DNA of 64,000 bases from Bacteroidaceae bacterium (lineage in GTDB: Bacteria; Bacteroidota; Bacteroidia; Bacteroidales; Bacteroidaceae), in NCBI GenBank assembly GCA_017445925.1, contig JAFSRW010000088.1, forward strand, positions 1-64,000, in the 5' to 3' direction. Each line of letters starts with the position of its first letter. Within the stretch, counting starts at the first letter, position 1. The translations under genes and the position numbers were made by a program. Positions 1-64,000 of this stretch are shown here, piece by piece. The notes below the pieces were generated by a model. The model was not told the DNA's origin. It was given only the letters and a program-made list of their open reading frames with translations, and searched no databases.

Positions 1-375
1 CCACTGATTCACCACCTTGAAATGATTCTGCAAGGGGCTGTCATAGTTTATCAGATTTACAAGGGCTGTCTTTGAACGTCCCCCTTCTGCATACTTTACC
101 TCCACACCATTCTGCAGATAGTCCATCAGCTGCTCGTTACGTTGCTCCAGAACACCCTCATTCACATGAGTAATCAAGCGAAAAGCCTCATTCAGCACCT
201 CATCGCTTAGCATGGGATTCTGCCTACGTAAAGCCTCGCGCAAATCTTCCTCGTAATAAGGATTCCTATAGTCACGCTCCACGTCGTATCCACACTCATA
301 CGCATATCCTAAATCCTGGAATAGTGCAATCAGCGTGTTCTCGTAGTTTGCTTCTGTATGGTGGTTAGTAGTCAT
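1..375 (-). CDS. hsdR: Type I restriction enzyme R subunit, N-terminal 125 residues (cut by window edge)
   Basis: I translated this open frame by eye from the ATG at 375; it runs off position 1 without a stop. The product starts MTTNHHTEANYENTLIALF and contains GVEVKYAEGGRSKTALVNL followed by NHFKVVNQW, which matches the HsdR N-terminal region (RecB-like nuclease domain before the translocase). HsdR is the ATP-dependent translocase and nuclease that cuts unmodified DNA with HsdM and HsdS, and those two genes lie upstream on the same strand. The start is immediately preceded by the CCTAGG array. The motor motifs lie outside the window, so integrity cannot be judged. Confidence 0.85.
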   Translation of the reverse strand, partial: MTTNHHTEANYENTLIALFQDLGYAYECGYDVERDYRNPYYEEDLREALRRQNPMLSDEVLNEAFRLITHVNEGVLEQRNEQLMDYLQNGVEVKYAEGGRSKTALVNLINYDSPLQNHFKVVNQW

Positions 376-400
376 ATTTCTTGGTTTTAGTTTTTTATCT

Positions 401-490
401 CCTAGGGTTTCTTAGGAGTTCCTAGGTTATCTTAGGTTCTCCTAGATTCTCTTAGGATCTCCTAGGATTTCCTAGGGCCTCTTAGCCCCC
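401..490. repeat. Ten-bp-phased CCTAGG/CTTAGG tandem array
   Basis: Nine or ten consecutive 10-bp blocks each begin with CCTAG or CTTAG (blocks at 401, 411, 421, 431, 441, 451, 461, 471, 481). The last four bases of each block vary, so it is a phased motif rather than a simple microsatellite. The palindrome CCTAGG recurs once per helical turn, on one face of the DNA. The array fills the gap between hsdR and the four-helix-bundle gene and overlaps the last codons of the latter. Confidence 0.9.
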
Positions 491-1138
491 TAGGCTCTCT
501 ATCTTTTTCTCCAGCTCTTTTATTCTTGCTTTTAGCTGTTGGTTCTCTGTTTCTAAGGCTTGCATGCGGGCATCCACCTCTTTTCGGTAGCCGGTTCTGG
601 CTGCATGCATACGCTCTTTGATGCCGCCTTCTGTCACAAATTGCTTTTCCAACTTCTCGATATAGGCGCACATCATCTTGTCTGTCTGATGGCAGAGCGT
701 GAGTGCCAAGTTAGCCATCTCCTCATCGTTCATTTTAGCCAAAAGGGGTGCATAATCGCTAAAATCGTTGTGAGAGTGGCAAAACTCACGGAGCTTCTGT
801 TGGCGTTCGCTGTCAGCATCCCACATCGAGAGATGGTGAGTGTTCAGGTAGTCTTGGTAGTCAGCACGGAGTTCTTGTAAGCTTCCTCGTGCCACATTCA
901 TCAGCTTAATCTCCATCTCAGAGCTTGTCAGTCCGTCCTCGCTGCCTTCTACGATATTTTGTTTGCCTGAGCGTGCTGCCTGTACCATCTGATCTACAGT
1001 GCGGTCACCATAAGGAGGAAGGAAACGATGGCAGAACTCTACCGTTATCTGGTAAAGCGCATCGCTTTTGCGATAGAAGTACAGGTCTTTCCAAACCACA
1101 GCCTTCTTCAGAACCTTACCTTTGGTATTGTATTCCAT
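482..1138 (-). CDS. Four-helix-bundle protein with C-terminal coiled coil, inside the type I RM locus
   Basis: A 218-residue protein. The segment DLYFYRKSDALYQITVEFCH ... GDRTVDQMVQAARSGKQNIVEGS, followed by SSEMEIKLMNVARGSLQELRADY, is the signature of the S23/IVS four-helix-bundle family, the fold also used by the Avd accessory protein of diversity-generating retroelements. Residues about 165-218 form a charged leucine-heptad coiled coil ending KARIKELEKKIESLGG. Family members are basic and some bind nucleic acid; the role here is unknown. It lies between hsdS and hsdR in the same orientation and is flanked on both sides by 10-bp CCTAGG-type arrays, so a DNA-binding or regulatory role is plausible but only inferred. 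Confidence 0.8.
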   Translation of the reverse strand: MEYNTKGKVLKKAVVWKDLYFYRKSDALYQITVEFCHRFLPPYGDRTVDQMVQAARSGKQNIVEGSEDGLTSSEMEIKLMNVARGSLQELRADYQDYLNTHHLSMWDADSERQQKLREFCHSHNDFSDYAPLLAKMNDEEMANLALTLCHQTDKMMCAYIEKLEKQFVTEGGIKERMHAARTGYRKEVDARMQALETENQQLKARIKELEKKIESLGG

Positions 1139-1173
1139 TTATTTATTTCCTTTTTATATTTTTTACTTTCTTT

Positions 1174-1213
1174 CTTAGGCTTTCCTAGAGAATCCCAGAT
1201 GCCCCTAAACTAA
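1174..1213. repeat. Degenerate 10-bp array on the other side of the four-helix-bundle gene
   Basis: Four 10-bp blocks (cttaggcttt, cctagagaat, cccagatgcc, cctaaactaa) keep the spacing of the array at 401-490 but are more decayed. They cover the hsdS stop codon. The result is that the four-helix-bundle gene is bracketed by the same phased motif. Confidence 0.7.
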
Positions 1214-2422
1214 ATCATTTACTTTAAGTTCTCCCGACATCAGCTTTGGAAGGAGTGTATCGCGAAGTTCCGCAAGGCGGCGGGATTCTTGCTGATTTGC
1301 TTCAATCTTATTAAATAAAGGAGATACCTGTTTATCATAGTCAAATAATAATTCATCTGTAGGTTTAATTATTTTGATACTTCCAAAGATTTTTGTATTA
1401 ACATTTAAAGTGGCGGTACCCCCTCGTCCAAGATTAATTAAATAATCTTTTAATGAGAGCATTTTTTGATACAAATAATATCTAAAGAAGGATGAATATG
1501 GTATGATAGAATTTATCTGCTGATTTGTATGTGATTCTTTTGTATTAATACAAACTAATCCTACAGTTGCAATACAACTTACAAGAATTGAATATGGAGG
1601 GATTCTCTTTGCTAGCTGAGATTCATCTCCCATTTGTGATAGGCTATCTTCTGATAGTCCAACAAAAACCATATTGTGCATATCAGGAATCTTTATAAAA
1701 GGAATATTTCCTCCATAATAAGAAGATTCGGATTTAGATGGAGTTTTTCCGCATACTATTCTTCCAAAAGATGTCAGACTCTCCACTCTCCACCCTTTCG
1801 GAATCATTCCTAATTCTGACTCTACGAACTCTCCATTTTTGAAGGGCTCAAAATCTACAAACCAAGACTTAAACAAAGCCTGTGCCTGCTGCTCCAAATT
1901 CTCGTTTATCTTACGATTAACCTCGATTTTATCATCAAGAGATTTGAGTACACCCAATAATCGACGTTGCTGTTCGATAGGTGGTAATTTTATTTCTATA
2001 TTAGCCACCTCGCTAAACGTTATTTGGGGAAATGTGCCAGAACGAGATTCTGCAAGCATTTGCAACTCTTCAATAATAGTTTGACTCTTTAAAATATAAA
2101 ACAGATACTGAGGTAAAATTTTCTCATTATGTCTTATTACCATCAGTTTTGTTGATGCAATATAATCAATAGGGTCAAAATCAATATATGCAAAACGCTT
2201 GTTAGCAGGCCTTATTTCACTATAGAGTATATCATTTTTTTGAAAGTTTTTTTTGAATTGCCCTTTCAAATCCTTATTTGGTACTTTCTCATGATTAAGG
2301 CATTTCCCCTCTAACACATCAGACGTGTTTATAAGGACAACGCTCTCGGCATTGTTTTTATAAGTGTCTGAAATGGTATTGCAAACATCACCTATTTTAT
2401 ATTCTTTCCACTCTTCCATCAT
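1205..2422 (-). CDS. hsdS: Type I restriction-modification specificity subunit S
   Basis: A 405-residue HsdS with the usual two-fold layout: target-recognition domain 1 (about residues 1-140), a conserved helical spacer (LPPIEQQRRLLGVL ... NRKINENLEQQAQALFKSWFVDFEPF), target-recognition domain 2 (about 205-350, starting near LGMIPKGW), and a C-terminal helix with RRLAELRDTLLPKLMSGEL. It sets the methylation and restriction target of the HsdM/HsdR complex. The first ATG (2422) overlaps the fic stop as TAATG. The next codon, ATG at 2419, is the one duplicated upstream of fic and is probably the ancestral start. No second hsdS or recombinase is in the window, so inversion-based switching cannot be assessed. 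Confidence 0.93.
   Translation of the reverse strand: MMEEWKEYKIGDVCNTISDTYKNNAESVVLINTSDVLEGKCLNHEKVPNKDLKGQFKKNFQKNDILYSEIRPANKRFAYIDFDPIDYIASTKLMVIRHNEKILPQYLFYILKSQTIIEELQMLAESRSGTFPQITFSEVANIEIKLPPIEQQRRLLGVLKSLDDKIEVNRKINENLEQQAQALFKSWFVDFEPFKNGEFVESELGMIPKGWRVESLTSFGRIVCGKTPSKSESSYYGGNIPFIKIPDMHNMVFVGLSEDSLSQMGDESQLAKRIPPYSILVSCIATVGLVCINTKESHTNQQINSIIPYSSFFRYYLYQKMLSLKDYLINLGRGGTATLNVNTKIFGSIKIIKPTDELLFDYDKQVSPLFNKIEANQQESRRLAELRDTLLPKLMSGELKVNDLV
2400..2419. repeat. 20-bp direct repeat, copy at the true hsdS start
   Basis: On the minus strand this reads ATGGAAGAGTGGAAAGAA plus TA, the first codons of HsdS (MEEWKEY). An identical copy lies exactly 900 bp away at 3300-3319, on the other side of fic. 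Confidence 0.9.
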
Positions 2423-3297
2423 TAATCCTCCTGCTCATAATAGTATGAATAGTCGATACCTTTCATAAAGATTTCGCGATCGTCGATGCGGTCAGTCATT
2501 GCCCCTTGAAGTAATGACTTGATGGAGCGGACATCCGTAGTGCTCTGCTTCATTGCCGCTAAATACGTTTTCTTGTCTATCTTACTCCAATCGACACAAA
2601 GCTTAAGCTGCTTCTTGAAAATCAAGTCAAGCCAGATGCGTGTTGAGCGACCATTCCCTTCCATAAAGGGATGAGCCACATTCATCTCTACATACTTGTT
2701 CACTATCTCATCGAAAGTGGTCTCAGGCATATTCTCAATGATACTCAGATTTTTCATCAAGTACTCTGCTCGACAAAACAACGTACCATCCTTCCAAATG
2801 GTCTTGGTACGTATTTGGCCTGCAAAATCATAGAGACCACCAAAGAGGTAAGCATGTATCTGCTGCAAACACTCAACGGTTCCTGGCTTCAGCGTGTCAA
2901 GCAAGCCGCTCTCAATGAGCGTGTAAGCTTTCTTCTTGCTTTGTCCATCGATACTGTTGTCGCTGTAGGTGAACCAATTAAGGAATGCATTGGCACGATT
3001 ATTGGGATAATGCTGAGCTACCGTCTGCACGCACTCTGCATCAAGCGCATCTGCGAATCGCTGTTTACCATCAGGAGCTTGGAATTTGAAGTGGTTAGTG
3101 ACACTAACCAGTTGAATACCATCTTTAGCGAGCTTGCCTTTCAGGTACTTCCAATAATTGCGGCATTTCTTGTAGTCCTCTTCATCGTTAATGGCACGCA
3201 CAATGTCTGTAGCAGAGAACCACCACTTGCTGTATTCCTCGTCCCAGACGGCTCGCACCTCTCTATCGTTGAAAAATCTTATCGACTTCTTGCTCAT
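2422..3297 (-). CDS. Fic-family protein (probable AMP/NMP transferase) with BRO-type N-terminal domain
   Basis: A 291-residue protein. Residues about 5-115 resemble the BRO/antirepressor N domain (VRAVWDEEYSKWWFSATDIV). Residues about 140-270 are a Fic domain with the catalytic motif HPFMEGNGRSTR at 209-220. Fic enzymes usually transfer AMP from ATP to a target hydroxyl. The C-terminus has SYYYEQ at 284-289, which fits the (S/T)xxxE(G/N) inhibitory helix of class III Fic proteins except that Q replaces G/N, so the enzyme may be autoinhibited. It lies between hsdM and hsdS, and its stop overlaps the hsdS start. A 20-bp copy of the hsdS start precedes its ATG, which marks it as an insertion into the RM operon. 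Its target is not predictable from sequence. Confidence 0.9.
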   Translation of the reverse strand: MSKKSIRFFNDREVRAVWDEEYSKWWFSATDIVRAINDEEDYKKCRNYWKYLKGKLAKDGIQLVSVTNHFKFQAPDGKQRFADALDAECVQTVAQHYPNNRANAFLNWFTYSDNSIDGQSKKKAYTLIESGLLDTLKPGTVECLQQIHAYLFGGLYDFAGQIRTKTIWKDGTLFCRAEYLMKNLSIIENMPETTFDEIVNKYVEMNVAHPFMEGNGRSTRIWLDLIFKKQLKLCVDWSKIDKKTYLAAMKQSTTDVRSIKSLLQGAMTDRIDDREIFMKGIDYSYYYEQED

Positions 3298-3299
3298 AT

Positions 3300-3319
3300 T
3301 ATTCTTTCCACTCTTCCAT
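3300..3319. repeat. 20-bp direct repeat, relic of the hsdS start upstream of fic
   Basis: Identical to 2400-2419. On the minus strand it follows the hsdM stop by four bases and would encode MEEWKE and then a stop, reading directly into the fic ATG at 3297. It is best read as the original hsdM-hsdS junction left behind when fic was inserted. Confidence 0.9.
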
Positions 3320-3323
3320 AGAT

Positions 3324-4835
3324 TTACTTGATTTCAAATCCTATGCTACCAAGTTGCTTCTTTATCTCATCTTCAAGGCGATGGCTTTCTGCAAAGAGTC
3401 CACTGAGTTCTGAGGTGAGGCGTTGCATCTTTTCTGCGAATGGCTCTCCATCATCCTCTGCCTCTGCTATGCCTACATAGCGACCTGGGGTAAGAATGAA
3501 ATCTTGGGCTTGAATGTCTTGTAAGGTCTTTACTGCACAGAAGCCTTTTTCATCTTCAAGAGTACCATTGCGGAAACTCTCAAAGGTATCTGCAATCTTA
3601 GTAATATCGTCCTGCTGCAACTCTCGTACGGCACGAGTTACCATCGTACCCATATTGCGTGCATCAATAAACAGCACCTTACCTGCCTGCTGCTTGTTGC
3701 GTGAGAGGAACCAAAGACTGACTGGTATTCCTGTTGAGTAGAATAGCTGAGAAGGTAAAGCAATAATGCCTTCCACCAGGTCGGCTTCTACTATCTTTTG
3801 ACGGATTACACCTTCGCCACCAGTCTGACTGCTCAATGCACCATTGGCCAATACCAAGCCAATACGACCATTGGGTGAAAGGTGATGAATCATATGCTGC
3901 ATCCAAGCAAAGTTAGCGTTGCCTGCTGGTGGGATGCCAAACTTCCAACGTATATCTTTCTCCAGCTTGTCTGCTCCCCAGTCGCTGAGATTGAAAGGAG
4001 GATTTGCCATAATGAAGTCAGCCTTCAAAGTTGGGTGCTGGTCATTGAAGAATGTATCAGCATACGACTTACCCAAATTGGCCTCCAATCCTCGAATAGC
4101 AACATTCATGTGCGCCATCTTCCATGTTGAGGGGTTCGCCTCCTGACCATATACGCTAATATTGTTGATATCCCTCTGATGGTTCTGTATAAACTTGGCA
4201 CTCTGCACAAACATACCGCCTGAACCACAGCATGGGTCATAGACACGACCTGCGTATGGTTGCAGTATCTCTACGATGGTGCGGACTATGCAACTGGGGG
4301 TATAGAATTCTCCTGCATTCTTACCTTCCATTGAGGCAAATTTCTGCAGGCAGTATTCATAGACTCTGCCAAGCAGGTCTTTCTCGTCACCTGATGCCAG
4401 CATGTGGATATTGGTGAAGAGGTCAACCACATCACCCAAGCGGCGTTTGTCCAATTCAGGACGGGCATAATTGGAAGGGAGCACACCTTTTAGTTTCGTG
4501 TTCTCGCGCTCAATGGCCTCCAAAGCATCATCTATCACCTTGCCAATCTGTGGAGTATGTGCTGCCTGAGATATAACACTCCAACGCGCATCTTGTGGAA
4601 CAAAGAAAACGCCATCTGCTTCATATTCGTCTTTATCCTCAACGTCAGCATACTCGTCTTCCGAGAGTTCTGCAAACTTGGCATCAAACTTGTCACTGAT
4701 ATATTTCAGGAAGATGAGTCCAAGCACCACACCTTCATATTCGGAAGCATTCAGATTACCACGAAGTTTATCCGCAGCCCTCCATATCGCATCCTCAAAT
4801 CCTATAGATGTTGTATTCTCTTTCTTCTTTACCAT
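3324..4835 (-). CDS. hsdM: Type I restriction-modification methyltransferase subunit M
   Basis: A 503-residue N6-adenine DNA methyltransferase. It has the HsdM N-terminal helical domain (residues about 10-150), GEFYTP at 175-180, the AdoMet-binding motif DPCCGSGG at 200-207, and the catalytic motif NPPF at 278-281. It methylates the adenine in the site chosen by HsdS, which protects host DNA. It is the first gene of the minus-strand RM operon and is transcribed from the promoter carried by the dispersed repeat at 4869-4957, giving a leader of roughly 27 bases. No truncation is seen. Confidence 0.96.
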   Translation of the reverse strand: MVKKKENTTSIGFEDAIWRAADKLRGNLNASEYEGVVLGLIFLKYISDKFDAKFAELSEDEYADVEDKDEYEADGVFFVPQDARWSVISQAAHTPQIGKVIDDALEAIERENTKLKGVLPSNYARPELDKRRLGDVVDLFTNIHMLASGDEKDLLGRVYEYCLQKFASMEGKNAGEFYTPSCIVRTIVEILQPYAGRVYDPCCGSGGMFVQSAKFIQNHQRDINNISVYGQEANPSTWKMAHMNVAIRGLEANLGKSYADTFFNDQHPTLKADFIMANPPFNLSDWGADKLEKDIRWKFGIPPAGNANFAWMQHMIHHLSPNGRIGLVLANGALSSQTGGEGVIRQKIVEADLVEGIIALPSQLFYSTGIPVSLWFLSRNKQQAGKVLFIDARNMGTMVTRAVRELQQDDITKIADTFESFRNGTLEDEKGFCAVKTLQDIQAQDFILTPGRYVGIAEAEDDGEPFAEKMQRLTSELSGLFAESHRLEDEIKKQLGSIGFEIK

Positions 4836-4868
4836 GTATCTTGTTTGTTATTTTAATTCAATTCTGCA

Positions 4869-4957
4869 CAAAAATACGATTAAGTGAGCACAATACAAAA
4901 TAAATCAAAATTTATTTTCATTGTCGAGCGTGAGTATTTTAGAGACGAAGGTCTCAA
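4869..4957 (-). repeat. Promoter-bearing dispersed repeat, copy R1 (drives hsdM)
   Basis: Minus-strand promoter TTTG (4896-4899), 19 bp, TATTTTTG (4869-4876), followed outward by an AT-rich inverted repeat, the block TTGTCGAGCGTGAG, and a small hairpin GAGAC-GAAG-GTCTC. The same arrangement occurs at R2 5361, R3 34480 and R4 62286, with a promoter-less copy R5 at 63517. The promoter points at hsdM. Confidence 0.85.
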
Positions 4958-5024
4958 ATATACAAAGAAATGTGAAAAGTAGGGCAAAAAATAAAATAAT
5001 TTTGCTTGCGAAAGGGAAAATAAA

Positions 5025-5136
5025 GGTTATTGGTTATAGGTTAAAGGTTATAGGTTATTGACGATTTCAAGGGGAACCGTTTTTTTATTGAAAGTTGAAA
5101 ATTGAAGGTTGAAAATTGAGGGAAGAAGGAAGAGGG
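5025..5136. repeat. Two seven-bp-period arrays
   Basis: 5025-5059 is GGTTATT, GGTTATA, GGTTAAA, GGTTATA, GGTTATT. 5088-5136 is TTGAAAG, TTGAAAA, TTGAAGG, TTGAAAA, TTGAGGG, AAGAAGG, AAGAGGG. The sequence just after the first array (GACGATTTCAA) recurs after a similar array near 62625. Confidence 0.9.
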
Positions 5137-5181
5137 AAAAAGTTAGAAGAAAAAGTCGTGATTTTACGGGTGTAATGCGAT

Positions 5182-5232
5182 GAGTTAACTCATTACATGT
5201 ATCGAGTTAACTCATTACATGTTTTGAGTTAA
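5182..5232. repeat. 22-bp repeat built on the palindrome GAGTTAACTC
   Basis: The unit GAGTTAACTCATTACATG occurs at 5182-5199 and 5204-5221, with a third partial GAGTTAA at 5226-5232. An inverted TGTAATG precedes the first unit, so each palindrome is flanked by TGTAATG/CATTACA arms. It could be a protein-binding array or a structured repeat; no neighbour clarifies which. Confidence 0.75.
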
Positions 5233-5360
5233 GTCCCTGTTTTTGACCCTAAGTCAGAGTAATGAATTTATAAAGCAAATAAACCTCTCAGACGTAGGCA
5301 GAGCCACACGTTCGTATTATCTCAAATAATTTGGAAAATCGCTCACTTATTCGAAACGTT

Positions 5361-5446
5361 GAGACTACGTCTCGAACTTACTTACGCTCGACAATAAAAA
5401 TAAAAGCATTTTTATTTTGTATTGTTCTCGCTTACTCGTAACTTTG
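5361..5446 (+). repeat. Promoter-bearing dispersed repeat, copy R2 (drives the SUI1-like gene)
   Basis: Plus orientation: hairpin GAGAC-TAC-GTCTC (5361-5373), the block ACGCTCGACAAT, an AT-rich inverted repeat, then TTTG (5416-5419), 19 bp, TAACTTTG (5439-5446). The start codon follows within about 10-20 bases. Confidence 0.85.
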
Positions 5447-5455
5447 CATAATAAA

Positions 5456-5806
5456 ATGGATTGTATGGAAGATTGGAAGAGTAAACTTAGTGCCCTTACG
5501 GGGGTTCCAGTACCTGAGGCTACGGAAACTATCTACGAAGAGGTAGATGATACAATACAGACGCTGCCCAAAAGGCAGCAAAAACTACGTCTGGCTATGG
5601 AAAGGGCTGGACGAGGTGGTAAGACCGTTACCCTAATCCGAGGATTTGTCGGTTCAGATGAGGACATGAACGCTCTATGTAAGCTGATGAAGCAGAAATG
5701 TGGCGTTGGGGGAACTGTCAAGGATGGCGAGATAATCATCCAAGGTGATCATCGCACTCGCTTATTGGAAATTCTGAAAAACGAAGGCTATACGCAATGC
5801 AAATAA
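5456..5806 (+). CDS. eIF1/SUI1-family translation factor (YciH-like)
   Basis: About 116 residues starting MDCMEDWKSK. The fold is recognised from GRGGKTVTLIRGF, followed by CKLMKQKCGVGGTVKDG, IIIQGDHR and a C-terminal LLEILKNEGY, as in bacterial YciH and eukaryotic eIF1. It is probably a ribosome-binding factor that influences start-site choice. The upstream frame is open, but the promoter -7 box is at 5439-5446, so initiation must be at 5456 or at ATG 5465; the mRNA is nearly leaderless. It is the first gene of a plus-strand run of four. Confidence 0.9.
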   Translation: MDCMEDWKSKLSALTGVPVPEATETIYEEVDDTIQTLPKRQQKLRLAMERAGRGGKTVTLIRGFVGSDEDMNALCKLMKQKCGVGGTVKDGEIIIQGDHRTRLLEILKNEGYTQCK

Positions 5807-5837
5807 ACAAAAGGTACAAGGAACGCATTATTCAGAA

Positions 5838-6896
5838 ATGAAAGAAATCAATAAGACTTTCCTGCATATACTCATTGTCCTGCTTTTTCCTGCTGTACTC
5901 TGTGCTCAGGAGGTTACCTTCTTTAAGCAACAAAACATGAAACGCTGGGGCATTCCGGCTGGAAACTATAGCGGGATAACAAACATTGAGGCTGACCGAT
6001 ATGCGCTTGTCAGTGATAAGCAGGATGCGGAAGGATGGGTGGAAGTGAGCATCAGCTTTCTCTCTTCTGCCAATATAAATAAGGTACAATTCGTAGCCCA
6101 ACATAGTGCTAATCAGACGTTGGGGAAAGCACGAGACAACGAGGGTATTGCGTATGTGCCCGGACAAGGTTTTTTTATAGGTGCCGAGAACGACCAGCAG
6201 ATTCTGGGATTCTCTGAGAATGGTGCTCCATCTGGCAAAGTTCTTTCTGTTCCTGCTTGTTTCAGCAAGAGCAATATCTTTCCCAACTATGGGTTTGAAT
6301 CTCTAGCCTATAATAAGGTAAAAGGAATATTCTGGACGACAACGGAACAAGGATTAAGAACTGATGTTTCTGCACCTTCATCACCAGAAAACCGCACGCC
6401 TACCCTACTTCGTCTGCAATCCTTCGATTCCAACCTGAAACCTCTGCATCAGTATGCCTATAAAACAGATGCGCCTGTAGTAAAACATGCAGGTCGGCAT
6501 TATGCCTTTGGCGTTTCAGAATTACTGGTGGTAAACGACACTACCCTATTGGTAATGGAACGCGAACTGAACATTCCCAAAAACTACAACCGTTCCAAGT
6601 GTCACATCCGCATCTATTGCGTAAACCCTGAAAGGCAACAGCCATTAACAGATACATCCAAACCACTCTCCGAGCTAGATGCATCTGTTTTTTTATCCAA
6701 GAAACTGGTTTGTTCCTTCAGCACTGGTTTTCGCCTATTCGGGAAGAAGAACCTTGCCAATTACGAAGGTATGTGCTTAGGACCGAGGTCAGAGGACAGT
6801 TTGCAAACAATTCTGTTGGTATGTGACTCACAAAATCGAGCTGGAAAATCATTCTTTCACCTGAAGGATTATATAAGGGTAATCAAGTTTCCTTAA
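5838..6896 (+). CDS. Exported phytase-like / esterase-like beta-propeller protein
   Basis: 352 residues with a Sec signal peptide (hydrophobic core FLHILIVLLFPAVLCA, cleavage near AQ). The body resembles the 'esterase-like activity of phytase' family: GNYSGITNI near the start, DNEGIAYVPGQGFFIGAE, NYGFESLAYN, FGVSELLVV and NYEGMCLGP, a set of repeated D/E-G propeller motifs. The family is periplasmic or secreted and the substrate is uncertain. It lies 31 bases after the SUI1-like gene and before hemG; no functional link to porphyrin is evident. Confidence 0.7.
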   Translation: MKEINKTFLHILIVLLFPAVLCAQEVTFFKQQNMKRWGIPAGNYSGITNIEADRYALVSDKQDAEGWVEVSISFLSSANINKVQFVAQHSANQTLGKARDNEGIAYVPGQGFFIGAENDQQILGFSENGAPSGKVLSVPACFSKSNIFPNYGFESLAYNKVKGIFWTTTEQGLRTDVSAPSSPENRTPTLLRLQSFDSNLKPLHQYAYKTDAPVVKHAGRHYAFGVSELLVVNDTTLLVMERELNIPKNYNRSKCHIRIYCVNPERQQPLTDTSKPLSELDASVFLSKKLVCSFSTGFRLFGKKNLANYEGMCLGPRSEDSLQTILLVCDSQNRAGKSFFHLKDYIRVIKFP

Positions 6897-6904
6897 AAAT
6901 GAGG

Positions 6905-6936
6905 ATTGCGTGAATAAGCAGAAAGCGGTACCTTTG
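6905..6936 (+). promoter_or_regulatory. Candidate promoter for hemG
   Basis: ATTG (6905-6908), 20 bp, TACCTTTG (6929-6936), eight bases before the hemG ATG at 6945. It fits the Bacteroidetes consensus with a weak -33 element and implies a near-leaderless transcript in addition to read-through from upstream. Confidence 0.5.
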
Positions 6937-6944
6937 CAGCCGAA

Positions 6945-8351
6945 ATGGCAAACCAACCAAGGATAGAACATACAGAGGTTACCGTAGTCGGTGCGGGATT
7001 GACTGGCCTGAGCACAGCCTACTGGCTGAAGCGGGGAGGAATAAATGTACACGTTGTTGAGACGGACAACCGCATAGGGGGACAGATACAGACACAGCAT
7101 TTCCAACATTATACTTTTGAAACAGGACCATCTACAGGTGCCGTTTCTACACCCGAGGTGGCAGAACTTATGAATGACCTTGCTGTAACATCTGAAGGAC
7201 GTTGTCAGATGGAAACGGCTCCTGATTCAGCCAAACGCAGGCTGATATGGAAAGGTAATCGTTTTCATGATCTTCCATCTGGCCCGCTTAGTGCTATCAC
7301 AACGCCATTATTCCGATTTTCAGACAAAATACGTATTCTCGGAGAGCCTTGGCGAAAACGTGGAAATAATCCTGATGAAACTATTGCTTCCCTGACGGCA
7401 CGCCGATTAGGGAAGTCCTTCTTGGATTATGCTGTTGATCCTTTCATTTCTGGTGTCTATGCAGGAGACCCAGAGAAATTGGTTGTTCGCTATGCGTTGC
7501 CGAAACTCTATGCCTTGGAACAAACTTATGGCAGTTTTATACGAGGAAGTATTGCCAAAAAGAAAGAACCAAAAACAGAACGCGACCGTTTAGCAACAAA
7601 AAAAGTTTTCTCGGCCTTGGGCGGTCTTAGCCATATACCAGAAGCCGAAGCCAGCTATATCGGAGAAGATAATATCTCTTTGGGAGTCAGCAAAGTATGT
7701 ATAACAGTTGAAAGTGATGGTTGGAGAACAACATTCTATGACTCAAAAGGCAATGAACAGCATCTCCTAAGCCGTTGGGTGGTAACCACATGCGGAGCAT
7801 ACAACCTGCCGCAGTTGCTTCCATTTATTGATACGGAACGCATGAATGCCATTGCAAAACTAAGATACGCACCTATTATTGAAGTCAATGTAGGCTTGTC
7901 TGACACATTTGGCGGTGACTATTGCGCATTTGGCGGGCTGGTACCTACAAAAGAAAAAAAACAAGTGTTGGGAATCCTGTTTCCGTCAACCTGTTTTTCC
8001 CAACGTACTCCTCAAGGTGGAGTTTTATTCTCTTTCTTTCTTGGTGGTATTAAACACCCTGAAATAATGGAAAAAAATGATGACGAAATCCGTTCCATTG
8101 TAAAAGAATCACTGCATTCTATGCTGAAGTTCCCCATTGAAGCCAAACCGGATTTTATCAACGTATCTCGTCATGCACGTGCTATACCGCAATACGAAGA
8201 AGATAGCGAAAATCGCCTTCATGCCGTTATTTCGATAGAAAAACAATACCCCGGTCTTATTTTAGGCGGAAACCTAAAAGATGGTATTGGTATGGGACAT
8301 CGCATAACCCAAGCGACAAACATTGCAAGCATAATCATTAATTCAGAATAA
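6945..8351 (+). CDS. hemG: Protoporphyrinogen oxidase (HemY-type, FAD-dependent)
   Basis: A 468-residue flavoprotein. N-terminal dinucleotide-binding motif VVGAGLTGLSTAYWL with the distal glutamate in VVETDNRIGGQIQT; C-terminal FAD motif LILGGNLKDGIGMGHRI. The family oxidises protoporphyrinogen IX to protoporphyrin IX, the penultimate step to haem, at the membrane. The length is normal. It is followed after 21 bases by a TonB receptor, so porphyrin handling and import may be coupled. Many Bacteroidales lack early haem-pathway genes; whether that holds here cannot be seen. Confidence 0.88.
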   Translation: MANQPRIEHTEVTVVGAGLTGLSTAYWLKRGGINVHVVETDNRIGGQIQTQHFQHYTFETGPSTGAVSTPEVAELMNDLAVTSEGRCQMETAPDSAKRRLIWKGNRFHDLPSGPLSAITTPLFRFSDKIRILGEPWRKRGNNPDETIASLTARRLGKSFLDYAVDPFISGVYAGDPEKLVVRYALPKLYALEQTYGSFIRGSIAKKKEPKTERDRLATKKVFSALGGLSHIPEAEASYIGEDNISLGVSKVCITVESDGWRTTFYDSKGNEQHLLSRWVVTTCGAYNLPQLLPFIDTERMNAIAKLRYAPIIEVNVGLSDTFGGDYCAFGGLVPTKEKKQVLGILFPSTCFSQRTPQGGVLFSFFLGGIKHPEIMEKNDDEIRSIVKESLHSMLKFPIEAKPDFINVSRHARAIPQYEEDSENRLHAVISIEKQYPGLILGGNLKDGIGMGHRITQATNIASIIINSE

Positions 8352-8372
8352 CAAACACCAAAAATAACAATA

Positions 8373-10751
8373 ATGAGAAGAATAATCCTCACGACATTGC
8401 TTTTTTCCATAGCCGTTTTCGTAGCAAAAGCAGAGAACGAGTCGCTGGCTGACACATCACGCGTTTATAACCTGGACGAAGTCGTTGTGGCTCCAAGAAA
8501 CAAAGAATTCTTGAGCCTTCGCCTTCAGCCTGTTAGTTCAACTGTTATGACAGGAAATGAAATAAGTACTCATGGATTGCGTGACCTCCGTGACATCTCC
8601 AGCTATGTACCTGCTTTTGTTATGCCAGACTATGGAGCTCGTTTTACATCGTCTATATATGTACGCGGTATCGGTTCACGTGTGAATAGTCCTTCAATGG
8701 GCATTTATATAGATGATATACCCCTGATGAACAAGTCAGCCTTCAACAGTCATATATGGCAGTTGGACCGTGTTGATGTTCTGCGCGGCCCACAGGGGAC
8801 CCTCTATGGTATAAATTCCGAAGGTGGACTGGTACGCCAATACACAAAGAATCCATTACGTTATCAGGGTACAGATGTGAACCTTAGTTTAGGTACTCAT
8901 CTTTATCGTAATGCAGAGGTTAGCCATTATAATAAGGTAAATGAAAAACTGGCTTTCTCGGTAGGTGCATTTTATAATGGAACCAATGGTTTTTGGAGGA
9001 ATACTCTTACAGGCGAACGAGCTGACAATATGGACGAAGCTGGTAGCCGACTGCGTCTGATATATCAGCCAACAGACAGACTCTCGTTCGACTGGATGGC
9101 CGACTATCAGTATGTGAACCAGCATGCCTATCCTTATGGGATTCTGGAACCCGAAAGCGGGAAAGTACTGACAGAACCCGATCAGAATCATCAGGGAAAA
9201 TATAAGCGTAATATGGTCAACACAGGCCTTGCCATCAAATATAAAGCTCAAGGTTTTGATTTTCATTCGAATACCAGCTACCAATACCTGAAAGATAACT
9301 TGTTGATGGATAACGACTATTCTTCCCTCGACTTTATTGTCGTAGATCAGTCACAGTTGAGCAATGCGCTGACACAAGAGTTTACCTTCAAGAGCAACAA
9401 CCATAGCCGTTGGCATTGGACTACAGGTGTGTTTGGTTCTTACCAATGGTTGAGAACCGATGCGCCCAATACCTTCGGCAGTTATTTCCCACAAATGCTT
9501 GAACAGCAGATTTCGGGTGCTATGATAAAGAGTATGACTGCCAGAGGTATGACTAACGAACAGGCGGCTGCAGTTATTGCAGCACGTGGCGGCATTAACA
9601 TTGATATGGCGATGAATATTCCTTGTCTGTTCCACACACCACAATTCAACTTAGGTGTATTCCACGAGTCGAACTACGATTTGACGGACCGGCTGACAGC
9701 AACGGTTGGTCTACGCTACGACTTCACTCATTCAAAGATTGACTTCGATGCACGCGGTATAAGCTATAACCCTGTTTTTTCCATCATGGGTGCAACCATC
9801 TCTCCTGCTAAGATATATACTGATTACATCGGTGCAGATAAAGCCAACTTCAGTCAGTTGCTGCCCAAGTTTGGACTGACGTACAAAACGGACAATGGCA
9901 GCAACATTTATGCAACAGTCACAAAAGGTTATCGTGCTGGCGGTTTTAACATTCAGATGTTTGGCGACATTATCCAGAACGACCTGCAAACAGCAATCGG
10001 TATGCTGCAAGGCGGAACGCCCATGACTGAAGTCGTACTTGAACACCACGGCGAAGATTGCGCACCCATTCAAGAAGGTATCAAATTCAAACCAGAAGAG
10101 TCATGGAACTACGAGTTGGGTACACATGTGAATCTCTTTAATAACCTGATTCATGCAGACTTGAGCGTCTTTTATATGCAAATACGAAACCAACAATTGT
10201 CAGTCTTTACCGAAGACTACGGCTACGGACGCAAGATGGTGAATGCAGGAAAAAGTTATAGTTGTGGCTTGGAAATGACTTTGCGAGGAAGTGCCATAGA
10301 CAATCATCTGGCATGGTCGTTGGGTTACGGTTACACACATGCAGCCTTCAAAGAATACAAGAACCGTGCTTCAAAGAATGCTGCAGAAATAGACTATAGC
10401 GGAAAGAAAGTACCTTATGTACCGGCACATACGCTGTCTGCAATGGCCGACTATACTTTCGATACAAACCTTTCTTTCATGAAAAGCCTGACCGTCGGCC
10501 TCAACATGAACGGACAAGGAAAAATATGGTGGGACGAAGCCAACACCTATGCCCAAAAGTTTTATGCAGTACTGGGTGCACACCTTGTTGCCGACTTTGG
10601 TTTATGCAAACTCAATCTGTGGGCACGTAACATCACAGACAGCAAGTACAACACCTTTGCCTTCTCAAGCAAGGCTACAGGACGCGAAGTCTTTATGGCT
10701 CAGCGCGGTAACCCCTTCCAATGTGGTTTTGATTTAAGTTTCCATTTCTAA
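8373..10751 (+). CDS. TonB-dependent outer-membrane receptor
   Basis: 792 residues with a signal peptide ending near VAKA, then a TonB-box-like LDEVVV at about 34-40. The plug domain (about 55-165) carries IYVRGIGSR, GIYIDDIPL and LDRVDVLRGPQGTLYG. A beta-barrel extends to the terminal aromatic residue (FDLSFHF). It lacks the carboxypeptidase-like N-terminal domain of SusC proteins and has no SusD partner, so it is more like a siderophore, haem or vitamin receptor. It directly follows hemG, which suggests a porphyrin or haem ligand, but this is inferred from position only. Confidence 0.9.
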   Translation: MRRIILTTLLFSIAVFVAKAENESLADTSRVYNLDEVVVAPRNKEFLSLRLQPVSSTVMTGNEISTHGLRDLRDISSYVPAFVMPDYGARFTSSIYVRGIGSRVNSPSMGIYIDDIPLMNKSAFNSHIWQLDRVDVLRGPQGTLYGINSEGGLVRQYTKNPLRYQGTDVNLSLGTHLYRNAEVSHYNKVNEKLAFSVGAFYNGTNGFWRNTLTGERADNMDEAGSRLRLIYQPTDRLSFDWMADYQYVNQHAYPYGILEPESGKVLTEPDQNHQGKYKRNMVNTGLAIKYKAQGFDFHSNTSYQYLKDNLLMDNDYSSLDFIVVDQSQLSNALTQEFTFKSNNHSRWHWTTGVFGSYQWLRTDAPNTFGSYFPQMLEQQISGAMIKSMTARGMTNEQAAAVIAARGGINIDMAMNIPCLFHTPQFNLGVFHESNYDLTDRLTATVGLRYDFTHSKIDFDARGISYNPVFSIMGATISPAKIYTDYIGADKANFSQLLPKFGLTYKTDNGSNIYATVTKGYRAGGFNIQMFGDIIQNDLQTAIGMLQGGTPMTEVVLEHHGEDCAPIQEGIKFKPEESWNYELGTHVNLFNNLIHADLSVFYMQIRNQQLSVFTEDYGYGRKMVNAGKSYSCGLEMTLRGSAIDNHLAWSLGYGYTHAAFKEYKNRASKNAAEIDYSGKKVPYVPAHTLSAMADYTFDTNLSFMKSLTVGLNMNGQGKIWWDEANTYAQKFYAVLGAHLVADFGLCKLNLWARNITDSKYNTFAFSSKATGREVFMAQRGNPFQCGFDLSFHF

Positions 10752-10771
10752 CAAACGAGAAGCTACAAACA

Positions 10772-12958
10772 TCATTCTACCAGTTCGAAGACGGGAATAT
10801 AAGACTTATCTACGGGGGTGGTTACATATTGGCCGCCCCTGTATTTTTCTCCCGTGCGACGGTTCTTCCATTGTCCCTTTATCTTAGGAAGATATGATTT
10901 CCAAGTGGTAACTCCAGGCTCGGTAACCGGACAGATAAGCAATCGGGGACCGAACATATATTCGAACTTTTGTTGCAAGGCAACAGGATCGTCAGCAAAA
11001 TCAAACACCAGCGGGCGCATCAGCGTGTAACCCTCTGTGGAGACACGACGGGCACATTCCTCCAGATAAGGACGCAGGCTTTCACGTTCCTGCAAACATT
11101 CCCTAATGATGTTCTTGGCTTCCTCGCCATAGTTCCAAGGCTCAGTATTGCTCATATACCCATGAACACGCATCAGCGGCAGGTAGACCGAGAGTTCTAT
11201 CCAGCGCAGCATACGCTCTATGTAATCCTGATTGGTATACTGGTCGCCTGGACGAAAGAAGCCTCCTGCATCGTATGTCCACCAAGGGATGCCAGCTGCC
11301 TGCACACCCAGGCCAGCCGTTATCTGTCGACGGAGCGTTTCCCAGTCGTTCCCCACATCTCCGCTCCACAAGGCGGCACCATAACGCTGAATGCCAGGAA
11401 AACCGCATCTGGTAAGAATCATTTGGCTCTTGGCATTTGGCTCTTGACTGTTGGCACTAACTAAGCCTTCATAAACGGTTTTATTCACCATCAGAGGGTA
11501 AATATTTCTTACCTGCTCACCTGCCCATCTGCCATTATTAACCCTACGACCAAGCAAATCATCGTTTTCTGGCTCTGTAGCATCCTGCCACCAGGCATCT
11601 ATGCCCAAAGGAACCAGGCGCTGGCTGAAGTTCCTCCAATAGGCAGCAGCAGCATCTGGGTTGAAGAAGTCTATCCAGTCGGTTCCTGGGATATAATAAT
11701 CCGAGGCTTGCATCTGCTTGCCCACCTCAGAGGTCTTGTCTATCTTTGACCAAACGCTAACCATCAGTCGTATTCCCATCTTATGAAGCGAATCAGTCAG
11801 GGCCTTTGGATCGGGATAGAACTGCTCGTCAAACTGCATGGCATTCCACCCGTATTTGCCCCAATACTGCCAGTCCTGCACAATCATGCTGATGGGCATA
11901 TTCTCCTGCATGAAACGATTGGCCGTCTGTAGGATTTCCTCCGATGAATGAAAACGTTCCCTGCAATGGATGTAGCCAAGGGCCCAAGAAGGTATAAGCG
12001 GGCACTCACCTGTCAGATGGCGATAAGTGGCAATGACCTCATCGGCAGAACCAACAAAGACAGTATAGTCCACGCTGGTAGCAACGGACGAACGGAAGAC
12101 CGTCTCATCTGTCACCTTCTGATAATAGACCACAGGCTTATCATAACGCGTCAGTTCCGCCCTTAACTGGTGCTTGCCTGCCTCAAGGTGAACAATCTGC
12201 GAGGTCGTGGGTGGAAGCCATAGGTTCTGCATATTGATGACCGTCTTGCCGTCGATAACAAGGTGGTGACGTCTTGCCATCTTCTGACCTACGTCAAGCA
12301 ATAGAGAGTAGTCGCCAGCTTCCGCAATATCAAGTGTAGCCTCAAAGAAGTTGTGCTCTCGGACTTCACGCTTTCCGCCTTCCGTTGAGGTTACATTCAC
12401 CTCTTCGCGCACGCCTTCGCCGTTTCCCTTTGTCAGTTTTACAGATTGGTCGGAGGGGTTGAATTCCGTCATTCCGTAGTTGTTCCACAGCACGCCATAG
12501 CCTTTGCTGGAGATGAGCATGGGCAAACTGATTTGCGTGTTAACCTGTGTCAGTCGACGTGACAGTCCGCGCACGTTGCTGTACCCGTCCTGAAACTGTC
12601 CAAGCCCATACAGACATTCGTCTTTAGGCGAAGAAAAGGCCAATGTGGCCTGTCCGTTCTTCAACTGATGACGTGTAGCCGTGAAGACGGTCTTCCCACG
12701 GGCATCCTTAATAAATAAGGTATTGTGTTTCTTGTCAATGTTCACTTTAAGGTTGCAATCAGAAACTTCATCATTACGGACATATACCCACTCAGGCAAA
12801 GTGTTCTCTACGTTACCCTCCGAGTACTGAATGCGCACGGCATTCTTGGCAACGGGTTTTATGATTATTGAACCCGCAGCAAATGGTTTCTGGAGCGGCT
12901 TCGCTCCAACAGACAAGAGCGAGAAGAGTAAGAGCAGAAAGACGGTCTTGATTCTCAT
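10772..12958 (-). CDS. Glycoside hydrolase family 31 with PA14-like insert (alpha-xylosidase or alpha-glucosidase)
   Basis: 728 residues with a signal peptide (IKTVFLLLLFSLLSVGA). The GH31 barrel shows the nucleophile motif DAWWQDATEPEND and the acid/base region LWSGDVGNDW. A PA14-like insert lies at about residues 195-300 (YSLLLDVGQKMARRHHLVIDG), as in characterised alpha-xylosidases of xyloglucan systems, so alpha-xylosidase is the favoured guess. An array of five heptamers (11423-11457) encodes the peptide SANSQEPNAKSQ in a loop before MILTRCGFPG. It is the last gene of a minus-strand run with other secreted proteins. Confidence 0.9.
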   Translation of the reverse strand: MRIKTVFLLLLFSLLSVGAKPLQKPFAAGSIIIKPVAKNAVRIQYSEGNVENTLPEWVYVRNDEVSDCNLKVNIDKKHNTLFIKDARGKTVFTATRHQLKNGQATLAFSSPKDECLYGLGQFQDGYSNVRGLSRRLTQVNTQISLPMLISSKGYGVLWNNYGMTEFNPSDQSVKLTKGNGEGVREEVNVTSTEGGKREVREHNFFEATLDIAEAGDYSLLLDVGQKMARRHHLVIDGKTVINMQNLWLPPTTSQIVHLEAGKHQLRAELTRYDKPVVYYQKVTDETVFRSSVATSVDYTVFVGSADEVIATYRHLTGECPLIPSWALGYIHCRERFHSSEEILQTANRFMQENMPISMIVQDWQYWGKYGWNAMQFDEQFYPDPKALTDSLHKMGIRLMVSVWSKIDKTSEVGKQMQASDYYIPGTDWIDFFNPDAAAAYWRNFSQRLVPLGIDAWWQDATEPENDDLLGRRVNNGRWAGEQVRNIYPLMVNKTVYEGLVSANSQEPNAKSQMILTRCGFPGIQRYGAALWSGDVGNDWETLRRQITAGLGVQAAGIPWWTYDAGGFFRPGDQYTNQDYIERMLRWIELSVYLPLMRVHGYMSNTEPWNYGEEAKNIIRECLQERESLRPYLEECARRVSTEGYTLMRPLVFDFADDPVALQQKFEYMFGPRLLICPVTEPGVTTWKSYLPKIKGQWKNRRTGEKYRGGQYVTTPVDKSYIPVFELVE
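11423..11457. repeat. Seven-bp array inside the GH31 coding sequence
   Basis: Five units: TTGGCTC, TTGGCAT, TTGGCTC, TTGACTG, TTGGCAC. It is read in frame on the minus strand as Ser/Asn/Gln-rich peptide and belongs to the same TTGGC family as the arrays at 23604, 44950, 62541 and 63508. Confidence 0.9.
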
Positions 12959-12973
12959 ATCATCTGTGTTTAC

Positions 12974-13471
12974 TTACTTTTTTAGTCCATTCAACAAGTC
13001 CTCTAAGAGACCACCGCTTCGGGGAGGCCACATATCTTCCTGAATGTAGCGAATACGGGAATAACCCGTTGCGGTTTTCAGTTCAGGACTCAATGTTACT
13101 TCGCCACAACTGTCAAACTCACCAGGTGCGAAATTAATAACGCCCTGCTTTTTACCCGTGGCATCGGTCAGTTGGTAAGTCATGAGGCCACCCTCCTCCT
13201 TCACTATGCCCTTATTATCTTTACCATTGGGAATCAGTTTATAGAATTCATCCTGAGCTTCAGCAACGGTCTTCACAGGTCGACCGATAATATCAGGCGT
13301 CCTTTCATCAATAAGCACACCATAGACCTTTCCGTCTGATGTTGGAGCCAAACGATTAAGCATGTAAGCCAAATCATCCACTCCATTCTCAGAATTACCA
13401 TTCTCATCATTGCTACAACCGGCAAACAAAGGTAAAATGGCTAAGAGTAGCCAAAGAAGATTCTTTTTCAT
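12974..13471 (-). CDS. Small exported lipoprotein, unknown function
   Basis: 165 residues starting MKKNLLWLLLAILPLFAGC; the lipobox LFAGC predicts a lipid-anchored protein. The open frame extends 13 codons upstream, but that start would overlap the DUF3667 gene, and MKKN gives a proper signal peptide. The mature part has no motif I recognise; it contains AYMLNRLAPTSDGKVYGVL and GVINFAPGEFDSCGEV. It lies 13 bases from its upstream neighbour and 15 bases before GH31, so it is probably co-transcribed with both. Confidence 0.75.
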   Translation of the reverse strand: MKKNLLWLLLAILPLFAGCSNDENGNSENGVDDLAYMLNRLAPTSDGKVYGVLIDERTPDIIGRPVKTVAEAQDEFYKLIPNGKDNKGIVKEEGGLMTYQLTDATGKKQGVINFAPGEFDSCGEVTLSPELKTATGYSRIRYIQEDMWPPRSGGLLEDLLNGLKK

Positions 13472-13484
13472 AATATTCAGTATT

Positions 13485-14342
13485 TTATAACAGTTCAGTA
13501 TATTTGACAATAAGCATGGGAGTTGCCATAAACAGCAGTATCAGCAGATACCCTACGACAAACGACAATATCGTCCGCCAAAGCGATGCCCAAAAGCCCA
13601 GCTGGAAGAGCTGCATATAATCATAACACAGGAATGCTATGCCTAATGGAATGGGAACGGCAAAAGGCGGCATATTATAGTAAACCTCGCTACCCGTGAG
13701 CAAAGCATAAACAGTACCTATGATCTGCATCTGGCTGAAAATAAAGACTTGGGAAATGAATATCTCAACAAAATTCATACGCTTCCTAAACACCAGATAC
13801 GAAGCTATGATGTAGAAGATCCCGAACAAAATGGCTGACCATGCAGGTGACTGGTGAAGCCATCGGAGAACATCATCGACCTTTGCAAACAGAGTAACCA
13901 TCCATTCTGGAGCATTATAGCGCACAAAGAAGTCGCCATAAAGAAACTGAGGCTCAGTATCAACATGTAATCCACGTAACCAACACGCTACCACAAAAAA
14001 CAACGTGGTAATAACAAGCATGTTAAACGGAGAATAATAAAACTGCGAATATCCACTCAGATAATCCCGCATCATGTAGCCAGGCCTCCAGAAAAGCTCC
14101 TTGGCTGTATACGGTACAGAACGTGTATCATAGCCCAGGAAGTTGAGGCACTCCGTAGCAGCGTGCTTCAGGTTCATGCGCGTAAAAGTGGATTTCTTGC
14201 CACATTGAGGACAGAAGTTTCCACAGAACGATGTGCCACAGCAATCGCAGATATGTTCCTCGGCAGAATAGTTGACCTTAAGCGTCCTCTTCTGCTGACG
14301 TTCATTCAATTGTCTAAACCAAGTCCTTATATTCCCTGACAT
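13485..14342 (-). CDS. DUF3667 membrane protein with N-terminal zinc ribbon
   Basis: 285 residues. The cysteine pairs ICDCCGTSFCGNFCPQCGKK form a zinc ribbon, followed by the family segment RSVPYTAKELFWRPGYMMRDYLSGY and about five hydrophobic segments to the C-terminus. This matches DUF3667, whose biochemical role is unknown to me. It sits between the PagL-like gene (15-base gap) and the small lipoprotein gene. Confidence 0.85.
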   Translation of the reverse strand: MSGNIRTWFRQLNERQQKRTLKVNYSAEEHICDCCGTSFCGNFCPQCGKKSTFTRMNLKHAATECLNFLGYDTRSVPYTAKELFWRPGYMMRDYLSGYSQFYYSPFNMLVITTLFFVVACWLRGLHVDTEPQFLYGDFFVRYNAPEWMVTLFAKVDDVLRWLHQSPAWSAILFGIFYIIASYLVFRKRMNFVEIFISQVFIFSQMQIIGTVYALLTGSEVYYNMPPFAVPIPLGIAFLCYDYMQLFQLGFWASLWRTILSFVVGYLLILLFMATPMLIVKYTELL

Positions 14343-14357
14343 TGTTACTCAGAATAA

Positions 14358-15554
14358 TCAGAATCCATATCCTAACGACCATTCCAACGCATAGGAACGG
14401 TCAAACTGATGGGCTCGCAAATCCAAACCGGCAAACAGCCCGTTGCCCTGCTGACGGAAGTGATAGCGTATACCTATCTTCTCGAAGGTGGTGCTCACAT
14501 CCTCTGTCAGTCCGCAGCGCTTAAACATATATACGCCTGCTGCCACATGGATAGAGACACGCCTGTACCAGAACTCCTGCTTCAGGTACGCACCTACACG
14601 AATTGGTGAGTAGCCACTAGGATCTTCATTGCCTGTGAGCAGAAGGTCTGTCTGACGGTAATTATTGGCATTATAATCCACTTCCAATCCTAAACCTGTT
14701 CCGAAGATGGGGTGATAACGCCATACTGTTTCTGCTGCAATTAACCCACAAAAACGTGCAGGAGCCAGGCGTGATGGGTTGTCCGATACAAGAATACCAT
14801 CCAACTCAGTAGGACAGCTGTGTACGCCTGCAGCAGCAAATACATTCCAGTTCAAACCCTTCTTGTAATCCGGTCTCTCTGGAGCCTCAGCCAACTTGGG
14901 GCTGTTAGTATGCTGCGACAGATAATGACGAACGCCCAAGCCAAAAGAAATCTCATTGATACCAAGGTTCGGCGAACGGGTCATACCATTGGAATGATGG
15001 GTCAGATATACACCTCCCTGTAACTCCCAACGCGGAGAGAAGAGCCATTCGGCATGCAATCCTGTACCAAATACGGCAAAGACCTTAGAGCCGATAAAGG
15101 TGTTTTTGGGATTGGTGTTATAATCGTAAATCTGCCCTGAAAAGGCTAAACCCAATTCCAGCAAAGGCCCGAACCGGAAATGCTTTTTGCGAACCAGATT
15201 AAACTCGGCGAATCCATACAGATTTACGATATCTCCTAACTGCGAAATACCCTTAAAGTCGAGCGTGCCAAGTCTGGCATAAGACAACCCTAAACCAAAT
15301 GTAGGGTAATTCAATGCACGTTCAAACCATCCACCATCTTCGGGTCGTGTGGACAAGCCCACCGTAGCATCAAAAGTACAGAAATTATGGCTGTCAATCA
15401 GGTCGCGATAAATATCATGGCCATCTAGGACGTGACTGTACCTTCCTCTTACGCCTATGCTGAGGTGCTCGCGGTCAATGCGTTGTGCCTTGCAGACTGT
15501 TATGCCAGCCAACAGACAAAAAAACAGAACAAAAGTGCGAGTATTCTTCATCAT
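14358..15554 (-). CDS. PagL-type lipid A 3-O-deacylase (acyloxyacyl hydrolase)
   Basis: 398 residues with a signal peptide (TFVLFFCLLAGITVCKA); the second Met at 15551 is the likely start. The central beta-barrel region carries YLTHHSNGMTRSPNLGINE, matching the PagL catalytic His-Ser neighbourhood and downstream Glu. PagL enzymes sit in the outer membrane and remove the 3-O acyl chain of lipid A. The C-terminal half is a second barrel-like segment, common in Bacteroidetes homologues. The upstream gap to GH43 is 33 bases. Confidence 0.8.
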   Translation of the reverse strand: MMKNTRTFVLFFCLLAGITVCKAQRIDREHLSIGVRGRYSHVLDGHDIYRDLIDSHNFCTFDATVGLSTRPEDGGWFERALNYPTFGLGLSYARLGTLDFKGISQLGDIVNLYGFAEFNLVRKKHFRFGPLLELGLAFSGQIYDYNTNPKNTFIGSKVFAVFGTGLHAEWLFSPRWELQGGVYLTHHSNGMTRSPNLGINEISFGLGVRHYLSQHTNSPKLAEAPERPDYKKGLNWNVFAAAGVHSCPTELDGILVSDNPSRLAPARFCGLIAAETVWRYHPIFGTGLGLEVDYNANNYRQTDLLLTGNEDPSGYSPIRVGAYLKQEFWYRRVSIHVAAGVYMFKRCGLTEDVSTTFEKIGIRYHFRQQGNGLFAGLDLRAHQFDRSYALEWSLGYGF

Positions 15555-15587
15555 ATTTCAGATGTGCGATAGGCGCGGATTTTCTTA

Positions 15588-16916
15588 TTACTCAGTTGGA
15601 ATGCTCCAATAGTCTATGTTAAAGAGCTTCTTGCCTGCAGCGCCTTTGAAAACGAGGTAAAGGTCGTGTATACCCTGAGGATTGCTGATTTTGCCTGTGA
15701 AATCACGGAAGGTCTCGGCGTTACCTGTGGAGGAAACTTTGAGAGAACCTATCAGCTTGCCTTCGGGACTATCTATGTGAAGTTCAATTTTGCCTCCAAC
15801 GGTAGCAGCGCAACTGGCTGTAAATTTGCTGATCTTACGATTTCCAAAGTCAACCCCACGCAAGAGGATATACTCACCGTTATCCACATCGGTAACATAG
15901 ATGTCCTCTATACCGCGCTTAATGGTTTTCAGGCCATAACCCCATGCCATCGTCTCGGCTTCGATACGGGGACGGTAGGGATTGAAGTTCTCTATCTGCT
16001 CCACCTTTACATCCTTAAAATATGGTGACTCTACAATGGTACCGTCAGGACGATAGACAACATTGAAAGCGCCCACACTCCGACGTTCCTTATGCTCCTT
16101 TATGGTAATGTTCTTCAGGTCGTAGTTCAAGCCGAAACCATACCATTTACCTTTATACTGAATAATGCCTGGATGGTTACCACGCGTACGGTCTGTTGGT
16201 GCCATCAGATAACCTCGGAACGTATAAGGCCCCAATGGATTCTCACTCATAGCATAACCTAAGCCTTCAGGGCAACAGGTGGAGGCAAAGCCAAGATAGT
16301 ACTTGCCATCCTTCTTCCAAGCCCAGGGGCCTTCCTGATAATGCTCAGGGGTTCCGTGCATACGCATAGCATCACTCTTCAGCGATATCATATCATCGTT
16401 CAACAACGCAACATACAGGTGGGGATTTCCCCAGAACATATATGCCTGTCCGTCATCGTCAATAAGGATCGTGGGATCAATATCCTCCCAGTGTTCACGT
16501 TGCCAAACCAGCGGATGACCAATGGGGTCGCGGAAAGGTCCGTAAGGACTATCACTGACCAGCACACCTATACCGTGTCCGTGGATAGGGCAATACATAT
16601 ACCACTTCCCGTTGCGTTCGACGACCTCTTCTGCCCATGCTCCATTCTTACCCTCATACCACTTGAAATCATCCAGCGATGCCACAGCACCGTGATCGGT
16701 CCAGTTGACCATATCGGTAGAAGTATATAGCAGCCAGTCGAACATCTTAAAGCCCTCGGCATCATCCTCGTCGTGGGTGGTGTACAGATAAATGGTATCA
16801 CCGTGCACGTATGGTGCGGGGTCGGCAGTGTACTTGGTAGATACTACAGGTTCCTGAGCCATAACAAGGCTCGTGCTCATAGCCATGAGCGTAAGACAGG
16901 AGATAATCTTTTTCAT
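15588..16916 (-). CDS. Glycoside hydrolase family 43 with C-terminal CBM6-like domain
   Basis: 442 residues with a signal peptide. The five-blade propeller catalytic acids are visible as D32 (TADPAPYV), D147 in HWEDIDPTIL, and E195 (YQEGPW). Residues about 325-440 (YRPRIEAETMAWGYG ... LYLVFKGAAGKKLFNIDYW) form a carbohydrate-binding module of the CBM6 type. Likely activity is beta-xylosidase or alpha-L-arabinofuranosidase on arabinoxylan fragments. GH30 lies upstream with a repeat array in the gap. An operon with GH30, PagL-like and GH31 genes is possible. Confidence 0.92.
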   Translation of the reverse strand: MKKIISCLTLMAMSTSLVMAQEPVVSTKYTADPAPYVHGDTIYLYTTHDEDDAEGFKMFDWLLYTSTDMVNWTDHGAVASLDDFKWYEGKNGAWAEEVVERNGKWYMYCPIHGHGIGVLVSDSPYGPFRDPIGHPLVWQREHWEDIDPTILIDDDGQAYMFWGNPHLYVALLNDDMISLKSDAMRMHGTPEHYQEGPWAWKKDGKYYLGFASTCCPEGLGYAMSENPLGPYTFRGYLMAPTDRTRGNHPGIIQYKGKWYGFGLNYDLKNITIKEHKERRSVGAFNVVYRPDGTIVESPYFKDVKVEQIENFNPYRPRIEAETMAWGYGLKTIKRGIEDIYVTDVDNGEYILLRGVDFGNRKISKFTASCAATVGGKIELHIDSPEGKLIGSLKVSSTGNAETFRDFTGKISNPQGIHDLYLVFKGAAGKKLFNIDYWSIPTE

Positions 16917-16935
16917 ATTTTAGTTTATTTGTTTA

Positions 16936-17021
16936 TTAGCTTAGTAGTTTAGTAGCTTAATTGGTTAAGGTTAAGGTTAGCTTTAACGTTCTTATAACCT
17001 ATAACCTCTAACCTCTAACCC
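16936..17021. repeat. Composite 8/6/7-bp repeat array between GH30 and GH43
   Basis: Successive blocks: GCTTAGTA-type octamers, GGTTAA hexamers, then TATAACC/TCTAACC heptamers, the last abutting the GH30 stop codon. The same order and unit lengths recur at 29341-29464 after the 1656-residue gene. Confidence 0.85.
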
Positions 17022-17025
17022 ATTT

Positions 17026-18555
17026 TTAATAGAGAACCTTTTTCCCATTTCGGATGTAGATTCCTTTCTTTTGTCCATTTAACATTCGTCGGCCACTCAA
17101 ATCGTAGAGATTATCATCACCTTTTACATCCATCTTATTTTTTACATCGATAATGCCCGTTGGTGCCATCATAAAGATGTAAGTGTTCAGGCTGCGGGCT
17201 GGCATACTGACGATAACTTCCTGCGTTGGTTCATCAAGGGAAATGGGTGATGTCTGACAGAGATTAGCTGTCTCATTACCAGTGGAAAGCAGATGAGTCC
17301 CACTCTGCACTTTATAGGGTAGCTTGAGCTTCAGGTCGTAAGCCGTTGCTGTGGTGTCGATAGCCATAACAATGATAGAGTCGCCCTTGATGTAAGCAGA
17401 GGTTTCGATAGCTGCCTCTGTGCTGACAGCAATAGTGGACTTGGTAGCAATGCGGGTAGAACCCGTAACATGTTTTGAAAAGTGCGACATAACATAGGCA
17501 CGCGGCAATAGTTTGTTCTTGGTATTGCCTGGGATGGTGATTTTCTTCCCGTCTATCTCAACCTGCTCACCCGTACCTACAAAAGCCCAGTGGGCACGCA
17601 TATACCAGTAAATGTAACCCGTGCAGCCTGCCAGCATACACTCATTAAGTTCCTCTGCAAAGATTAATTGCTCATGCCAAGTGGGCAGATGGTCTATATG
17701 ATCAGTAGAAGAATGCTCTGTCATCCACACTTCCTTACCATATTTCGAAGCCAGCACTGCAGCATTCTTCAGATTACCCAAGGGCGGGTGACCGTAAATG
17801 TGCCCTGCAATAATATCTATCTGATCACGTGCCGTTGCATCTTTCAGGAGCATATCAGAATACTTGGGGTCGAAACCCAAAGGCTCTGCGCTGATAAGAC
17901 GAACATTGGGGTATTTTTCTCTGTCCAGCAGGTGAGCATAGTTCTTAACCAGTTTCAACTGTTGCTCAGGCGTATAAAGGCAACCTGAATAGCTAACCCA
18001 CCAGTCTGGTTCATTCTGGACGGAAACGGCATCCACAGCCACACCCTTTGACTTCATATACTTCAAGAAAGTATTCATCCAAGGGAAGAACTTTTCATAG
18101 CAGTCTTCTCGGAGTTCTGCACGTACAGCGTTCGCATCTTCGGTATTACCGCCAGAGGCTGAACCATTGGTTTTGTATTCGCCAGGAGGCGACCAGGGTG
18201 TGCCAAAGACAATGCCACCACGCTGTTTCACAATTTTGGCAGACGGGACAGAACCTTGCCAGTCGTATGGAGAATCGTAATTACCCCACTCCGGAATTAT
18301 GATATCGCCCTCGAAGTTAGGTGAAATCTCCATACGCATAATATTCAGTCCAATCTTTGACGTTGGTCCATAAAGTAGTTTAACTGGCTGAGTATCTGTT
18401 GCATACGGACACATGGCACCATCGCAGCAGGCAGCGCCGAAGCCAGTAATCCTCTGATAACGGGTATCGTTAACGACAATAGTAAGAGTTTTTGCATAGA
18501 CTGCTGTTACAACAGTCAGCAGATATAGAAATATAAGAGCCTTCCTCGTTTTCAT
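17026..18555 (-). CDS. Glycoside hydrolase family 30 (xylanase-like) with Prevotella-type C-terminal tail
   Basis: 509 residues starting MKTRKALIFLYLL. An open frame extends to TTG 18582, but that codon overlaps the -7 box, so 18555 is chosen. The acid/base is E182 (SVQNEPDWW) and the nucleophile E280 (WMTEHSS), as in GH30. A beta-sandwich follows the barrel, and the end is NLYDLSGRRMLNGQKKGIYI then NGKKVLY, a tail shared with the protein encoded at 29470-34440. That tail resembles secretion/sorting tails of Bacteroidetes exported proteins. Likely substrate is glucuronoxylan or arabinoxylan. Confidence 0.9.
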   Translation of the reverse strand: MKTRKALIFLYLLTVVTAVYAKTLTIVVNDTRYQRITGFGAACCDGAMCPYATDTQPVKLLYGPTSKIGLNIMRMEISPNFEGDIIIPEWGNYDSPYDWQGSVPSAKIVKQRGGIVFGTPWSPPGEYKTNGSASGGNTEDANAVRAELREDCYEKFFPWMNTFLKYMKSKGVAVDAVSVQNEPDWWVSYSGCLYTPEQQLKLVKNYAHLLDREKYPNVRLISAEPLGFDPKYSDMLLKDATARDQIDIIAGHIYGHPPLGNLKNAAVLASKYGKEVWMTEHSSTDHIDHLPTWHEQLIFAEELNECMLAGCTGYIYWYMRAHWAFVGTGEQVEIDGKKITIPGNTKNKLLPRAYVMSHFSKHVTGSTRIATKSTIAVSTEAAIETSAYIKGDSIIVMAIDTTATAYDLKLKLPYKVQSGTHLLSTGNETANLCQTSPISLDEPTQEVIVSMPARSLNTYIFMMAPTGIIDVKNKMDVKGDDNLYDLSGRRMLNGQKKGIYIRNGKKVLY

Positions 18556-18579
18556 TGGGTAGTTTGTAAGATTTATCTG

Positions 18580-18618
18580 CAAAAATACAGAAAAACCGAG
18601 ATATTATTACTATCTTTG
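18580..18618. promoter_or_regulatory. Divergent -7 elements for GH30 and GH127
   Basis: Minus-strand TATTTTTG at 18580-18587 lies 24 bases before the GH30 ATG at 18555. Plus-strand TATCTTTG at 18611-18618 lies about 41 bases before the GH127 ATG at 18660. Neither has a clear TTTG at the ideal -33 distance, so both may need an activator. Confidence 0.55.
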
Positions 18619-18659
18619 CAAAAAAATATGTAATTATTGACAAATTTTTACCCAAAACG

Positions 18660-20645
18660 ATGAACATGAAAGCAATATTCACCCTGTTGGTAGCCCTTTC
18701 TTTTTCCCAGCTACCCCTCCACTCTAAACTCTCAACTCTAAACTCTCAACTAAATCAGGGTTATCCCATTAACCCTGTAGCATTTACATCTGTGAAAGTC
18801 ACCCCTAACACATTCTGGGGGCAGAGACTGGAGGCCAGCAGAAATGTAACCATTCCTCTGGCATTCTCAAAGTGTGAAGAATCAAAGCGTTACGCCAACT
18901 TTTCTAATGCAGCAATTCATCTTAAAGACCCCTCTAAAGTGTTTGAGATAAAGAAGGGTACATTCCCCTTTGACGATACAGACCCCTACAAAACCATTGA
19001 GGGTGCCAGCTATATTCTGCAGACATATCCTGATAAGGCATTGGCAGTTTATATCGACTCTGTATTAAACGTAATAGCCTCTGCACAGGAACCCGACGGA
19101 TACTTGTACACAGCCCGAACACAGAATCCTCAGCATCCGCACGACTGGTCGGGAATGACACGCTGGAGCAGCGAGGAACAGGGTAGCCACGAACTTTACA
19201 ACCTTGGGCACATGGTAGAAGGTGCCGTTGCCCACTATCAGGCTACAGGTAGCCGTAAGTTTTTGGATATTGCCATCAAGTTCGCCGATTTGGTTTGCAA
19301 GGAGGTTGGACCTAACCCAGGTCAGGCGTGTGTAGTACCAGGTCATCAGATTGCTGAGATGGCGTTGGCAAGACTCTATTTGGCAACGGGTGACAAGAAA
19401 TATCTGGATGAAGCTAAATTCCTACTTGATTATCGTGGAAAGACCACAGTAAAGCAAGAGTATTCGCAGAGCCATAAGCCCGTTGTTGAACAGGATGAAG
19501 CTGTAGGTCACGCCGTTCGTGCCGCTTATATGTATGCCGGTATGGCAGATGTAGCAGCCCTGACGGGAGATAAGGATTACATCAAAGCCATAGATGCCAT
19601 CTGGGACAACATTGTAACAAAAAAACTCTATATTACAGGCGGCATTGGAGCAACCGGAAACGGAGAGGCCTTTGGCAAGAACTACGAGCTGCCCAACATG
19701 ACAGCCTACTGCGAGACTTGTGCCGCTATCGGCAATGTATATGTCAACCACCGCCTGTTCCTGTTGCACGGCGAGTCTAAATATTACGATGTATTGGAGC
19801 GCACGCTCTACAACGGACTTCTCAGCGGTGTTTCATTAGAGGGTAACGGTTTCTTCTACCCCAACCCGCTGGAGTCTGAGGGTCAGCACGAGCGCCAGCC
19901 TTGGTTCGGCTGTGCCTGCTGCCCCAGCAATATCTGCCGCTTCATCCCGTCGCTGCCGGGCTATGTCTATGCCGTTAAAGAAAAAGCGATCAATAATACG
20001 CCTGCTGTCTATGTGAACCTTTTCCTGTCGAACACATCCACGCTGAATGTAGGTGGCAAGAAGGTTGTATTAAGTCAGAAAACAGATTATCCCTGGAGTG
20101 GCGATATCACACTGAAAGTTGAGGAGAACAAGGCAGGCAAATTCAGGCTCAATATCCGCCTCCCGGGCTGGGTCTATAACCAGGTTGTTCCCTCCGACCT
20201 CTACACCTACGCAGATGGCAAAATGCCCAAATTCACCGTCAGCGTGAATAACAGGAAACAACTGTTTTTCCCCTCTGAAATAGAATCCTCAAACGGATAT
20301 ATAGCGATGGGTGCTGAGTGGAAGAAAGGCGACGTGATAAAAATCCACTTCGATATGGAACCCCGTATCATTCGTGCCAACGAGAATATCGAAGCCGACC
20401 GAGGTATGCTGTGCGTGGAGCGCGGTCCGCTGGTTTACTGCATCGAGCATCCGGATAATACCATTAATATCAAGGAAGCAAAGATTAGCACTGATACGCA
20501 GTTCAAGACAGGTAAGACAAAGATTGCCGGCACACCCGTCACCACGCTTATCGCCAAAGACTCAGGCCTGACATTTATCCCCTACTACGCTTGGTGCCAC
20601 AGAGGCAAAGGCAATATGCGCGTATGGATACCAGAAAAGAAGTGA
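18660..20645 (+). CDS. Glycoside hydrolase family 127, beta-L-arabinofuranosidase
   Basis: 661 residues. The metal-site signature of the family is present: E352 and C354 in YCETCAAIGN and C420/C421 in WFGCACCPSN, equivalent to the Glu-Cys-Cys-Cys zinc site of HypBA1-like enzymes. These release beta-L-arabinofuranose from arabinan or extensin-type glycans. A short signal peptide ends near SQLPLHS and is followed by a heptamer-array-derived peptide (KLSTLNSQLN). Start is at 18660 or the in-frame ATG 18666. It is divergent from GH30 and ends in a strong terminator. Confidence 0.92.
   Translation: MNMKAIFTLLVALSFSQLPLHSKLSTLNSQLNQGYPINPVAFTSVKVTPNTFWGQRLEASRNVTIPLAFSKCEESKRYANFSNAAIHLKDPSKVFEIKKGTFPFDDTDPYKTIEGASYILQTYPDKALAVYIDSVLNVIASAQEPDGYLYTARTQNPQHPHDWSGMTRWSSEEQGSHELYNLGHMVEGAVAHYQATGSRKFLDIAIKFADLVCKEVGPNPGQACVVPGHQIAEMALARLYLATGDKKYLDEAKFLLDYRGKTTVKQEYSQSHKPVVEQDEAVGHAVRAAYMYAGMADVAALTGDKDYIKAIDAIWDNIVTKKLYITGGIGATGNGEAFGKNYELPNMTAYCETCAAIGNVYVNHRLFLLHGESKYYDVLERTLYNGLLSGVSLEGNGFFYPNPLESEGQHERQPWFGCACCPSNICRFIPSLPGYVYAVKEKAINNTPAVYVNLFLSNTSTLNVGGKKVVLSQKTDYPWSGDITLKVEENKAGKFRLNIRLPGWVYNQVVPSDLYTYADGKMPKFTVSVNNRKQLFFPSEIESSNGYIAMGAEWKKGDVIKIHFDMEPRIIRANENIEADRGMLCVERGPLVYCIEHPDNTINIKEAKISTDTQFKTGKTKIAGTPVTTLIAKDSGLTFIPYYAWCHRGKGNMRVWIPEKK
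18721..18755. repeat. Seven-bp array inside GH127, at the signal-peptide junction
   Basis: ACTCTAA, ACTCTCA, ACTCTAA, ACTCTCA, ACTAAAT, translated as SKLSTLNSQLN between the signal peptide and the mature protein. Confidence 0.9.
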
Positions 20646-20670
20646 TGCCGGGGCATCACTTCTTTTTTTT
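20636..20670 (+). terminator. Bidirectional intrinsic terminator between GH127 and the HerA-like gene
   Basis: Perfect stem of at least 11 bp, AGAAGTGATGC / GCATCACTTCT, followed by a run of T on the plus strand and preceded by an A-rich run. It overlaps the GH127 stop codon and serves converging genes. Confidence 0.9.
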
Positions 20671-20671
20671 A

Positions 20672-22276
20672 TCACTTTATTAGGTTTCCTAAGATACTGC
20701 GAGTAAGTTCTCGGGTAGCTGTTCGTGTGGCTGTGCTTACCGCACTCTTTGTCACTTTCTTACCAATGGAGTCCTTCGACTTACGCTTACTGCCCGTAAC
20801 GGTATTAGCCACATGAGTACCTAAGGCAGCGGTAACACTGGTGATAACAGCTAAGACAATCTTGCCAAGGAAGGACTTTTTCCATCCCCCACTCTTTTTC
20901 TCCTTCTTGGAAGCATCCTCCTGCTCCTTTGCCACCTGCTTTTCCTGTTCTGCTGCGTCCTGAGCTTCTGCCTGGGCTTGAGCCTCTGCTTCACTTTCTG
21001 CCAACAGAACTTCAAAGGCACTCTCGCGGTCTATCATGGTGTCATATTTGCCAAAGATGCGCGACGACTTTACTATCTGGTCACGCTGCCCCTCTGTAAT
21101 GGCACCTATCTGACTAAGCGGGAAGAGAATCTTAGCACGCTCCACCATGTTGGGCGTTCCCTTTTCGTCTAAGAAGGAAACAAGGGCCTCACCCGTTCCC
21201 AGTTCCATAATGGCATCTTCTGTCTTGAAGTCGGGATTGGCACGGAAAGTCTCGGCAGCAGCCTTTACATTCTTCTGTTCCTTGGGTGTAAAAGCACGAA
21301 GAGCGTGCTGCACACGGTTACCCAACTGAGCCAGTACAGAATCGGGTATATCTGTAGGATTCTGTGTAACAAAGTAAACACCAACACCCTTACTGCGAAT
21401 CAGTCGGACTACCTGTTCAATCTTATCTACCAGACTCTTGGGTGTATCGGTAAATAAGGTATGGGCTTCGTCAAAGAAGAATACCAGTCTCGGCAACTCC
21501 TGATCGCCCACCTCAGGGAGACGTACATACAGGTCGGACAACAGCCAGAGCAGGAAGGTGGAATAGAGCTTGGGGGTCAGCATCAGCTTATCTGCAGCCA
21601 GCACATTCATGATGCCCTTGCCATCGGCTCTGCATTGCAGCAAGTCCATAATGTCGAATGCAGGTTCGCCAAAGAACTTGTCGGCTCCCTGATTCTCCAA
21701 TGCGAGCAAGGCACGTTGGATAGCACCCACACTGGCAGTAGATACATTACCGTACTTCTTAGTCAGCTCCGAAGCATGGTCGGCAATATATGTCAACATG
21801 GCACGTAAATCCTTCAAGTCAAGTAACAGCAAACCACGTTCATCGGCCACCTTAAAAAGGATAGTCATCACGCCGGCCTGCACCTCGTTCAGCTCCATCA
21901 GACGCGACATCAGTTCCGGCCCCATATTCGAGATGGTGGTACGCATGGGATGTCCCTGCTCGCCAAACACATCATAGAAACAGACGGGACTTCCGCTGAA
22001 CGGCGGATTCTCAATACCGAACTCGGCACATCGTTTCTCTATAAATCCTGAAAGTTGACCCGTTTGACTGATACCTGAAAGGTCGCCCTTCATATCTGCC
22101 ATAAAACAGGGAACGCCAGCCTGAGAGAAAGTCTCAGCCAGCACCTGCAGGGTAACGGTTTTACCAGTACCTGTAGCACCTGCTATCAGACCATGGCGGT
22201 TAGCCATCTTACCACAAAGGCATATAGGTCCGTTCTGACCATGTGCCACATATAATTTATTGTCCGAAGTGTACAT
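20672..22276 (-). CDS. HerA-like ATPase (DUF853 / helicase-HerA domain)
   Basis: 534 residues. Walker A GATGTGKT at 34-41, then ADMKGDLSG, the acidic Walker B region [12 protein letters not shown], and [13 protein letters not shown]. This is the YjgR/DUF853 family of FtsK/HerA-type motors whose physiological role is poorly defined. After about residue 430 comes an Ala/Glu/Lys-rich coiled coil ([20 protein letters not shown]) and a Gly/Lys-rich tail. It stands alone between a terminator and GH35. Confidence 0.9.
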
Positions 22277-22321
22277 ATCAACTTATTTTTAAGGTTTGAT
22301 GGGGGCAAATTTATAAAGAAG

Positions 22322-24451
22322 CTAACGATTATCCAAATATATTTCCATCTTATTTATCTGTTCGCCCGATGATTTATCTGCCTCCCGAGGCAAATAGATA
22401 GGGGCATCGGGCTGAAGAGGAAGGATGCGTAACTCTAATTCACGGACACCTTTGGGTAGTCGCCACAGGCCAAACAGGAAGGGACGACCATAGTAGAAAT
22501 TATCGGCCACCAAACGGCCATCGGCATAAAGACGGGCACAATCACCACGATAGTTGATAGATAAAAGTGGAGACCCCTCTCCTGCTCCCCCGAGGGGAAG
22601 AGAAGTGATGAGTGAAGAATCGGTCGGCAAATCAATCCTATAGACAGCTGCCTGCAGCCAGTCCTCCTCTGAAGGAGCCTCTGCCACCTTTGCCTTCCCT
22701 TTTACAATAGAGCGCAGAGGACCAGCCTCCTTAATTTTGGAGAATTGACAATTGAGAATTGAAAATTGAAAATTATTGAACTCTTGAAATTCTTGAACTC
22801 TTGAAACCTGAGCCATTAACCCTGAACCATTATCCAGAAAAAGTTTTTCCGCCTCAGCCTTGGTAATCAGATATATGTTGTCATAAACAGGTTTTTCTGT
22901 GCCTCGAGGCTTTACATTCTTCAGCGTCTTGCCGTTCTGCATACTAATGGTGGTTGTGATACTAGGTATTTGCATCATATATATCTTGCCTTCACGTCTG
23001 GCCACAAGTTGTGCCGTAGCATAACGGATACTATCTATATTTACAGGGAAGATAGCCATACAGCCGCTGGGAATGGTAAGTTTAGGCAGTTTTACGCCAC
23101 AGGCTTCCAGTTGAACGTTCTTCTTTTCGCTTAGCTTACAGAAACGTTCATAGTTGTTAATGAATATAAAACCAGAGCCGGACTCTTCACTCCTTATGGC
23201 CCATCTGAGTTGTCCGTCCTCACCTTTCTTCAAATCCTGAGGAGAAGGGAAAGAGGCCTCCATAGGTGCAAGTGTCTCACCCCAGTCGTGCATAAACAGG
23301 TGAAGGGGACGCAGCATAAAGTACTGCGAATAAGCCTGACCGTACTCACCTAAAGGAGCCTGAAAGTCGTAGGTCATAACAGGTAGGTCGTTATTGGCTG
23401 TTCCAGGCGAAGTCTGGCACTCGTTCAGCGTATGGAGCACGCCCTCAGGGTTGGTACCACCATGATACATATAGTAGCCCAGCAGATTGGAACCGCTGCC
23501 CAACTTAACTAATGCCATCGAATAGGCATCCTCGGGGTAAAGATACGGTCGGCGGTGATAAGCTGTAGCCATGCCGCCTCCCAGTTCACATGTGAAATAA
23601 GGATATTGGCTATTGGCCATTGGCTGTTGGCTATCGGCATTTTGCGAATAAACAAACTGATCCGTTGCTATGGCAGTTGAAGAACGGAAAGCTTTAAAAT
23701 TGAATGCCTTGTAGTAATTGCCGCACCCCTCGCTGGTGTTCTTATCCCAGAACCCGTCGGCGTAGTCGCCATAGAGCGGCAGAATCTCACCAAATGGAAC
23801 TGGAGTACTCAGTTCGGGCCATCCTGTACGAGTATAGAACGGCAGACTAAAGCCTACCTTCTCTGCTATCCCCTTCAGTGCCATCAGGTATTCGCCGCGC
23901 CCACGATATTCATTGTCAAACTGGGCTGCCATCACAGGACCGCCATCCTTCCATTGTAAGCCTTGTATCTGCGTAAATATCTGGCGGTACAGTTTCTCCA
24001 CATAACCCAGAAAAACGGGATTCTGGTCACGCAACTTGCAACCCTTACTGAACATCCAGTCAGGAATACCACCATTACGAACCTCTCCGTGGCAGAACGG
24101 TCCTATGCGCAGCACAACGGGCATCTGCTCCTCTTTGCAGGCCTCCAGAAATCTGCGTAGTGAGCGCTGCCCGTCCCAGCGGAAGACACCCTCCTGTTCC
24201 TCAATGTGATTCCAGAAAACGTAGGTGGCAATGATGGTTACTCCACCCTCCTTCATTTTCTTAATCTCATCTGCCCATTCATCTGCAGGGATTCGGGAAT
24301 AGTGCACCTCGCCCATCACGGGGCATACACGCTTGCCGTCAAACATCAGGCTCATACTGTCCCACGTCACAGCAGGAACGCCTTGTGCCTGGATGTTGGA
24401 CAGGCCATTCAGCAGCGCACAGATCAGGAGGAGTGCTCTCAGTTCTTTCAT
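22322..24451 (-). CDS. Glycoside hydrolase family 35 beta-galactosidase, carrying repeat-derived inserts
   Basis: 709 residues starting MKELRALLLICALLNG (signal peptide). The extra 11 codons upstream lack a signal and are rejected. GH35 features: FDGKRVCPVMGEVHYSRIP, ATYVFWNHIEEQEG, FCHGEVRNGGIPDW, AQFDNEY (acid/base region) and FTCELGGGM (nucleophile region). Three loops are encoded by repeats: QNADSQQPMANSQ (heptamers 23604-23638), FNNFQFSILNCQF (22745-22800) and SLPLGGAGEGS (G-rich palindrome 22572-22600). The frame is intact throughout. It probably acts on beta-galactosides of hemicellulose or pectin side chains. Confidence 0.92.
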   Translation of the reverse strand: MKELRALLLICALLNGLSNIQAQGVPAVTWDSMSLMFDGKRVCPVMGEVHYSRIPADEWADEIKKMKEGGVTIIATYVFWNHIEEQEGVFRWDGQRSLRRFLEACKEEQMPVVLRIGPFCHGEVRNGGIPDWMFSKGCKLRDQNPVFLGYVEKLYRQIFTQIQGLQWKDGGPVMAAQFDNEYRGRGEYLMALKGIAEKVGFSLPFYTRTGWPELSTPVPFGEILPLYGDYADGFWDKNTSEGCGNYYKAFNFKAFRSSTAIATDQFVYSQNADSQQPMANSQYPYFTCELGGGMATAYHRRPYLYPEDAYSMALVKLGSGSNLLGYYMYHGGTNPEGVLHTLNECQTSPGTANNDLPVMTYDFQAPLGEYGQAYSQYFMLRPLHLFMHDWGETLAPMEASFPSPQDLKKGEDGQLRWAIRSEESGSGFIFINNYERFCKLSEKKNVQLEACGVKLPKLTIPSGCMAIFPVNIDSIRYATAQLVARREGKIYMMQIPSITTTISMQNGKTLKNVKPRGTEKPVYDNIYLITKAEAEKLFLDNGSGLMAQVSRVQEFQEFNNFQFSILNCQFSKIKEAGPLRSIVKGKAKVAEAPSEEDWLQAAVYRIDLPTDSSLITSLPLGGAGEGSPLLSINYRGDCARLYADGRLVADNFYYGRPFLFGLWRLPKGVRELELRILPLQPDAPIYLPREADKSSGEQINKMEIYLDNR
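22572..22600. repeat. G-rich palindromic repeat inside GH35
   Basis: On the minus strand it reads CTTCCCCTCGGGGGAGC then AGGAGAGGGGTC, encoding SLPLGGAGEG. It is nearly identical to 42822-42852 inside the AddB-like gene, and a related inverted copy is at 44295. Confidence 0.85.
22745..22800. repeat. Heptamer and nonamer array inside GH35
   Basis: TTGACAA, TTGAGAA, TTGAAAA, TTGAAAA followed by CTTGAAxT-type units (TTGAACTCT, TGAAATTCT). In frame on the minus strand. Confidence 0.85.
23604..23638. repeat. Seven-bp array inside GH35
   Basis: TATTGGC, TATTGGC, CATTGGC, TGTTGGC, TATCGGC; translated on the minus strand as ADSQQPMANSQ, just before the nucleophile strand. Confidence 0.9.
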
Positions 24452-24529
24452 TTTCTTTTTTGAGAATAATGGAGGGGGCACCATAACTCTGGTGTCCCCT
24501 CTAAACTTTATTTATTTATGAGAAAAGTC

Positions 24530-25741
24530 TTATAGTGCGAAGGGTGAATACAATTCTACCTTTTCACCTGGAACAAGTGCGCTTGTTACTTGACCACTTA
24601 AAGTACACTTTTTACCTACAGAAACTACACGGCTTCTCTTCAAGTCATCCCAAATCTCTCCCTTAATAGTATAGCTGTATACCTCAATAGTAAGACCATC
24701 ACCGTAATCTTCTTTCAACTTCTCAATCAGGTCGCCAGGAATATTGGTAACCTCGATAGTGATACCGTTTTCGTCATGGGTAACCTTTACTTCAATTGGA
24801 TCATAATCCAGATACCAATTCTTGTAAATACGGATATCAAAGTCATCCTGTTCGATAACATCCTGCTCCTTCAAGGGGATATTTATCTTAATATTCTCTA
24901 TATCAGCTCTGATATGGATTGAAGTCTTGATGGCATTCCAGTCTGTGTGCTCTTGCTGATGAATATCCACCACAACATCATCAGGAACTACATCGATAAA
25001 AGGAGGAACAGGTGCTGGTTCTTCAGCGATAACACCATTTACGTGCCAGCCATAACGTGTGCCAACTTCCTTAACTACGTACCACAGAACATGAGATTCC
25101 AGATAATCAGAACCCTTGGCTAACAAAGCATTAACCTTTTCCAATTTGGCAGTATTCTTAGCAACATCTTTATTAGCAGCAATTAAAGCATTAAGGTCTT
25201 CCACCTCATCGCCCAGAATCTCCACAACTTTAGGAGCCTCTAAGATGGCAAGCTGAGTCTGAATACCCTTGGGATCATAAACATAACGGAACATACCAAT
25301 GTTCTCACCTGTTTTTTTGTCCTTCATCAAATAATCCAAATCACGATCGTTGTAGTGACCATAAGGATAAAGGGTACTAACCCTACCTCTGTTGTTACCG
25401 GCCTTACCTGCAGAACGACCAAAATATTCACTAGAACTGTGGTCCAGATAGTCCGTAATGCTGTTATCGGCACGAATAGAGAATCTTGCTGTTGCCCATC
25501 CTTCTTCTGAATTCTCATAAAGCCAGGGCAGTTCCTTGTCAGATGCGCGTGTTCCCTCCATAAAGTAAGTTGGTGCTTCGGCTACTCCATCCGGAGACAG
25601 AAGTAAACCCTGCATGTAAACAGCAGTCTGGGGTAATTCCTGCTCTTCGTTTACAGGTCCCTGAAAACTCTCTTCGTTGTTACAACTTGCAAAGAATGCA
25701 GTAACAGACAAAACTGATAAAAGAATAAAAATCTTTTTCAT
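24530..25741 (-). CDS. Large lipoprotein, unknown function
   Basis: 403 residues with lipobox FFASC at about 16-20, so lipid-anchored. The N-terminal half is polar with YPYGHYNDRDLDYL. The C-terminal half is strand-rich and acidic (VDVVPDDVVVDIHQQEH, FDIRIYKNWYLDYDPIEV, GDGLTIEVYSYTIKGEIWDD), suggesting beta-sandwich modules. I do not recognise the family. A candidate minus-strand -7 box TAATTTTG lies at 25821-25828. It is a single-gene unit next to GH35. Confidence 0.75.
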   Translation of the reverse strand: MKKIFILLSVLSVTAFFASCNNEESFQGPVNEEQELPQTAVYMQGLLLSPDGVAEAPTYFMEGTRASDKELPWLYENSEEGWATARFSIRADNSITDYLDHSSSEYFGRSAGKAGNNRGRVSTLYPYGHYNDRDLDYLMKDKKTGENIGMFRYVYDPKGIQTQLAILEAPKVVEILGDEVEDLNALIAANKDVAKNTAKLEKVNALLAKGSDYLESHVLWYVVKEVGTRYGWHVNGVIAEEPAPVPPFIDVVPDDVVVDIHQQEHTDWNAIKTSIHIRADIENIKINIPLKEQDVIEQDDFDIRIYKNWYLDYDPIEVKVTHDENGITIEVTNIPGDLIEKLKEDYGDGLTIEVYSYTIKGEIWDDLKRSRVVSVGKKCTLSGQVTSALVPGEKVELYSPFAL

Positions 25742-26010
25742 AACAGATATTATACACTTAGTTTAGTTAAAAATTATTCCAACTGTAAGTATAAGGTTAG
25801 TTTTTGTATTTTCCTCACTGCAAAATTACTCATTATATATATACTCAAAACAGATTACTTAAAAAAAAGTGAAAGATAATCATAATTTATTGACATACAT
25901 CAATTTCAGAATGGAAGATGATGTTGTTTCAGTTTTTTTATCATACCTTTGCAAAAGTTTTCTAAGGATATATCATACTACATATATATATAATAAAAAT
26001 ATATACACAC

Positions 26011-28497
26011 ATGATAAAGGAATATCAGAACATTGCCATTATGGCGGGCGAGCGTAACATCAGTTACTCTCAACTGTTGGATTACATCAACCTCTTTTCT
26101 ACCTATACCCCTCAGCAGAAGGGCGACAAGACGCTTATCTTCTCTGAGAACCGAGAAGGGTGGATTTATGCGTTCTTCTCCATTTGGCAGAACAAGGGCG
26201 TAGCTGTACCTGTGGATGCTTCATCTACAGTTTTTGATGTGTTGTATATTCTTAACGACTGTACGCCTCAGTGTATATGGACTTCCAGGGAACGTCTGAG
26301 CGTTGCCGAGGAAGCGGTGAAGCAGTCTGGTCTGCCCATTAAGATTCTGCTCATTGACGATTACGAAAAGGCTTCCTGCCCAGCCAGGGAAAGTAAGATG
26401 TACATTCAGGAGGACGGTATCTTTACGGCTGAGAACCAGGATATGGCACTAATCATCTACACCTCTGGGACCACTGGCTCTCCTAAAGGTGTGATGATTT
26501 CATACGCCAATCTGTATGCCAACTGTCACAGCGTAACGGTGGATGTACATATCTTCGACAGCACGCGCCGTACCCTTATCCTGTTGCCCTTGCATCATGT
26601 GTTGCCTTTGGTGGGAACCGTTATTATGCCCATCTTGGCAGGAGGTGGCGTAGCCATTTGCCCTACCCTTTCGGGCCCAGACATTATGGACACGCTGGTA
26701 AGAGGAAAGATAGCCATCTTTGTGGGTGTACCCCGCCTATGGACCACCATCTTTCTGGGTATCAAGAAGAAGATTGATGCCAGCCCCGTTGCTCGTGCTC
26801 TCTTTAAGCTTTGCGAGAAGGCTAACAGTCCCCAACTCTCGCGTTTTATCTTTAAGGCTGTACACCAAAAGTTGGGAGGCAACCTTACATACTGTGTAAG
26901 CGGTGGAGCCTCATTGGACACTGAGGTCGGCTGTGGATTGCGCACTCTTGGCATTACCATGTTGGAGGGTTACGGTATGACGGAGACGGCACCCATCATC
27001 TCCTTTACACGTCCTGGAGACGTGATTCCTGGTTGTGTGGGTAAACCCATGTCAACTGTAGATGTAAAGATTGTAAACGGAGAGATTTGCGTGAAGGGCC
27101 CCAACGTAATGTTAGGCTATTACAATCGTCCAGAGGAAACAGCTCAAGTGATTGATCAGGACGGATATGTTCACACGGGCGACTTAGGTTATCTGGATGA
27201 GCTCGGACGTATTCATATAACGGGTCGTTCCAAGGAGATTATCGTCCTCTCTAACGGAAAGAACATCCAGCCTGCCGAGTTGGAATACAAACTGGAGAAG
27301 TACGACCAGTATGTGAAGGAGGTAGCCGTAACGCAGGACGGCGATATGCTGCGTGCCATTATCGTACCTAAGGAAGAATGGGCTGACAACCTTTCGGATG
27401 CAGAGGTAGAAGAGCAACTGAAACGTATGGTGATAGAGCCCTACAACTTAACCGTTGTCAACTACAAGAAGGTAATGAGCCTGTTTGTATTCAGGGGTGC
27501 TTTGCCACGCACCAAGTTGGATAAGTTGCAGCGCTTTAAGTTGAAGGACCTGATAAAGGATGCAGGTAAGGCCGTGGTTCAGCCTATTGAGAAGCCTCAG
27601 ACCGCCGAGACCCCAGAGATGAAGATTCTCAGGGAGTACATCGAGGAAGAGAAGAAGGTGCCTGTAAAGCCCACCAGTCATATTGAGACCGACTTAGCCT
27701 TCGATTCGCTTGACTGCGTAAGTCTGGAGGGATTTATCGAACGAACCTTCGGCGTGCAGATGAAATCAGGCACCTTTGCCCAGTATGCCAATGTACAGGA
27801 GATAGCCAATTACATAGCGCAGTACAAGACCCGTTCCGAGGTGGAGAATATCGACTGGCACTCCATCCTCTCATCAGATACATCCAGCCTGAACATCGCC
27901 TCTACCTGGTGCATTCATACTAAGGTTGTACGTCTGATGCACAAATTCCTGCGTAAGCATAACCATCTGGAAGTCAGGGGAATTGAGAACCTCCCATTAG
28001 AGGGTCAGTTTATTATGGCTCCCAACCATCAGAGTGCTATCGACGGCAACGCTTGTACAGCCGGACTAAGCGATTATACATTGCGTAATACCTATTATTA
28101 TGCAACCGAAGAGCATATTAAGGGTTACCCCTTGCAGTTGATGGCCCGACACAACAATGTGATATTGATGCAGCACCAGAACCTGAAGGATTCCATTCTG
28201 CGTATGGCCAAGGTACTGAAGTTGGGCAAGAACATTATTATTTTCCCAGAGGGTGCCCGTACGCACGATGGGCAGATGCAAACGTTCAAGAAGACCTTTG
28301 CCATTCTAAGTAAGGAACTCGACATTCCCATCATCCCCGTTCGTATTGAAGGTGCCTACGAAGCTATGCCTCGCGGTACCAAGCATCTGGGTAGGCACAA
28401 GATTACGGTAACATATCTTCCTGTAATTAAACCCACAGAAGAAGATACGTATCAGCTGCTTTCAGATAAGGTTCGGAATGCTATCTTGAGAAAGTAG
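26011..28497 (+). CDS. Acyl-CoA/acyl-ACP synthetase fused to ACP and PlsC-type acyltransferase
   Basis: 828 residues in three domains. An adenylating domain (about 1-500) has IIYTSGTTGSPKGV near 150 and EGYGMTETAPI. A carrier-protein domain (about 535-620) has the phosphopantetheine site FDSLD near 565. An acyltransferase (about 635-828) has the NHQSAID HX4D motif near 672 and FPEGAR near 746. It probably activates free fatty acid, loads it on the internal ACP and transfers it to lysophospholipid or glycerol phosphate, comparable to E. coli Aas but with the opposite domain order plus a built-in ACP. Upstream is TACCTTTG at 25944-25951. Confidence 0.92.
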   Translation: MIKEYQNIAIMAGERNISYSQLLDYINLFSTYTPQQKGDKTLIFSENREGWIYAFFSIWQNKGVAVPVDASSTVFDVLYILNDCTPQCIWTSRERLSVAEEAVKQSGLPIKILLIDDYEKASCPARESKMYIQEDGIFTAENQDMALIIYTSGTTGSPKGVMISYANLYANCHSVTVDVHIFDSTRRTLILLPLHHVLPLVGTVIMPILAGGGVAICPTLSGPDIMDTLVRGKIAIFVGVPRLWTTIFLGIKKKIDASPVARALFKLCEKANSPQLSRFIFKAVHQKLGGNLTYCVSGGASLDTEVGCGLRTLGITMLEGYGMTETAPIISFTRPGDVIPGCVGKPMSTVDVKIVNGEICVKGPNVMLGYYNRPEETAQVIDQDGYVHTGDLGYLDELGRIHITGRSKEIIVLSNGKNIQPAELEYKLEKYDQYVKEVAVTQDGDMLRAIIVPKEEWADNLSDAEVEEQLKRMVIEPYNLTVVNYKKVMSLFVFRGALPRTKLDKLQRFKLKDLIKDAGKAVVQPIEKPQTAETPEMKILREYIEEEKKVPVKPTSHIETDLAFDSLDCVSLEGFIERTFGVQMKSGTFAQYANVQEIANYIAQYKTRSEVENIDWHSILSSDTSSLNIASTWCIHTKVVRLMHKFLRKHNHLEVRGIENLPLEGQFIMAPNHQSAIDGNACTAGLSDYTLRNTYYYATEEHIKGYPLQLMARHNNVILMQHQNLKDSILRMAKVLKLGKNIIIFPEGARTHDGQMQTFKKTFAILSKELDIPIIPVRIEGAYEAMPRGTKHLGRHKITVTYLPVIKPTEEDTYQLLSDKVRNAILRK

Positions 28498-28527
28498 AAA
28501 ACTTTTAATCTACAGATGAAAACTGTA

Positions 28528-29319
28528 TTATTCCTGTAAAATCTTCTCGAAGGCCTGAATCAGTATGTTGGCCATAATCTGCATTCCTTCGTCATTGGGG
28601 TGCAGCGCCGTATCATAACTGAAATTGGCCAGTTGGCGCTGACCACCAGCTTCAGCAAAGAAGTCGGCAACGGGGAACGACTCGTAGGCTGCTATCTCTC
28701 GAATCAGCTTTGCATAATCCTCCAGATAAATGCCGTTAAGTGGGTCATACCAATGATCTGGCAGATAGCCGTTGAATCCGTATGCCTTACGGGGTGTACA
28801 GAGAATGACACGTGCCTTCTTGTTGCGAGTAAAGATGCGGTCAATGAGTTGTCTGTAGATAGCGGCAAAGGTTCCATTCTTTTTATTATTGATGTAGTCA
28901 TCAATGGTTCCAACGGGTGTAGAGTGTCCCCAGTCGTTAATACCATGCTCTATGGTATAGTAGTCTGCCAGAGCAACTACAGAGATTGCAGAAGAAAGGG
29001 TTCCGCCATTTACGGCCTTATTCTCGAACTTTGTGAAGGCGAGTTTTTCCATAACGCGGGTCTGATAACCTTTAGTAAGAGGATATGAAGCTGTATTCTC
29101 GTTCAGCCACGATATGGAGGTTCCTAATGAACACCAGCGACCCTTTATCTGGCGAGGTTCTACACTTGGTGCCTGGGCTTTACCGGCGCTGAATACAATG
29201 CTGTCTACCTCATCATCGTTATATCCGTGAGTCTTACCATTCCCATAGACAGTAAAACTCTGTGCCATAGCCACAGATGCTACGGCGCAGAGCATGATAG
29301 TTAAAAATGATTTCTTCAT
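28528..29319 (-). CDS. Exported SGNH/GDSL-type hydrolase
   Basis: 263 residues with a signal peptide ending VAMAQ. Block I is atypical but visible as WCSLGTSISW; the Gly block is KAVNGGTLSS, the Asn block EHGINDWG, and the C-terminal Asp-His is LHPNDEGM. These are the four SGNH blocks. It is probably a carbohydrate esterase (acetyl xylan or similar). It converges with the fusion gene and has a composite repeat array upstream. Confidence 0.85.
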   Translation of the reverse strand: MKKSFLTIMLCAVASVAMAQSFTVYGNGKTHGYNDDEVDSIVFSAGKAQAPSVEPRQIKGRWCSLGTSISWLNENTASYPLTKGYQTRVMEKLAFTKFENKAVNGGTLSSAISVVALADYYTIEHGINDWGHSTPVGTIDDYINNKKNGTFAAIYRQLIDRIFTRNKKARVILCTPRKAYGFNGYLPDHWYDPLNGIYLEDYAKLIREIAAYESFPVADFFAEAGGQRQLANFSYDTALHPNDEGMQIMANILIQAFEKILQE

Positions 29320-29340
29320 TATTTTATTGACTTTATTTTA

Positions 29341-29464
29341 GCTTAGTAGCTTAATAGCTTAATAGGTTAGTAGCTTAATAGATTATGGTTAAGGTTAAGG
29401 TTAAGGTTAAGGTTAACGTTAAAGTTAACTTTTTCTATAACCAATAACCTATAACCTATAACCT
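29341..29464. repeat. Composite 8/6/7-bp repeat array upstream of the SGNH gene
   Basis: Octamers GCTTAGTA, GCTTAATA, GCTTAATA, GGTTAGTA, GCTTAATA; then about seven TTAAGG-type hexamers (from about 29389); then TATAACC, AATAACC, TATAACC, TATAACC heptamers (29436-29463), abutting the stop codon of the 1656-residue gene. Same plan as 16936-17021. Confidence 0.9.
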
Positions 29465-29469
29465 TTATA

Positions 29470-32400
29470 CTAGTACAACACTTTCTTGCCATTAATAATG
29501 TTAATACCCTTTTGCAGACGGCTTATGCGCTGACCAGAGAGATTGTATATGATGTTATCGTTAACGTTGACGTTGACGTTTTCAATGCCATCAGGATCAA
29601 GCCTGTTCTCGTAACTGCCATCCTCATTCTTAAAGACAACCTGATGAGTATCATCCAGAACTGGGAATTCATCAGCACCGATGTTCTGGAACCAGTTAAT
29701 CTGACTCTGGTCACCATTGAGCTTGAAGCAAACCTCGCCACTCTTGAACTGTTCTAAGCTCATTTGTTTACCCTGAGCCTCTCCTATTGCGTTCAGGTAG
29801 TAGCAGTTGTTCAGATTTCCGTTTCCTCGGTAGAAGGTGTAGCAATAGTCTGTTCCTGTTCCTTCGGTAAGAGTGCAGGCTGTGTAGCAGTTGTTGAGCG
29901 TAGAAGAACCGCTACCGGAATAGGCTACGAAGCCGCAATACATAGAGCTTCCTTCATTTCCCATAGCACCCAACGTAGCACAGTTATTGAAGGTGGCATT
30001 ACCTTCAAGGCGTCCGAACATACCGCCGTCACCTGTTACACCGCTGTGGACACCGGTAATATCTACATCGGTTATCACACTCTCAATGAGTACCGTATTG
30101 CTGGCCCAGCCAACGAGTGCTCCGAAGTGAATAGTTGTTACAGTAGCATCGCCCTCCACACGCAGGTTACGGATGGTACCGCCGTCAACATAGCGGAAGA
30201 GACCGCAGTAATTATCGTTCACCTCATAGCTGTATGATACGGTATGACCCTGTCCGTCGAATGTGCCGCTGAACTGGGCATCGGAAGTACCAATCATCAG
30301 GTTGGGAGTCTCACTCTCACGCAAGTCGATGTCGGCTAGAAGCTTGGCATTAACCTGAGTGTTACCTGCATTGACCAGATTAGCAAATACGATGTAGTCC
30401 TTCAGATTGTGGAGAAGGAAGTAACCATCCTCTTCGTCGGGATAGAAGCTGATTTCCTCCTTCAAGTTGATGGCCAGCGCTTCTTCGGCTGTCATGGTAC
30501 CATAAACATAAGCATCTACAAGTTTTGTATAGAGTTCATCCATCTGCTCATATTCCTCGTCACTGAGAATATCAGAGAATGCATCCTGCAACATATTAAC
30601 CTGCTCGGCCTTTTCCATCAGCGTAACGTAAGCCTTCTTACAATCGCAAATCTGGAGGAAGAGCTCTGAAAACTTCTCAATGAGCTTGTATTTAGCTTCC
30701 GGCTCAGTAGTTGTAGCTACTGCGTTCAAGGTCTCACGGAGGTCGTCCTTAAGTGCCTGACTGAAATTGGGATATGTGGCGTATTCTGCATAATCGAACT
30801 TGTATGTGTCAAGTATGGTGGTTGCACGGGCTGACTGTGATTCCAGCACATGGTCAAGGCTTTCTTGGGCATCTGCCATATCACCATAATAAACCACCTT
30901 GATATTACCAAAGCCAAGCCAGTCGCGAGAAAGTCCTGTACCAGGCTGGCGGACACCGATGGTCAGCGTACCGTCAGTAACGTTGCAAAGTATGCTGTTA
31001 GGATAACGTCCTGCCTGGAAAGCGTTGCAGCAACTAACTATACCCTGCATGGTGTAACCGATGGTCTCGCCATTATCGTCAGGCACAGCAAAGTCGGCAA
31101 TCGGGCCTGTGATATTACAGTTCTCACCGTCGATGGCATCATTTACGCTAATCATATCCTCGATGTTGGTCTGGAAGTAATTGTATACACCGTTGGCATA
31201 TAGGGTGGCAGCATAGTTGGTGTTGTAGTAGTCGGTATGAGGAGTTGGACGGAAGGCTCCGTTTATTCTCAGCTCATAGATACCGTTCTTCACGCCTGTA
31301 ACCGTCTGGTACATATCCATCGTGGTGGCAAGACATTCGGCTGCATACAATGGGCTGGTTTCAGAAGTGCCCCACCCTGTAGGAAGTTTGCCTTCCCATC
31401 CGTTGAACTTATCTCTCAGGTCTGGATTGATGAAAAGCATGGTTACATCAGTTCCTACAGAGGGTGCAACGGTAAGAGCCTCAATCAGCCTTTCGTCAAT
31501 AAGAGCCGTCTCTGCGATTATTTCCTCCTCACTGAGTTCGCATTCTTCCAGGATGGCGGGAGCAGAGCCGTGAGGATAATCCTCGGTTGGGTCGTTATAT
31601 TCAGTAAGGTATGATTTCAGTTCTTCGGCCTTTTCATTGTCCAGATCGGGGTGTTCCTCCAGATATTGCTTCACATCTTCTACCTTGGCAATGTAAGCTG
31701 CGTATGCCTCAGCGCAACTGTTGACGCTCTGACGCAGGCCGTCCAGTTCTGCGTAGCCTGCAAGGAAAGCATCAATATTTGCTGATGACCTAAGACCTTC
31801 AAGGGCCTCAAGGTAAGATTCCACCAGACTCTTCTGAGCTATGATTCCCTCGTAACGCTCTGTCTCTTCTGCAATGACCATCGAGACAAAGGCCTTGAAG
31901 CTGGCATCGTCTGTAATATTCACGAAGGTCTGACCGGCACCATAAACTCTGTAATGACTCTTATCAGGCACAGGTATTTCATCCTCACCAAGGTTCTGAT
32001 ACCAGTTGATTTCACTCTGGTCGCCGTTCAGCCTGTAGCAGAGTGCACCAGAGGCCAGTTCCTCTTCTTCGTATGGGATTCCCTGAACCGCTCCAACGGC
32101 ATTCAGATAGTGACAGTTATTCAGTTTGTTATCACCGCGACAGAAAGTGTAGCAATAATCTGTTCCTGTACCTTCAACAAGGCTACAAGCCGTATAACAA
32201 TTGTTCAGAACGGAAAGTGTACCGTCAGCAGCGTATGCCACGAAACCGCAGTACATCGAGCTACCAGGATTACCCATTTCGCCCAGCGTAGCGCAATTGT
32301 TGAAGGTTACATTGCCATACAGGGCGCCGGTCATACCACCATCACCCGTTACACCACTGCGTTCACCAGTGATATTTACATTGGTAACCACATTCTCTAT

Positions 32401-34440
32401 GAGCACATCGCCCTGCATTCTACCGTTAAGAGCACCAAAGTGGATGGCTGTAACAACGGCCTCACCTTCAATACGCAGGTTACGGATGGTAGCACCGTCC
32501 ATGTAGGCGAAGAGACCACCATAGTTTTCTGTTACTACGTAGCTATAGGTAATGGTGTGACCGCCACCATCAAAGATACCCTTGAACTGTTTGTCTGACG
32601 AACCAATCATCAAATCAGGATTTTCGTATTCAGTAAGATTGATATCGTCTGTCAGGAGAGCCTTGATATCGGCATCACCCTCCAGAACCTTCTGGTTCAA
32701 CCAGTTCAACTGCTTGGCATTGCCAATAAGATAATAACCCTCTGCGTTCTTCTTCACAGCATCAGGATCTGCCTGACCGCAAACAATACAGATGCCATCG
32801 GCATCGAACTGATGAGCAGGCTTAGTGGGATAACTTTCGGTATTGCTGTAGGTGAGTGGATTGTCTTCCAATTCAGCACCATCACAACGTACAACGCCTG
32901 ATGCATAAACGCGCTTACCTCTTGGGTCAGGCATTGGGTACGGGTCAGTATCTATGTCCTGTGTCCAAACGATGTCGGTCTGGTTGCCGTTGAGTTTGTA
33001 GCAGAGAGCACCGTTAGCTATCTGCTCAGCTGTTATCTGCGTACCTTGTTTCTTATCGATATAGTTAAGGTAGTAGCAATTGTTAAAGGTGTTCGTACCA
33101 CTGCCATGAGTTAAAGTACCGCTGTTACTATCGATTCCTGTACCTTCCTTAAACTCACAGGCTGAATAACAGTTGTTCAGCGTTGTCTTACTGTTTCCGT
33201 GTGACCAACCGGAATAGCTACTGTACATCGAACTGATTTCGGAACCCATAGGGCCCAGCGTAGCACAGTTGTTGAAGGTAATGTTGGCATAGTTGGCACC
33301 TATCATGCCGGCATCGCCCTGAACACCAGTGGTGGACATTCCAGTAATGTCAACATTCGTCACCACATTCTCCACCAGTATGTTGCCATCACCACGTCCA
33401 ATGAGGGCACCAAAGTGAATGTTCGTTACGTATGCATTTCCCTCAACACGGAGGTTACGGATAGTTCCTCCGTCGACAAAGGCAAAGAGACCACGCCATT
33501 TATCTGTAACTTCCTCATAATTATAAGTAATGGTATGACCTTGTCCATCGAACGTGCCTTTGAAGGGATTAGCTTCTGTACCAATCATCAGGTTGGGATA
33601 TTCGCTTTCTGATAGGTTGATGTCGGCTGTCAGCACACCATTCACCTCGGTACCATTCTCCACGAGTTGTGCAAAGTTATTCAAATCCTCGACTGAAGCA
33701 ATAGTAACAGTCTCTGCCTCGGCAGGAGAAATCACACCGCCCATCTCGCTTACCTGCTCATCGGTAAGAGGTGTTTCCCAGAATGCTACTTCTGCCACAT
33801 AGGTATCAACCGTCTCAAAACTTTCGTCGCAGAACAGATAGAACCCGAAGGGCTGAATCTTGAAGCGGTCATTGGCATCGGGATTGCTGGCAACGAGTTT
33901 CTCGCCGTTCACATAAAGTATATTCTTGCCGTCCCTGTAGGTCAGTACTACGCGATACCATTTCCCGTCCTTAATACTGCCAAAGTAACCACCTATTGAG
34001 GCAATGCCTATCTGGTGATCATGGGTGAAAAGGTCGCCGTCGTTGCTGTTGGCCTCGTCAGTCTGAAACAGGCCATTCCAAGAGTTAGCATCAGGCATCA
34101 TAATGTCCATCATCAGAGAGTAGGACTGGGTAGCCTCTGCACCTTCGGCGCGTTCCACCTTCAAGGCCGAGGCCTTAGGCACCAGAATAGCGTTGTTACC
34201 TTCAGCAGGTCCCTCCGATACTTTAAGACCAGCTTCGGCAACAGTCTTAAACGAAATGCTTTTTGCACCCATAACGGCAGGAATCATCTTCAGGCTTCCC
34301 TTTGAGGCAGCCATCAAGTCGTCGGGGTTACTAAAAGTCCACTGAGCAGAAGGTTCCGGTGTCTGAGCCATTACCTTCGCATTGTTTCCTGCCAATCCAA
34401 TCAAGGAAAGCAGAAGCAAAGTGAGTAATTTTCTTTTCAT
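29470..34440 (-). CDS. Giant secreted beta-helix/LamG protein with sorting-like tail
   Basis: 1656 residues with a signal peptide ending MAQ. An N-terminal LamG-like domain covers about 30-230 (DGKWYRVVLTYRDGKNILYV). Three long modules of beta-helix type follow at about 238-510, 565-833 and 1338-1600, each with GTFDGQGHTITY, GGTIRNLRVEG, HFGALIGR and TFNNCATLG. Between modules 2 and 3 lie a helical stretch (about 835-1000) and a jelly-roll-like domain (about 1020-1190). The end is IYNLSGQRISRLQKGINII then NGKKVLY, the same tail as GH30. It is probably a cell-surface adhesin or glycan-binding protein; no catalytic motif is seen. Its promoter is repeat copy R3. Confidence 0.85.
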   Translation of the reverse strand: MKRKLLTLLLLSLIGLAGNNAKVMAQTPEPSAQWTFSNPDDLMAASKGSLKMIPAVMGAKSISFKTVAEAGLKVSEGPAEGNNAILVPKASALKVERAEGAEATQSYSLMMDIMMPDANSWNGLFQTDEANSNDGDLFTHDHQIGIASIGGYFGSIKDGKWYRVVLTYRDGKNILYVNGEKLVASNPDANDRFKIQPFGFYLFCDESFETVDTYVAEVAFWETPLTDEQVSEMGGVISPAEAETVTIASVEDLNNFAQLVENGTEVNGVLTADINLSESEYPNLMIGTEANPFKGTFDGQGHTITYNYEEVTDKWRGLFAFVDGGTIRNLRVEGNAYVTNIHFGALIGRGDGNILVENVVTNVDITGMSTTGVQGDAGMIGANYANITFNNCATLGPMGSEISSMYSSYSGWSHGNSKTTLNNCYSACEFKEGTGIDSNSGTLTHGSGTNTFNNCYYLNYIDKKQGTQITAEQIANGALCYKLNGNQTDIVWTQDIDTDPYPMPDPRGKRVYASGVVRCDGAELEDNPLTYSNTESYPTKPAHQFDADGICIVCGQADPDAVKKNAEGYYLIGNAKQLNWLNQKVLEGDADIKALLTDDINLTEYENPDLMIGSSDKQFKGIFDGGGHTITYSYVVTENYGGLFAYMDGATIRNLRIEGEAVVTAIHFGALNGRMQGDVLIENVVTNVNITGERSGVTGDGGMTGALYGNVTFNNCATLGEMGNPGSSMYCGFVAYAADGTLSVLNNCYTACSLVEGTGTDYCYTFCRGDNKLNNCHYLNAVGAVQGIPYEEEELASGALCYRLNGDQSEINWYQNLGEDEIPVPDKSHYRVYGAGQTFVNITDDASFKAFVSMVIAEETERYEGIIAQKSLVESYLEALEGLRSSANIDAFLAGYAELDGLRQSVNSCAEAYAAYIAKVEDVKQYLEEHPDLDNEKAEELKSYLTEYNDPTEDYPHGSAPAILEECELSEEEIIAETALIDERLIEALTVAPSVGTDVTMLFINPDLRDKFNGWEGKLPTGWGTSETSPLYAAECLATTMDMYQTVTGVKNGIYELRINGAFRPTPHTDYYNTNYAATLYANGVYNYFQTNIEDMISVNDAIDGENCNITGPIADFAVPDDNGETIGYTMQGIVSCCNAFQAGRYPNSILCNVTDGTLTIGVRQPGTGLSRDWLGFGNIKVVYYGDMADAQESLDHVLESQSARATTILDTYKFDYAEYATYPNFSQALKDDLRETLNAVATTTEPEAKYKLIEKFSELFLQICDCKKAYVTLMEKAEQVNMLQDAFSDILSDEEYEQMDELYTKLVDAYVYGTMTAEEALAINLKEEISFYPDEEDGYFLLHNLKDYIVFANLVNAGNTQVNAKLLADIDLRESETPNLMIGTSDAQFSGTFDGQGHTVSYSYEVNDNYCGLFRYVDGGTIRNLRVEGDATVTTIHFGALVGWASNTVLIESVITDVDITGVHSGVTGDGGMFGRLEGNATFNNCATLGAMGNEGSSMYCGFVAYSGSGSSTLNNCYTACTLTEGTGTDYCYTFYRGNGNLNNCYYLNAIGEAQGKQMSLEQFKSGEVCFKLNGDQSQINWFQNIGADEFPVLDDTHQVVFKNEDGSYENRLDPDGIENVNVNVNDNIIYNLSGQRISRLQKGINIINGKKVLY

Positions 34441-34479
34441 AATAGTAGTTTAAATAGTTAAAATCATCATTTCTGTCAG

Positions 34480-34571
34480 CAAAGATACGATTAAGTGAGA
34501 ACAATACAAAATAAAAGGCTTTTTATTTTTATTGTCGAGCGAGAGTAAGTTCGAGACGTAGTCTCAAAGTT
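34480..34571 (-). repeat. Promoter-bearing dispersed repeat, copy R3 (drives the giant secreted protein)
   Basis: Minus-strand TTTG (34507-34510), 19 bp, TATCTTTG (34480-34487), then the AT-rich inverted repeat, TTGTCGAGCGAGAG and the hairpin GAGAC-GTA-GTCTC. A second, partial copy (CAATTAAGTGAGAGAAG...) follows directly at about 34573-34610. The start codon is 40 bases from the -7 box. Confidence 0.85.
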
Positions 34572-34628
34572 ACAATTAAGTGAGAGAAGAACAAAATAAA
34601 TACGTTTATTTTTAGCGGAATACAAAAT

Positions 34629-34670
34629 AAATTAGCTCGAGCCAAAAGAATAAATGGCTCGAGCTAATTT
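34629..34670 (-). terminator. Intrinsic terminator of gdhA
   Basis: Perfect 15-bp stem AAATTAGCTCGAGCC / GGCTCGAGCTAATTT with a 12-base loop, followed on the minus strand by ATTTTG. It lies 23 bases after the gdhA stop. Confidence 0.85.
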
Positions 34671-34692
34671 GTGTATAACCTATAAGGCACTA

Positions 34693-36033
34693 TTATACAA
34701 TTCCTTGCGCCATCATGGCTCTGGCCACCTTCATGAAGCCTGCAATGTTGGCACCTTTAACGTAGTTGATGTAGCCGTCAGGCTCAGTACCATACTTGGT
34801 ACACTGCTTGTGAATTCCATGCATGATCTCGTGCAGACGTTTGTCAACATCGGCGGCACTCCAAGACAGATGCATAGCATTCTGACTCATCTCCAAACCA
34901 CTGGTTGCTACACCACCAGCATTTACAGCCTTGCCCGGAGCATACAGAATCTTATTCTTCAGGAAGAGGTCAATGGCATCAGGGGTACAACCCATATTGC
35001 TGATCTCGCCCACGCAGAGCACCTTGTTATCAATCAGCTGCTGTGCATCCTCAGCGTTCAACTCGTTCTGTGTAGCACAAGGCAGTGCTATGTCGGCCTT
35101 CACCTCCCAAGGTCTCTTGCCCGGGTAGAATGTAGCACCAGGGAATTCCTCGGCATACGGAGCCACAATATCGTTTCCACTGGCACGGAGTTCCAGCATA
35201 TAGTCAATCTTTCTGCCTTCAATGCCATCGGGGTCATAAACATAGCCGTCAGGTCCGCTGATGGTAACCACCTTAGCACCTAACTCCGTAGCCTTGGTTG
35301 CTGCACCCCAAGCCACATTACCGAATCCGCTTATAGCAACCGTTTTGCCTGCCAACTTCTGACCTGCGGTTTCCAGCATCTCATTTACGAAGTACAGACC
35401 GCCAAAGCCCGTAGCTTCAGGACGAATCAGAGAACCACCAAAGTCCAGTCCTTTGCCAGTCAGCACGCCACTGAAGTCGCGAGTCAACTTCTTGTACTGG
35501 CCAAACAGATAGCCAATCTCACGTGCACCTACGCCGATGTCGCCAGCAGGAACATCAATCTCAGGACCAATGTAGCGATACAATTCACTCATAAATGCCT
35601 GGCAGAAACGCTCAATCTCAGCATCACTCTTTCCACGTGGAGAAAAGTCGCTACCGCCCTTGCCACCACCCATAGGCAGTGTAGTCAGCGCATTCTTAAA
35701 GGTCTGTTCAAAGCCCAGGAATTTAAGAATGCTCAGGTTAACAGAAGCATGGAAACGCAAGCCGCCCTTGTACGGGCCAATGGCGCTGTTAAACTGAACG
35801 CGGTAACCAATATTCACCTGCACCTGACCCTTATCGTCAACCCAGGGAACGCGGAAGGTAATTATTCGCTCAGGTTCCACAAGGCGTTCCAGCAGCGCCT
35901 TACGTTCAAATTCGGGATGCTGGTCATATACATCTTTTATAAATACAAGCACCTCACGTACTGCCTGCAAATATTCTCTCTCACCAGGATGGCGTCTTTC
36001 CAGACGTTGCATGAAATCATTAATATCCAACAT
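34693..36033 (-). CDS. gdhA: Glutamate dehydrogenase (hexameric, probably NADP-specific)
   Basis: 446 residues of normal length starting MLDINDFMQRLE. Catalytic and binding segments: YKGGLRFH, PMGGGKGGSDF (catalytic Lys region), VPAGDIGVGAREIG, and the Rossmann motif AISGFGNVAWG. It converts 2-oxoglutarate and ammonia to glutamate in the cytoplasm, a main ammonia-assimilation route in gut Bacteroidales. It has its own promoter and terminator. Confidence 0.96.
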   Translation of the reverse strand: MLDINDFMQRLERRHPGEREYLQAVREVLVFIKDVYDQHPEFERKALLERLVEPERIITFRVPWVDDKGQVQVNIGYRVQFNSAIGPYKGGLRFHASVNLSILKFLGFEQTFKNALTTLPMGGGKGGSDFSPRGKSDAEIERFCQAFMSELYRYIGPEIDVPAGDIGVGAREIGYLFGQYKKLTRDFSGVLTGKGLDFGGSLIRPEATGFGGLYFVNEMLETAGQKLAGKTVAISGFGNVAWGAATKATELGAKVVTISGPDGYVYDPDGIEGRKIDYMLELRASGNDIVAPYAEEFPGATFYPGKRPWEVKADIALPCATQNELNAEDAQQLIDNKVLCVGEISNMGCTPDAIDLFLKNKILYAPGKAVNAGGVATSGLEMSQNAMHLSWSAADVDKRLHEIMHGIHKQCTKYGTEPDGYINYVKGANIAGFMKVARAMMAQGIV

Positions 36034-36069
36034 GATATATCTCGTTTTAGTTAGTTAAAGATTCTAATG

Positions 36070-36101
36070 CAAAATTACCAAACTTTTATTTCCGTGCCAA
36101 A
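36070..36101 (-). promoter_or_regulatory. gdhA promoter
   Basis: Minus-strand TTTG (36098-36101), 20 bp, TAATTTTG (36070-36077), 36 bases before the gdhA ATG. Good match to the Bacteroidetes consensus. Confidence 0.7.
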
Positions 36102-36201
36102 GAAAAACACCTAATATTTACGCATCAACTATCATTTTGTAAAGTCGGAATTGCCAATTCAGCATAAAAACCAGCAAATTCGCTTACATTTTCACATAAA
36201 T

Positions 36202-36233
36202 AAAGAGGATGTGCTATTTGTCACACCCTCTTT
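36202..36233 (-). terminator. Terminator of trpB2
   Basis: Inverted repeat AAAGAGGATGTG / CACACCCTCTTT with one mismatch (a G-U pair in the minus-strand RNA), 28 bases after the trpB2 stop, followed by a T-rich run. Confidence 0.65.
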
Positions 36234-36260
36234 ATTGTTTATCTTTATGAACCTTATTAA

Positions 36261-37622
36261 TTACATCTTTGGCAATTTATCCAGGTACTCCTTGATGACT
36301 TCATCGCTGGGAATGATGTCGGTCATGGTGCCATTGTTGTACTGCTCGTAAGCATAGAGGTCGAAGTAACCTGTACCAGTCAAGCCAAAGAGGATGGTCT
36401 TCTCCTCGCCGGTCTCCTTGCACTTCAGTGCCTCGTCGATAGCTACACGAATGGCGTGGCTGCTCTCAGGAGCAGGCAGAACACCCTCTACGCGGGCAAA
36501 CTGTGTGGCAGCATCAAAGACCTGTGTCTGCTCTACGGCGCGAGCCTCGAAGAGTCCATCGTGATACAACTGAGACAGGATAGGACTCATACCGTGGAAG
36601 CGCAGACCGCCTGCATGGTTGGCAGAAGGAATGAACTGGCTACCCAAAGTGTACATCTTAGCCAAAGGACAAATCATACCAGTATCGCAGAAGTCGTAAG
36701 CAAACTTACCGCGTGTGAAGCTGGGGCAGGAAGCGGGCTCTACGGCAATAACCTTATAATCGGCCTCGCCACGGAGCATCTCGCCTATGAAGGGAGAAAC
36801 CAAACCGCCCAGGTTGCTACCACCTCCGGCACAACCAACAATGATATCGGGCTTGATGCCGTACTTATCCATAGCCTTCTTGGCCTCCAAACCAATAACG
36901 GTCTGATGCAGCAATACCTGGTTCAGCACAGAACCCAAAACGTAACGATAGCCTTCGCTGGTTACGGCTGCCTCAACAGCCTCGCTGATGGCACAACCCA
37001 GTGAACCAGTGGTGTCAGGATGATCGGCCAGAATCTTACGGCCTACCTCAGTAGTAAGACTGGGCGAAGGTGTTACGGTAGCTCCGTAGGTACGCATCAC
37101 CTCGCGACGGAAGGGCTTCTGCTCGTAGCTACATTTTACCATATAAACGCGGCAGTCGAGGCCAAAGTAAGCACAAGCCATACTGAGAGCTGTACCCCAC
37201 TGTCCGGCACCGGTCTCGGTGGTAACACCCTTCAGGCCCTGCTTCTTAGCATAGTAAGCCTGCGCAATGGCAGAGTTCAACTTATGGCTGCCTGAGGTAT
37301 TGTTACCCTCGAACTTATAATAAATCTTGGCAGGTGTCTGCAAAGCCTGTTCCAAGAAATATGCACGTACCAATGGTGAGGGACGATACATCTTATAAAA
37401 ATTGAGTATCTCCTCTGGAATATCGAAGTATGGAGTTTCGTTGTCCAACTCTTGTTTGTTCAGATCTTCACAGAAGATAGGATTGAGGTCTTCTAATGTC
37501 AGAGGCTGTCCTGTTCCGGGATTGATAAGTGGAGCAGGTTTGTTCTTCATGTCAGCACGGACATTATACCACTGCGTTGGAATCTCATTTTCCTCAAGAT
37601 AAATTTTGTAGGGGACTTTCAT
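36261..37622 (-). CDS. trpB: TrpB2-type tryptophan synthase beta chain
   Basis: 453 residues. PLP lysine in EGNNTSGSHKLNSA, phosphate-binding GCAGGGSNLGG, TETGAGQWG, and the TrpB2-type N-terminal extension with RADMKNKPAPLINPGT. It condenses indole with serine to give tryptophan. TrpB2 proteins lack the usual TrpA interface and often act on free indole or as a salvage enzyme; no trpA is nearby. It follows panB across a repeat and hairpin region. Confidence 0.92.
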   Translation of the reverse strand: MKVPYKIYLEENEIPTQWYNVRADMKNKPAPLINPGTGQPLTLEDLNPIFCEDLNKQELDNETPYFDIPEEILNFYKMYRPSPLVRAYFLEQALQTPAKIYYKFEGNNTSGSHKLNSAIAQAYYAKKQGLKGVTTETGAGQWGTALSMACAYFGLDCRVYMVKCSYEQKPFRREVMRTYGATVTPSPSLTTEVGRKILADHPDTTGSLGCAISEAVEAAVTSEGYRYVLGSVLNQVLLHQTVIGLEAKKAMDKYGIKPDIIVGCAGGGSNLGGLVSPFIGEMLRGEADYKVIAVEPASCPSFTRGKFAYDFCDTGMICPLAKMYTLGSQFIPSANHAGGLRFHGMSPILSQLYHDGLFEARAVEQTQVFDAATQFARVEGVLPAPESSHAIRVAIDEALKCKETGEEKTILFGLTGTGYFDLYAYEQYNNGTMTDIIPSDEVIKEYLDKLPKM

Positions 37623-37639
37623 AATGATTTGTTATTTAG

Positions 37640-37731
37640 TTTATTGTATTTGGTTTACTGTTTATGGTTTACTGTATCCCGACGACAGAATCGTCGGGCA
37701 CAATTGTTTTTGTTTTCGGTTTTTGTTTTTG
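37640..37731. repeat. Short repeats and hairpin between panB and trpB2
   Basis: Repeats of the GTTTACTGTTTATGGTTTACTG type (about 37650-37674), a perfect 8-bp hairpin CCCGACGA-CAGAA-TCGTCGGG (37678-37698), then TTTTTG-rich repeats up to the panB stop. There is no T-run directly after the hairpin on the minus strand, so terminator function is doubtful. Confidence 0.6.
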
Positions 37732-38550
37732 TTAATAACTTTCCGCCTCGCTGGGGAAGCTCCCATCCTTTACATCTATAATATACTGGCCGACGGCATC
37801 GTTTATTACATTGTGAAGGTCAGCATAACGGCGCAAGAACTTAGGCTTGAAACTATCGTTCATACCCAACATATCATGGGCAACCAGAACCTGACCGTCA
37901 GCTGCTCCCGCACCAATACCTATAACGGGAATGGAAACAGCCTGGCAAACCTTCTGGGTAAGTTCGGCTGGAATCTTCTCCAAGACAATAGAGAAACAGC
38001 CGGCCTGCTCTAACAGCTTGGCATCATTCATTAGCTTGGTAGCCTCGGCCTCCTCTTTAGCCCTTACGCCAAAGCCGCCAAACTTATACACACTCTGGGG
38101 GGTAAGGCCTAGATGACCTATCACAGGAATACCAGCATTGATAATACCGCGGATGGTATCTATAATCTCCTCGCCACCTTCCAGTTTCAAACCATCAACA
38201 CCCGTCTGCGCCATCATACGGATAGCATTACGCACCCCCTCTTCACGACTCACCTGATAGGTTCCGAAGGGCATATCGCAAATTACCATAGCCCTCTTAA
38301 CGGCACGAGCCACACTGCGAGCGTGGTAAATCATCTCATCGATAGTAATGGGCAGGGTGGTAAGGTTACCTGCCATAATGTTGCTGGCACTATCGCCCAC
38401 TAGGACAATGTCCACTCCGGCCTGATCAACAATCTGTGCCATTGTATAATCATAAGAAGTAAGCATGGCAATCTTTTTACCATCCTTCTTCATCTGCATG
38501 ATTTTCTGCGTTGTAATTTTCTTTGTATCTTCAACAATATATGCTGCCAT
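37732..38550 (-). CDS. panB: 3-methyl-2-oxobutanoate hydroxymethyltransferase
   Basis: 272 residues from MAAYIVEDTKKITTQK; a longer open frame to 38796 is rejected because it would overlap the start of the divergent helicase gene. Motifs: MLTSYDYTMAQIVDQAG, LVGDSASNIMAG, DMPFGTYQVS, GLKLEGGEE, PVIGHLGLTPQS, GIGAGAADGQVLV. It makes ketopantoate, the first committed step of pantothenate and CoA synthesis. A minus-strand -7 box TAATTTTG is at 38577-38584. Confidence 0.95.
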   Translation of the reverse strand: MAAYIVEDTKKITTQKIMQMKKDGKKIAMLTSYDYTMAQIVDQAGVDIVLVGDSASNIMAGNLTTLPITIDEMIYHARSVARAVKRAMVICDMPFGTYQVSREEGVRNAIRMMAQTGVDGLKLEGGEEIIDTIRGIINAGIPVIGHLGLTPQSVYKFGGFGVRAKEEAEATKLMNDAKLLEQAGCFSIVLEKIPAELTQKVCQAVSIPVIGIGAGAADGQVLVAHDMLGMNDSFKPKFLRRYADLHNVINDAVGQYIIDVKDGSFPSEAESY

Positions 38551-38629
38551 TATGCAAGTTTTTTTGTTTTGCGGTGCAAAATTACGAAAAAAAACCTTAT
38601 CTTTGCACAAATCTATAGCATTTCTCGCT

Positions 38630-41600
38630 GTGAACAATACATTATCTATATATAAAGCTTCTGCCGGAGCAGGAAAAACGTTCACGCTGACCGTTGAATA
38701 CATCCTACTCTTACTGCGCAAAGGGAAAAAGGAATTTGAGCAGACACTGGCCGTAACCTTTACCAATAAGGCTACCGCCGAGATGAAGGAGCGCATTCTG
38801 GAAACCCTCTATGGCCTGTCGCACAACATACCCGAATGTGACGGCTATCTGAAAGTTATACAGAATCGGTTAAAAGAACTGCATGAAGTGATGGGTGAAG
38901 AGATGATTCGCCAACGAGCATCGGAAGCGCTGAGTGCCATACTGCATGATTACACGCACTTCCGTGTAGAAACCATCGACTCTTTCTTCCAGAGCGTGCT
39001 GCGCAATCTGGCACACGAACTGGGTCTGACTGCCAATCTGCAAGTGGAACTGAACAACGACGAGGTAGTATCGCGCTCCGTGGACCGTGTAATCGAGAAT
39101 ATGCAGAACCGCAAGGATGTGCAAGGATGGATAATGGATTACGTGGAGGAACAACTGCAGACTGGCGAGAGGTGGAACATAGCCGGTATGATAAAGCAGT
39201 TTGCACGATGCATATTCGAGGAAGCCTTCCAGAACCGCTCGACAGAGGAACGGGAAAAAATCTCGGATTCCGCAGAAATGAACGCCTTTAAGAAGGAGAT
39301 GCACGCTATCATTAATAGTTGCAAAAACCAACTCGCCGAAAGGGCTGAGGCATTTGAAAGACTGGTGAACGGGAAAACGCTGAACTTTGAACGCATCAGC
39401 AACGGAAGAATCTACCTGAGTTTTCTGAAACTTGTAAGGAGTGAGAATACAGACCGAGCCTCTAACACCATCTACAAGGCCGCTGACGATTATGAGGTAA
39501 TGCTGAAAGCTGTAGACAGGAACAACCCCCAACTGGTGGCTGAAGCTCAAGAGATACAGACGGCCCTTGCTGAGCTGCTACATCTTTACGAACGCAGCAG
39601 CTTTGCCATCAATACTGCCAAGCTATCGCTCCGCTACCTGAATCCGCTGCGTTTATTAAACGTTATAGAGCAGGAGGCCAACGCTATTAATGCGGAGAAC
39701 AACCAGTTCAACCTGAGCAAAACCCCTACTCTACTGAGCAAACTGGTGGAGAAAACAGATGCGCCATTTGTGTTTGAGAAGATTGGCACCCAATTCCATA
39801 ATGTGATGATTGATGAGTTCCAGGATACCAGTCGGCTACAATGGAACAACTTCAAGGTGCTGCTGATAGAGAACCAAGCTACAGGTGGCAACGACCTGTT
39901 GGTGGGTGACATCAAGCAGAGTATCTACCGTTGGCGTAATGGCGACTGGGCCATCCTGAAGAATGTAAAGCAGGAACTGGCCAACCTGAAACCACAAGAC
40001 AAGGAACTGTGCTATAACTTCCGCAGCAAGAAGAATGTAATTGACTTTAACAACGCTTTCTTCCCCAAGGCTGCCAAAGTATTGGACGAGATAGAGCCAC
40101 AGGCCCGCTTCCGGCTACAGGATATCTACAGCGATGTGGAGCAGCAAACCTTTCAGACTAAAGAAGAAGGCTACGCTTCGGTAACGCTGTACACCAAGAG
40201 TGGAAACGCTGCGCCAGAGGATTATGAGGAGCGCATGATTACGGATATGATAACCCAAATCCGCACCCTGATGCAGGGAGGACTCAGCACGCAGGACTTT
40301 GCTATCCTTGTGAGAAAGAAAAATAATGCCGAGAGTCTGCTCAATTGGTTCCATCTGTTGGCACCAGAGATAAAACTGGTGAGCGATGAAGCCTTCCTGC
40401 TGGAATCCAGTGTAGCCGTGCAGATGCTGGTAGCAGCCCTATTCGTGCTGAACAACACCAAGCATCTGAACCCCATACCAGAGCGTTATCTGATGATGCA
40501 TTACTACAGCGATGTGCTGCAAGAACCGCTGCCAATGCTTGAGATAGCAACCGCCCAACCCGATGATCTGTTACCGGAAGCATTCACGCAACACAAGCAG
40601 GAACTGGCTCAACTACCGCTTTATCTGCTTTGCGAACGGTTATATCAGATATTCCAGTTAGATAAAATCGACGGACAAGATACCTACATCTTTACCTTTA
40701 TGGACGAGCTGCAGAACCACTTGCGCAGCAACCCTTCGGATATCCATACCTTCCTGAAAGCGTGGGACGAGAACATTCACAATCACTCCATCCCTGCCGG
40801 TGAGATAGACGGTATCCGCATCCTTACCATACACAAGAGTAAGGGATTGCAGTTCCATACCGTTCTGCTGCCTTATATGGATTGGACCATCGAAAAGGAT
40901 CGCAACGATGATACTATCTGGTGCCAAGCCGAGAAGGAGCCTTTCAATGCCTTGGGCTCGCTACCTATCAATGCAGGTAAGAATATGCAGCAATCAGAAT
41001 TCGCCCCTGATTACAACGAGGAACATTTGCAGCGTCGTGTGGATGCGCTGAATATGATATATGTGGCTTTCACACGTGCCGAAAATAATCTGTATGTGTG
41101 GGGACTGGCTGCCGAGAATGAAGGGAACATCTCCATAGCCGGTGACCTGATACGTGCCAGCCTTCCAAACTCTCAACTGTCAACTGTCAACTGTCAACTG
41201 TTTTATGAATTGGGAACGCCCGTTACAACTCATAAAACAGAAAAGCAGCACAAGAACCGTATGAAGAGCTCGCATGAGAAAGAAGATGCCCTGAACGTGG
41301 CAATGACATCCAACGCTCCAACGCTAGACTTCATGCAAAGCAATCAGTCGCGTAAGTTCATTGGCAGTTTAGGAACAGAAGAGGAAGCAGAAACGGGTCA
41401 GCAGACTTATCTGGAGGTGGGTAAGATTATGCATTACGTGCTTAGCCAGATTGAACATACGGGCCAGATTCAGAAGGTGCTTAACCATTGTATGGCAGAA
41501 GGCATTATAACAGACCGCAAACTGATGGATGTGGTAATAAAAAGGTTGCAGAAAGGATTCTCGAATCCCAAGATTGCACAATGGTTCAGCGCAGACAATC

Positions 41601-41854
41601 AGGTATTCAACGAGTGCAGCATCACCAGTATCAACAAGGAAACGGGCGAACCTTACACCCTTCGCCCCGACCGCGTTATTATCAACGGCAACCAGATTAC
41701 GGTTATAGATTTCAAGTTCGGTCGCCCCGATACAGAGCACCACACTCAGGTGCAGACATACAAAGAACTGATGCGAACCATGTACCCAGATAAACAAGTG
41801 GAGGGATATCTATGGTATATTTATTCAGGTAAAACAGAGGAGGTAAAGGCATGA
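38630..41854 (+). CDS. AddA/RecB-like UvrD helicase with C-terminal nuclease domain
   Basis: 1074 residues from a GTG start at 38630, just before the conserved NNTLSIYKASAGAGKTFTL (Walker A); the open frame further upstream overlaps panB and is rejected. Superfamily 1 motifs: AVTFTNKATAEMKERI, MIDEFQDTSRLQW, VGDIKQSIYRWR, TIHKSKGLQFHTV, NMIYVAFTRAENNLYVWG. A RecB-type nuclease end has VIDFKFG and QVQTYKELM. With the next gene it should process DNA double-strand breaks. A heptamer array (41168-41202) adds SQLSTVNCQLF in a loop. A plus-strand TATCTTTG lies at 38598-38605. Confidence 0.9.
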   Translation: MNNTLSIYKASAGAGKTFTLTVEYILLLLRKGKKEFEQTLAVTFTNKATAEMKERILETLYGLSHNIPECDGYLKVIQNRLKELHEVMGEEMIRQRASEALSAILHDYTHFRVETIDSFFQSVLRNLAHELGLTANLQVELNNDEVVSRSVDRVIENMQNRKDVQGWIMDYVEEQLQTGERWNIAGMIKQFARCIFEEAFQNRSTEEREKISDSAEMNAFKKEMHAIINSCKNQLAERAEAFERLVNGKTLNFERISNGRIYLSFLKLVRSENTDRASNTIYKAADDYEVMLKAVDRNNPQLVAEAQEIQTALAELLHLYERSSFAINTAKLSLRYLNPLRLLNVIEQEANAINAENNQFNLSKTPTLLSKLVEKTDAPFVFEKIGTQFHNVMIDEFQDTSRLQWNNFKVLLIENQATGGNDLLVGDIKQSIYRWRNGDWAILKNVKQELANLKPQDKELCYNFRSKKNVIDFNNAFFPKAAKVLDEIEPQARFRLQDIYSDVEQQTFQTKEEGYASVTLYTKSGNAAPEDYEERMITDMITQIRTLMQGGLSTQDFAILVRKKNNAESLLNWFHLLAPEIKLVSDEAFLLESSVAVQMLVAALFVLNNTKHLNPIPERYLMMHYYSDVLQEPLPMLEIATAQPDDLLPEAFTQHKQELAQLPLYLLCERLYQIFQLDKIDGQDTYIFTFMDELQNHLRSNPSDIHTFLKAWDENIHNHSIPAGEIDGIRILTIHKSKGLQFHTVLLPYMDWTIEKDRNDDTIWCQAEKEPFNALGSLPINAGKNMQQSEFAPDYNEEHLQRRVDALNMIYVAFTRAENNLYVWGLAAENEGNISIAGDLIRASLPNSQLSTVNCQLFYELGTPVTTHKTEKQHKNRMKSSHEKEDALNVAMTSNAPTLDFMQSNQSRKFIGSLGTEEEAETGQQTYLEVGKIMHYVLSQIEHTGQIQKVLNHCMAEGIITDRKLMDVVIKRLQKGFSNPKIAQWFSADNQVFNECSITSINKETGEPYTLRPDRVIINGNQITVIDFKFGRPDTEHHTQVQTYKELMRTMYPDKQVEGYLWYIYSGKTEEVKA
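41168..41202. repeat. Seven-bp array inside the AddA-like gene
   Basis: AACTCTC, AACTGTC, AACTGTC, AACTGTC, AACTGTT, translated in frame as NSQLSTVNCQL. Confidence 0.9.
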
Positions 41855-44826
41855 AGACATTTCTGAGTATAGTAGCCAACGACCTTCTGCAGCGTTTTGG
41901 CACCAATATGCGCGACGTGACGGTGGTATTCCCTGGTAAGCGTGCAAGTCTTTTCCTTAATCAGGAACTGGCTCTGGCAAGCGAAAAACCCGTCTGGGCA
42001 CCACGTTACATTACCATGAGCGACCTCTTTTACAGCCTCTCGCCATACGTGAAAGCCGATCCCATAGACAGCATTGCATCGCTGTACCAGATATTCAGCA
42101 AAACCATCCTAACAGAGGAAATGCAGGAAGAATATTCGCTGGATAAGTTCTGGGGATGGGGAGAGGTTATCCTGTCGGACTTCGACGATGTGGACAAGCA
42201 CCTGGCAGATGCAAAGGCTATCTTCTCGAACGTCTATGAGCTGATGCAGTTGGAGAGTCTGGATTATCTGTCCGACGAGCAGAAAGAGACGCTTGAACAT
42301 TTCTTCAAGAATTTCTCTACCGAGGGCAATTCGATAATCAAGGAGCGCTTCTTAAATGTATGGTCCAAGATGTACCAGATGTACACAGAACTGCGTGAAG
42401 AACAAATGCAAACAGGGGCGGTATACGAGGGAGCCATCTTCCGAAGCGTTATTGAGAACCTAAAGAAAGATGATAGCCTTCTTGCCTCGCTGTTAGAAAA
42501 GAAGCAGGCCATAGTATTTGCAGGCTTTAATGTGCTGAACGATGTGGAACACGCCCTGATGTCGGCTATCCAAAAGCAGGGAAAGGCACTCTTCTATTGG
42601 GATTACGATAGCTATTATGTAGAGAATCGCGACCACGAGGCAGGTGAATTTATGCGTCAGAACCTGAAGGATTTCCCCTGTGCTTTAGGAAAAGAGGAAT
42701 ACAACAATCTGCGACAACTGCAAGACGTCACCTTTATCTCATGCAATACAGATAATGCCGCAGCTCGTTATGCCAACACGTGGCTAACATCTTTGGCATT
42801 AGCATATGAGACAAAGAAAAGCCTCCCCTTAGGGGGAGCGGGGAGAGGGGCCGTCATTCTCTGCAACGAAGACCTTCTTCAACCCGTTCTTCATGCGCTA
42901 CCTAAGCAAACTGGAAAGGTGAACATCACCATGGGATTCCCACTTACTGATGCACCTATATACAGCTTTGTAATGGCATTGATAGCATTGCAGACAGATG
43001 GATTCGACCCCACACAACAACGTTTTCGCCATCCCTTTGTGCAGGTGGTTCAGCATCATGTGTATGCTCCCTACATAGATGAGCAACAATGGCTTATCTA
43101 CAAGGCCTCGGACAATGTGCAGCTACTTACCTATCTTATAGATATGGTGGAGAAGGTGGGCTTGCATTTCTCCATGATTCAGGAACCCGATGTGTACGAG
43201 CAGCTATACATCGAGGCCATCTTCCAGACACACCGCATACTGAACAAATGCCTTCAACTGGTCAGCAGAGAAGAAAAACCACTCGTTGTTCAGCATATCA
43301 CTTTACGACGATTGCTACGTACACTTTTGTGCAGCACCAGTATACCCTTCCACGGTGAACCGGCTCATGGATTGCAAGTAATGGGCGTGCTGGAAACACG
43401 CTGTCTGGACTTCTCGCACATGCTCATGCTGTCCGTAGAAGAAGGAATGCTGCCACGCAACACGCAGAGCAACACTATGATTCCGGCCAATATCCGTGAG
43501 GCATTCGGTCTGACAACACCACGCCATAGGATTGCCGTCTTCTCGTATTACTTCTACCGATTAATACAGCGCACCGAGCATCTGACCTGCGTTTACAACG
43601 AGAACTGCGTGGGTAACAACAAACATGAGATGTCGCGTTTCCTACGACAGATGTTGGCAGAGACAGATATTCCCATCCGTACACTCTGGCTACGTAGCGA
43701 GACCAGCATTCAGGATGCCCAAGAACTTTCTGTACCAAAGACACCCGAGATTATTGAGCACATGCTACAGCGTTATGATATCAATACCAGCGGGAAGAAA
43801 GCTATTCCACTCAGCCCGTCGGCCATCAATACATATATGACGTGTCCTCTGAAGTTCTTCCTCACGCATGTCTCTGGTCTCAGAGCCGACGTCGACCCGC
43901 AGGAGGGGCTGAATGCGCCACTCATAGGCGATATCTTCCACGATACGGCTGAGTTGATATACAAGCGTATCATACAACGCACAGGAAGCAATATCATTCA
44001 GCGAAACACGCTGTCAGAGTTGCTCAATGATATGGAAGGACTTATCGGCCCCCTGTTGGATATTGTCTTTGACACCATCTATTTCCATCCTGCCGATCGA
44101 TGGCAACGCACCGAGGAAGCGTGGAAGATGGTTTGCCGTGATACCCGACCAGGCAACCAATACACAGGCGAACTCATCATCATACGTCGTGTGCTCATGC
44201 AGTACCTCACCAATCTGCTACGTTACGACCTTCGCCACGCCCCTTTCCGCATCATCGCTACAGAAACGGACCGCTATTTTAACGTCAATATCAACCCCTC
44301 TCCGACTCCTCCGAGGGGGAGAGAACAATCCCAAGTCTCCAATTCTCAATGCTCAAGTCCCAATGCTCAATGTTCAATGCTCAATGCTCAATTAATAATA
44401 ACCACCGGAGGTCGTATAGACCGACTGGACGAACAAAACGGACGCATAAGGGTTGTGGATTACAAGACCGGCTATCATATGCCCAGCATCAAGAGTATGG
44501 ACGATGTTACCAATACAGCAGGCAGGCACGAAGGTTATTACTTGCAAGCATTCCTCTATTCTTATGCAGTTCTGCAGAACGATAAGCCCAGCCTACCTCT
44601 TGTACCAGCTCTCTTCTATCCTGGGAAAGCATACAAGGAGGACTACAACCCTACCCTTACCATAAATAAAGAGGAAATAAAGGACTTTGCGCCATTAGCC
44701 GATGAGTTCTATGAGGGCTTAACGCAAGTGGTGAAACAGATATTCTCACCCGACTACAACTTTACGCAGACTCCCGAGCTAAAGGACTGCGCCAACTGCG
44801 ACTTCAAACTACTTTGTGGAAGATGA
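41851..44826 (+). CDS. AddB-like PD-(D/E)XK nuclease subunit with Fe-S cysteines
   Basis: 991 residues overlapping the AddA-like stop by four bases (ATGA), so translationally coupled. N-terminal inactive-helicase-like part (VTVVFPGKRASLFLNQEL), then a nuclease domain near the end: cysteine in YMTCPLKFFL, GRIDRLDEQNGRIRVVDYKTG, and terminal DCANCDFKLLCGR, giving the four-cysteine iron-sulfur pattern of AddB. Two repeat-derived inserts remain in frame: SLPLGGAGRG (42822-42852) and a long loop NPSPTPPRGREQSQVS plus NAQCSMLNAQL (44295-44393) within the nuclease-domain beta-hairpin. Presumed partner of the preceding helicase. Confidence 0.88.
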   Translation: MKTFLSIVANDLLQRFGTNMRDVTVVFPGKRASLFLNQELALASEKPVWAPRYITMSDLFYSLSPYVKADPIDSIASLYQIFSKTILTEEMQEEYSLDKFWGWGEVILSDFDDVDKHLADAKAIFSNVYELMQLESLDYLSDEQKETLEHFFKNFSTEGNSIIKERFLNVWSKMYQMYTELREEQMQTGAVYEGAIFRSVIENLKKDDSLLASLLEKKQAIVFAGFNVLNDVEHALMSAIQKQGKALFYWDYDSYYVENRDHEAGEFMRQNLKDFPCALGKEEYNNLRQLQDVTFISCNTDNAAARYANTWLTSLALAYETKKSLPLGGAGRGAVILCNEDLLQPVLHALPKQTGKVNITMGFPLTDAPIYSFVMALIALQTDGFDPTQQRFRHPFVQVVQHHVYAPYIDEQQWLIYKASDNVQLLTYLIDMVEKVGLHFSMIQEPDVYEQLYIEAIFQTHRILNKCLQLVSREEKPLVVQHITLRRLLRTLLCSTSIPFHGEPAHGLQVMGVLETRCLDFSHMLMLSVEEGMLPRNTQSNTMIPANIREAFGLTTPRHRIAVFSYYFYRLIQRTEHLTCVYNENCVGNNKHEMSRFLRQMLAETDIPIRTLWLRSETSIQDAQELSVPKTPEIIEHMLQRYDINTSGKKAIPLSPSAINTYMTCPLKFFLTHVSGLRADVDPQEGLNAPLIGDIFHDTAELIYKRIIQRTGSNIIQRNTLSELLNDMEGLIGPLLDIVFDTIYFHPADRWQRTEEAWKMVCRDTRPGNQYTGELIIIRRVLMQYLTNLLRYDLRHAPFRIIATETDRYFNVNINPSPTPPRGREQSQVSNSQCSSPNAQCSMLNAQLIITTGGRIDRLDEQNGRIRVVDYKTGYHMPSIKSMDDVTNTAGRHEGYYLQAFLYSYAVLQNDKPSLPLVPALFYPGKAYKEDYNPTLTINKEEIKDFAPLADEFYEGLTQVVKQIFSPDYNFTQTPELKDCANCDFKLLCGR
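42822..42852. repeat. G-rich palindromic repeat inside the AddB-like gene
   Basis: CCTCCCCTTAGGGGGAGC followed by GGGGAGAGGGGCC, encoding SLPLGGAGRG in frame; nearly identical to the GH35 copy at 22572-22600. Confidence 0.85.
44295..44393. repeat. Palindromic repeat plus heptamer array inside the AddB-like gene
   Basis: 44295-44325 is an inverted relative of the G-rich element (CCCCTCTCCGACTCCTCC then GAGGGGGAGAG). It is followed to 44393 by CTCAATG-type heptamers. Together they add about 33 codons without breaking the frame. Confidence 0.85.
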
Positions 44827-44829
44827 TGA

Positions 44830-44977
44830 AAAGCCTCCCTAACCCTTCGGGGCCCTCCGTCGCGAATGGAGATTCGATCCCCTTTGTGGGGCCGCAGCCA
44901 CATTCAGTGGCTACTCTAAAGACCCCAGTCGCCCTTTAGGGGGAATGATCTTTGGCTGTTGGCCATTGGCCTTTGGC
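44830..44977. repeat. Intergenic cluster of G-rich palindromes and TTGGC heptamers
   Basis: 44830-44945 contains related GC-rich hairpins (CCCTTCGGGG, CCCCTTTGTGGGG, AGCCACATTCAGTGGCT, CGCCCTTTAGGGGG). 44950-44977 is four heptamers (CTTTGGC, TGTTGGC, CATTGGC, CTTTGGC), followed by a 9-bp repeat ATAAGACTT. It fills the gap before the first GH20 gene. Confidence 0.8.
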
Positions 44978-45013
44978 TCATAAGACTTATAAGACTTATA
45001 AACAAAAAACAAT

Positions 45014-46921
45014 ATGAAAAGAAAACTAATAACATTAATCACATTCCTGGCATGCACGATTGCTTTTGCTCAGGAGAAACCCTTCGTTGTGCCAGCCGTG
45101 GAGAATTGGAAGGCTGCAAAAGGAGAATTGCAATGGAACCAACTGACAAGCATCAGTTATAGCGACGCCGTTCTACAAGATGAAGCTCAGTACCTATCGG
45201 GATTCTTAGAGAACATTCCTTTGACTTTAGAAAAGAAGGCTCCCATCTCGCTCCAACTCTACACCGACAAAAAGTTGGGTGAAGAAGGTTACCAACTTAC
45301 CGTCACCACAAAAGGCGTTACTATCAAGGCGCAGACAGAACAGGGTGTGTTGTGGGGTATTCAGACACTACAGCAGTTGAAGGTACAGAACAAGCCTCTA
45401 TCATGCGGAACCATCACCGATACACCTGCCTACCCCATGCGCGGTATGATGATAGATGTGGGCCGTAAGTACATACCTCTCTCCTACCTATACAGCCTGG
45501 TTAATCTACTCTCATATTACAAGATGAATACCCTGCAGGTACATCTGAACGATAACGGATTCCGTGATTATTTCCACGGTAATTGGAACGAGACCTATTC
45601 GGCTTTCCGCATCGAGAGCGAACTCTTCCCGGGCCTAACCGCCAAGGACGGATATTATACCAAGAAAGGATTTCATGACTTCATCCTCTATGCCAAGAAA
45701 ATGGGCGTTGAGATTATCCCTGAGTTCGATGCTCCGGCTCATTCCCTTGCTTTCACGCATTACAGGCCCTCGTTAGCTTGCGAGGAATACGGAGCTGATC
45801 ACCTTGACCTGCGAAATCCTGCTGTCATTCCTTTCCTTGACAGCCTTTATACAGAATATCTGGACGGCCCCGACCCCGTATTTTGCTGCCCTCGTATGCA
45901 CATTGGAACTGACGAGTACAGCAACAAGGACAGCGCCGTGGTGGAGCTCTTCCGCTCGCTGGCCGACCATCTCATCCGACATGTTGAAAGTTTTGGCAAA
46001 CAGGCTGTGCTGTGGGGGTCACTCACCCATGCCAAAGGCAAAACGCCTGTCAAGTCAGATAATGTTATGATGCAGATGTGGTACAACGGCTATGCCAACC
46101 CAAAGGACATGAAGGCACAAGGTTACCAGATGATTAGCATCCCCGACAGAACCGTTTATATTGTCCCCGAGGCTGGATACTATTACAACTACCTCAACTG
46201 CAAACACATCTATGAACGTTGGACACCCGCACAGATTGCCGACCAGCGTTTTCAGGAACGTGACCCACAAATCTCAGGCGGTATGTTTGCTGTCTGGAAT
46301 GACATCTGTGGTAATGGCATTTCAGTGGGTGATATCCATCATAGAATCTTCCCCGCGGTACAGGTAATTGCAGAGAAAACATGGCGTGCCGTCAACGATA
46401 CTCTGGGCTATGTCACATGGGACGAACATCGTAAAGCATTAGGTGAGGGATATACCTGTAACCAATTAGGAAACACTGAGATATATTTAGGAACATTACC
46501 AGCAAATACTATCATCAACAAGAGCGAAGATGCACAGATAGGTTATAACTATCAGGTAGACTTTGACATTACTTGGGTAGCCGAATCCGATGGCGCCATC
46601 CTGACAGAAGGGCCCTATGCCAAAGTATATCTGGCTGACCCCATAGGCGGATGGATAGGTTTCAGTCGTGACGGCTACCTGTATACCTTTAATTACAAGG
46701 GTAAGGCTGGCAAGAAAGAGCACATCGCCATCAAGGGCACTAACCGAAGCACCTCGCTCTACGTGAACGGCAAACTGGTGCAGGAATTAGGCATAGAAAG
46801 ACGTTTCGCCAGCGAGAAGAAACAATACAACTACATCAAAACCCTCATCTTCCCGCTTCAGAAAACAGGCAAATTCAACAGCCAAATCACAAATTTTAAA
46901 GCTTCGAAAATTGAGAATTGA
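45014..46921 (+). CDS. Glycoside hydrolase family 20 beta-N-acetylhexosaminidase, copy A
   Basis: 635 residues with a signal peptide ending AFAQ. A GH20b-type N-terminal domain is followed by the barrel with DVGRKYIPLSYLYSLVN, QVHLNDNGFRDY, PEFDAPAHSLAF and the catalytic Asp-Glu in HIGTDEYSNKD. The C-terminus (about 500-630) is a concanavalin-like domain (VYLADPIGGWIGFSRDGYLY). It cleaves terminal beta-linked GlcNAc or GalNAc outside the cytoplasm. A close paralogue is encoded at 48546-50447, with a GH27 gene between. Confidence 0.92.
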   Translation: MKRKLITLITFLACTIAFAQEKPFVVPAVENWKAAKGELQWNQLTSISYSDAVLQDEAQYLSGFLENIPLTLEKKAPISLQLYTDKKLGEEGYQLTVTTKGVTIKAQTEQGVLWGIQTLQQLKVQNKPLSCGTITDTPAYPMRGMMIDVGRKYIPLSYLYSLVNLLSYYKMNTLQVHLNDNGFRDYFHGNWNETYSAFRIESELFPGLTAKDGYYTKKGFHDFILYAKKMGVEIIPEFDAPAHSLAFTHYRPSLACEEYGADHLDLRNPAVIPFLDSLYTEYLDGPDPVFCCPRMHIGTDEYSNKDSAVVELFRSLADHLIRHVESFGKQAVLWGSLTHAKGKTPVKSDNVMMQMWYNGYANPKDMKAQGYQMISIPDRTVYIVPEAGYYYNYLNCKHIYERWTPAQIADQRFQERDPQISGGMFAVWNDICGNGISVGDIHHRIFPAVQVIAEKTWRAVNDTLGYVTWDEHRKALGEGYTCNQLGNTEIYLGTLPANTIINKSEDAQIGYNYQVDFDITWVAESDGAILTEGPYAKVYLADPIGGWIGFSRDGYLYTFNYKGKAGKKEHIAIKGTNRSTSLYVNGKLVQELGIERRFASEKKQYNYIKTLIFPLQKTGKFNSQITNFKASKIEN

Positions 46922-46958
46922 ATAGAGTAATAGAATAACACATTAAAACTTTACATCA

Positions 46959-48536
46959 ATGAAAAAGTTATTTTTCTGTTTTGCTGTAGCTTTGGCCATA
47001 ATAGCCAACGCACAGCGCACACCCACCATGGGTTGGAGTTCATGGAATACTTTCGCACTGAACATTAACGAAGATCTGATTCGTCAGCAGGCAGACGCAA
47101 TGCATAACACAGGACTGCAGAAGGCTGGCTTCAAGTATGTGAACATTGATGACGGCTACTGGGATGGTAGAGATGCGGATGGAGATCTGCGTCTGAACAA
47201 AAAACTGTTCCCCAACGGCATGAGACCATTAGTGGACTATATCCACTCGCTGGGACTGAAAGCAGGCATCTATAGCGACGCTGGCGACAACACTTGTGGC
47301 TCAGGAAACAAACATGCATGGGGCCTCGGTGTGGGCTTTGCTGGTCACGAAGACAGAGACTGTAAGCTGTACTTCATTGATTGGGATTTTGACTTTATCA
47401 AGGTTGATTACTGCGGCGGAGCCCACATGAACCTCGATGAACAAGAGCAGTACACCAAGATTTCCAATGCCATTAAGAACTGCGGTAAAAAAGATATCGT
47501 GTATAATATGTGTCGCTGGGCCTTTCCTGGAACATGGGGTGCTGAAGTGGCTGATTCGTGGCGCACTACTGGCGACATCTACGACGCTTGGAAATCCGTA
47601 AAGGGCATCCTGGCTGAGAACCTCTATTTGTCAGCCTACTGTCACGACGGACATTACAATGATATGGATATGCTGGAAGTAGGACGCTCGATGTCGAAAA
47701 CCGAGGACGAAACACACTTTGGTATGTGGTGCATCATGTCATCACCACTGCTCATTGGCTGCGACATGGCAAAAATCAAGCCCGAAGCGCTGAAACTGAT
47801 GTGCAATAAGGACCTCATTGACCTGAATCAGGACAAGTTGCATCTGCAGGCTTATGTAGCCGACAAGCAAGGCGAGTGCTTCGTTTTGGTAAAGGACATC
47901 AAGAAGCTTGGTGGCAAGGAACGTGCAGTAGCTATCTATAACCCCAGCGATCAGAATCAGAAGGTTATGCTTGACCCTAAAACCATCGATCTCGGCGGAG
48001 CTGTACAGTACTACGACTGCTTCACCCACACTCCATACCTATATACTTCTTGGTCCGCCCCGATAAATGTACCTGCCCATGGTACAAAGATTTACCGCGT
48101 AAAGGGTCAGAAACGACTGGAGCGTACCCGCTACGAGGCAGAAACAGCGTGGCTCAGTTGCTATCAGGAACTGCGCAACAACCAAGCCTTTGTCACAGCC
48201 GTATACAACCAGAAAGAAGGTGCCGAGGGCGGATATATGGTTGGTCACCTTGGCAAACGTGCCGAAAACGATCTGCAATGGCAGCACGTAAATGTGAAGA
48301 AAGAAGGCACACGTAAGATGACTATTGCCTACTTCTCTGGCGAGGAGCGCGAGATGGATATTTATGTCAACGGCGATTTTGTAAAGACGCTAAAGGTGCC
48401 TGCACGCGACTGGAAAGAACGCCAGACCATCACTTTGAGTGTTCCCTTAAAGAAAGGTGACAACATCATTCGCATTACTAATCCTCGCGACTGGTGTCCT
48501 GATATTGATGGTATGACGCTCCAAGCTGACAAATAA
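46959..48536 (+). CDS. Glycoside hydrolase family 27 alpha-galactosidase with C-terminal CBM
   Basis: 525 residues with a signal peptide ending ANAQ. GH27 motifs: TPTMGWSSWNTFALNINED, YVNIDDGYWDGRDADG, GLKAGIYSDAG, nucleophile in FIKVDYCGGAHMN, and the acid/base region SWRTTGDIYDAW. Residues about 385-525 form a CBM35/6-like module (RYEAETAWLSCYQE ... GDNIIRITNPRDWCPDIDG). It removes terminal alpha-galactose. It lies 37 bases after GH20 copy A and 9 bases before copy B, so it belongs to a three-gene operon. Confidence 0.94.
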   Translation: MKKLFFCFAVALAIIANAQRTPTMGWSSWNTFALNINEDLIRQQADAMHNTGLQKAGFKYVNIDDGYWDGRDADGDLRLNKKLFPNGMRPLVDYIHSLGLKAGIYSDAGDNTCGSGNKHAWGLGVGFAGHEDRDCKLYFIDWDFDFIKVDYCGGAHMNLDEQEQYTKISNAIKNCGKKDIVYNMCRWAFPGTWGAEVADSWRTTGDIYDAWKSVKGILAENLYLSAYCHDGHYNDMDMLEVGRSMSKTEDETHFGMWCIMSSPLLIGCDMAKIKPEALKLMCNKDLIDLNQDKLHLQAYVADKQGECFVLVKDIKKLGGKERAVAIYNPSDQNQKVMLDPKTIDLGGAVQYYDCFTHTPYLYTSWSAPINVPAHGTKIYRVKGQKRLERTRYEAETAWLSCYQELRNNQAFVTAVYNQKEGAEGGYMVGHLGKRAENDLQWQHVNVKKEGTRKMTIAYFSGEEREMDIYVNGDFVKTLKVPARDWKERQTITLSVPLKKGDNIIRITNPRDWCPDIDGMTLQADK

Positions 48537-48545
48537 TACTAGACA

Positions 48546-50447
48546 ATGAAAATAGGACTATTAACTGTCTTTGCCATCTGGGCAAGCACTGCATTATTTG
48601 CTCAAAAGAAGCCCTTTGTTGTTCCAGCCATAGAGGAGTGGAAACCTGCAAAGGGAGAACTGCAATGGAACCAGTTGACAAGCATCAGCTATAACGACGC
48701 AACGTTGCAAGACGAGGCTGAGTACCTCTCTGGTTTCACGGGCAATATCCCTTCCATCATGGGCAAAGGAGGCTCTGTAAACCTTCAACTTTGTACCGAC
48801 AAGAAATTGGGTCAGGAAGGTTACCAACTGACAATCACCCCTAAGGGAGTCAACATCAAAGGTCAGACCGAGCAAGCTATCCTATGGGGCATTCAGACGC
48901 TACAGCAGTTGAAAGTGCAGGGCAAACCTCTGTCCTGCGGCACCATTACTGATAAACCAGCATACTCCATTCGTGGTGCTATGATAGATGTAGGGCGTAA
49001 ATTTATGCCCATCTCCTACCTTTATAGCTTGGTGGAAATGATGTCGTATTATAAGATGAATACCCTGCAGGTGCATCTGAACGACTGCGGGTCGCCAAAC
49101 TATTACAACGACGACTGGGACAAAACGTATGCTGCCTTTCGTATGGAAAGTGAGTTATTCCCTGAACTGACAGCCAAGGATGGCTATTATACCAAGAAAG
49201 GATTCCATGACTTCATCCTCTATGCCAAGAAGATGGGGGTGGAGATTATCCCTGAAATCGATACTCCATCCCATTCGCTTTGCTTCACGCACTATCGTCC
49301 TTCACTGGCCAGCAAGGACTACGGACACAACCATCTGGAACTTCGTAATCCAGCTCTCCGTCCCTTCCTAGATAGCCTCTATGCAGAGTATCTGGGCGGT
49401 CCTGACCCTGTGTTCTGCTGTCCTCGTATGCACATCGGCGTGGATGAATACAGCAACAAGGACAAGGAGGTGGTGGAACTGTTCCGTGGATTGGTTGACC
49501 ACCTTATCCGCGAAGTTGAGCGCTATGGTAAGCAAGCCGTGTTCTGGGGCCAGTTGACCCATGCCAAGGGCGAGACACCCGTTAAGGTTGAGAACGTGAT
49601 GATGGAAATGTGGTACAACAGGTATGCTAATCCACGAGACATGAAGGCATTAGGATATCAGATGATTACAGTTCCCAGCCGTCAGGTGTATATTGTTCCC
49701 GCTGCAGGCTATTACTTCGACTACCTGAACTGTAAAACACTCTATGAGACTTGGACACCTGCCAATATAGCTGGCGAAATATTCCAAGAGCGTGACCCAC
49801 AGATTCATGGTGGCATGTTCTGTGTTTGGAACGATATCTGCTACAACGGTATCTCGGTAGGCGATATTCACCACCGCATGGTTCCCGCGGTTCAGATTAT
49901 TTCAGAGAAGACCTGGCACGCCGTCAACGATTCTACAGGCTACACAACATGGGATAAGGAACGTAAAGTGTTAGGTGAGGGATACAAGTGTAACCAATTA
50001 GGAAACACCGAGATAGATTTAGGATTATTACCAGCAAATGCTATCATCAACAAGAGCGAAGAGGCACAGATAGGTTATGACTATCAAGTGGACTTTGATA
50101 TCACTTGGGCAGCCGAACCCGATGGGACCATCCTGACAGAAGGCCCTTATGCCAAAGTATATCTGGCTGATCCCATAGGCGGATGGATAGGTTTCAGTCG
50201 TGACGGCTATCTGTATACCTTTAATTATAAGGGTAAGGTAGGCAAGAAAGAACACATCGCCATCAAGGGCACTAACCACAGTACCTCGCTCTACGTGAAC
50301 GGTAAACTTGTGCAGGAATTAAGCATAGAAAAGCGTTTCTATGCCAAAGATAAGACATACAACTACGTCCAAACCCTCATCTTCCCACTGCAGAAAACGG
50401 GTAAGTTCAATAGTCAGATACTAAACTTTAAAGCAAAAAAGATGTAA
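48546..50447 (+). CDS. Glycoside hydrolase family 20 beta-N-acetylhexosaminidase, copy B
   Basis: 633 residues, alignable end to end with copy A. The catalytic pair is in HIGVDEYSNKD. The last 130 residues are almost identical to copy A also at DNA level (compare 50041-50230 with 46511-46700), while the barrel is more diverged: LNDCGSPNYYNDDW replaces LNDNGFRDYFHGNW near the active-site mouth. This suggests divergent specificity with gene conversion of the C-terminal domain. Signal peptide ends LFAQ. Confidence 0.92.
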   Translation: MKIGLLTVFAIWASTALFAQKKPFVVPAIEEWKPAKGELQWNQLTSISYNDATLQDEAEYLSGFTGNIPSIMGKGGSVNLQLCTDKKLGQEGYQLTITPKGVNIKGQTEQAILWGIQTLQQLKVQGKPLSCGTITDKPAYSIRGAMIDVGRKFMPISYLYSLVEMMSYYKMNTLQVHLNDCGSPNYYNDDWDKTYAAFRMESELFPELTAKDGYYTKKGFHDFILYAKKMGVEIIPEIDTPSHSLCFTHYRPSLASKDYGHNHLELRNPALRPFLDSLYAEYLGGPDPVFCCPRMHIGVDEYSNKDKEVVELFRGLVDHLIREVERYGKQAVFWGQLTHAKGETPVKVENVMMEMWYNRYANPRDMKALGYQMITVPSRQVYIVPAAGYYFDYLNCKTLYETWTPANIAGEIFQERDPQIHGGMFCVWNDICYNGISVGDIHHRMVPAVQIISEKTWHAVNDSTGYTTWDKERKVLGEGYKCNQLGNTEIDLGLLPANAIINKSEEAQIGYDYQVDFDITWAAEPDGTILTEGPYAKVYLADPIGGWIGFSRDGYLYTFNYKGKVGKKEHIAIKGTNHSTSLYVNGKLVQELSIEKRFYAKDKTYNYVQTLIFPLQKTGKFNSQILNFKAKKM

Positions 50448-50460
50448 AAAAAATAAAATT

Positions 50461-50504
50461 CTTCACTCTTCATTCTTCATTCTTCATTTTTTGTTGTATC
50501 TTTG
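50461..50504 (+). promoter_or_regulatory. Heptamer array and promoter of tRNA-Arg
   Basis: CTTCACT, CTTCATT, CTTCATT, CTTCATT (50461-50488), then the -7 box TATCTTTG at 50497-50504, 24 bases before the tRNA. The -33 position falls inside the array and lacks TTTG. Confidence 0.55.
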
Positions 50505-50528
50505 CATCCGCAAAACAGCAAATAGGTC

Positions 50529-50603
50529 GGTTCGGTAGCTCAGTTGGATTAGAGCAGCAGCCTTCTAAGCTGCGGGTCAAGGGTTCGAGCCCCTTCCGAA
50601 TCA
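50529..50603 (+). tRNA. tRNA-Arg, anticodon TCT
   Basis: 75 bases folding as a cloverleaf. The acceptor GGTTCGG pairs with CCGAATC (one G-U), with discriminator A. The anticodon stem GCAGC/GCTGC encloses loop CTTCTAA (anticodon 50564-50566, TCT). The T arm is AAGGG-TTCGAGC-CCCTT. CCA is not encoded. Confidence 0.95.
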
Positions 50604-50648
50604 CGATAAGTAAGAAAAGTGTTTTTCATGGTATTAGATTTTTAAGTT

Positions 50649-50688
50649 AAAGATTCAAGGTCAGTGATGATATTGAATCTTTTTTTTT
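50649..50688 (+). terminator. Terminator after tRNA-Arg
   Basis: Stem AAAGATTCAA / TTGAATCTTT with a 14-base loop followed by a run of T. It also closes the converging minus-strand ftsZ-like gene at 50717. Confidence 0.8.
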
Positions 50689-50716
50689 GTCCAAAGACAT
50701 ATCTTAATAACCTTTT

Positions 50717-51958
50717 TCATTTATCCTCTTCCAGCGTACCCTTTACAAATTCCACAAAGTTGTTGAACCATGATTGCCCTTTCTTCCTCAGACCATTATT
50801 TGGTTCTGTATCTACAGAGTCAGATTCAGAAGCATCTTCATCTTGCTCCTCTCCACTTGCACTCCCTGCATCTGGCAGGCTTTCCTCTGTCAGACTGGCA
50901 GGTTTTGCATTCGGGTAATACAATTCCCATAACCTTTTTATATTCTCGTTTTTTTCTTCTTCACCATCTTTATGTTCACGGACTTTGTCGAATCCTGTTG
51001 CAACAACAGCCACCTTCACCTGTTCGCCAATAGTATCATCATGATACAGCCCCCAGAGGACTTCCAAGTCTTCTGGCAACGTATCCATGAAATCATTTAT
51101 TTCACCCAACTCCTTGGTGTTTACAGGGTTGTCCTTACATGAATATATAATGTAAAGCAAACGTTGGGCATTCTTAATGTCCTTCGTATTCAACAAAGGC
51201 GAGTTCAAGGCATCATTCATAGCCTTGATTATACGTTTCTCGCCGCTACCGTATCCTACTGTAACAATAGCACCACCACTATTCTTCATTACCGTCTCTA
51301 CATCCTTGAAGTCTCGGTTCACCGTTCCTTCCTTCGTAATGACTTCCGATATGGTTTTAGTTGCAGTTGTCAGAATCTCATTTACCTTTCCGAATGCTTC
51401 ATCTGTTGAAATTGGCTCATCATATATCTCCAGCATCCGCTCATTGTTTACAACCAGCAGAGCATCCACATTCTGCTTCAATTCCTCGACACCTTCCAAA
51501 GCCTTTTCTATGCGGGCTTTCTTCTCGAATCGGAAAGGCAGAGTCACAACGCCAACAGTCAGAATGCCCTTCTCACGAGCTATTTGGGCAATAAGGGGAG
51601 CGGCACCTGTTCCAGTTCCACCACCCATACCTGCTGTCAGGAATACCATTTTGGTTTCATCATTGAAGAGAAGTTCTATGTCGTTCATACTCTCTTCTGC
51701 TTTCTCACGACCCAACACAGGGTCGCCTCCAACACCCAGACCTTCTTCTCCTAACTGTATTCTAACAGGTATTGGTGAATTACTCAGAGCCTGACTATCC
51801 GTATTGCAATAAGCAAAGCTCACGTTCTTCACACCCTTCTCATACATACTCTTTACGGCATTTCCGCCACCGCCTCCAAGGCCAATGACCTTTATCAAAT
51901 GCTCCGTCTTGTCCTTGGGGATATCAAACAGAATCCCAGATTGCTTATTCTCTTCCAT
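50717..51958 (-). CDS. ftsZ: Ectopic FtsZ homologue (tubulin-like GTPase)
   Basis: 413 residues from MEENKQSG; the 15 upstream codons are rejected as AT-rich leader. GTP-binding IKVIGLGGGGGNAV, tubulin signature AGMGGGTGTGAAP, and T7-loop NRDFKDV with both acidic residues, so polymerisation and GTPase activity should be possible. The C-terminal linker is very acidic (EEQDEDASESDSVDTEP) and ends in an amphipathic segment FNNFVEFVKGTLEEDK, not the C-terminal peptide I recall for the main Bacteroidales FtsZ. No dcw-cluster genes (mur, ftsQ, ftsA) are nearby. It is last in a run containing an ADP-ribosylglycohydrolase. Probably a paralogue; a sole ftsZ in an odd place is not excluded. Confidence 0.85.
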   Translation of the reverse strand: MEENKQSGILFDIPKDKTEHLIKVIGLGGGGGNAVKSMYEKGVKNVSFAYCNTDSQALSNSPIPVRIQLGEEGLGVGGDPVLGREKAEESMNDIELLFNDETKMVFLTAGMGGGTGTGAAPLIAQIAREKGILTVGVVTLPFRFEKKARIEKALEGVEELKQNVDALLVVNNERMLEIYDEPISTDEAFGKVNEILTTATKTISEVITKEGTVNRDFKDVETVMKNSGGAIVTVGYGSGEKRIIKAMNDALNSPLLNTKDIKNAQRLLYIIYSCKDNPVNTKELGEINDFMDTLPEDLEVLWGLYHDDTIGEQVKVAVVATGFDKVREHKDGEEEKNENIKRLWELYYPNAKPASLTEESLPDAGSASGEEQDEDASESDSVDTEPNNGLRKKGQSWFNNFVEFVKGTLEEDK

Positions 51959-52014
51959 ATCTATTATTTTGTTTTTAATTTTGTTGCTGTAAATTATCTG
52001 CACTGAAAATTTTC

Positions 52015-52515
52015 CTAATCTTCTCTGTTTACTTTTTTACCCTTTACTAAGAACAATGCGATGGGCATATATAGTGGGATGAACATTCGCCAAGGCCTGA
52101 CACTCATATCACGGCATCGGCGAAAACCTTGAATATAATACATTAAATATAAAAGAACATACAGAAGCAGATAATGTAGTTCTGACCTTGAGTCGATAGA
52201 AGTAACATTAAACGAGAGAACCAATAAACTAACTGTAAGATTACCCAAGAAGAGGTCATACATGCCAATATGATTTACTATATATAGGGCATAAGCATCG
52301 AGTCTAATACTATGGCCAAATAAAGATATAAGATAGCTATCAGTACTGGAGTCCCAAAGCCTGGTATATCTTGTCTCATATAGCCATAATATTGCTATAA
52401 GTGCAAAAACCAGAATGTATGTTAAAAAGAATTCCACCCTACCACAAACACCGATGGATTTTATCAAACGTCCCATCTTGTCCTTAATTAAATTTATTTG
52501 ATGTTTCATCCTCAT
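52015..52515 (-). CDS. DUF805-type small membrane protein A
   Basis: 166 residues with about four hydrophobic segments: FFLTYILVFALIAILWL, the region around YALYIVNHIGMYDLFLG, VSLLVLSFNV, and LHYLLLYVLLYLMYYIQG. It ends with the DUF805-like signature QGFRRCRDMSVRPWRMFIPL. Function unknown. Its first 60 or so residues are duplicated in the fragment at 55051-55260. It lies 2 bases after the small membrane gene and 56 bases before ftsZ. Confidence 0.7.
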   Translation of the reverse strand: MRMKHQINLIKDKMGRLIKSIGVCGRVEFFLTYILVFALIAILWLYETRYTRLWDSSTDSYLISLFGHSIRLDAYALYIVNHIGMYDLFLGNLTVSLLVLSFNVTSIDSRSELHYLLLYVLLYLMYYIQGFRRCRDMSVRPWRMFIPLYMPIALFLVKGKKVNRED

Positions 52516-52517
52516 AT

Positions 52518-52775
52518 CTATTGATTTTGTCTATGAAGCGACTTTTTATCTCTGGTCAAGTACCATACAACACAGAATAAGATGAAATGAGCTACAGTTA
52601 CGATCACACAGGTCTGTACACTCATTTCTTCCTGTCCTGCCTCGCAATGATGATAATCCTCCATTGGGGTTAAAGCACACCAAGTCATGAGCCCCCATAA
52701 TAGTGTAAGGAATCCAAGAACAATCCTACTGGTGTATTTGATTATTTTCTTTATCATAGTCTTCATATTACTCAT
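52518..52775 (-). CDS. Small two-helix membrane protein
   Basis: 85 residues with two hydrophobic segments (IVLGFLTLLWGLMTWCAL and VTVAHFILFCVVWYL) separated by a short acidic loop. Family not recognised. It overlaps the upstream DUF805-type gene by 8 bases and is followed at once by the next one, so it is co-translated with them. Confidence 0.65.
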   Translation of the reverse strand: MSNMKTMIKKIIKYTSRIVLGFLTLLWGLMTWCALTPMEDYHHCEAGQEEMSVQTCVIVTVAHFILFCVVWYLTRDKKSLHRQNQ

Positions 52776-53241
52776 TTTTTTCTTGACCTACGCTTTTTCC
52801 GAACAGCAACGCAAAGGGGTTATAAAATGGAATCAGGCAGAACCACCATTTACGTCCTAAATCATGACAACGCCTGATGCATTGGATTATGTAAAATACG
52901 TAAAAGGCAGCAATCAATATCGTTTCCAAAAAGAAGCCAAATCCAATATCGGGTCTGTAAGAGAAAGTATCTATAGCAATTGCGCAAAGTAAAATCACAG
53001 ATAATGGCACAGTACCGCTAATGAGACAAAACCACCCTTCTAATACAAGAATAAGCAAAGCGACATTAAACATCCAGTGTGGCGTATTGTCATACAATAG
53101 CCAAAGCAGAGAGGTTATTAATGCAATACCCAACACCGATAAAAATGCACAAATGAAAACCAGGATGAATCCCTTTCTTCCAAGCCTTCCCTTTGGGTTC
53201 GCCATTCTCTTTAACCAATTACAGAACTTCTTCATCTTCAA
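52768..53241 (-). CDS. DUF805-type membrane protein B
   Basis: 157 residues. GRLGRKGFILVF near the start, four hydrophobic segments, and the family-like C-terminal signature QCIRRCHDLGRKWWFCLIPF then YNPFALLF. Function unknown. It shares only this fold signature with protein A, so it is an old paralogue rather than a recent copy. Confidence 0.75.
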   Translation of the reverse strand: MKMKKFCNWLKRMANPKGRLGRKGFILVFICAFLSVLGIALITSLLWLLYDNTPHWMFNVALLILVLEGWFCLISGTVPLSVILLCAIAIDTFSYRPDIGFGFFLETILIAAFYVFYIIQCIRRCHDLGRKWWFCLIPFYNPFALLFGKSVGQEKNE

Positions 53242-53283
53242 TGAATATTAAATCTACCCAATGTCAATTCACATCTTTGACCG

Positions 53284-54078
53284 TCATAGTATTTTCTCTA
53301 TGAATCTGTCCTTGATTTCTCTTAGGTCATTTGTCAGGATGCTGTCGCATTTATCTGCTATTTTATCTGGTATTGGATACATACATGCAGCAATGGCTCC
53401 AGCCATACAGCCGATGGTATCAGAATCACCACCCAGAGAAATGGCCAGCCGAATCACTTCTTCAAAGTCGTTTCCTTCCAGGAAAGCAATGATTGCCTCA
53501 GGCACACTTCCCTGGCAAGATACGTCAAAATTATATTTGGGACGAATTTCAGCAATAGTACGATGCAGATCGTAGCCAAACGTTTTCTCTACATATTCCT
53601 TGATTTCCTCTTTGCTCTTTCCTTCCTTACACAGAAATACACATGCAGCAACAGCCTGTGCCCCCTTCACACCTTCCGCATGGTTATGGCTTACAGAAGC
53701 TGTTAATGCACTCAGAGCCAATGCTTCGTCCAGCGTCTTGGCATACAAGCCTACAGGACTAACACGCATACCAGATCCATTACCCCAACTGTTGTAAGGT
53801 GCAGGATTGGATTGTCTGAGCCACCAGCCGAAATTTCCCCCATATCCTGCATTGGGATAGCGGTCGCCCAGTTCCTGCATGCATCTTATCAGATGTGCTG
53901 TGCTATGCACCTCGTCCTCCATGAGCCACTTAGCAACCGCAAGGGTCATCACAGAATCATCCGTGAACTTCGACCAAGGCGTAAACAATTCAAAGTCTGT
54001 CGACTTCGTATTCTGGAACTCATAAACAGAGCCGATGATATCACCCACCAGTGCTCCTAACATCTTTACTTCTGCCAT
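53284..54078 (-). CDS. ADP-ribosylglycohydrolase family protein
   Basis: 264 residues of the DraG/ARH fold. Metal and ribose-binding motifs: GDIIGSVYE at 12-20, TDDSVM at 39-44, HNHAEGVKGAQA at 131-142, and GGDSDTIG at 216-223. All acidic ligands are present, so it should be active. The family removes ADP-ribose from arginine or other residues of proteins. It lies 6 bases after a lipoprotein gene and in the same run as an FtsZ homologue, which recalls Tri1-type immunity hydrolases that reverse FtsZ ADP-ribosylation (established for the Tre1/Tri1 pair). Its target here is inference. Confidence 0.9.
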   Translation of the reverse strand: MAEVKMLGALVGDIIGSVYEFQNTKSTDFELFTPWSKFTDDSVMTLAVAKWLMEDEVHSTAHLIRCMQELGDRYPNAGYGGNFGWWLRQSNPAPYNSWGNGSGMRVSPVGLYAKTLDEALALSALTASVSHNHAEGVKGAQAVAACVFLCKEGKSKEEIKEYVEKTFGYDLHRTIAEIRPKYNFDVSCQGSVPEAIIAFLEGNDFEEVIRLAISLGGDSDTIGCMAGAIAACMYPIPDKIADKCDSILTNDLREIKDRFIEKIL

Positions 54079-54084
54079 AGTCTG

Positions 54085-54888
54085 TTAATACTTCCGTTTT
54101 GTTTTACTTGTCACTTGCATCACATTGTCTTTCAATTCTGACGTCTCAATAGTTTCAATGTCACTACTGTACTGGTGGTATTCTTCTCTAACCACTTTTA
54201 CGGAAGGTGGATTGCCTAAGGAATCTCCTTCGAAATACTTTGCCCAAATATTACGGAAAGCACAACAGCCACTTCCATGATGGATAAAGATTTCTCTTTT
54301 ATGATAATCGAAAACAGTATAACCAGCTTGCATAGGGTAGATTCCATAGGATATACTACAATATGGTTCGGCTTCTATGGGGTATAGCACATTAGCTCTA
54401 CCATTTACGATGTCGTAGCATTTGTAGCCTACCCACCCATTTGATTCATATCCTTGGATGAACTCCTCCTGACCATCAAAGTTTATGTCCATAAAAAACA
54501 TATCAGACTTGGGCGTCTTACTACCACCAAGCGTATCGACTTTAACAACAGGAATGTCAATATCAACATCAAAGACACCTGTTTTGTTTTCATACTCGCT
54601 GAGGCATGATGGCAACCAATCTAATGTACAATAGACGCTAATGGAATCGCCTCGCTCAAAATGGGCTAACGTGAGATCCTTATTCTTGATAATTGATACC
54701 CGATATCCATTCTGAGGATTCTTTGCAATGAAGGCCGTTGCACTATCACCCCAGAAAGCCTTACCTTCCGGCAGACCGCTTGTTCCGTGATGGCAACTAA
54801 GGAAAGAGGAAATAACGAATAAAACTATAGTGAAGATGGTAGATGTCCTCACTCTGTAATAGGAAGATATAGTCTTTAGTTTATTCAT
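54085..54888 (-). CDS. Exported lipoprotein, unknown function
   Basis: 267 residues. Hydrophobic signal FTIVLFVISSFLSC with a lipobox-like LSC at about 29-31, so probably lipid-anchored. The body has an EF-hand-like segment FFMDINFDGQEEFIQGYESN and HHGSGCCAFRN. I do not recognise the family. A candidate -7 box TAGATTTG (minus) is at 54929-54936. Followed after 6 bases by the ADP-ribosylglycohydrolase. Confidence 0.7.
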   Translation of the reverse strand: MNKLKTISSYYRVRTSTIFTIVLFVISSFLSCHHGTSGLPEGKAFWGDSATAFIAKNPQNGYRVSIIKNKDLTLAHFERGDSISVYCTLDWLPSCLSEYENKTGVFDVDIDIPVVKVDTLGGSKTPKSDMFFMDINFDGQEEFIQGYESNGWVGYKCYDIVNGRANVLYPIEAEPYCSISYGIYPMQAGYTVFDYHKREIFIHHGSGCCAFRNIWAKYFEGDSLGNPPSVKVVREEYHQYSSDIETIETSELKDNVMQVTSKTKRKY

Positions 54889-55050
54889 CGTTTCTAGTTA
54901 TTGAAGCCTGTCATGGACGTTTCGTATGCAAATCTACAAAAACATTTTGTATGTCACAAGCATTTCTTGTGTTACTGTATCAACTACGACTTTTTTTGCA
55001 TAAAGTATCTTCTGTATTGTCATACCACTTAATTATAGTAGCAATAGGCT

Positions 55051-55260
55051 TCATATACTGCAAGTACCGAGTATAGTAATTAATAAACTATCAGAACTTG
55101 CGCCCCAAAGCCTGGTATATCTTGTCTCATATAGCCATAATATTGCTATAAGTGCAAAAACCAGAATGTATGTTAAAAAGAATTCCACCCTGCCACAAAC
55201 ACCAACGGCTTTTACTAAATGCCCCATCTTGTCCTTAAAGATTTCAGTTTTTGTGTTCAT
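55051..55260 (-). pseudogene. Truncated 5' copy of the DUF805-type gene A
   Basis: Encodes 69 residues whose middle (VCGRVEFFLTYILVFALIAI then LWLYETRYTRLW) is identical to protein A at 52015-52515, with DNA identity over about 115 bp (55105-55220 against 52349-52465). It then diverges and stops after LGTCSI. It retains a -7 box, TATCTTTG (55287-55294, minus), absent in front of the full copy. It is best read as a duplication remnant, though a short membrane peptide could still be made. Confidence 0.75.
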
Positions 55261-55328
55261 TTTTACGAATATTATTGTTCAACGCACAAAGATAAGAGAT
55301 AAAACTGAAATTATCCGCAAAAAAGGAC

Positions 55329-55345
55329 TCCACAAGCCTTGTGGA
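55329..55345. promoter_or_regulatory. 17-bp perfect palindrome upstream of the DUF805 fragment promoter
   Basis: TCCACAAG-C-CTTGTGGA. On the minus strand it is followed after 5 bases by TTTTTTGCG and further on by TATCTTTG. The same palindrome with the same TTTTTTGCG neighbour is at 61956-61974. Candidate operator for a shared regulator. Confidence 0.6.
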
Positions 55346-55353
55346 AACGGGAA

Positions 55354-56757
55354 TTATTCCCAAATCACTAAGTCGCGAGGCAGAGCTATCTTCTTTGCCT
55401 CTCCACGATTTCCATTTATGTAATAATAATGTGCAAGGCTCTCATCAAACTGTGCAATAAAAGCACCTCTTATACGGGCACATTTTTCATTAATCGAGTT
55501 AAGGCAAGGATTGGTAACATCTTCAATGCTTTGGAGAATCCTGTCGCTGGCCCAAGTTGGCTTTATCTTTTTGTATATCTCCGCAAGTTCATTCTTGTAA
55601 TCAGGAAGATTTTTGAAGACGATTCCCTCTGGATGTCGTAGAAATAATAGGAACACAGCCTTGTTAATAGGTTCCATATTGATTTCCATATTGTTATAAT
55701 CGGGAAGTACCACACGTAAATCAGCAGTAATAATCATTCTGCTTAATTCTCGTTTGTTAACAAGTAGTCTCATTAGCAGATTGCGAGACAATCCTCGTTG
55801 CTCCAGTGCTTCCACCCGTTCACGTATTTCATCAATAAGGGTGTTAATCTCCATACTGAATTGTTCGTCGGCAAAGTCCTTATTTTGGCCCATTCCTTCG
55901 GCTGGACTCTTATCCTTATAATAAAGGATGCCTGTGGACATTTGGTTGTATACTACATCCGCAACAATTTCTATCTGTGACATAATTTCTTCGTCACTAC
56001 CAGCGACAATCTGATAATAGCATCCGTGCAAATATCTTGCTCCATGATTGTGCTCCCATCGCAAACAGCACATCAGACCGTGTTTTATTTGTCTAGCATC
56101 CTCTGGGTAACATAACTCATTTAATAAAACACTCGAATCAATTCCTTTTTTATCTATTGTGCCACCACTCGTACCAGGATTCCAATATTTCAGAATATCG
56201 TCTTTTGTAATTTCTTTCAAACATTGAGGTAGATAAACGACTCGCATATTGTGCTGTAATTCTATTTTGCCGTTTCGTTTGAAGAAGTCATTTATTACAT
56301 CATTGTATTCATTCTCCACATAGATCAACTCTCGCCAATCATCACTGAATAGGTTTCCATACAATTCAAAATCCGTTATCCCATTTAGCTCCCTGGGCAA
56401 CTCACCCCTGTGGATTTCTCCATCTTTGAAAGCATCTGCAATTTGATTGTATTCAGCACTTTCTGCCTCCCGTTTTTGTTTCCGTTCTATCTTTTTTATT
56501 TCCTCATTTCGCTTCCATTCTTGGTATCGTTTATACCCGCCATGTACTTTCAACTTTTCAAAATAATCGCGGATAGTTTTGAACAATAGAACAAAAATGC
56601 GCCAAACAATATATAACGGTGCTAATAGCACTCTACAAACAGCCCAGCATAAATCTTTGCCCTTCCTTACAGTCCTATAGCTATCGCACTCTGCGATAAG
56701 CATAAGTATGTATGTAATGCTACAATAAACTATTACTATTATCTGCCAGGTTCTCAT
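55354..56757 (-). CDS. Unknown protein with N-terminal membrane anchor and conserved-looking C-terminal domain
   Basis: 467 residues. Two hydrophobic segments at the N-terminus (IIVIVYCSITYILMLI and VCRVLLAPLYIVWRIFVLLF) are followed by a basic coiled coil (EWKRNEEIKKIERKQKREAE) and a soluble remainder. The last 150 residues (AVFLLFLRHPEGIVFKNLPD, NSINEKCARIRGAFIAQFDE, LPRDLVIWE) look like a domain I recall from unnamed Bacteroidales proteins; I cannot name it. No catalytic motif is seen. Same strand as the neighbouring accessory genes. Confidence 0.7.
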   Translation of the reverse strand: MRTWQIIVIVYCSITYILMLIAECDSYRTVRKGKDLCWAVCRVLLAPLYIVWRIFVLLFKTIRDYFEKLKVHGGYKRYQEWKRNEEIKKIERKQKREAESAEYNQIADAFKDGEIHRGELPRELNGITDFELYGNLFSDDWRELIYVENEYNDVINDFFKRNGKIELQHNMRVVYLPQCLKEITKDDILKYWNPGTSGGTIDKKGIDSSVLLNELCYPEDARQIKHGLMCCLRWEHNHGARYLHGCYYQIVAGSDEEIMSQIEIVADVVYNQMSTGILYYKDKSPAEGMGQNKDFADEQFSMEINTLIDEIRERVEALEQRGLSRNLLMRLLVNKRELSRMIITADLRVVLPDYNNMEINMEPINKAVFLLFLRHPEGIVFKNLPDYKNELAEIYKKIKPTWASDRILQSIEDVTNPCLNSINEKCARIRGAFIAQFDESLAHYYYINGNRGEAKKIALPRDLVIWE

Positions 56758-56762
56758 AGGTA

Positions 56763-57202
56763 CTAAAGAATATTTTTACTATCCAAAAATTTGTCTAATT
56801 CAGATTTCAGTTCTTCACGATTATGCAGATAAAGCTGATATCGGGCCGCAAATAGCTGATTGTCTATACCTTGAAGGGTACGACATATTGGCGGCAAATG
56901 AAAGCGAATCCCTTTCCAAGTTCTAACAGAAACTTTTCAACATTGGCTTTCAAAACATCCTCCAAATAAATTTCCTTGTGATATTTCTGTTGAGGAAAAC
57001 CTGTAAACTCAAGCACAAATGGATCTCGTATGATGTCATTAACTGTCTGTAATTGATGGTCTTCATTCGCCAAAGCCAATAGGCCCACTTGGTCTGTGCT
57101 CAGAGCAAGACGTTGAAAGAGCGACGAGTTTATCTGCCTCCTTAGTTCTATCACCCTCCATCTTTTGTTTATGTATCCCTTCATGTAGAACTGTATCTCC
57201 AC
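56763..57202 (-). pseudogene. Remnant of a YhcG/DUF1016-type PDDEXK nuclease
   Basis: The frame from 57202 gives RWRVIELRRQINSSLFQRLA, DIIRDPFVLEFTG and NVEKFLLELGKGFAFICRQY, the middle of a YhcG-family protein, then stops at 56864. A different frame continues GIDNQLFAARYQLYLHN then REELKSELDK to a stop at 56763, which is the family's usual C-terminus. The segment that should lie between (the PDDEXK core) and the N-terminal domain are missing, so the gene has lost its 5' end and suffered an internal deletion with frameshift. Confidence 0.8.
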
Positions 57203-57374
57203 CGATTCATTACATTTCGAATTATTTAGTCAATGATTCAAGGCCAAATGTCCAGACACAGTTTGGATTTTTGGGAATCGTATATAGAATATCCTCATGT
57301 TAAACAAATTGAAGCGCGAATAGCCTTTTTCTTTGTAAATCGAATGTCATATTTAATTAACTTTTAATTACTGT

Positions 57375-60300
57375 TTATTTGCAGTTATATTTAACATCAC
57401 AATTGTCACACTGATAATAACCATTCTTTTCTGCCATCTGTTTTCCACACTTATGACAGTAGAATTCTTTCTTTTCCCAATGCCCAAGGTCTTTTTGTAC
57501 AAAATTTATTATCCAGTTAGAGATACTTCCTCCATTCTTGTGTAAATTATTAATTCTCATACGATAGTTTTCTGTGGAGCAACAAGCCCCACAATTAGGA
57601 CATATATATTGTCCGTTAGGACAGGTTTTTGAATCTCGGCTATCAATAATTGTATTACAATTTTGTCTATTAAAACAATGGTTGAGGTATACAACAGATC
57701 CTTCTTCAGAGCATAAATTGTTTTTACAAGAAAATTCGGTAATTGAACGATATCCAAAATTGCCGATGATTTTTGGTTTCAATAATTTCCCACAATTACG
57801 ACATTTTAGATGTTCATAGAAAACTTTAAAACTACCCAAATAAGAAGAAAGTATTATATAGTGTCCAAACTTGATCTTAACACCTTCTTTGTAATAATCA
57901 ACAGGAATATTGAGAATGCGCATAAAGTCAAGAATGGTATAACGTTCCCATTCGCTATCTAACATATACCTAATAGGTTCACGGAAACATGGTTTATTTT
58001 TACACCAATAGAAGCCAATTCCAGTTTGTGCATCTACTTTATTTGATAAACGACATTCACAAATATCATCCTTCTCATCACCTTTCATTTCAAACTCAAT
58101 CATATTATCAAGGCCATTATATTTGAAATTGAATGGACGAGCAAATCCAAATAACTCAGACTCATACGATTCATCAAAAAGGAAAGAGACACCTTGCGGT
58201 TCGTTTGATATTTCATACTCAAAAGTTGAGTACGTTAATTTTATCAAATCTACAATTTGTTTGGAATATTTATTATTATAATTCGTCAAGTGAGCATATC
58301 CATCAACCATTTTATAAGGAACAAACAGTTTTAGTCTGTTTCCACTTTTGTATATAATACCATTATAGTAACGATTGCGTCTCCTATTAGAATCGTCATA
58401 ATATTGTTTTTTGGCTATCCACCTCCCACAACAAATAGTAACAAGTTGCCTTATTTCACTCCATTCTTCATGGTCTTCTCGATTATTTAATAGAAGACAC
58501 ATAATATTATTGTTTAATGATGTCGAAGGGTTAATTTCTCTGTTTTTTAAGTATGTGAATACGATTTCCAATGGCAAACAAATTGGTTTGTTACAATTGG
58601 TAATAGTGTCGTATAGAGTCTCTGCTGAATGGTGTATTTTTCCTTGAGAAATCAATTGAAATAGCTTTCTAACACATCTAATTTGAATATATGGTGGCAA
58701 AAAAGCAAACACATCAGGAAGTGTTGTAGGTATATCCGTCTGAAAATGTACAGCCCAAAGAATGGTAGAAATGTATGGATTCAAATTTCTTGAATTATGA
58801 ATTCTTGTCAAATTCTTTCTAAACTCCTCTTCCCAGTTTCGTAGAAGAATGGGGTCACTTCCATCTGGTTTGTTACACATCATCAATTCTGCGAGTAGTA
58901 TGGCCAAAGGAATATTTTCGTTGGACATATTTAACTGTAATAGTCTTTTTGTAATGAATGGGCAAAGGGAAAAAGGAGATGATTTTAATATCCTTATATA
59001 AGAATTATTGCATAATTTTGGTTTATTATACCATCTTTCTACATTTAGGCTGATGCAATCTAAAGAAATGGAATTAATGATCTCTTCTATGGCATGTTCG
59101 GGTAGAGATTTAATCACATTATTATTAAACATAATAATCAAATCGTCTATACCTTTGGAATTGATATAATTTTCCCATTGGATGACACGATGGCCATTGG
59201 GTATTAAACTTTGCAAATTATATAAGAAAGAACAATTTTCATGTTCAAATTCCCATGAATCATCAGAATTGTTATCAATACTATCAACTTGCGAACTATC
59301 GAAATTACTTTTCAAAGGAATGTTCCAAATTAATTGCATAGCCCTTTCAATTAGAATTTCCGCATACCTCGGATCATCATCAAAAAGACGTTCGTTCGTA
59401 TTTGTAAATTCATTTAAAAATCTATACGACCATGTAGATATTATCTCTTTAGCATAAATCAATGCTTCATCAACAGAGATTAATTGATAATCACTAGTTG
59501 ATGCTTCTGATAGAATAGATAATGAATTCGTTTGGCGAATAATAGGAACAAGTGCTTGGACAATAATATCTTTTTCGTCATCATCATATATTGAAGTTAT
59601 ATTGTCAAAAATGGGGAAAAAATCGCATATATTAGCATTTTGGCACTTTACATAGGAATTTAACATATCAGAAAGATACTCCAAAATTATAGGCTGCATT
59701 TTTTTCTTGTAATATAAAATAAAATCATTGCCTAAGATAGAGCTATTTTTCAGTAAGGGAACTGCCTTTTCGAGTAACTTCTCACTGATGCAACCATCAA
59801 GTATACGTGATATTGCAACTTTTACATCTTCTCTGAAAGAAGCAAATTCTTCATTAGGAATATTATTGAGTAACCTGAAGAAAGAATCTTGTCTACAAGA
59901 ATCAAATGGGCGAGAAGAGAAATGATTAAGTTCATTTTGAAATTGTTTCATTCTTAACGCTGCTAAACATTGCTGCTTTTCCTCTTTATAAGATTTTGAA
60001 GTTAGACGAAGATATGAGCTCAATTCTCTAATAATTTTTTTTGTCTCACGATCCATTCCATCTAACTGCCATGGAGTTAAGATAATGGGATCAAAAATGA
60101 AGTCAAGTCCAATAATAACAGAACAATGAGACAACTTAAAAAATAAATCTTTAACCCTAATATCAGTAATCGTTTCTATTCGTTCTTTGACATCAATTTC
60201 GTATTCTCTAGGTAAATATGAGATGTTATTTATAATTTGTTGCATCTTTGATAATGTGCAGTTTTCATTAATATCATTATCTATCCATTCTTTGAGTAGA

Positions 60301-60926
60301 ACAATATTATCAATGTATCGGCATACGGATGGATACATTTTGAGTATCTCAATAAGTTCTTCATTTGTTAACACAGAAAAGAGAGAAATCCATATAGATT
60401 TTTCACATTTAGTAAAATCGCGGTCAAAAACATATTGATCAATAGAATCAGCATCTTTTTTATAACGTTCGACAAAAAAACTAAAATGCTGAGCAGTCTT
60501 TTTAGGTGACCGTTCCGGATCATTAAGGATAATTGACTGTACTTTCTCTGCAACAAATTTTCTTGGTATAGAAGTCTGCCTATAAAGATTTATATTTTGG
60601 TTTTCTCTGAACTCAACAAGTTCATGGTCACCATAATAAGATAAAAGGAGGTTTATGTCTTCATCTGACTTAGTTATAAGTCTAACGTTTTTAGCTTTTC
60701 TTCTCCCATTTTCCTGTACTTCTTTTTGAAAAACGACTACACGACCTTCAATTCTTGCCCCAAGCTCAGCAAAAGAATCCGAATTTACATAAAAATCTTG
60801 ATTGTAAATAGTTGTATTCATATTGCAATTGTTCGATGCAATATATCCAAATCCTTTTCTTATGTCGAAAAATTTAACTATTCCTATATAACACATATCT
60901 TTTCCCATATTAAATTGTATACTCAT
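57375..60926 (-). CDS. Giant protein with N-terminal cold-shock domain and C-terminal zinc ribbons
   Basis: 1183 residues. Residues about 12-86 are a cold-shock/OB domain: IGIVKFFDIRKGFGYIA (RNP1-like), QDFYVNSDSF (RNP2-like), GRVVVFQKE. Residues about 90-950 are mostly helical with no motif I recognise. The end carries several CxxC pairs: CRNCGKLLKPK, CSEEG region, ICPNCGACC, and C1157/C1160 with C1173/C1176 (CHKCGKQMAE ... QCDNCDVKYNC). It is probably a nucleic-acid-binding protein; no nuclease, helicase or transferase signature is seen. It is visibly more AT-rich than the metabolic genes, suggesting transfer. Start may be M1 or M7. It lies 117 bases downstream of a DnaB-like ATPase gene on the same strand. 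Confidence 0.75.
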   Translation of the reverse strand: MSIQFNMGKDMCYIGIVKFFDIRKGFGYIASNNCNMNTTIYNQDFYVNSDSFAELGARIEGRVVVFQKEVQENGRRKAKNVRLITKSDEDINLLLSYYGDHELVEFRENQNINLYRQTSIPRKFVAEKVQSIILNDPERSPKKTAQHFSFFVERYKKDADSIDQYVFDRDFTKCEKSIWISLFSVLTNEELIEILKMYPSVCRYIDNIVLLKEWIDNDINENCTLSKMQQIINNISYLPREYEIDVKERIETITDIRVKDLFFKLSHCSVIIGLDFIFDPIILTPWQLDGMDRETKKIIRELSSYLRLTSKSYKEEKQQCLAALRMKQFQNELNHFSSRPFDSCRQDSFFRLLNNIPNEEFASFREDVKVAISRILDGCISEKLLEKAVPLLKNSSILGNDFILYYKKKMQPIILEYLSDMLNSYVKCQNANICDFFPIFDNITSIYDDDEKDIIVQALVPIIRQTNSLSILSEASTSDYQLISVDEALIYAKEIISTWSYRFLNEFTNTNERLFDDDPRYAEILIERAMQLIWNIPLKSNFDSSQVDSIDNNSDDSWEFEHENCSFLYNLQSLIPNGHRVIQWENYINSKGIDDLIIMFNNNVIKSLPEHAIEEIINSISLDCISLNVERWYNKPKLCNNSYIRILKSSPFSLCPFITKRLLQLNMSNENIPLAILLAELMMCNKPDGSDPILLRNWEEEFRKNLTRIHNSRNLNPYISTILWAVHFQTDIPTTLPDVFAFLPPYIQIRCVRKLFQLISQGKIHHSAETLYDTITNCNKPICLPLEIVFTYLKNREINPSTSLNNNIMCLLLNNREDHEEWSEIRQLVTICCGRWIAKKQYYDDSNRRRNRYYNGIIYKSGNRLKLFVPYKMVDGYAHLTNYNNKYSKQIVDLIKLTYSTFEYEISNEPQGVSFLFDESYESELFGFARPFNFKYNGLDNMIEFEMKGDEKDDICECRLSNKVDAQTGIGFYWCKNKPCFREPIRYMLDSEWERYTILDFMRILNIPVDYYKEGVKIKFGHYIILSSYLGSFKVFYEHLKCRNCGKLLKPKIIGNFGYRSITEFSCKNNLCSEEGSVVYLNHCFNRQNCNTIIDSRDSKTCPNGQYICPNCGACCSTENYRMRINNLHKNGGSISNWIINFVQKDLGHWEKKEFYCHKCGKQMAEKNGYYQCDNCDVKYNCK

Positions 60927-61043
60927 TTGTAATAAAAAACATTTCTAATTAAGGAGTCTGTTTCTCTAAATTTCCTAATGCTTGGATGTGTTATGGCGTA
61001 ATCACATCTATAATGTTTTCTGTTCCCTAACTATTTTATTTTT

Positions 61044-61808
61044 TTACCAGATCCAATTATGCTTATCAAGTAACTCCTTTTCCTCAATAAGCCCATTGTC
61101 TGGCATTATCTTATATGAAATCAATTCCATAAAGGACTTTCTGCTTTTCAACAACTCTACCTGAATGATATCTTTTAGACTATTTCCCTCCATATCAACA
61201 TTGACGCTGAGCATCTCCGGGCGCATCATGCCCAAGACTACATCGCTGAAATAATTAAGGTCGCCTACATATTCTAAATCACTTAGGAATGGTCTTTTGC
61301 CAGCCAATCCACTACGTTCAGATGGCTGGTAGTTGGGACGCGTAGTGATGATGATTACAATACCAAGCTCTCTTGCCAAGAATTTTAACTTACGCGAGAT
61401 ATTGGGCAATTTGTCATAAGGATAGTTATCGATGAAGGGGAGGAAATGGAAACTGTCTATGACAATGGCTTTTACATTGTCTTTTCTCACCAAGTCTATG
61501 ATTTTCTGTCGCAGGCTCTCAAAGTCGGGGCAGTACTTTAGCAAGTCCACAAACAGGATCTGCTCTTTCATCCTCTTGGCTTCACCTTCGCCTGCTGCCA
61601 GTTTATGCATTGCCGTTTCCGCATCTTCAGCAGATAGCTCTGCTGTCATGAAAGCCGTATTGGGAGCAACCTCAAACTCCATCTGGTTGCGAAGTATGTT
61701 CAAAGAAAACATACTTTTTCCGGCAAGTGGCCCGCCAACAAGGGTTATCAAATTACCCTCACTGAAGCCACCAGTCAAATTGTCAAGTATAGGATATCCT
61801 GTTATCAT
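61044..61808 (-). CDS. DnaB-C/RecA-like ATPase
   Basis: 254 residues, essentially one RecA fold. It starts TGYPILDNLTGGFSEGNLIT, with Walker A GGPLAGKS at 25-32, Walker B region VKAIVIDSFHFL, then IVIIITTRPNY and a late VELLKSRKSF arm. It matches the C-terminal half of DnaB without the N-terminal primase-binding domain. It could be a helicase loader-like or KaiC-like regulatory ATPase. Its leader contains a -7 box TATCTTTG (61905-61912) and the palindrome at 61956. It precedes the cold-shock/zinc giant. Confidence 0.8.
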   Translation of the reverse strand: MITGYPILDNLTGGFSEGNLITLVGGPLAGKSMFSLNILRNQMEFEVAPNTAFMTAELSAEDAETAMHKLAAGEGEAKRMKEQILFVDLLKYCPDFESLRQKIIDLVRKDNVKAIVIDSFHFLPFIDNYPYDKLPNISRKLKFLARELGIVIIITTRPNYQPSERSGLAGKRPFLSDLEYVGDLNYFSDVVLGMMRPEMLSVNVDMEGNSLKDIIQVELLKSRKSFMELISYKIMPDNGLIEEKELLDKHNWIW

Positions 61809-62136
61809 TATTTATTTTCGTTTTTCTTGTTGTAAGTTTAAAGGTATTATGCTAGCACGAAATCAATGTTCGCACGCAAAAATTATTTTTTGGATTTTGT
61901 GCTACAAAGATAACTTCTTTTTCACAAATGAAAAAGTATTTCGCAAAAAACTTATTTCCACAAGCCTTGTGGAAGCATTAATTTTAATCCGCCCAAAGAA
62001 GAAGGGGGATTATTTCAATAGCACGCAAAAAATCGTGCTATTTTACGCCAACATTAAACTTCAGTGCAAAGTGGGGATTTTAATTATGATAAAGGAAACT
62101 ATGACAAGCGTCTTCAAACAAAGATAAGAACTTGCA
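61809..62136. promoter_or_regulatory. Regulatory gap upstream of the DnaB-like gene
   Basis: No gene. On the minus strand: -7 box TATCTTTG (61905-61912), and a 19-bp perfect palindrome TTCCACAAG-C-CTTGTGGAA at 61956-61974 followed by TTTTTTGCG. There is also a hairpin AATAGCACG / CGTGCTATT at 62017-62042. The string GCACGCAAAAA occurs both at about 61873 and at 62021. Confidence 0.6.
61956..61974. promoter_or_regulatory. 19-bp perfect palindrome upstream of the DnaB-like gene
   Basis: Same core as 55329-55345 with one extra pair at each end; on the minus strand TTTTTTGCG follows after 7 bases, as in the other copy (5 bases). Candidate operator. Confidence 0.6.
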
Positions 62137-62268
62137 TTATTTATGGAAGTGGTCTTGAATCTTCTTTGCAATGATTGCCTTCGACTGTTCAAGTGTCATA
62201 TACCCTTCCTCTTTAAGGCGAGTTGTTGTAACAATGTTCTTTGCCGGTGTTTGAAGAATTGCATTCAT
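62137..62268 (-). CDS. 43-residue small protein under a repeat-borne promoter
   Basis: Translated by eye: starts MNAILQTPAKNIVTTTRLK, continues EEGYMTLEQSKAIIAKKI, and ends QDHFHK with TAA at 62137-62139. The -7 box of repeat copy R4 lies 17 bases upstream of the ATG, giving a short leader exactly like the other R-driven genes. No family recognised; the sequence looks like a basic amphipathic helix. Function unknown. Confidence 0.55.
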   Translation of the reverse strand: MNAILQTPAKNIVTTTRLKEEGYMTLEQSKAIIAKKIQDHFHK

Positions 62269-62285
62269 CGTCTGTTTCTTTTTTG

Positions 62286-62374
62286 CAAAGATACGAATAA
62301 GTGAGAGAAGAACAAAATAAAATCAAATATTTTTTCTTCCGAGCGTGAGTATTTTAGAGACGAAGGTTTCAAAG
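62286..62374 (-). repeat. Promoter-bearing dispersed repeat, copy R4
   Basis: Minus-strand TTTG (62313-62316), 19 bp, TATCTTTG (62286-62293), then the AT-rich block, CCGAGCGTGAG and a slightly decayed hairpin GAGACGAAGGTTTC. It points at the 43-residue gene. Confidence 0.8.
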
Positions 62375-62738
62375 ATAGTGTTTTTTCCATTACGCACAAA
62401 GAAAACTGGTGTTTTTTCTTAGAAAAACGGATTTACGAACCTACGGAAATCCTAACGTTAACCCAGAAGATGTAAGATGGAAGAGGTAAGAAGGAAGAAT
62501 TATGGTTAAGGGTTCAAGGTTCAAGGTTAAGGGTGAAAGACATTGGCTATTGGCCGTTGGCTATTGGCTTCGATTTAGACCTTAACGTTGACCTTAACGG
62601 GAACATATAAAGGTTATTGGTTATTGACGATTTCAACGGAATGATAACGGGAACTTTATTGAGGCATATCAAAAAAGAGAGTGGCATTATAAAATCGCTA
62701 CCCTCTTTTCTGGTTGTTCATTAAACAAGTGCTCCGTT
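62375..62738. repeat. Repeat-filled gap, copy 1 of a duplicated array (empty site)
   Basis: No gene. 62497-62590 holds GGTTAAGGGTTCAAGG-type units and then an uninterrupted TTGGC heptamer array (ATTGGCT, ATTGGCC, GTTGGCT, ATTGGCT). 62611-62640 repeats the GGTTATTG-GACGATTTCAA block of 5053-5070. The same 62497-62590 sequence recurs at 63461-63618 with an insertion. Confidence 0.8.
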
Positions 62739-63143
62739 TCAGAACCTCACGGCACCAAGGCGGGTCACTATATCGTCAAACTTACGTTGTATCAAATCTT
62801 TCTGTTTTTCTCCAGCCTTTGCAATCCCATTCTTATATTTCCGCATCAGCGATGGATTGATATCCACACTCTTTGCAAATTCTGATACGTTTATGAAAGG
62901 GAAGGCAAGAAAAAATCCGCTCATATCATACCTATAATCTATTTGCACGTTGCAGGAGTACCACTCAGGATATTTGCCCTGTTGCTCCTTCATATACTCA
63001 GCCTGTTCATGAACAAGAGTCTCAAAATCCTCTTTTGCTTCAGTTTCCGTATGTCCACTGCTAAACAAAGGGATATTACCCTCAGCGTAGATGCCATAGC
63101 CTCCATCGCTTGCCTTTTCAATAATAGCCTTAATCCTTTTCAT
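62739..63143 (-). CDS. hicB: HicB-family antitoxin
   Basis: 134 residues. The N-terminal HicB fold has KAIIEKASDGGYGIYAEG, PLFSSGHTETEAKEDFETLV, and the C-terminal DNA-binding part has NVSEFAKSVDINPSLMRKYK (helix-turn-helix). HicB neutralises the HicA mRNA interferase and represses its own promoter. It lies 11 bases after a hicA frame that stops after 29 codons, so it may be an orphan antitoxin. A promoter with an overlapping palindrome is at 63269-63313. Confidence 0.88.
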   Translation of the reverse strand: MKRIKAIIEKASDGGYGIYAEGNIPLFSSGHTETEAKEDFETLVHEQAEYMKEQQGKYPEWYSCNVQIDYRYDMSGFFLAFPFINVSEFAKSVDINPSLMRKYKNGIAKAGEKQKDLIQRKFDDIVTRLGAVRF

Positions 63144-63154
63144 AGCGTTATATT

Positions 63155-63244
63155 TTAAGGATGCACATATTTGTAGTGTCCTTTACCCCCCTTGATTGTC
63201 CAGCCATGCTGTTCAATCAGTCGGTAAAACTCTGAATACTTCAT
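63155..63244 (-). pseudogene. hicA: Truncated HicA toxin
   Basis: 29 codons: MKYSEFYRLIEQHGW then TIKGGKGHYKYVHP and a stop. This is the N-terminal half of HicA including the catalytic-histidine region (GHYKY), but the usual length is about 60 residues. The second half (beta-strand 3 and the last helix) is missing, so the toxin is probably inactive. The upstream open frame to 63409 is not used, since it contains the promoter. Confidence 0.75.
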
Positions 63245-63268
63245 AGAACGCTTGTTTAATGAACGCCA

Positions 63269-63313
63269 CAAAGGTAACATATTTGTTCCTATCTTACAAA
63301 TAAATAAGGAACA
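63269..63313 (-). promoter_or_regulatory. hicAB promoter with overlapping operator
   Basis: Minus-strand TTTG (63297-63300), 20 bp, TACCTTTG (63269-63276). An inverted repeat TGTTCCT (63284-63290) / AGGAACA (63307-63313) covers the -33 element, as expected for autorepression by HicB. Confidence 0.7.
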
Positions 63314-63413
63314 TTTTCGTTCTTTCTGCATAATTTTAACATTCCACCACTGAGAAACCAACAAAAAGTTTGGTGGTATAAAAGAAAATGTGTTCCTTTG
63401 CAGTGTCATAACG

Positions 63414-63804
63414 TTGTTATGCCTTTCCGGTAAACATGTGAGGCCATAGGTAAGATGGGAGAATTATGGTTAAGGGTTCAAGGTTCAAGGTTAAGGGTGA
63501 AAGACTTTGGCTATTGAGGCTGCGCCTCGAGCCTGCTCACGCTCGGCAATGTTTAAGCAAGCTTATCATTGCTCTCGCTTAATCGCAGCCTTGGCCGTTG
63601 GCTATTGGCTTCGATTTAGACCTTTATAAGATGGAAGAAGGAAGAAATGATCAACGATAACCTTAACGTTAACGATAACCTTAATTGAATTAGGCTCAGG
63701 AACATAATACGCCCAAAGGGGTGAGCCTTTGAGCGCAGTGGGGTATGCTAATGTATAGCTTGGGATAGCTGCAATAGCGGAGCGATAGACGAAGAGACCT
63801 TACG
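63414..63804. repeat. Repeat-filled gap, copy 2 of the duplicated array (filled site)
   Basis: No gene. 63461-63516 matches 62497-62553, then 74 foreign bases, then 63591-63618 matches the continuation of copy 1. After that come AAGATGGAAGAAGG and GTTAACG-type repeats to about 63690 and a hairpin-rich stretch before the KilA-N-type gene end. Confidence 0.8.
63517..63590 (-). mobile_element. MITE-like insertion, dispersed repeat copy R5
   Basis: 74-75 bp inserted in a TTGGC heptamer array whose empty counterpart is at 62552/62553. Ends AGGCTGCG and CGCAGCCT are inverted repeats; TTG (or TG) is duplicated at the borders. The internal blocks (CGATTAAGCGAGAGCAAT ... ATTGCCGAGCGTGAG on the minus strand, plus hairpin GAGGC-TGC-GCCTC) match copies R1-R4, but the -7 box has been replaced by CAGCCTTG, so it has no promoter. 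No transposase is encoded. Confidence 0.75.
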
Positions 63805-64000
63805 TCACTTCAACAGATTCCGCCCGCTATTGTCTTCCAAGACCTGCATCTGTTGGATAACTATCTGGTTGAGTTTCATAAGGCGTTCACTTTGGGGCAT
63901 TCCGTCGTTGATGAGCACAGCATTGATATTCTCCATGTTCGAGAGGCAGATGAGTTCATTAATGGTAGCATAGTCGCGGATATTGCCCTTAAGGTCAGGA
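63805..64000 (-). CDS. C-terminal end of a KilA-N/ORF6N-type DNA-binding protein (cut by window edge)
   Basis: Translated by eye from 63999 to the TGA at 63805-63807: GNIRDYATINELICLSNMEN, then NAVLINDGMPQSERLMKLNQ and QVLEDNSGRNLLK. This resembles the C-terminal region I recall for Bacteroidales KilA-N-domain proteins; the KilA-N domain itself would lie beyond position 64000. Role unknown; such proteins are common in mobile and defence regions. Confidence 0.55.
   Translation of the reverse strand, partial: PDLKGNIRDYATINELICLSNMENINAVLINDGMPQSERLMKLNQIVIQQMQVLEDNSGRNLLK

What the first reader, a model, noticed from the sequence alone, without database searches (positions are those of the whole stretch)
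11423..44393. Seven-bp repeat arrays inserted in frame inside at least five proteins
Heptamer arrays of the kind that fill intergenic gaps also lie inside GH31 (11423), GH127 (18721), GH35 (22745 and 23604), the AddA-like gene (41168) and the AddB-like gene (about 44330). Several are exactly 35 bp. All keep the frame and encode Ser/Asn/Gln-rich peptides (NSQ, NAQ, LNSQL) in apparent surface loops or at the signal-peptide border. An active process seems to be seeding short repeats, with selection keeping only tolerated sites. Such arrays could also shift frame by slippage and switch genes off.
Basis: partly seen in the sequence, partly recalled or inferred. Interest (0 to 1): 0.72.

Follow-up and report, generated by a model that had tools for sequence, protein, structure and literature searches.

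The report
Seven-base repeat arrays inside proteins
In a group of rumen bacteria, short arrays of seven-base repeats, mostly of one typical size and with a sequence "dialect" that differs between species, fill gaps between genes and also sit in frame in variable loops of proteins, which points to a process that scatters them and to selection that removes the harmful ones.

Summary
Six 7-bp arrays lie in frame in five genes (GH31, GH127, GH35 twice, AddA-like, AddB-like), each in a poorly conserved segment. In a 690-kb sample of the same genome 7 bp is by far the commonest tandem period (51 arrays, plus 16 at 14 or 21 bp; no other period above 4; none in a shuffle). Arrays are 14 times denser outside ORFs. 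Inside ORFs 27 of 30 YCAA arrays face the stop-free way, and two of the three exceptions carry TCA where TGA would fall. This supports seeding plus selection.

Independent slippage births do not explain this. I found no 7-bp array that breaks a frame, so on/off switching is unsupported.

Heptamer arrays and in-frame repeats are each known elsewhere; I call this a new variant of a known kind. The enzyme is unknown; IS200-like transposases and reverse transcriptases do not appear to be required.

The parts
11420..11455 (-). Array in the GH31 gene (10772-12958, -): four to five CCAA/TCAA words 7 bp apart with mixed spacers; encodes NSQEPNAKSQ
   Evidence: five residues longer than the closest orthologue; falls at a 4-residue gap against a solved alpha-xylosidase
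18717..18751 (+). 35-bp array (CTCAACT/CTAAACT) near the signal-peptide end of the GH127 gene (18660-20645, +); encodes LHSKLSTLNSQL; also present in G075 (92% identical protein)
22740..22806 (-). Array (TCAATTN) and adjoining repeats in the GH35 gene (22322-24484, -), about residues 560-581
   Evidence: 36 bp longer than in G075
23604..23638 (-). Second GH35 array (CCAANNG, mixed spacers), about residues 283-294; other species carry other arrays in the same loop
41168..41201 (+). Array (TCAACTG) in the AddA-like gene (38465-41854, +)
   Evidence: other units in register in L152/L156 and L157, decayed in L155, none in L153 and L154
44332..44392 (+). Array (TCAATGC/T) in the AddB-like gene (41851-44826, +), just before the conserved TTGGRIDRLD stretch
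44298..44323 (+). GC-rich inverted repeat (11-nt arms) in frame in the same AddB-like loop
   Evidence: similar GC-rich stretch in L157 and L154
5025..5119 (-). Two intergenic arrays (ATAACCT, 5025-5058; TCAATTT/TCAACYT, 5087-5119)
16920..17020 (.). Intergenic run of 8-bp then TATAACC 7-bp arrays, with TTAAGG between
29339..29464 (.). Intergenic run of 8-bp, 6-bp and 7-bp (CTATAAC) arrays
37633..37677 (-). Intergenic array of the GTAAACNNNN type upstream of the gene at 36261-37622 (-); absent from L152-L156
50458..50488 (-). Intergenic AATGAAG array
62542..62569 (.). Array of ATTGGCT (CCAA type on the other strand)

Best explanation
A mutational process in this genus deposits and rewrites short arrays of 7-bp units across the genome, drawing on a small vocabulary (mostly YCAANNN) whose bias differs between species. 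YCAA arrays most often reach four words, about 32 bp. Purifying selection then removes arrays that break a frame, add stops or disturb folded parts, so those left in genes lie mostly in the sense orientation in variable loops, near termini or near a signal-peptide end. My preferred step-by-step account is repeated realignment of the copied strand at 4-base matches 7 bases apart, started or overwritten from arrays elsewhere in the genome. The arrays inside proteins are tolerated by-products, not switches. SHOWN: period 7, vocabulary, size mode, species bias, change of unit at the same site, depletion and orientation bias in ORFs. INFERRED: exchange between loci, the realignment step, and neutrality of the loops. 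UNKNOWN: the enzyme, and why seven bases and four words.
For: Period 7 dominates and recurs in congeners. 95 arrays use 35 unit classes where draws by genome frequency give means of 85-91 (lowest 77); 60% carry YCAA against 13-14% expected. Four-word arrays are the mode: 28, 59, 13, 8 for three to six words. Units are alike within a species: identity 0.24 within and 0.037 between genomes, 0 of 1000 shuffles. At the AddA and AddB loops species carry different units in near-identical register. Filter: 13.7-fold lower density in ORFs, 27 sense to 3 antisense, 24 to 0 in relatives, TCA for TGA in two antisense arrays, poorly conserved segments.
Against: No 32-bp block is demonstrably copied in the own genome: none of 35 four-word arrays shares a mixed spacer order (weak excess in G016 only). 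The size mode is not explained by the realignment model. The GH127 array is shared with G075, so not every array is recent. 3-word arrays outnumber 4-word arrays (10 to 9) among those my first scorer had not called. No enzyme was found.
Confidence: 0.6

Rival explanations
1. Ordinary microsatellites: each array is born on its own by replication slippage from a chance seed and later decays.
For: Arrays are tandem and often homogeneous; shared flanks were seen at one pair of sites only; few mixed orders are shared between loci.
Against: 35 classes among 95 arrays and 60% YCAA, a mode at four words, CCAA arrays whose spacers differ from unit to unit, and species-specific units are not expected from independent births.
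Confidence: 0.15
2. The arrays are selected binding sites (DNA or RNA) for a species-specific protein, for example a translation or transcription regulator, and the in-gene copies are chance or tolerated sites.
For: A fixed number of words, free spacers and species-specific units look like a recognition sequence that evolves with its reader. 10 of 24 arrays in same-direction gaps end within 14 bp of the downstream start. MacGregor proposed such a role for TAACTGA repeats (PMC4679880, abstract and two sections seen).
Against: Gap types are used about as expected: 24 of 32 placed arrays in same-direction gaps, which hold 67% of intergenic bases. The few orthologous intergenic sites compared mostly differ. 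43 of 95 arrays are inside ORFs.
Confidence: 0.15
3. Phase variation: arrays shift frame by gaining or losing a 7-bp unit and switch genes off.
For: 7 is not a multiple of 3, so one unit would shift the frame; such switches are known in other bacteria (recalled).
Against: Orthologue breaks examined are not at 7-bp arrays; arrays have about four, often mixed, units; they sit in DNA-repair-like genes and in many unrelated ORFs.
Confidence: 0.03
4. A Y1 (IS200/RAYT-like) transposase or a reverse transcriptase makes the arrays.
For: Across 295 Bacteroidales genomes 101 of 178 with Y1_Tnp against 22 of 117 without it have five or more matches to the two 7-bp patterns; no correction for ancestry or genome size.
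Against: In the own genus Y1_Tnp is found in 8 of 61 genomes, not in the own genome, and is unrelated to array number (p 0.48); RVT_1 is in 14 of 61 and goes with fewer arrays (medians 2 and 30, p 0.003). The genomes are incomplete drafts.
Confidence: 0.05

Closest known systems
Heptanucleotide tandem repeats: those of Calothrix and Nostoc (cyanobacteria), TAACTGA arrays of Beggiatoaceae, cyanobacteria and five Bacteroidetes (PMC4679880), GGGAATC arrays of Xanthomonas (PMC4692102)
   Same: 7-bp direct repeats, mostly intergenic, patchy between lineages; PMC4679880 also reports some arrays inside ORFs, mostly near protein ends, and different heptamers in one genome
   Different: Many units sharing YCAA, a mode at four words, species-specific units, and change of unit at the same protein loop in related species; not G-rich
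Rickettsia palindromic elements (RPE) and intragenic REP repeats (PMC3733652, passages seen)
   Same: Dispersed short repeats that sit in frame in proteins, including DNA-repair genes, with other repeats between genes
   Different: The heptamer arrays are direct, not palindromic, repeats; Y1/RAYT transposases are missing from most array-bearing genomes of the genus. The GC-rich inverted repeats in the AddB-like loop and in G072 look closer to this kind
Phase-variable simple sequence repeats
   Same: Short tandem units in or next to genes
   Different: No sign of switching, mixed units, about four words, many unrelated genes

Membership tests
Heptanucleotide tandem repeats (STRR-like) | Tandem 7-bp units in clear excess over other periods and over shuffles | tested here: met
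Heptanucleotide tandem repeats (STRR-like) | Mostly intergenic | tested here: inconclusive
   13.7-fold denser outside ORFs, but 43 of 95 arrays are inside ORFs, which cover 92% of bases
Heptanucleotide tandem repeats (STRR-like) | Same unit as a described family (TAACTGA, GGGAATC and the like) | tested here: not met
   unit list holds neither; the comparison is with the units named in the two papers seen, not with all described families
RPE / intragenic REP | Dispersed repeat in frame in variable segments of proteins | tested here: met
RPE / intragenic REP | Palindromic (stem-loop) element with a GTAG or CGTC end | tested here: not met
   the heptamer arrays are direct repeats; only the separate GC-rich elements are inverted repeats, and their ends were not tested
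RPE / intragenic REP | RAYT (Y1) transposase in the genome, for GTAG REPs | tested here: not met
   none in the own draft genome, 8 of 61 in the genus
Phase-variable simple sequence repeats | Unit-number variants that change frame or expression | not testable with these tools
   no reads; orthologue breaks examined are not at 7-bp arrays

The most novel reading that the evidence does not exclude
The arrays are products of a dedicated, species-specific machine that writes a block of typical size (four YCAA or five AAYN words at 7-bp spacing, about 32 bp) into or over existing DNA, with a specificity that changes between species: a new kind of small dispersed element without palindrome, Y1 transposase or reverse transcriptase, which also supplies proteins with new loop sequence.
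Probability: 0.15. Interest if true: 0.85.

Novelty: new variant of a known kind. Interest (0 to 1): 0.56.

Why it matters
Heptamer repeats in bacteria have been reported since 1990 (recalled date) without an accepted origin. This genus offers many species with 0 to several hundred array matches, a shared typical size and species-specific units, so the generating process can be sought by comparing gene content with array number. It also shows directly repeated, non-palindromic sequence turning over inside protein loops, which bears on how bacterial proteins gain new segments.

Tried and rejected
An AlphaFold model of the AddB-like protein from seven sequences was too poor to use (mean pLDDT 35), so "loop" rests on alignments alone. 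The GH35 structure alignment shown did not cover the two arrays. Rfam found only a tRNA in the window. Y1_Tnp looked like the agent across the order and was dropped after the genus test. RVT_1 was tested and not supported. Copying of whole arrays was tested and is not supported in the own genome. The GH127 gaps in G008 and G027 are insertions in which I found no repeat; the break in G029 has no array; that in G077 is a run of N. An assembly artefact is unlikely, because the separately titled assemblies L152 and L156 carry the same arrays.

Limits of counts: array calls come from my own scorer and a simple ORF caller (90 codons or more). One ORF that is probably spurious (37624-38013) makes the 37633 array count as coding, and one array counted under YCAA and coding (L190 14263-14354) is a protein repeat with no YCAA word; neither enters the 30 arrays of the orientation test, which needed two words. 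Only one shuffle per stretch was made. The species-bias test used arrays typed from the listings, which are cut: 34 of G077, 20 of G016, 17 of G070 and the first 24 of G000, one row per array; G006, G022 and G031 were left out. The 20 short stretches of G077 and G016 were picked for having at least four words; 16 of 20 have exactly four. The Y1 and RVT_1 comparisons are not corrected for ancestry. Only 14 of 94 own arrays had an orthologous site among the fetched loci.

Literature: searches listed no paper on 7-bp arrays in this group; only open-licence papers are held. Seen: PMC4679880 abstract and two sections; PMC4692102 and PMC3733652 passages; PMC4060949 one passage of no use; the rest as listings.

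Full report
WHAT WAS CLAIMED AND WHETHER IT IS THERE. The window is contig 48 of a draft Bacteroidales genome (3.32 Mb, 100 contigs, 84% complete). The nearest named relatives found are uncultured 'Bacteroidaceae', 'Bacteroidales' and 'Prevotellaceae' genomes, two of them titled sheep rumen. Tandem Repeats Finder confirms arrays of 7 or 14 bp in the GH31, GH127 and GH35 (twice) genes and in the AddA-like and AddB-like genes, plus several between genes. Pfam supports the gene names; NCBIfam gives AddA and AddB matches below its cut-offs, so 'AddA-like' and 'AddB-like' stay qualified. All six arrays are in frame.

GENOME-WIDE EXCESS. I fetched 40 stretches of the same genome, of which 37 were readable, giving 690,059 bases with the window. 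At the stricter threshold there are 51 arrays of period 7, 11 of 14 and 5 of 21, at most 4 of any other period from 2 to 30, and none in a dinucleotide shuffle. At a looser threshold there are 95 arrays of period 7, 14 or 21: 35 between ORFs, 17 overlapping an ORF end and 43 inside ORFs, although ORFs cover 92% of the bases. Density is 0.068 per kb inside ORFs and 0.93 per kb outside or overlapping, a 13.7-fold difference. Relatives give 29 inside and 44 outside or overlapping in 677 kb. Four genomes, three of them from two sister genera and one from another family, gave no array of any period in 100 kb.

THE UNITS ARE A VOCABULARY. The 95 arrays fall into 35 heptamer classes; drawing seeds by their frequency in the genome gives means of 85 to 91 and never fewer than 77. 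57 of 95 (60%) carry YCAA by consensus, against 13-14% expected. Other recurring units are of the TGAAGA, GTAAAC, TAACC and AATTATG types. CCAA arrays keep the 7-bp spacing while the three-base spacers differ from unit to unit, which slippage alone would not give. Samples of four other Bacteroidales genomes show 7-bp arrays with other units.

A TYPICAL SIZE. Among 116 YCAA arrays in about 1.37 Mb of the genus sample, 28 span three words, 59 four, 13 five, 8 six and 8 more. With a stricter definition in the own genome the numbers are 19, 35, 9 and 4 (six or more); four is the commonest in coding (12 of 21), overlapping (7 of 12) and intergenic (7 of 13) arrays, while among those that my first scorer had not called three words (10) slightly exceed four (9 of 21). 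The common full form is five AAYN words with four three-base spacers, 32 bp; 23 of 35 four-word arrays have the leading AA, and 32 bp is the modal length (20 of 95). Over all tetramers at 7-bp spacing, chains of three, four and five number 474, 416 and 106, against 28, 0 and 0 in a shuffle; spacings of 6, 8 and 9 also exceed the shuffle, but their chains of four number only 36, 31 and 29.

SPECIES BIAS. Four-word matches range from 0 (12 of 61 genomes) to 349 (the own genome) in the genus. The listed arrays of G077 use TGG or TGT after YCAA in 80 of 102 units; those of G016 use CTG or CTA in 45 of 60; G070 and the own genome are mixed. Mean unit identity is 0.24 within genomes and 0.037 between them, reached in 0 of 1000 label shuffles. 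Across 295 Bacteroidales genomes 122 have a five-word YCAA match and 150 a match to the reversed control pattern; the control is itself a 7-bp array, so period-7 arrays are widespread, patchy and not tied to YCAA.

IN-GENE ARRAYS ARE FILTERED. In the own sample 27 of 30 in-ORF YCAA arrays are sense (binomial p 8e-6); in relatives 24 of 24, some at sites orthologous to those of the window. A run of antisense units such as CATTGAA meets TGA in every frame within 21 bp. Two of the three antisense arrays read IEHSTLNIEH, with TCA where a pure array would have its first TGA (the pure reading is my own derivation). The segments are among the less conserved of their proteins: array windows rank 26 of 712, 3 of 644, 10 of 699, 68 of 709, 49 of 1118 and 19 of 971 from the bottom (partly circular, because the array itself lowers the score). 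The GH31 array falls at a gap against a solved alpha-xylosidase. In the AddB alignment of seven close sequences residues 811-851 hold no invariant residue, between well-conserved flanks.

CHANGE OF UNIT AT THE SAME SITE. In AddA, the own array (AACTCTC, then AACTGTC) corresponds in register to AACTCTC in L152 and L156 and AATTCTC in L157, each 32-33 bp, to a decayed array in L155 and to none in L153 and L154. In AddB, AATGYTC corresponds to AACTCTN (L152, L156), AATTCTC (L157), AACTGTC (L154) and AAGGTTC (L155), with a short mixed array in L153. More distant orthologues show no such peptide there. In the second GH35 loop other species carry other heptamer arrays (L207 and L211), and G072 carries an in-frame inverted repeat with 36-nt arms. 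Net length changes against an orthologue are 6 bp (AddA against L153) and 15, 9 and 36 bp (GH31 and the two GH35 sites against G075), less than or not equal to the array itself at most sites, so arrays have replaced loop sequence or other changes followed. The GH127 array is shared with G075. One intergenic case is a clean gain: about 113 bp with an 81-bp array, between a stop and a start codon that lie a few bases apart in G075 (L164 8016-8096); other compared gaps differ more diffusely.

MECHANISM. The data call for a source of arrays with a preferred period, vocabulary and size, and a filter. The filter is well supported. For the source I favour repeated realignment of the copied strand at four-base matches seven bases apart, with arrays elsewhere as templates, because units are shared across loci and biased by species. 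This is inference. Against copying whole arrays, none of 35 four-word arrays in the own genome shares a mixed spacer order; G016 shows an excess (12 pairs against 4.6, reached in 5 of 2000 permutations), G077 not clearly (9 against 6.0, 208 of 2000). Y1 transposases and reverse transcriptases do not appear to be required: they are in 8 and 14 of 61 draft genomes, neither in the own one. Y1_Tnp is nevertheless associated with arrays across the order. RVT_1 genomes have fewer arrays (median 2 against 30, p 0.003); I give no meaning to that without correction for ancestry.

PHASE VARIATION. I looked at broken or gapped orthologues. AddA stops lie at residues 15-40 in the three loci where one was found, of five examined. 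The GH127 frame break of G029 has no array, that of G077 is a run of N, and G019 carries an 8-bp array that leaves the GH35 frame open. Nothing here supports switching; reads would decide.

KNOWN OR NEW. Heptamer repeats are known: PMC4692102 (passages) says that they are over-represented in many bacterial genomes and describes GGGAATC arrays; PMC4679880 (abstract and two sections) describes TAACTGA arrays, including five Bacteroidetes, and some arrays inside ORFs, mostly at the edges of proteins. In-frame dispersed repeats are known from Rickettsia and REP families, including DNA-repair genes (PMC3733652, passages). I found no report of the combination seen here in the searches named under Tried and rejected. 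I therefore call it a new variant of a known kind.

Noticed in passing
window 16920-17020 and 29339-29464: Two gaps hold the same order of three kinds of array: 8-bp (TAGTTTAG or TAGCTTAA), TTAAGG 6-bp and TATAACC-type 7-bp.
   Followed up: no
window 37633-37677; L188 971-1002; L192 6998-7037: Arrays of the GTAAAC type lie next to a short hairpin-like sequence (tgcccgacga...tcgtcggg or similar), close to a start codon in at least two cases.
   Followed up: no
window 44298-44323; L284 117-221 (G072): GC-rich inverted repeats inserted in frame in the same protein loops that take heptamer arrays.
   Followed up: partly
L178 11557-12117 and L179 1698-2336 (own genome): Two ORFs whose middle consists largely of 7-bp array (EPRVESQEPITESQ and similar); no Pfam match.
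   Followed up: partly
L173 5414-5445, L185 18525-18555, L189 4671-4703, L249 (-): Arrays recur in C-terminal tails of the form DLSGRK-array-LKKGVYI, which resemble secretion sorting tails (resemblance recalled).
   Followed up: no
L285 (G019): An 8-bp array in frame in GH35 (DKLTSEQV repeats), so other periods intrude as well.
   Followed up: no
61 genomes of the genus: Genomes with an RVT_1 match have fewer YCAA arrays (median 2 against 30, p 0.003), not corrected for ancestry.
   Followed up: no
295 Bacteroidales genomes: Y1_Tnp presence goes with 7-bp arrays across the order (101 of 178 against 22 of 117), not within the genus.
   Followed up: partly
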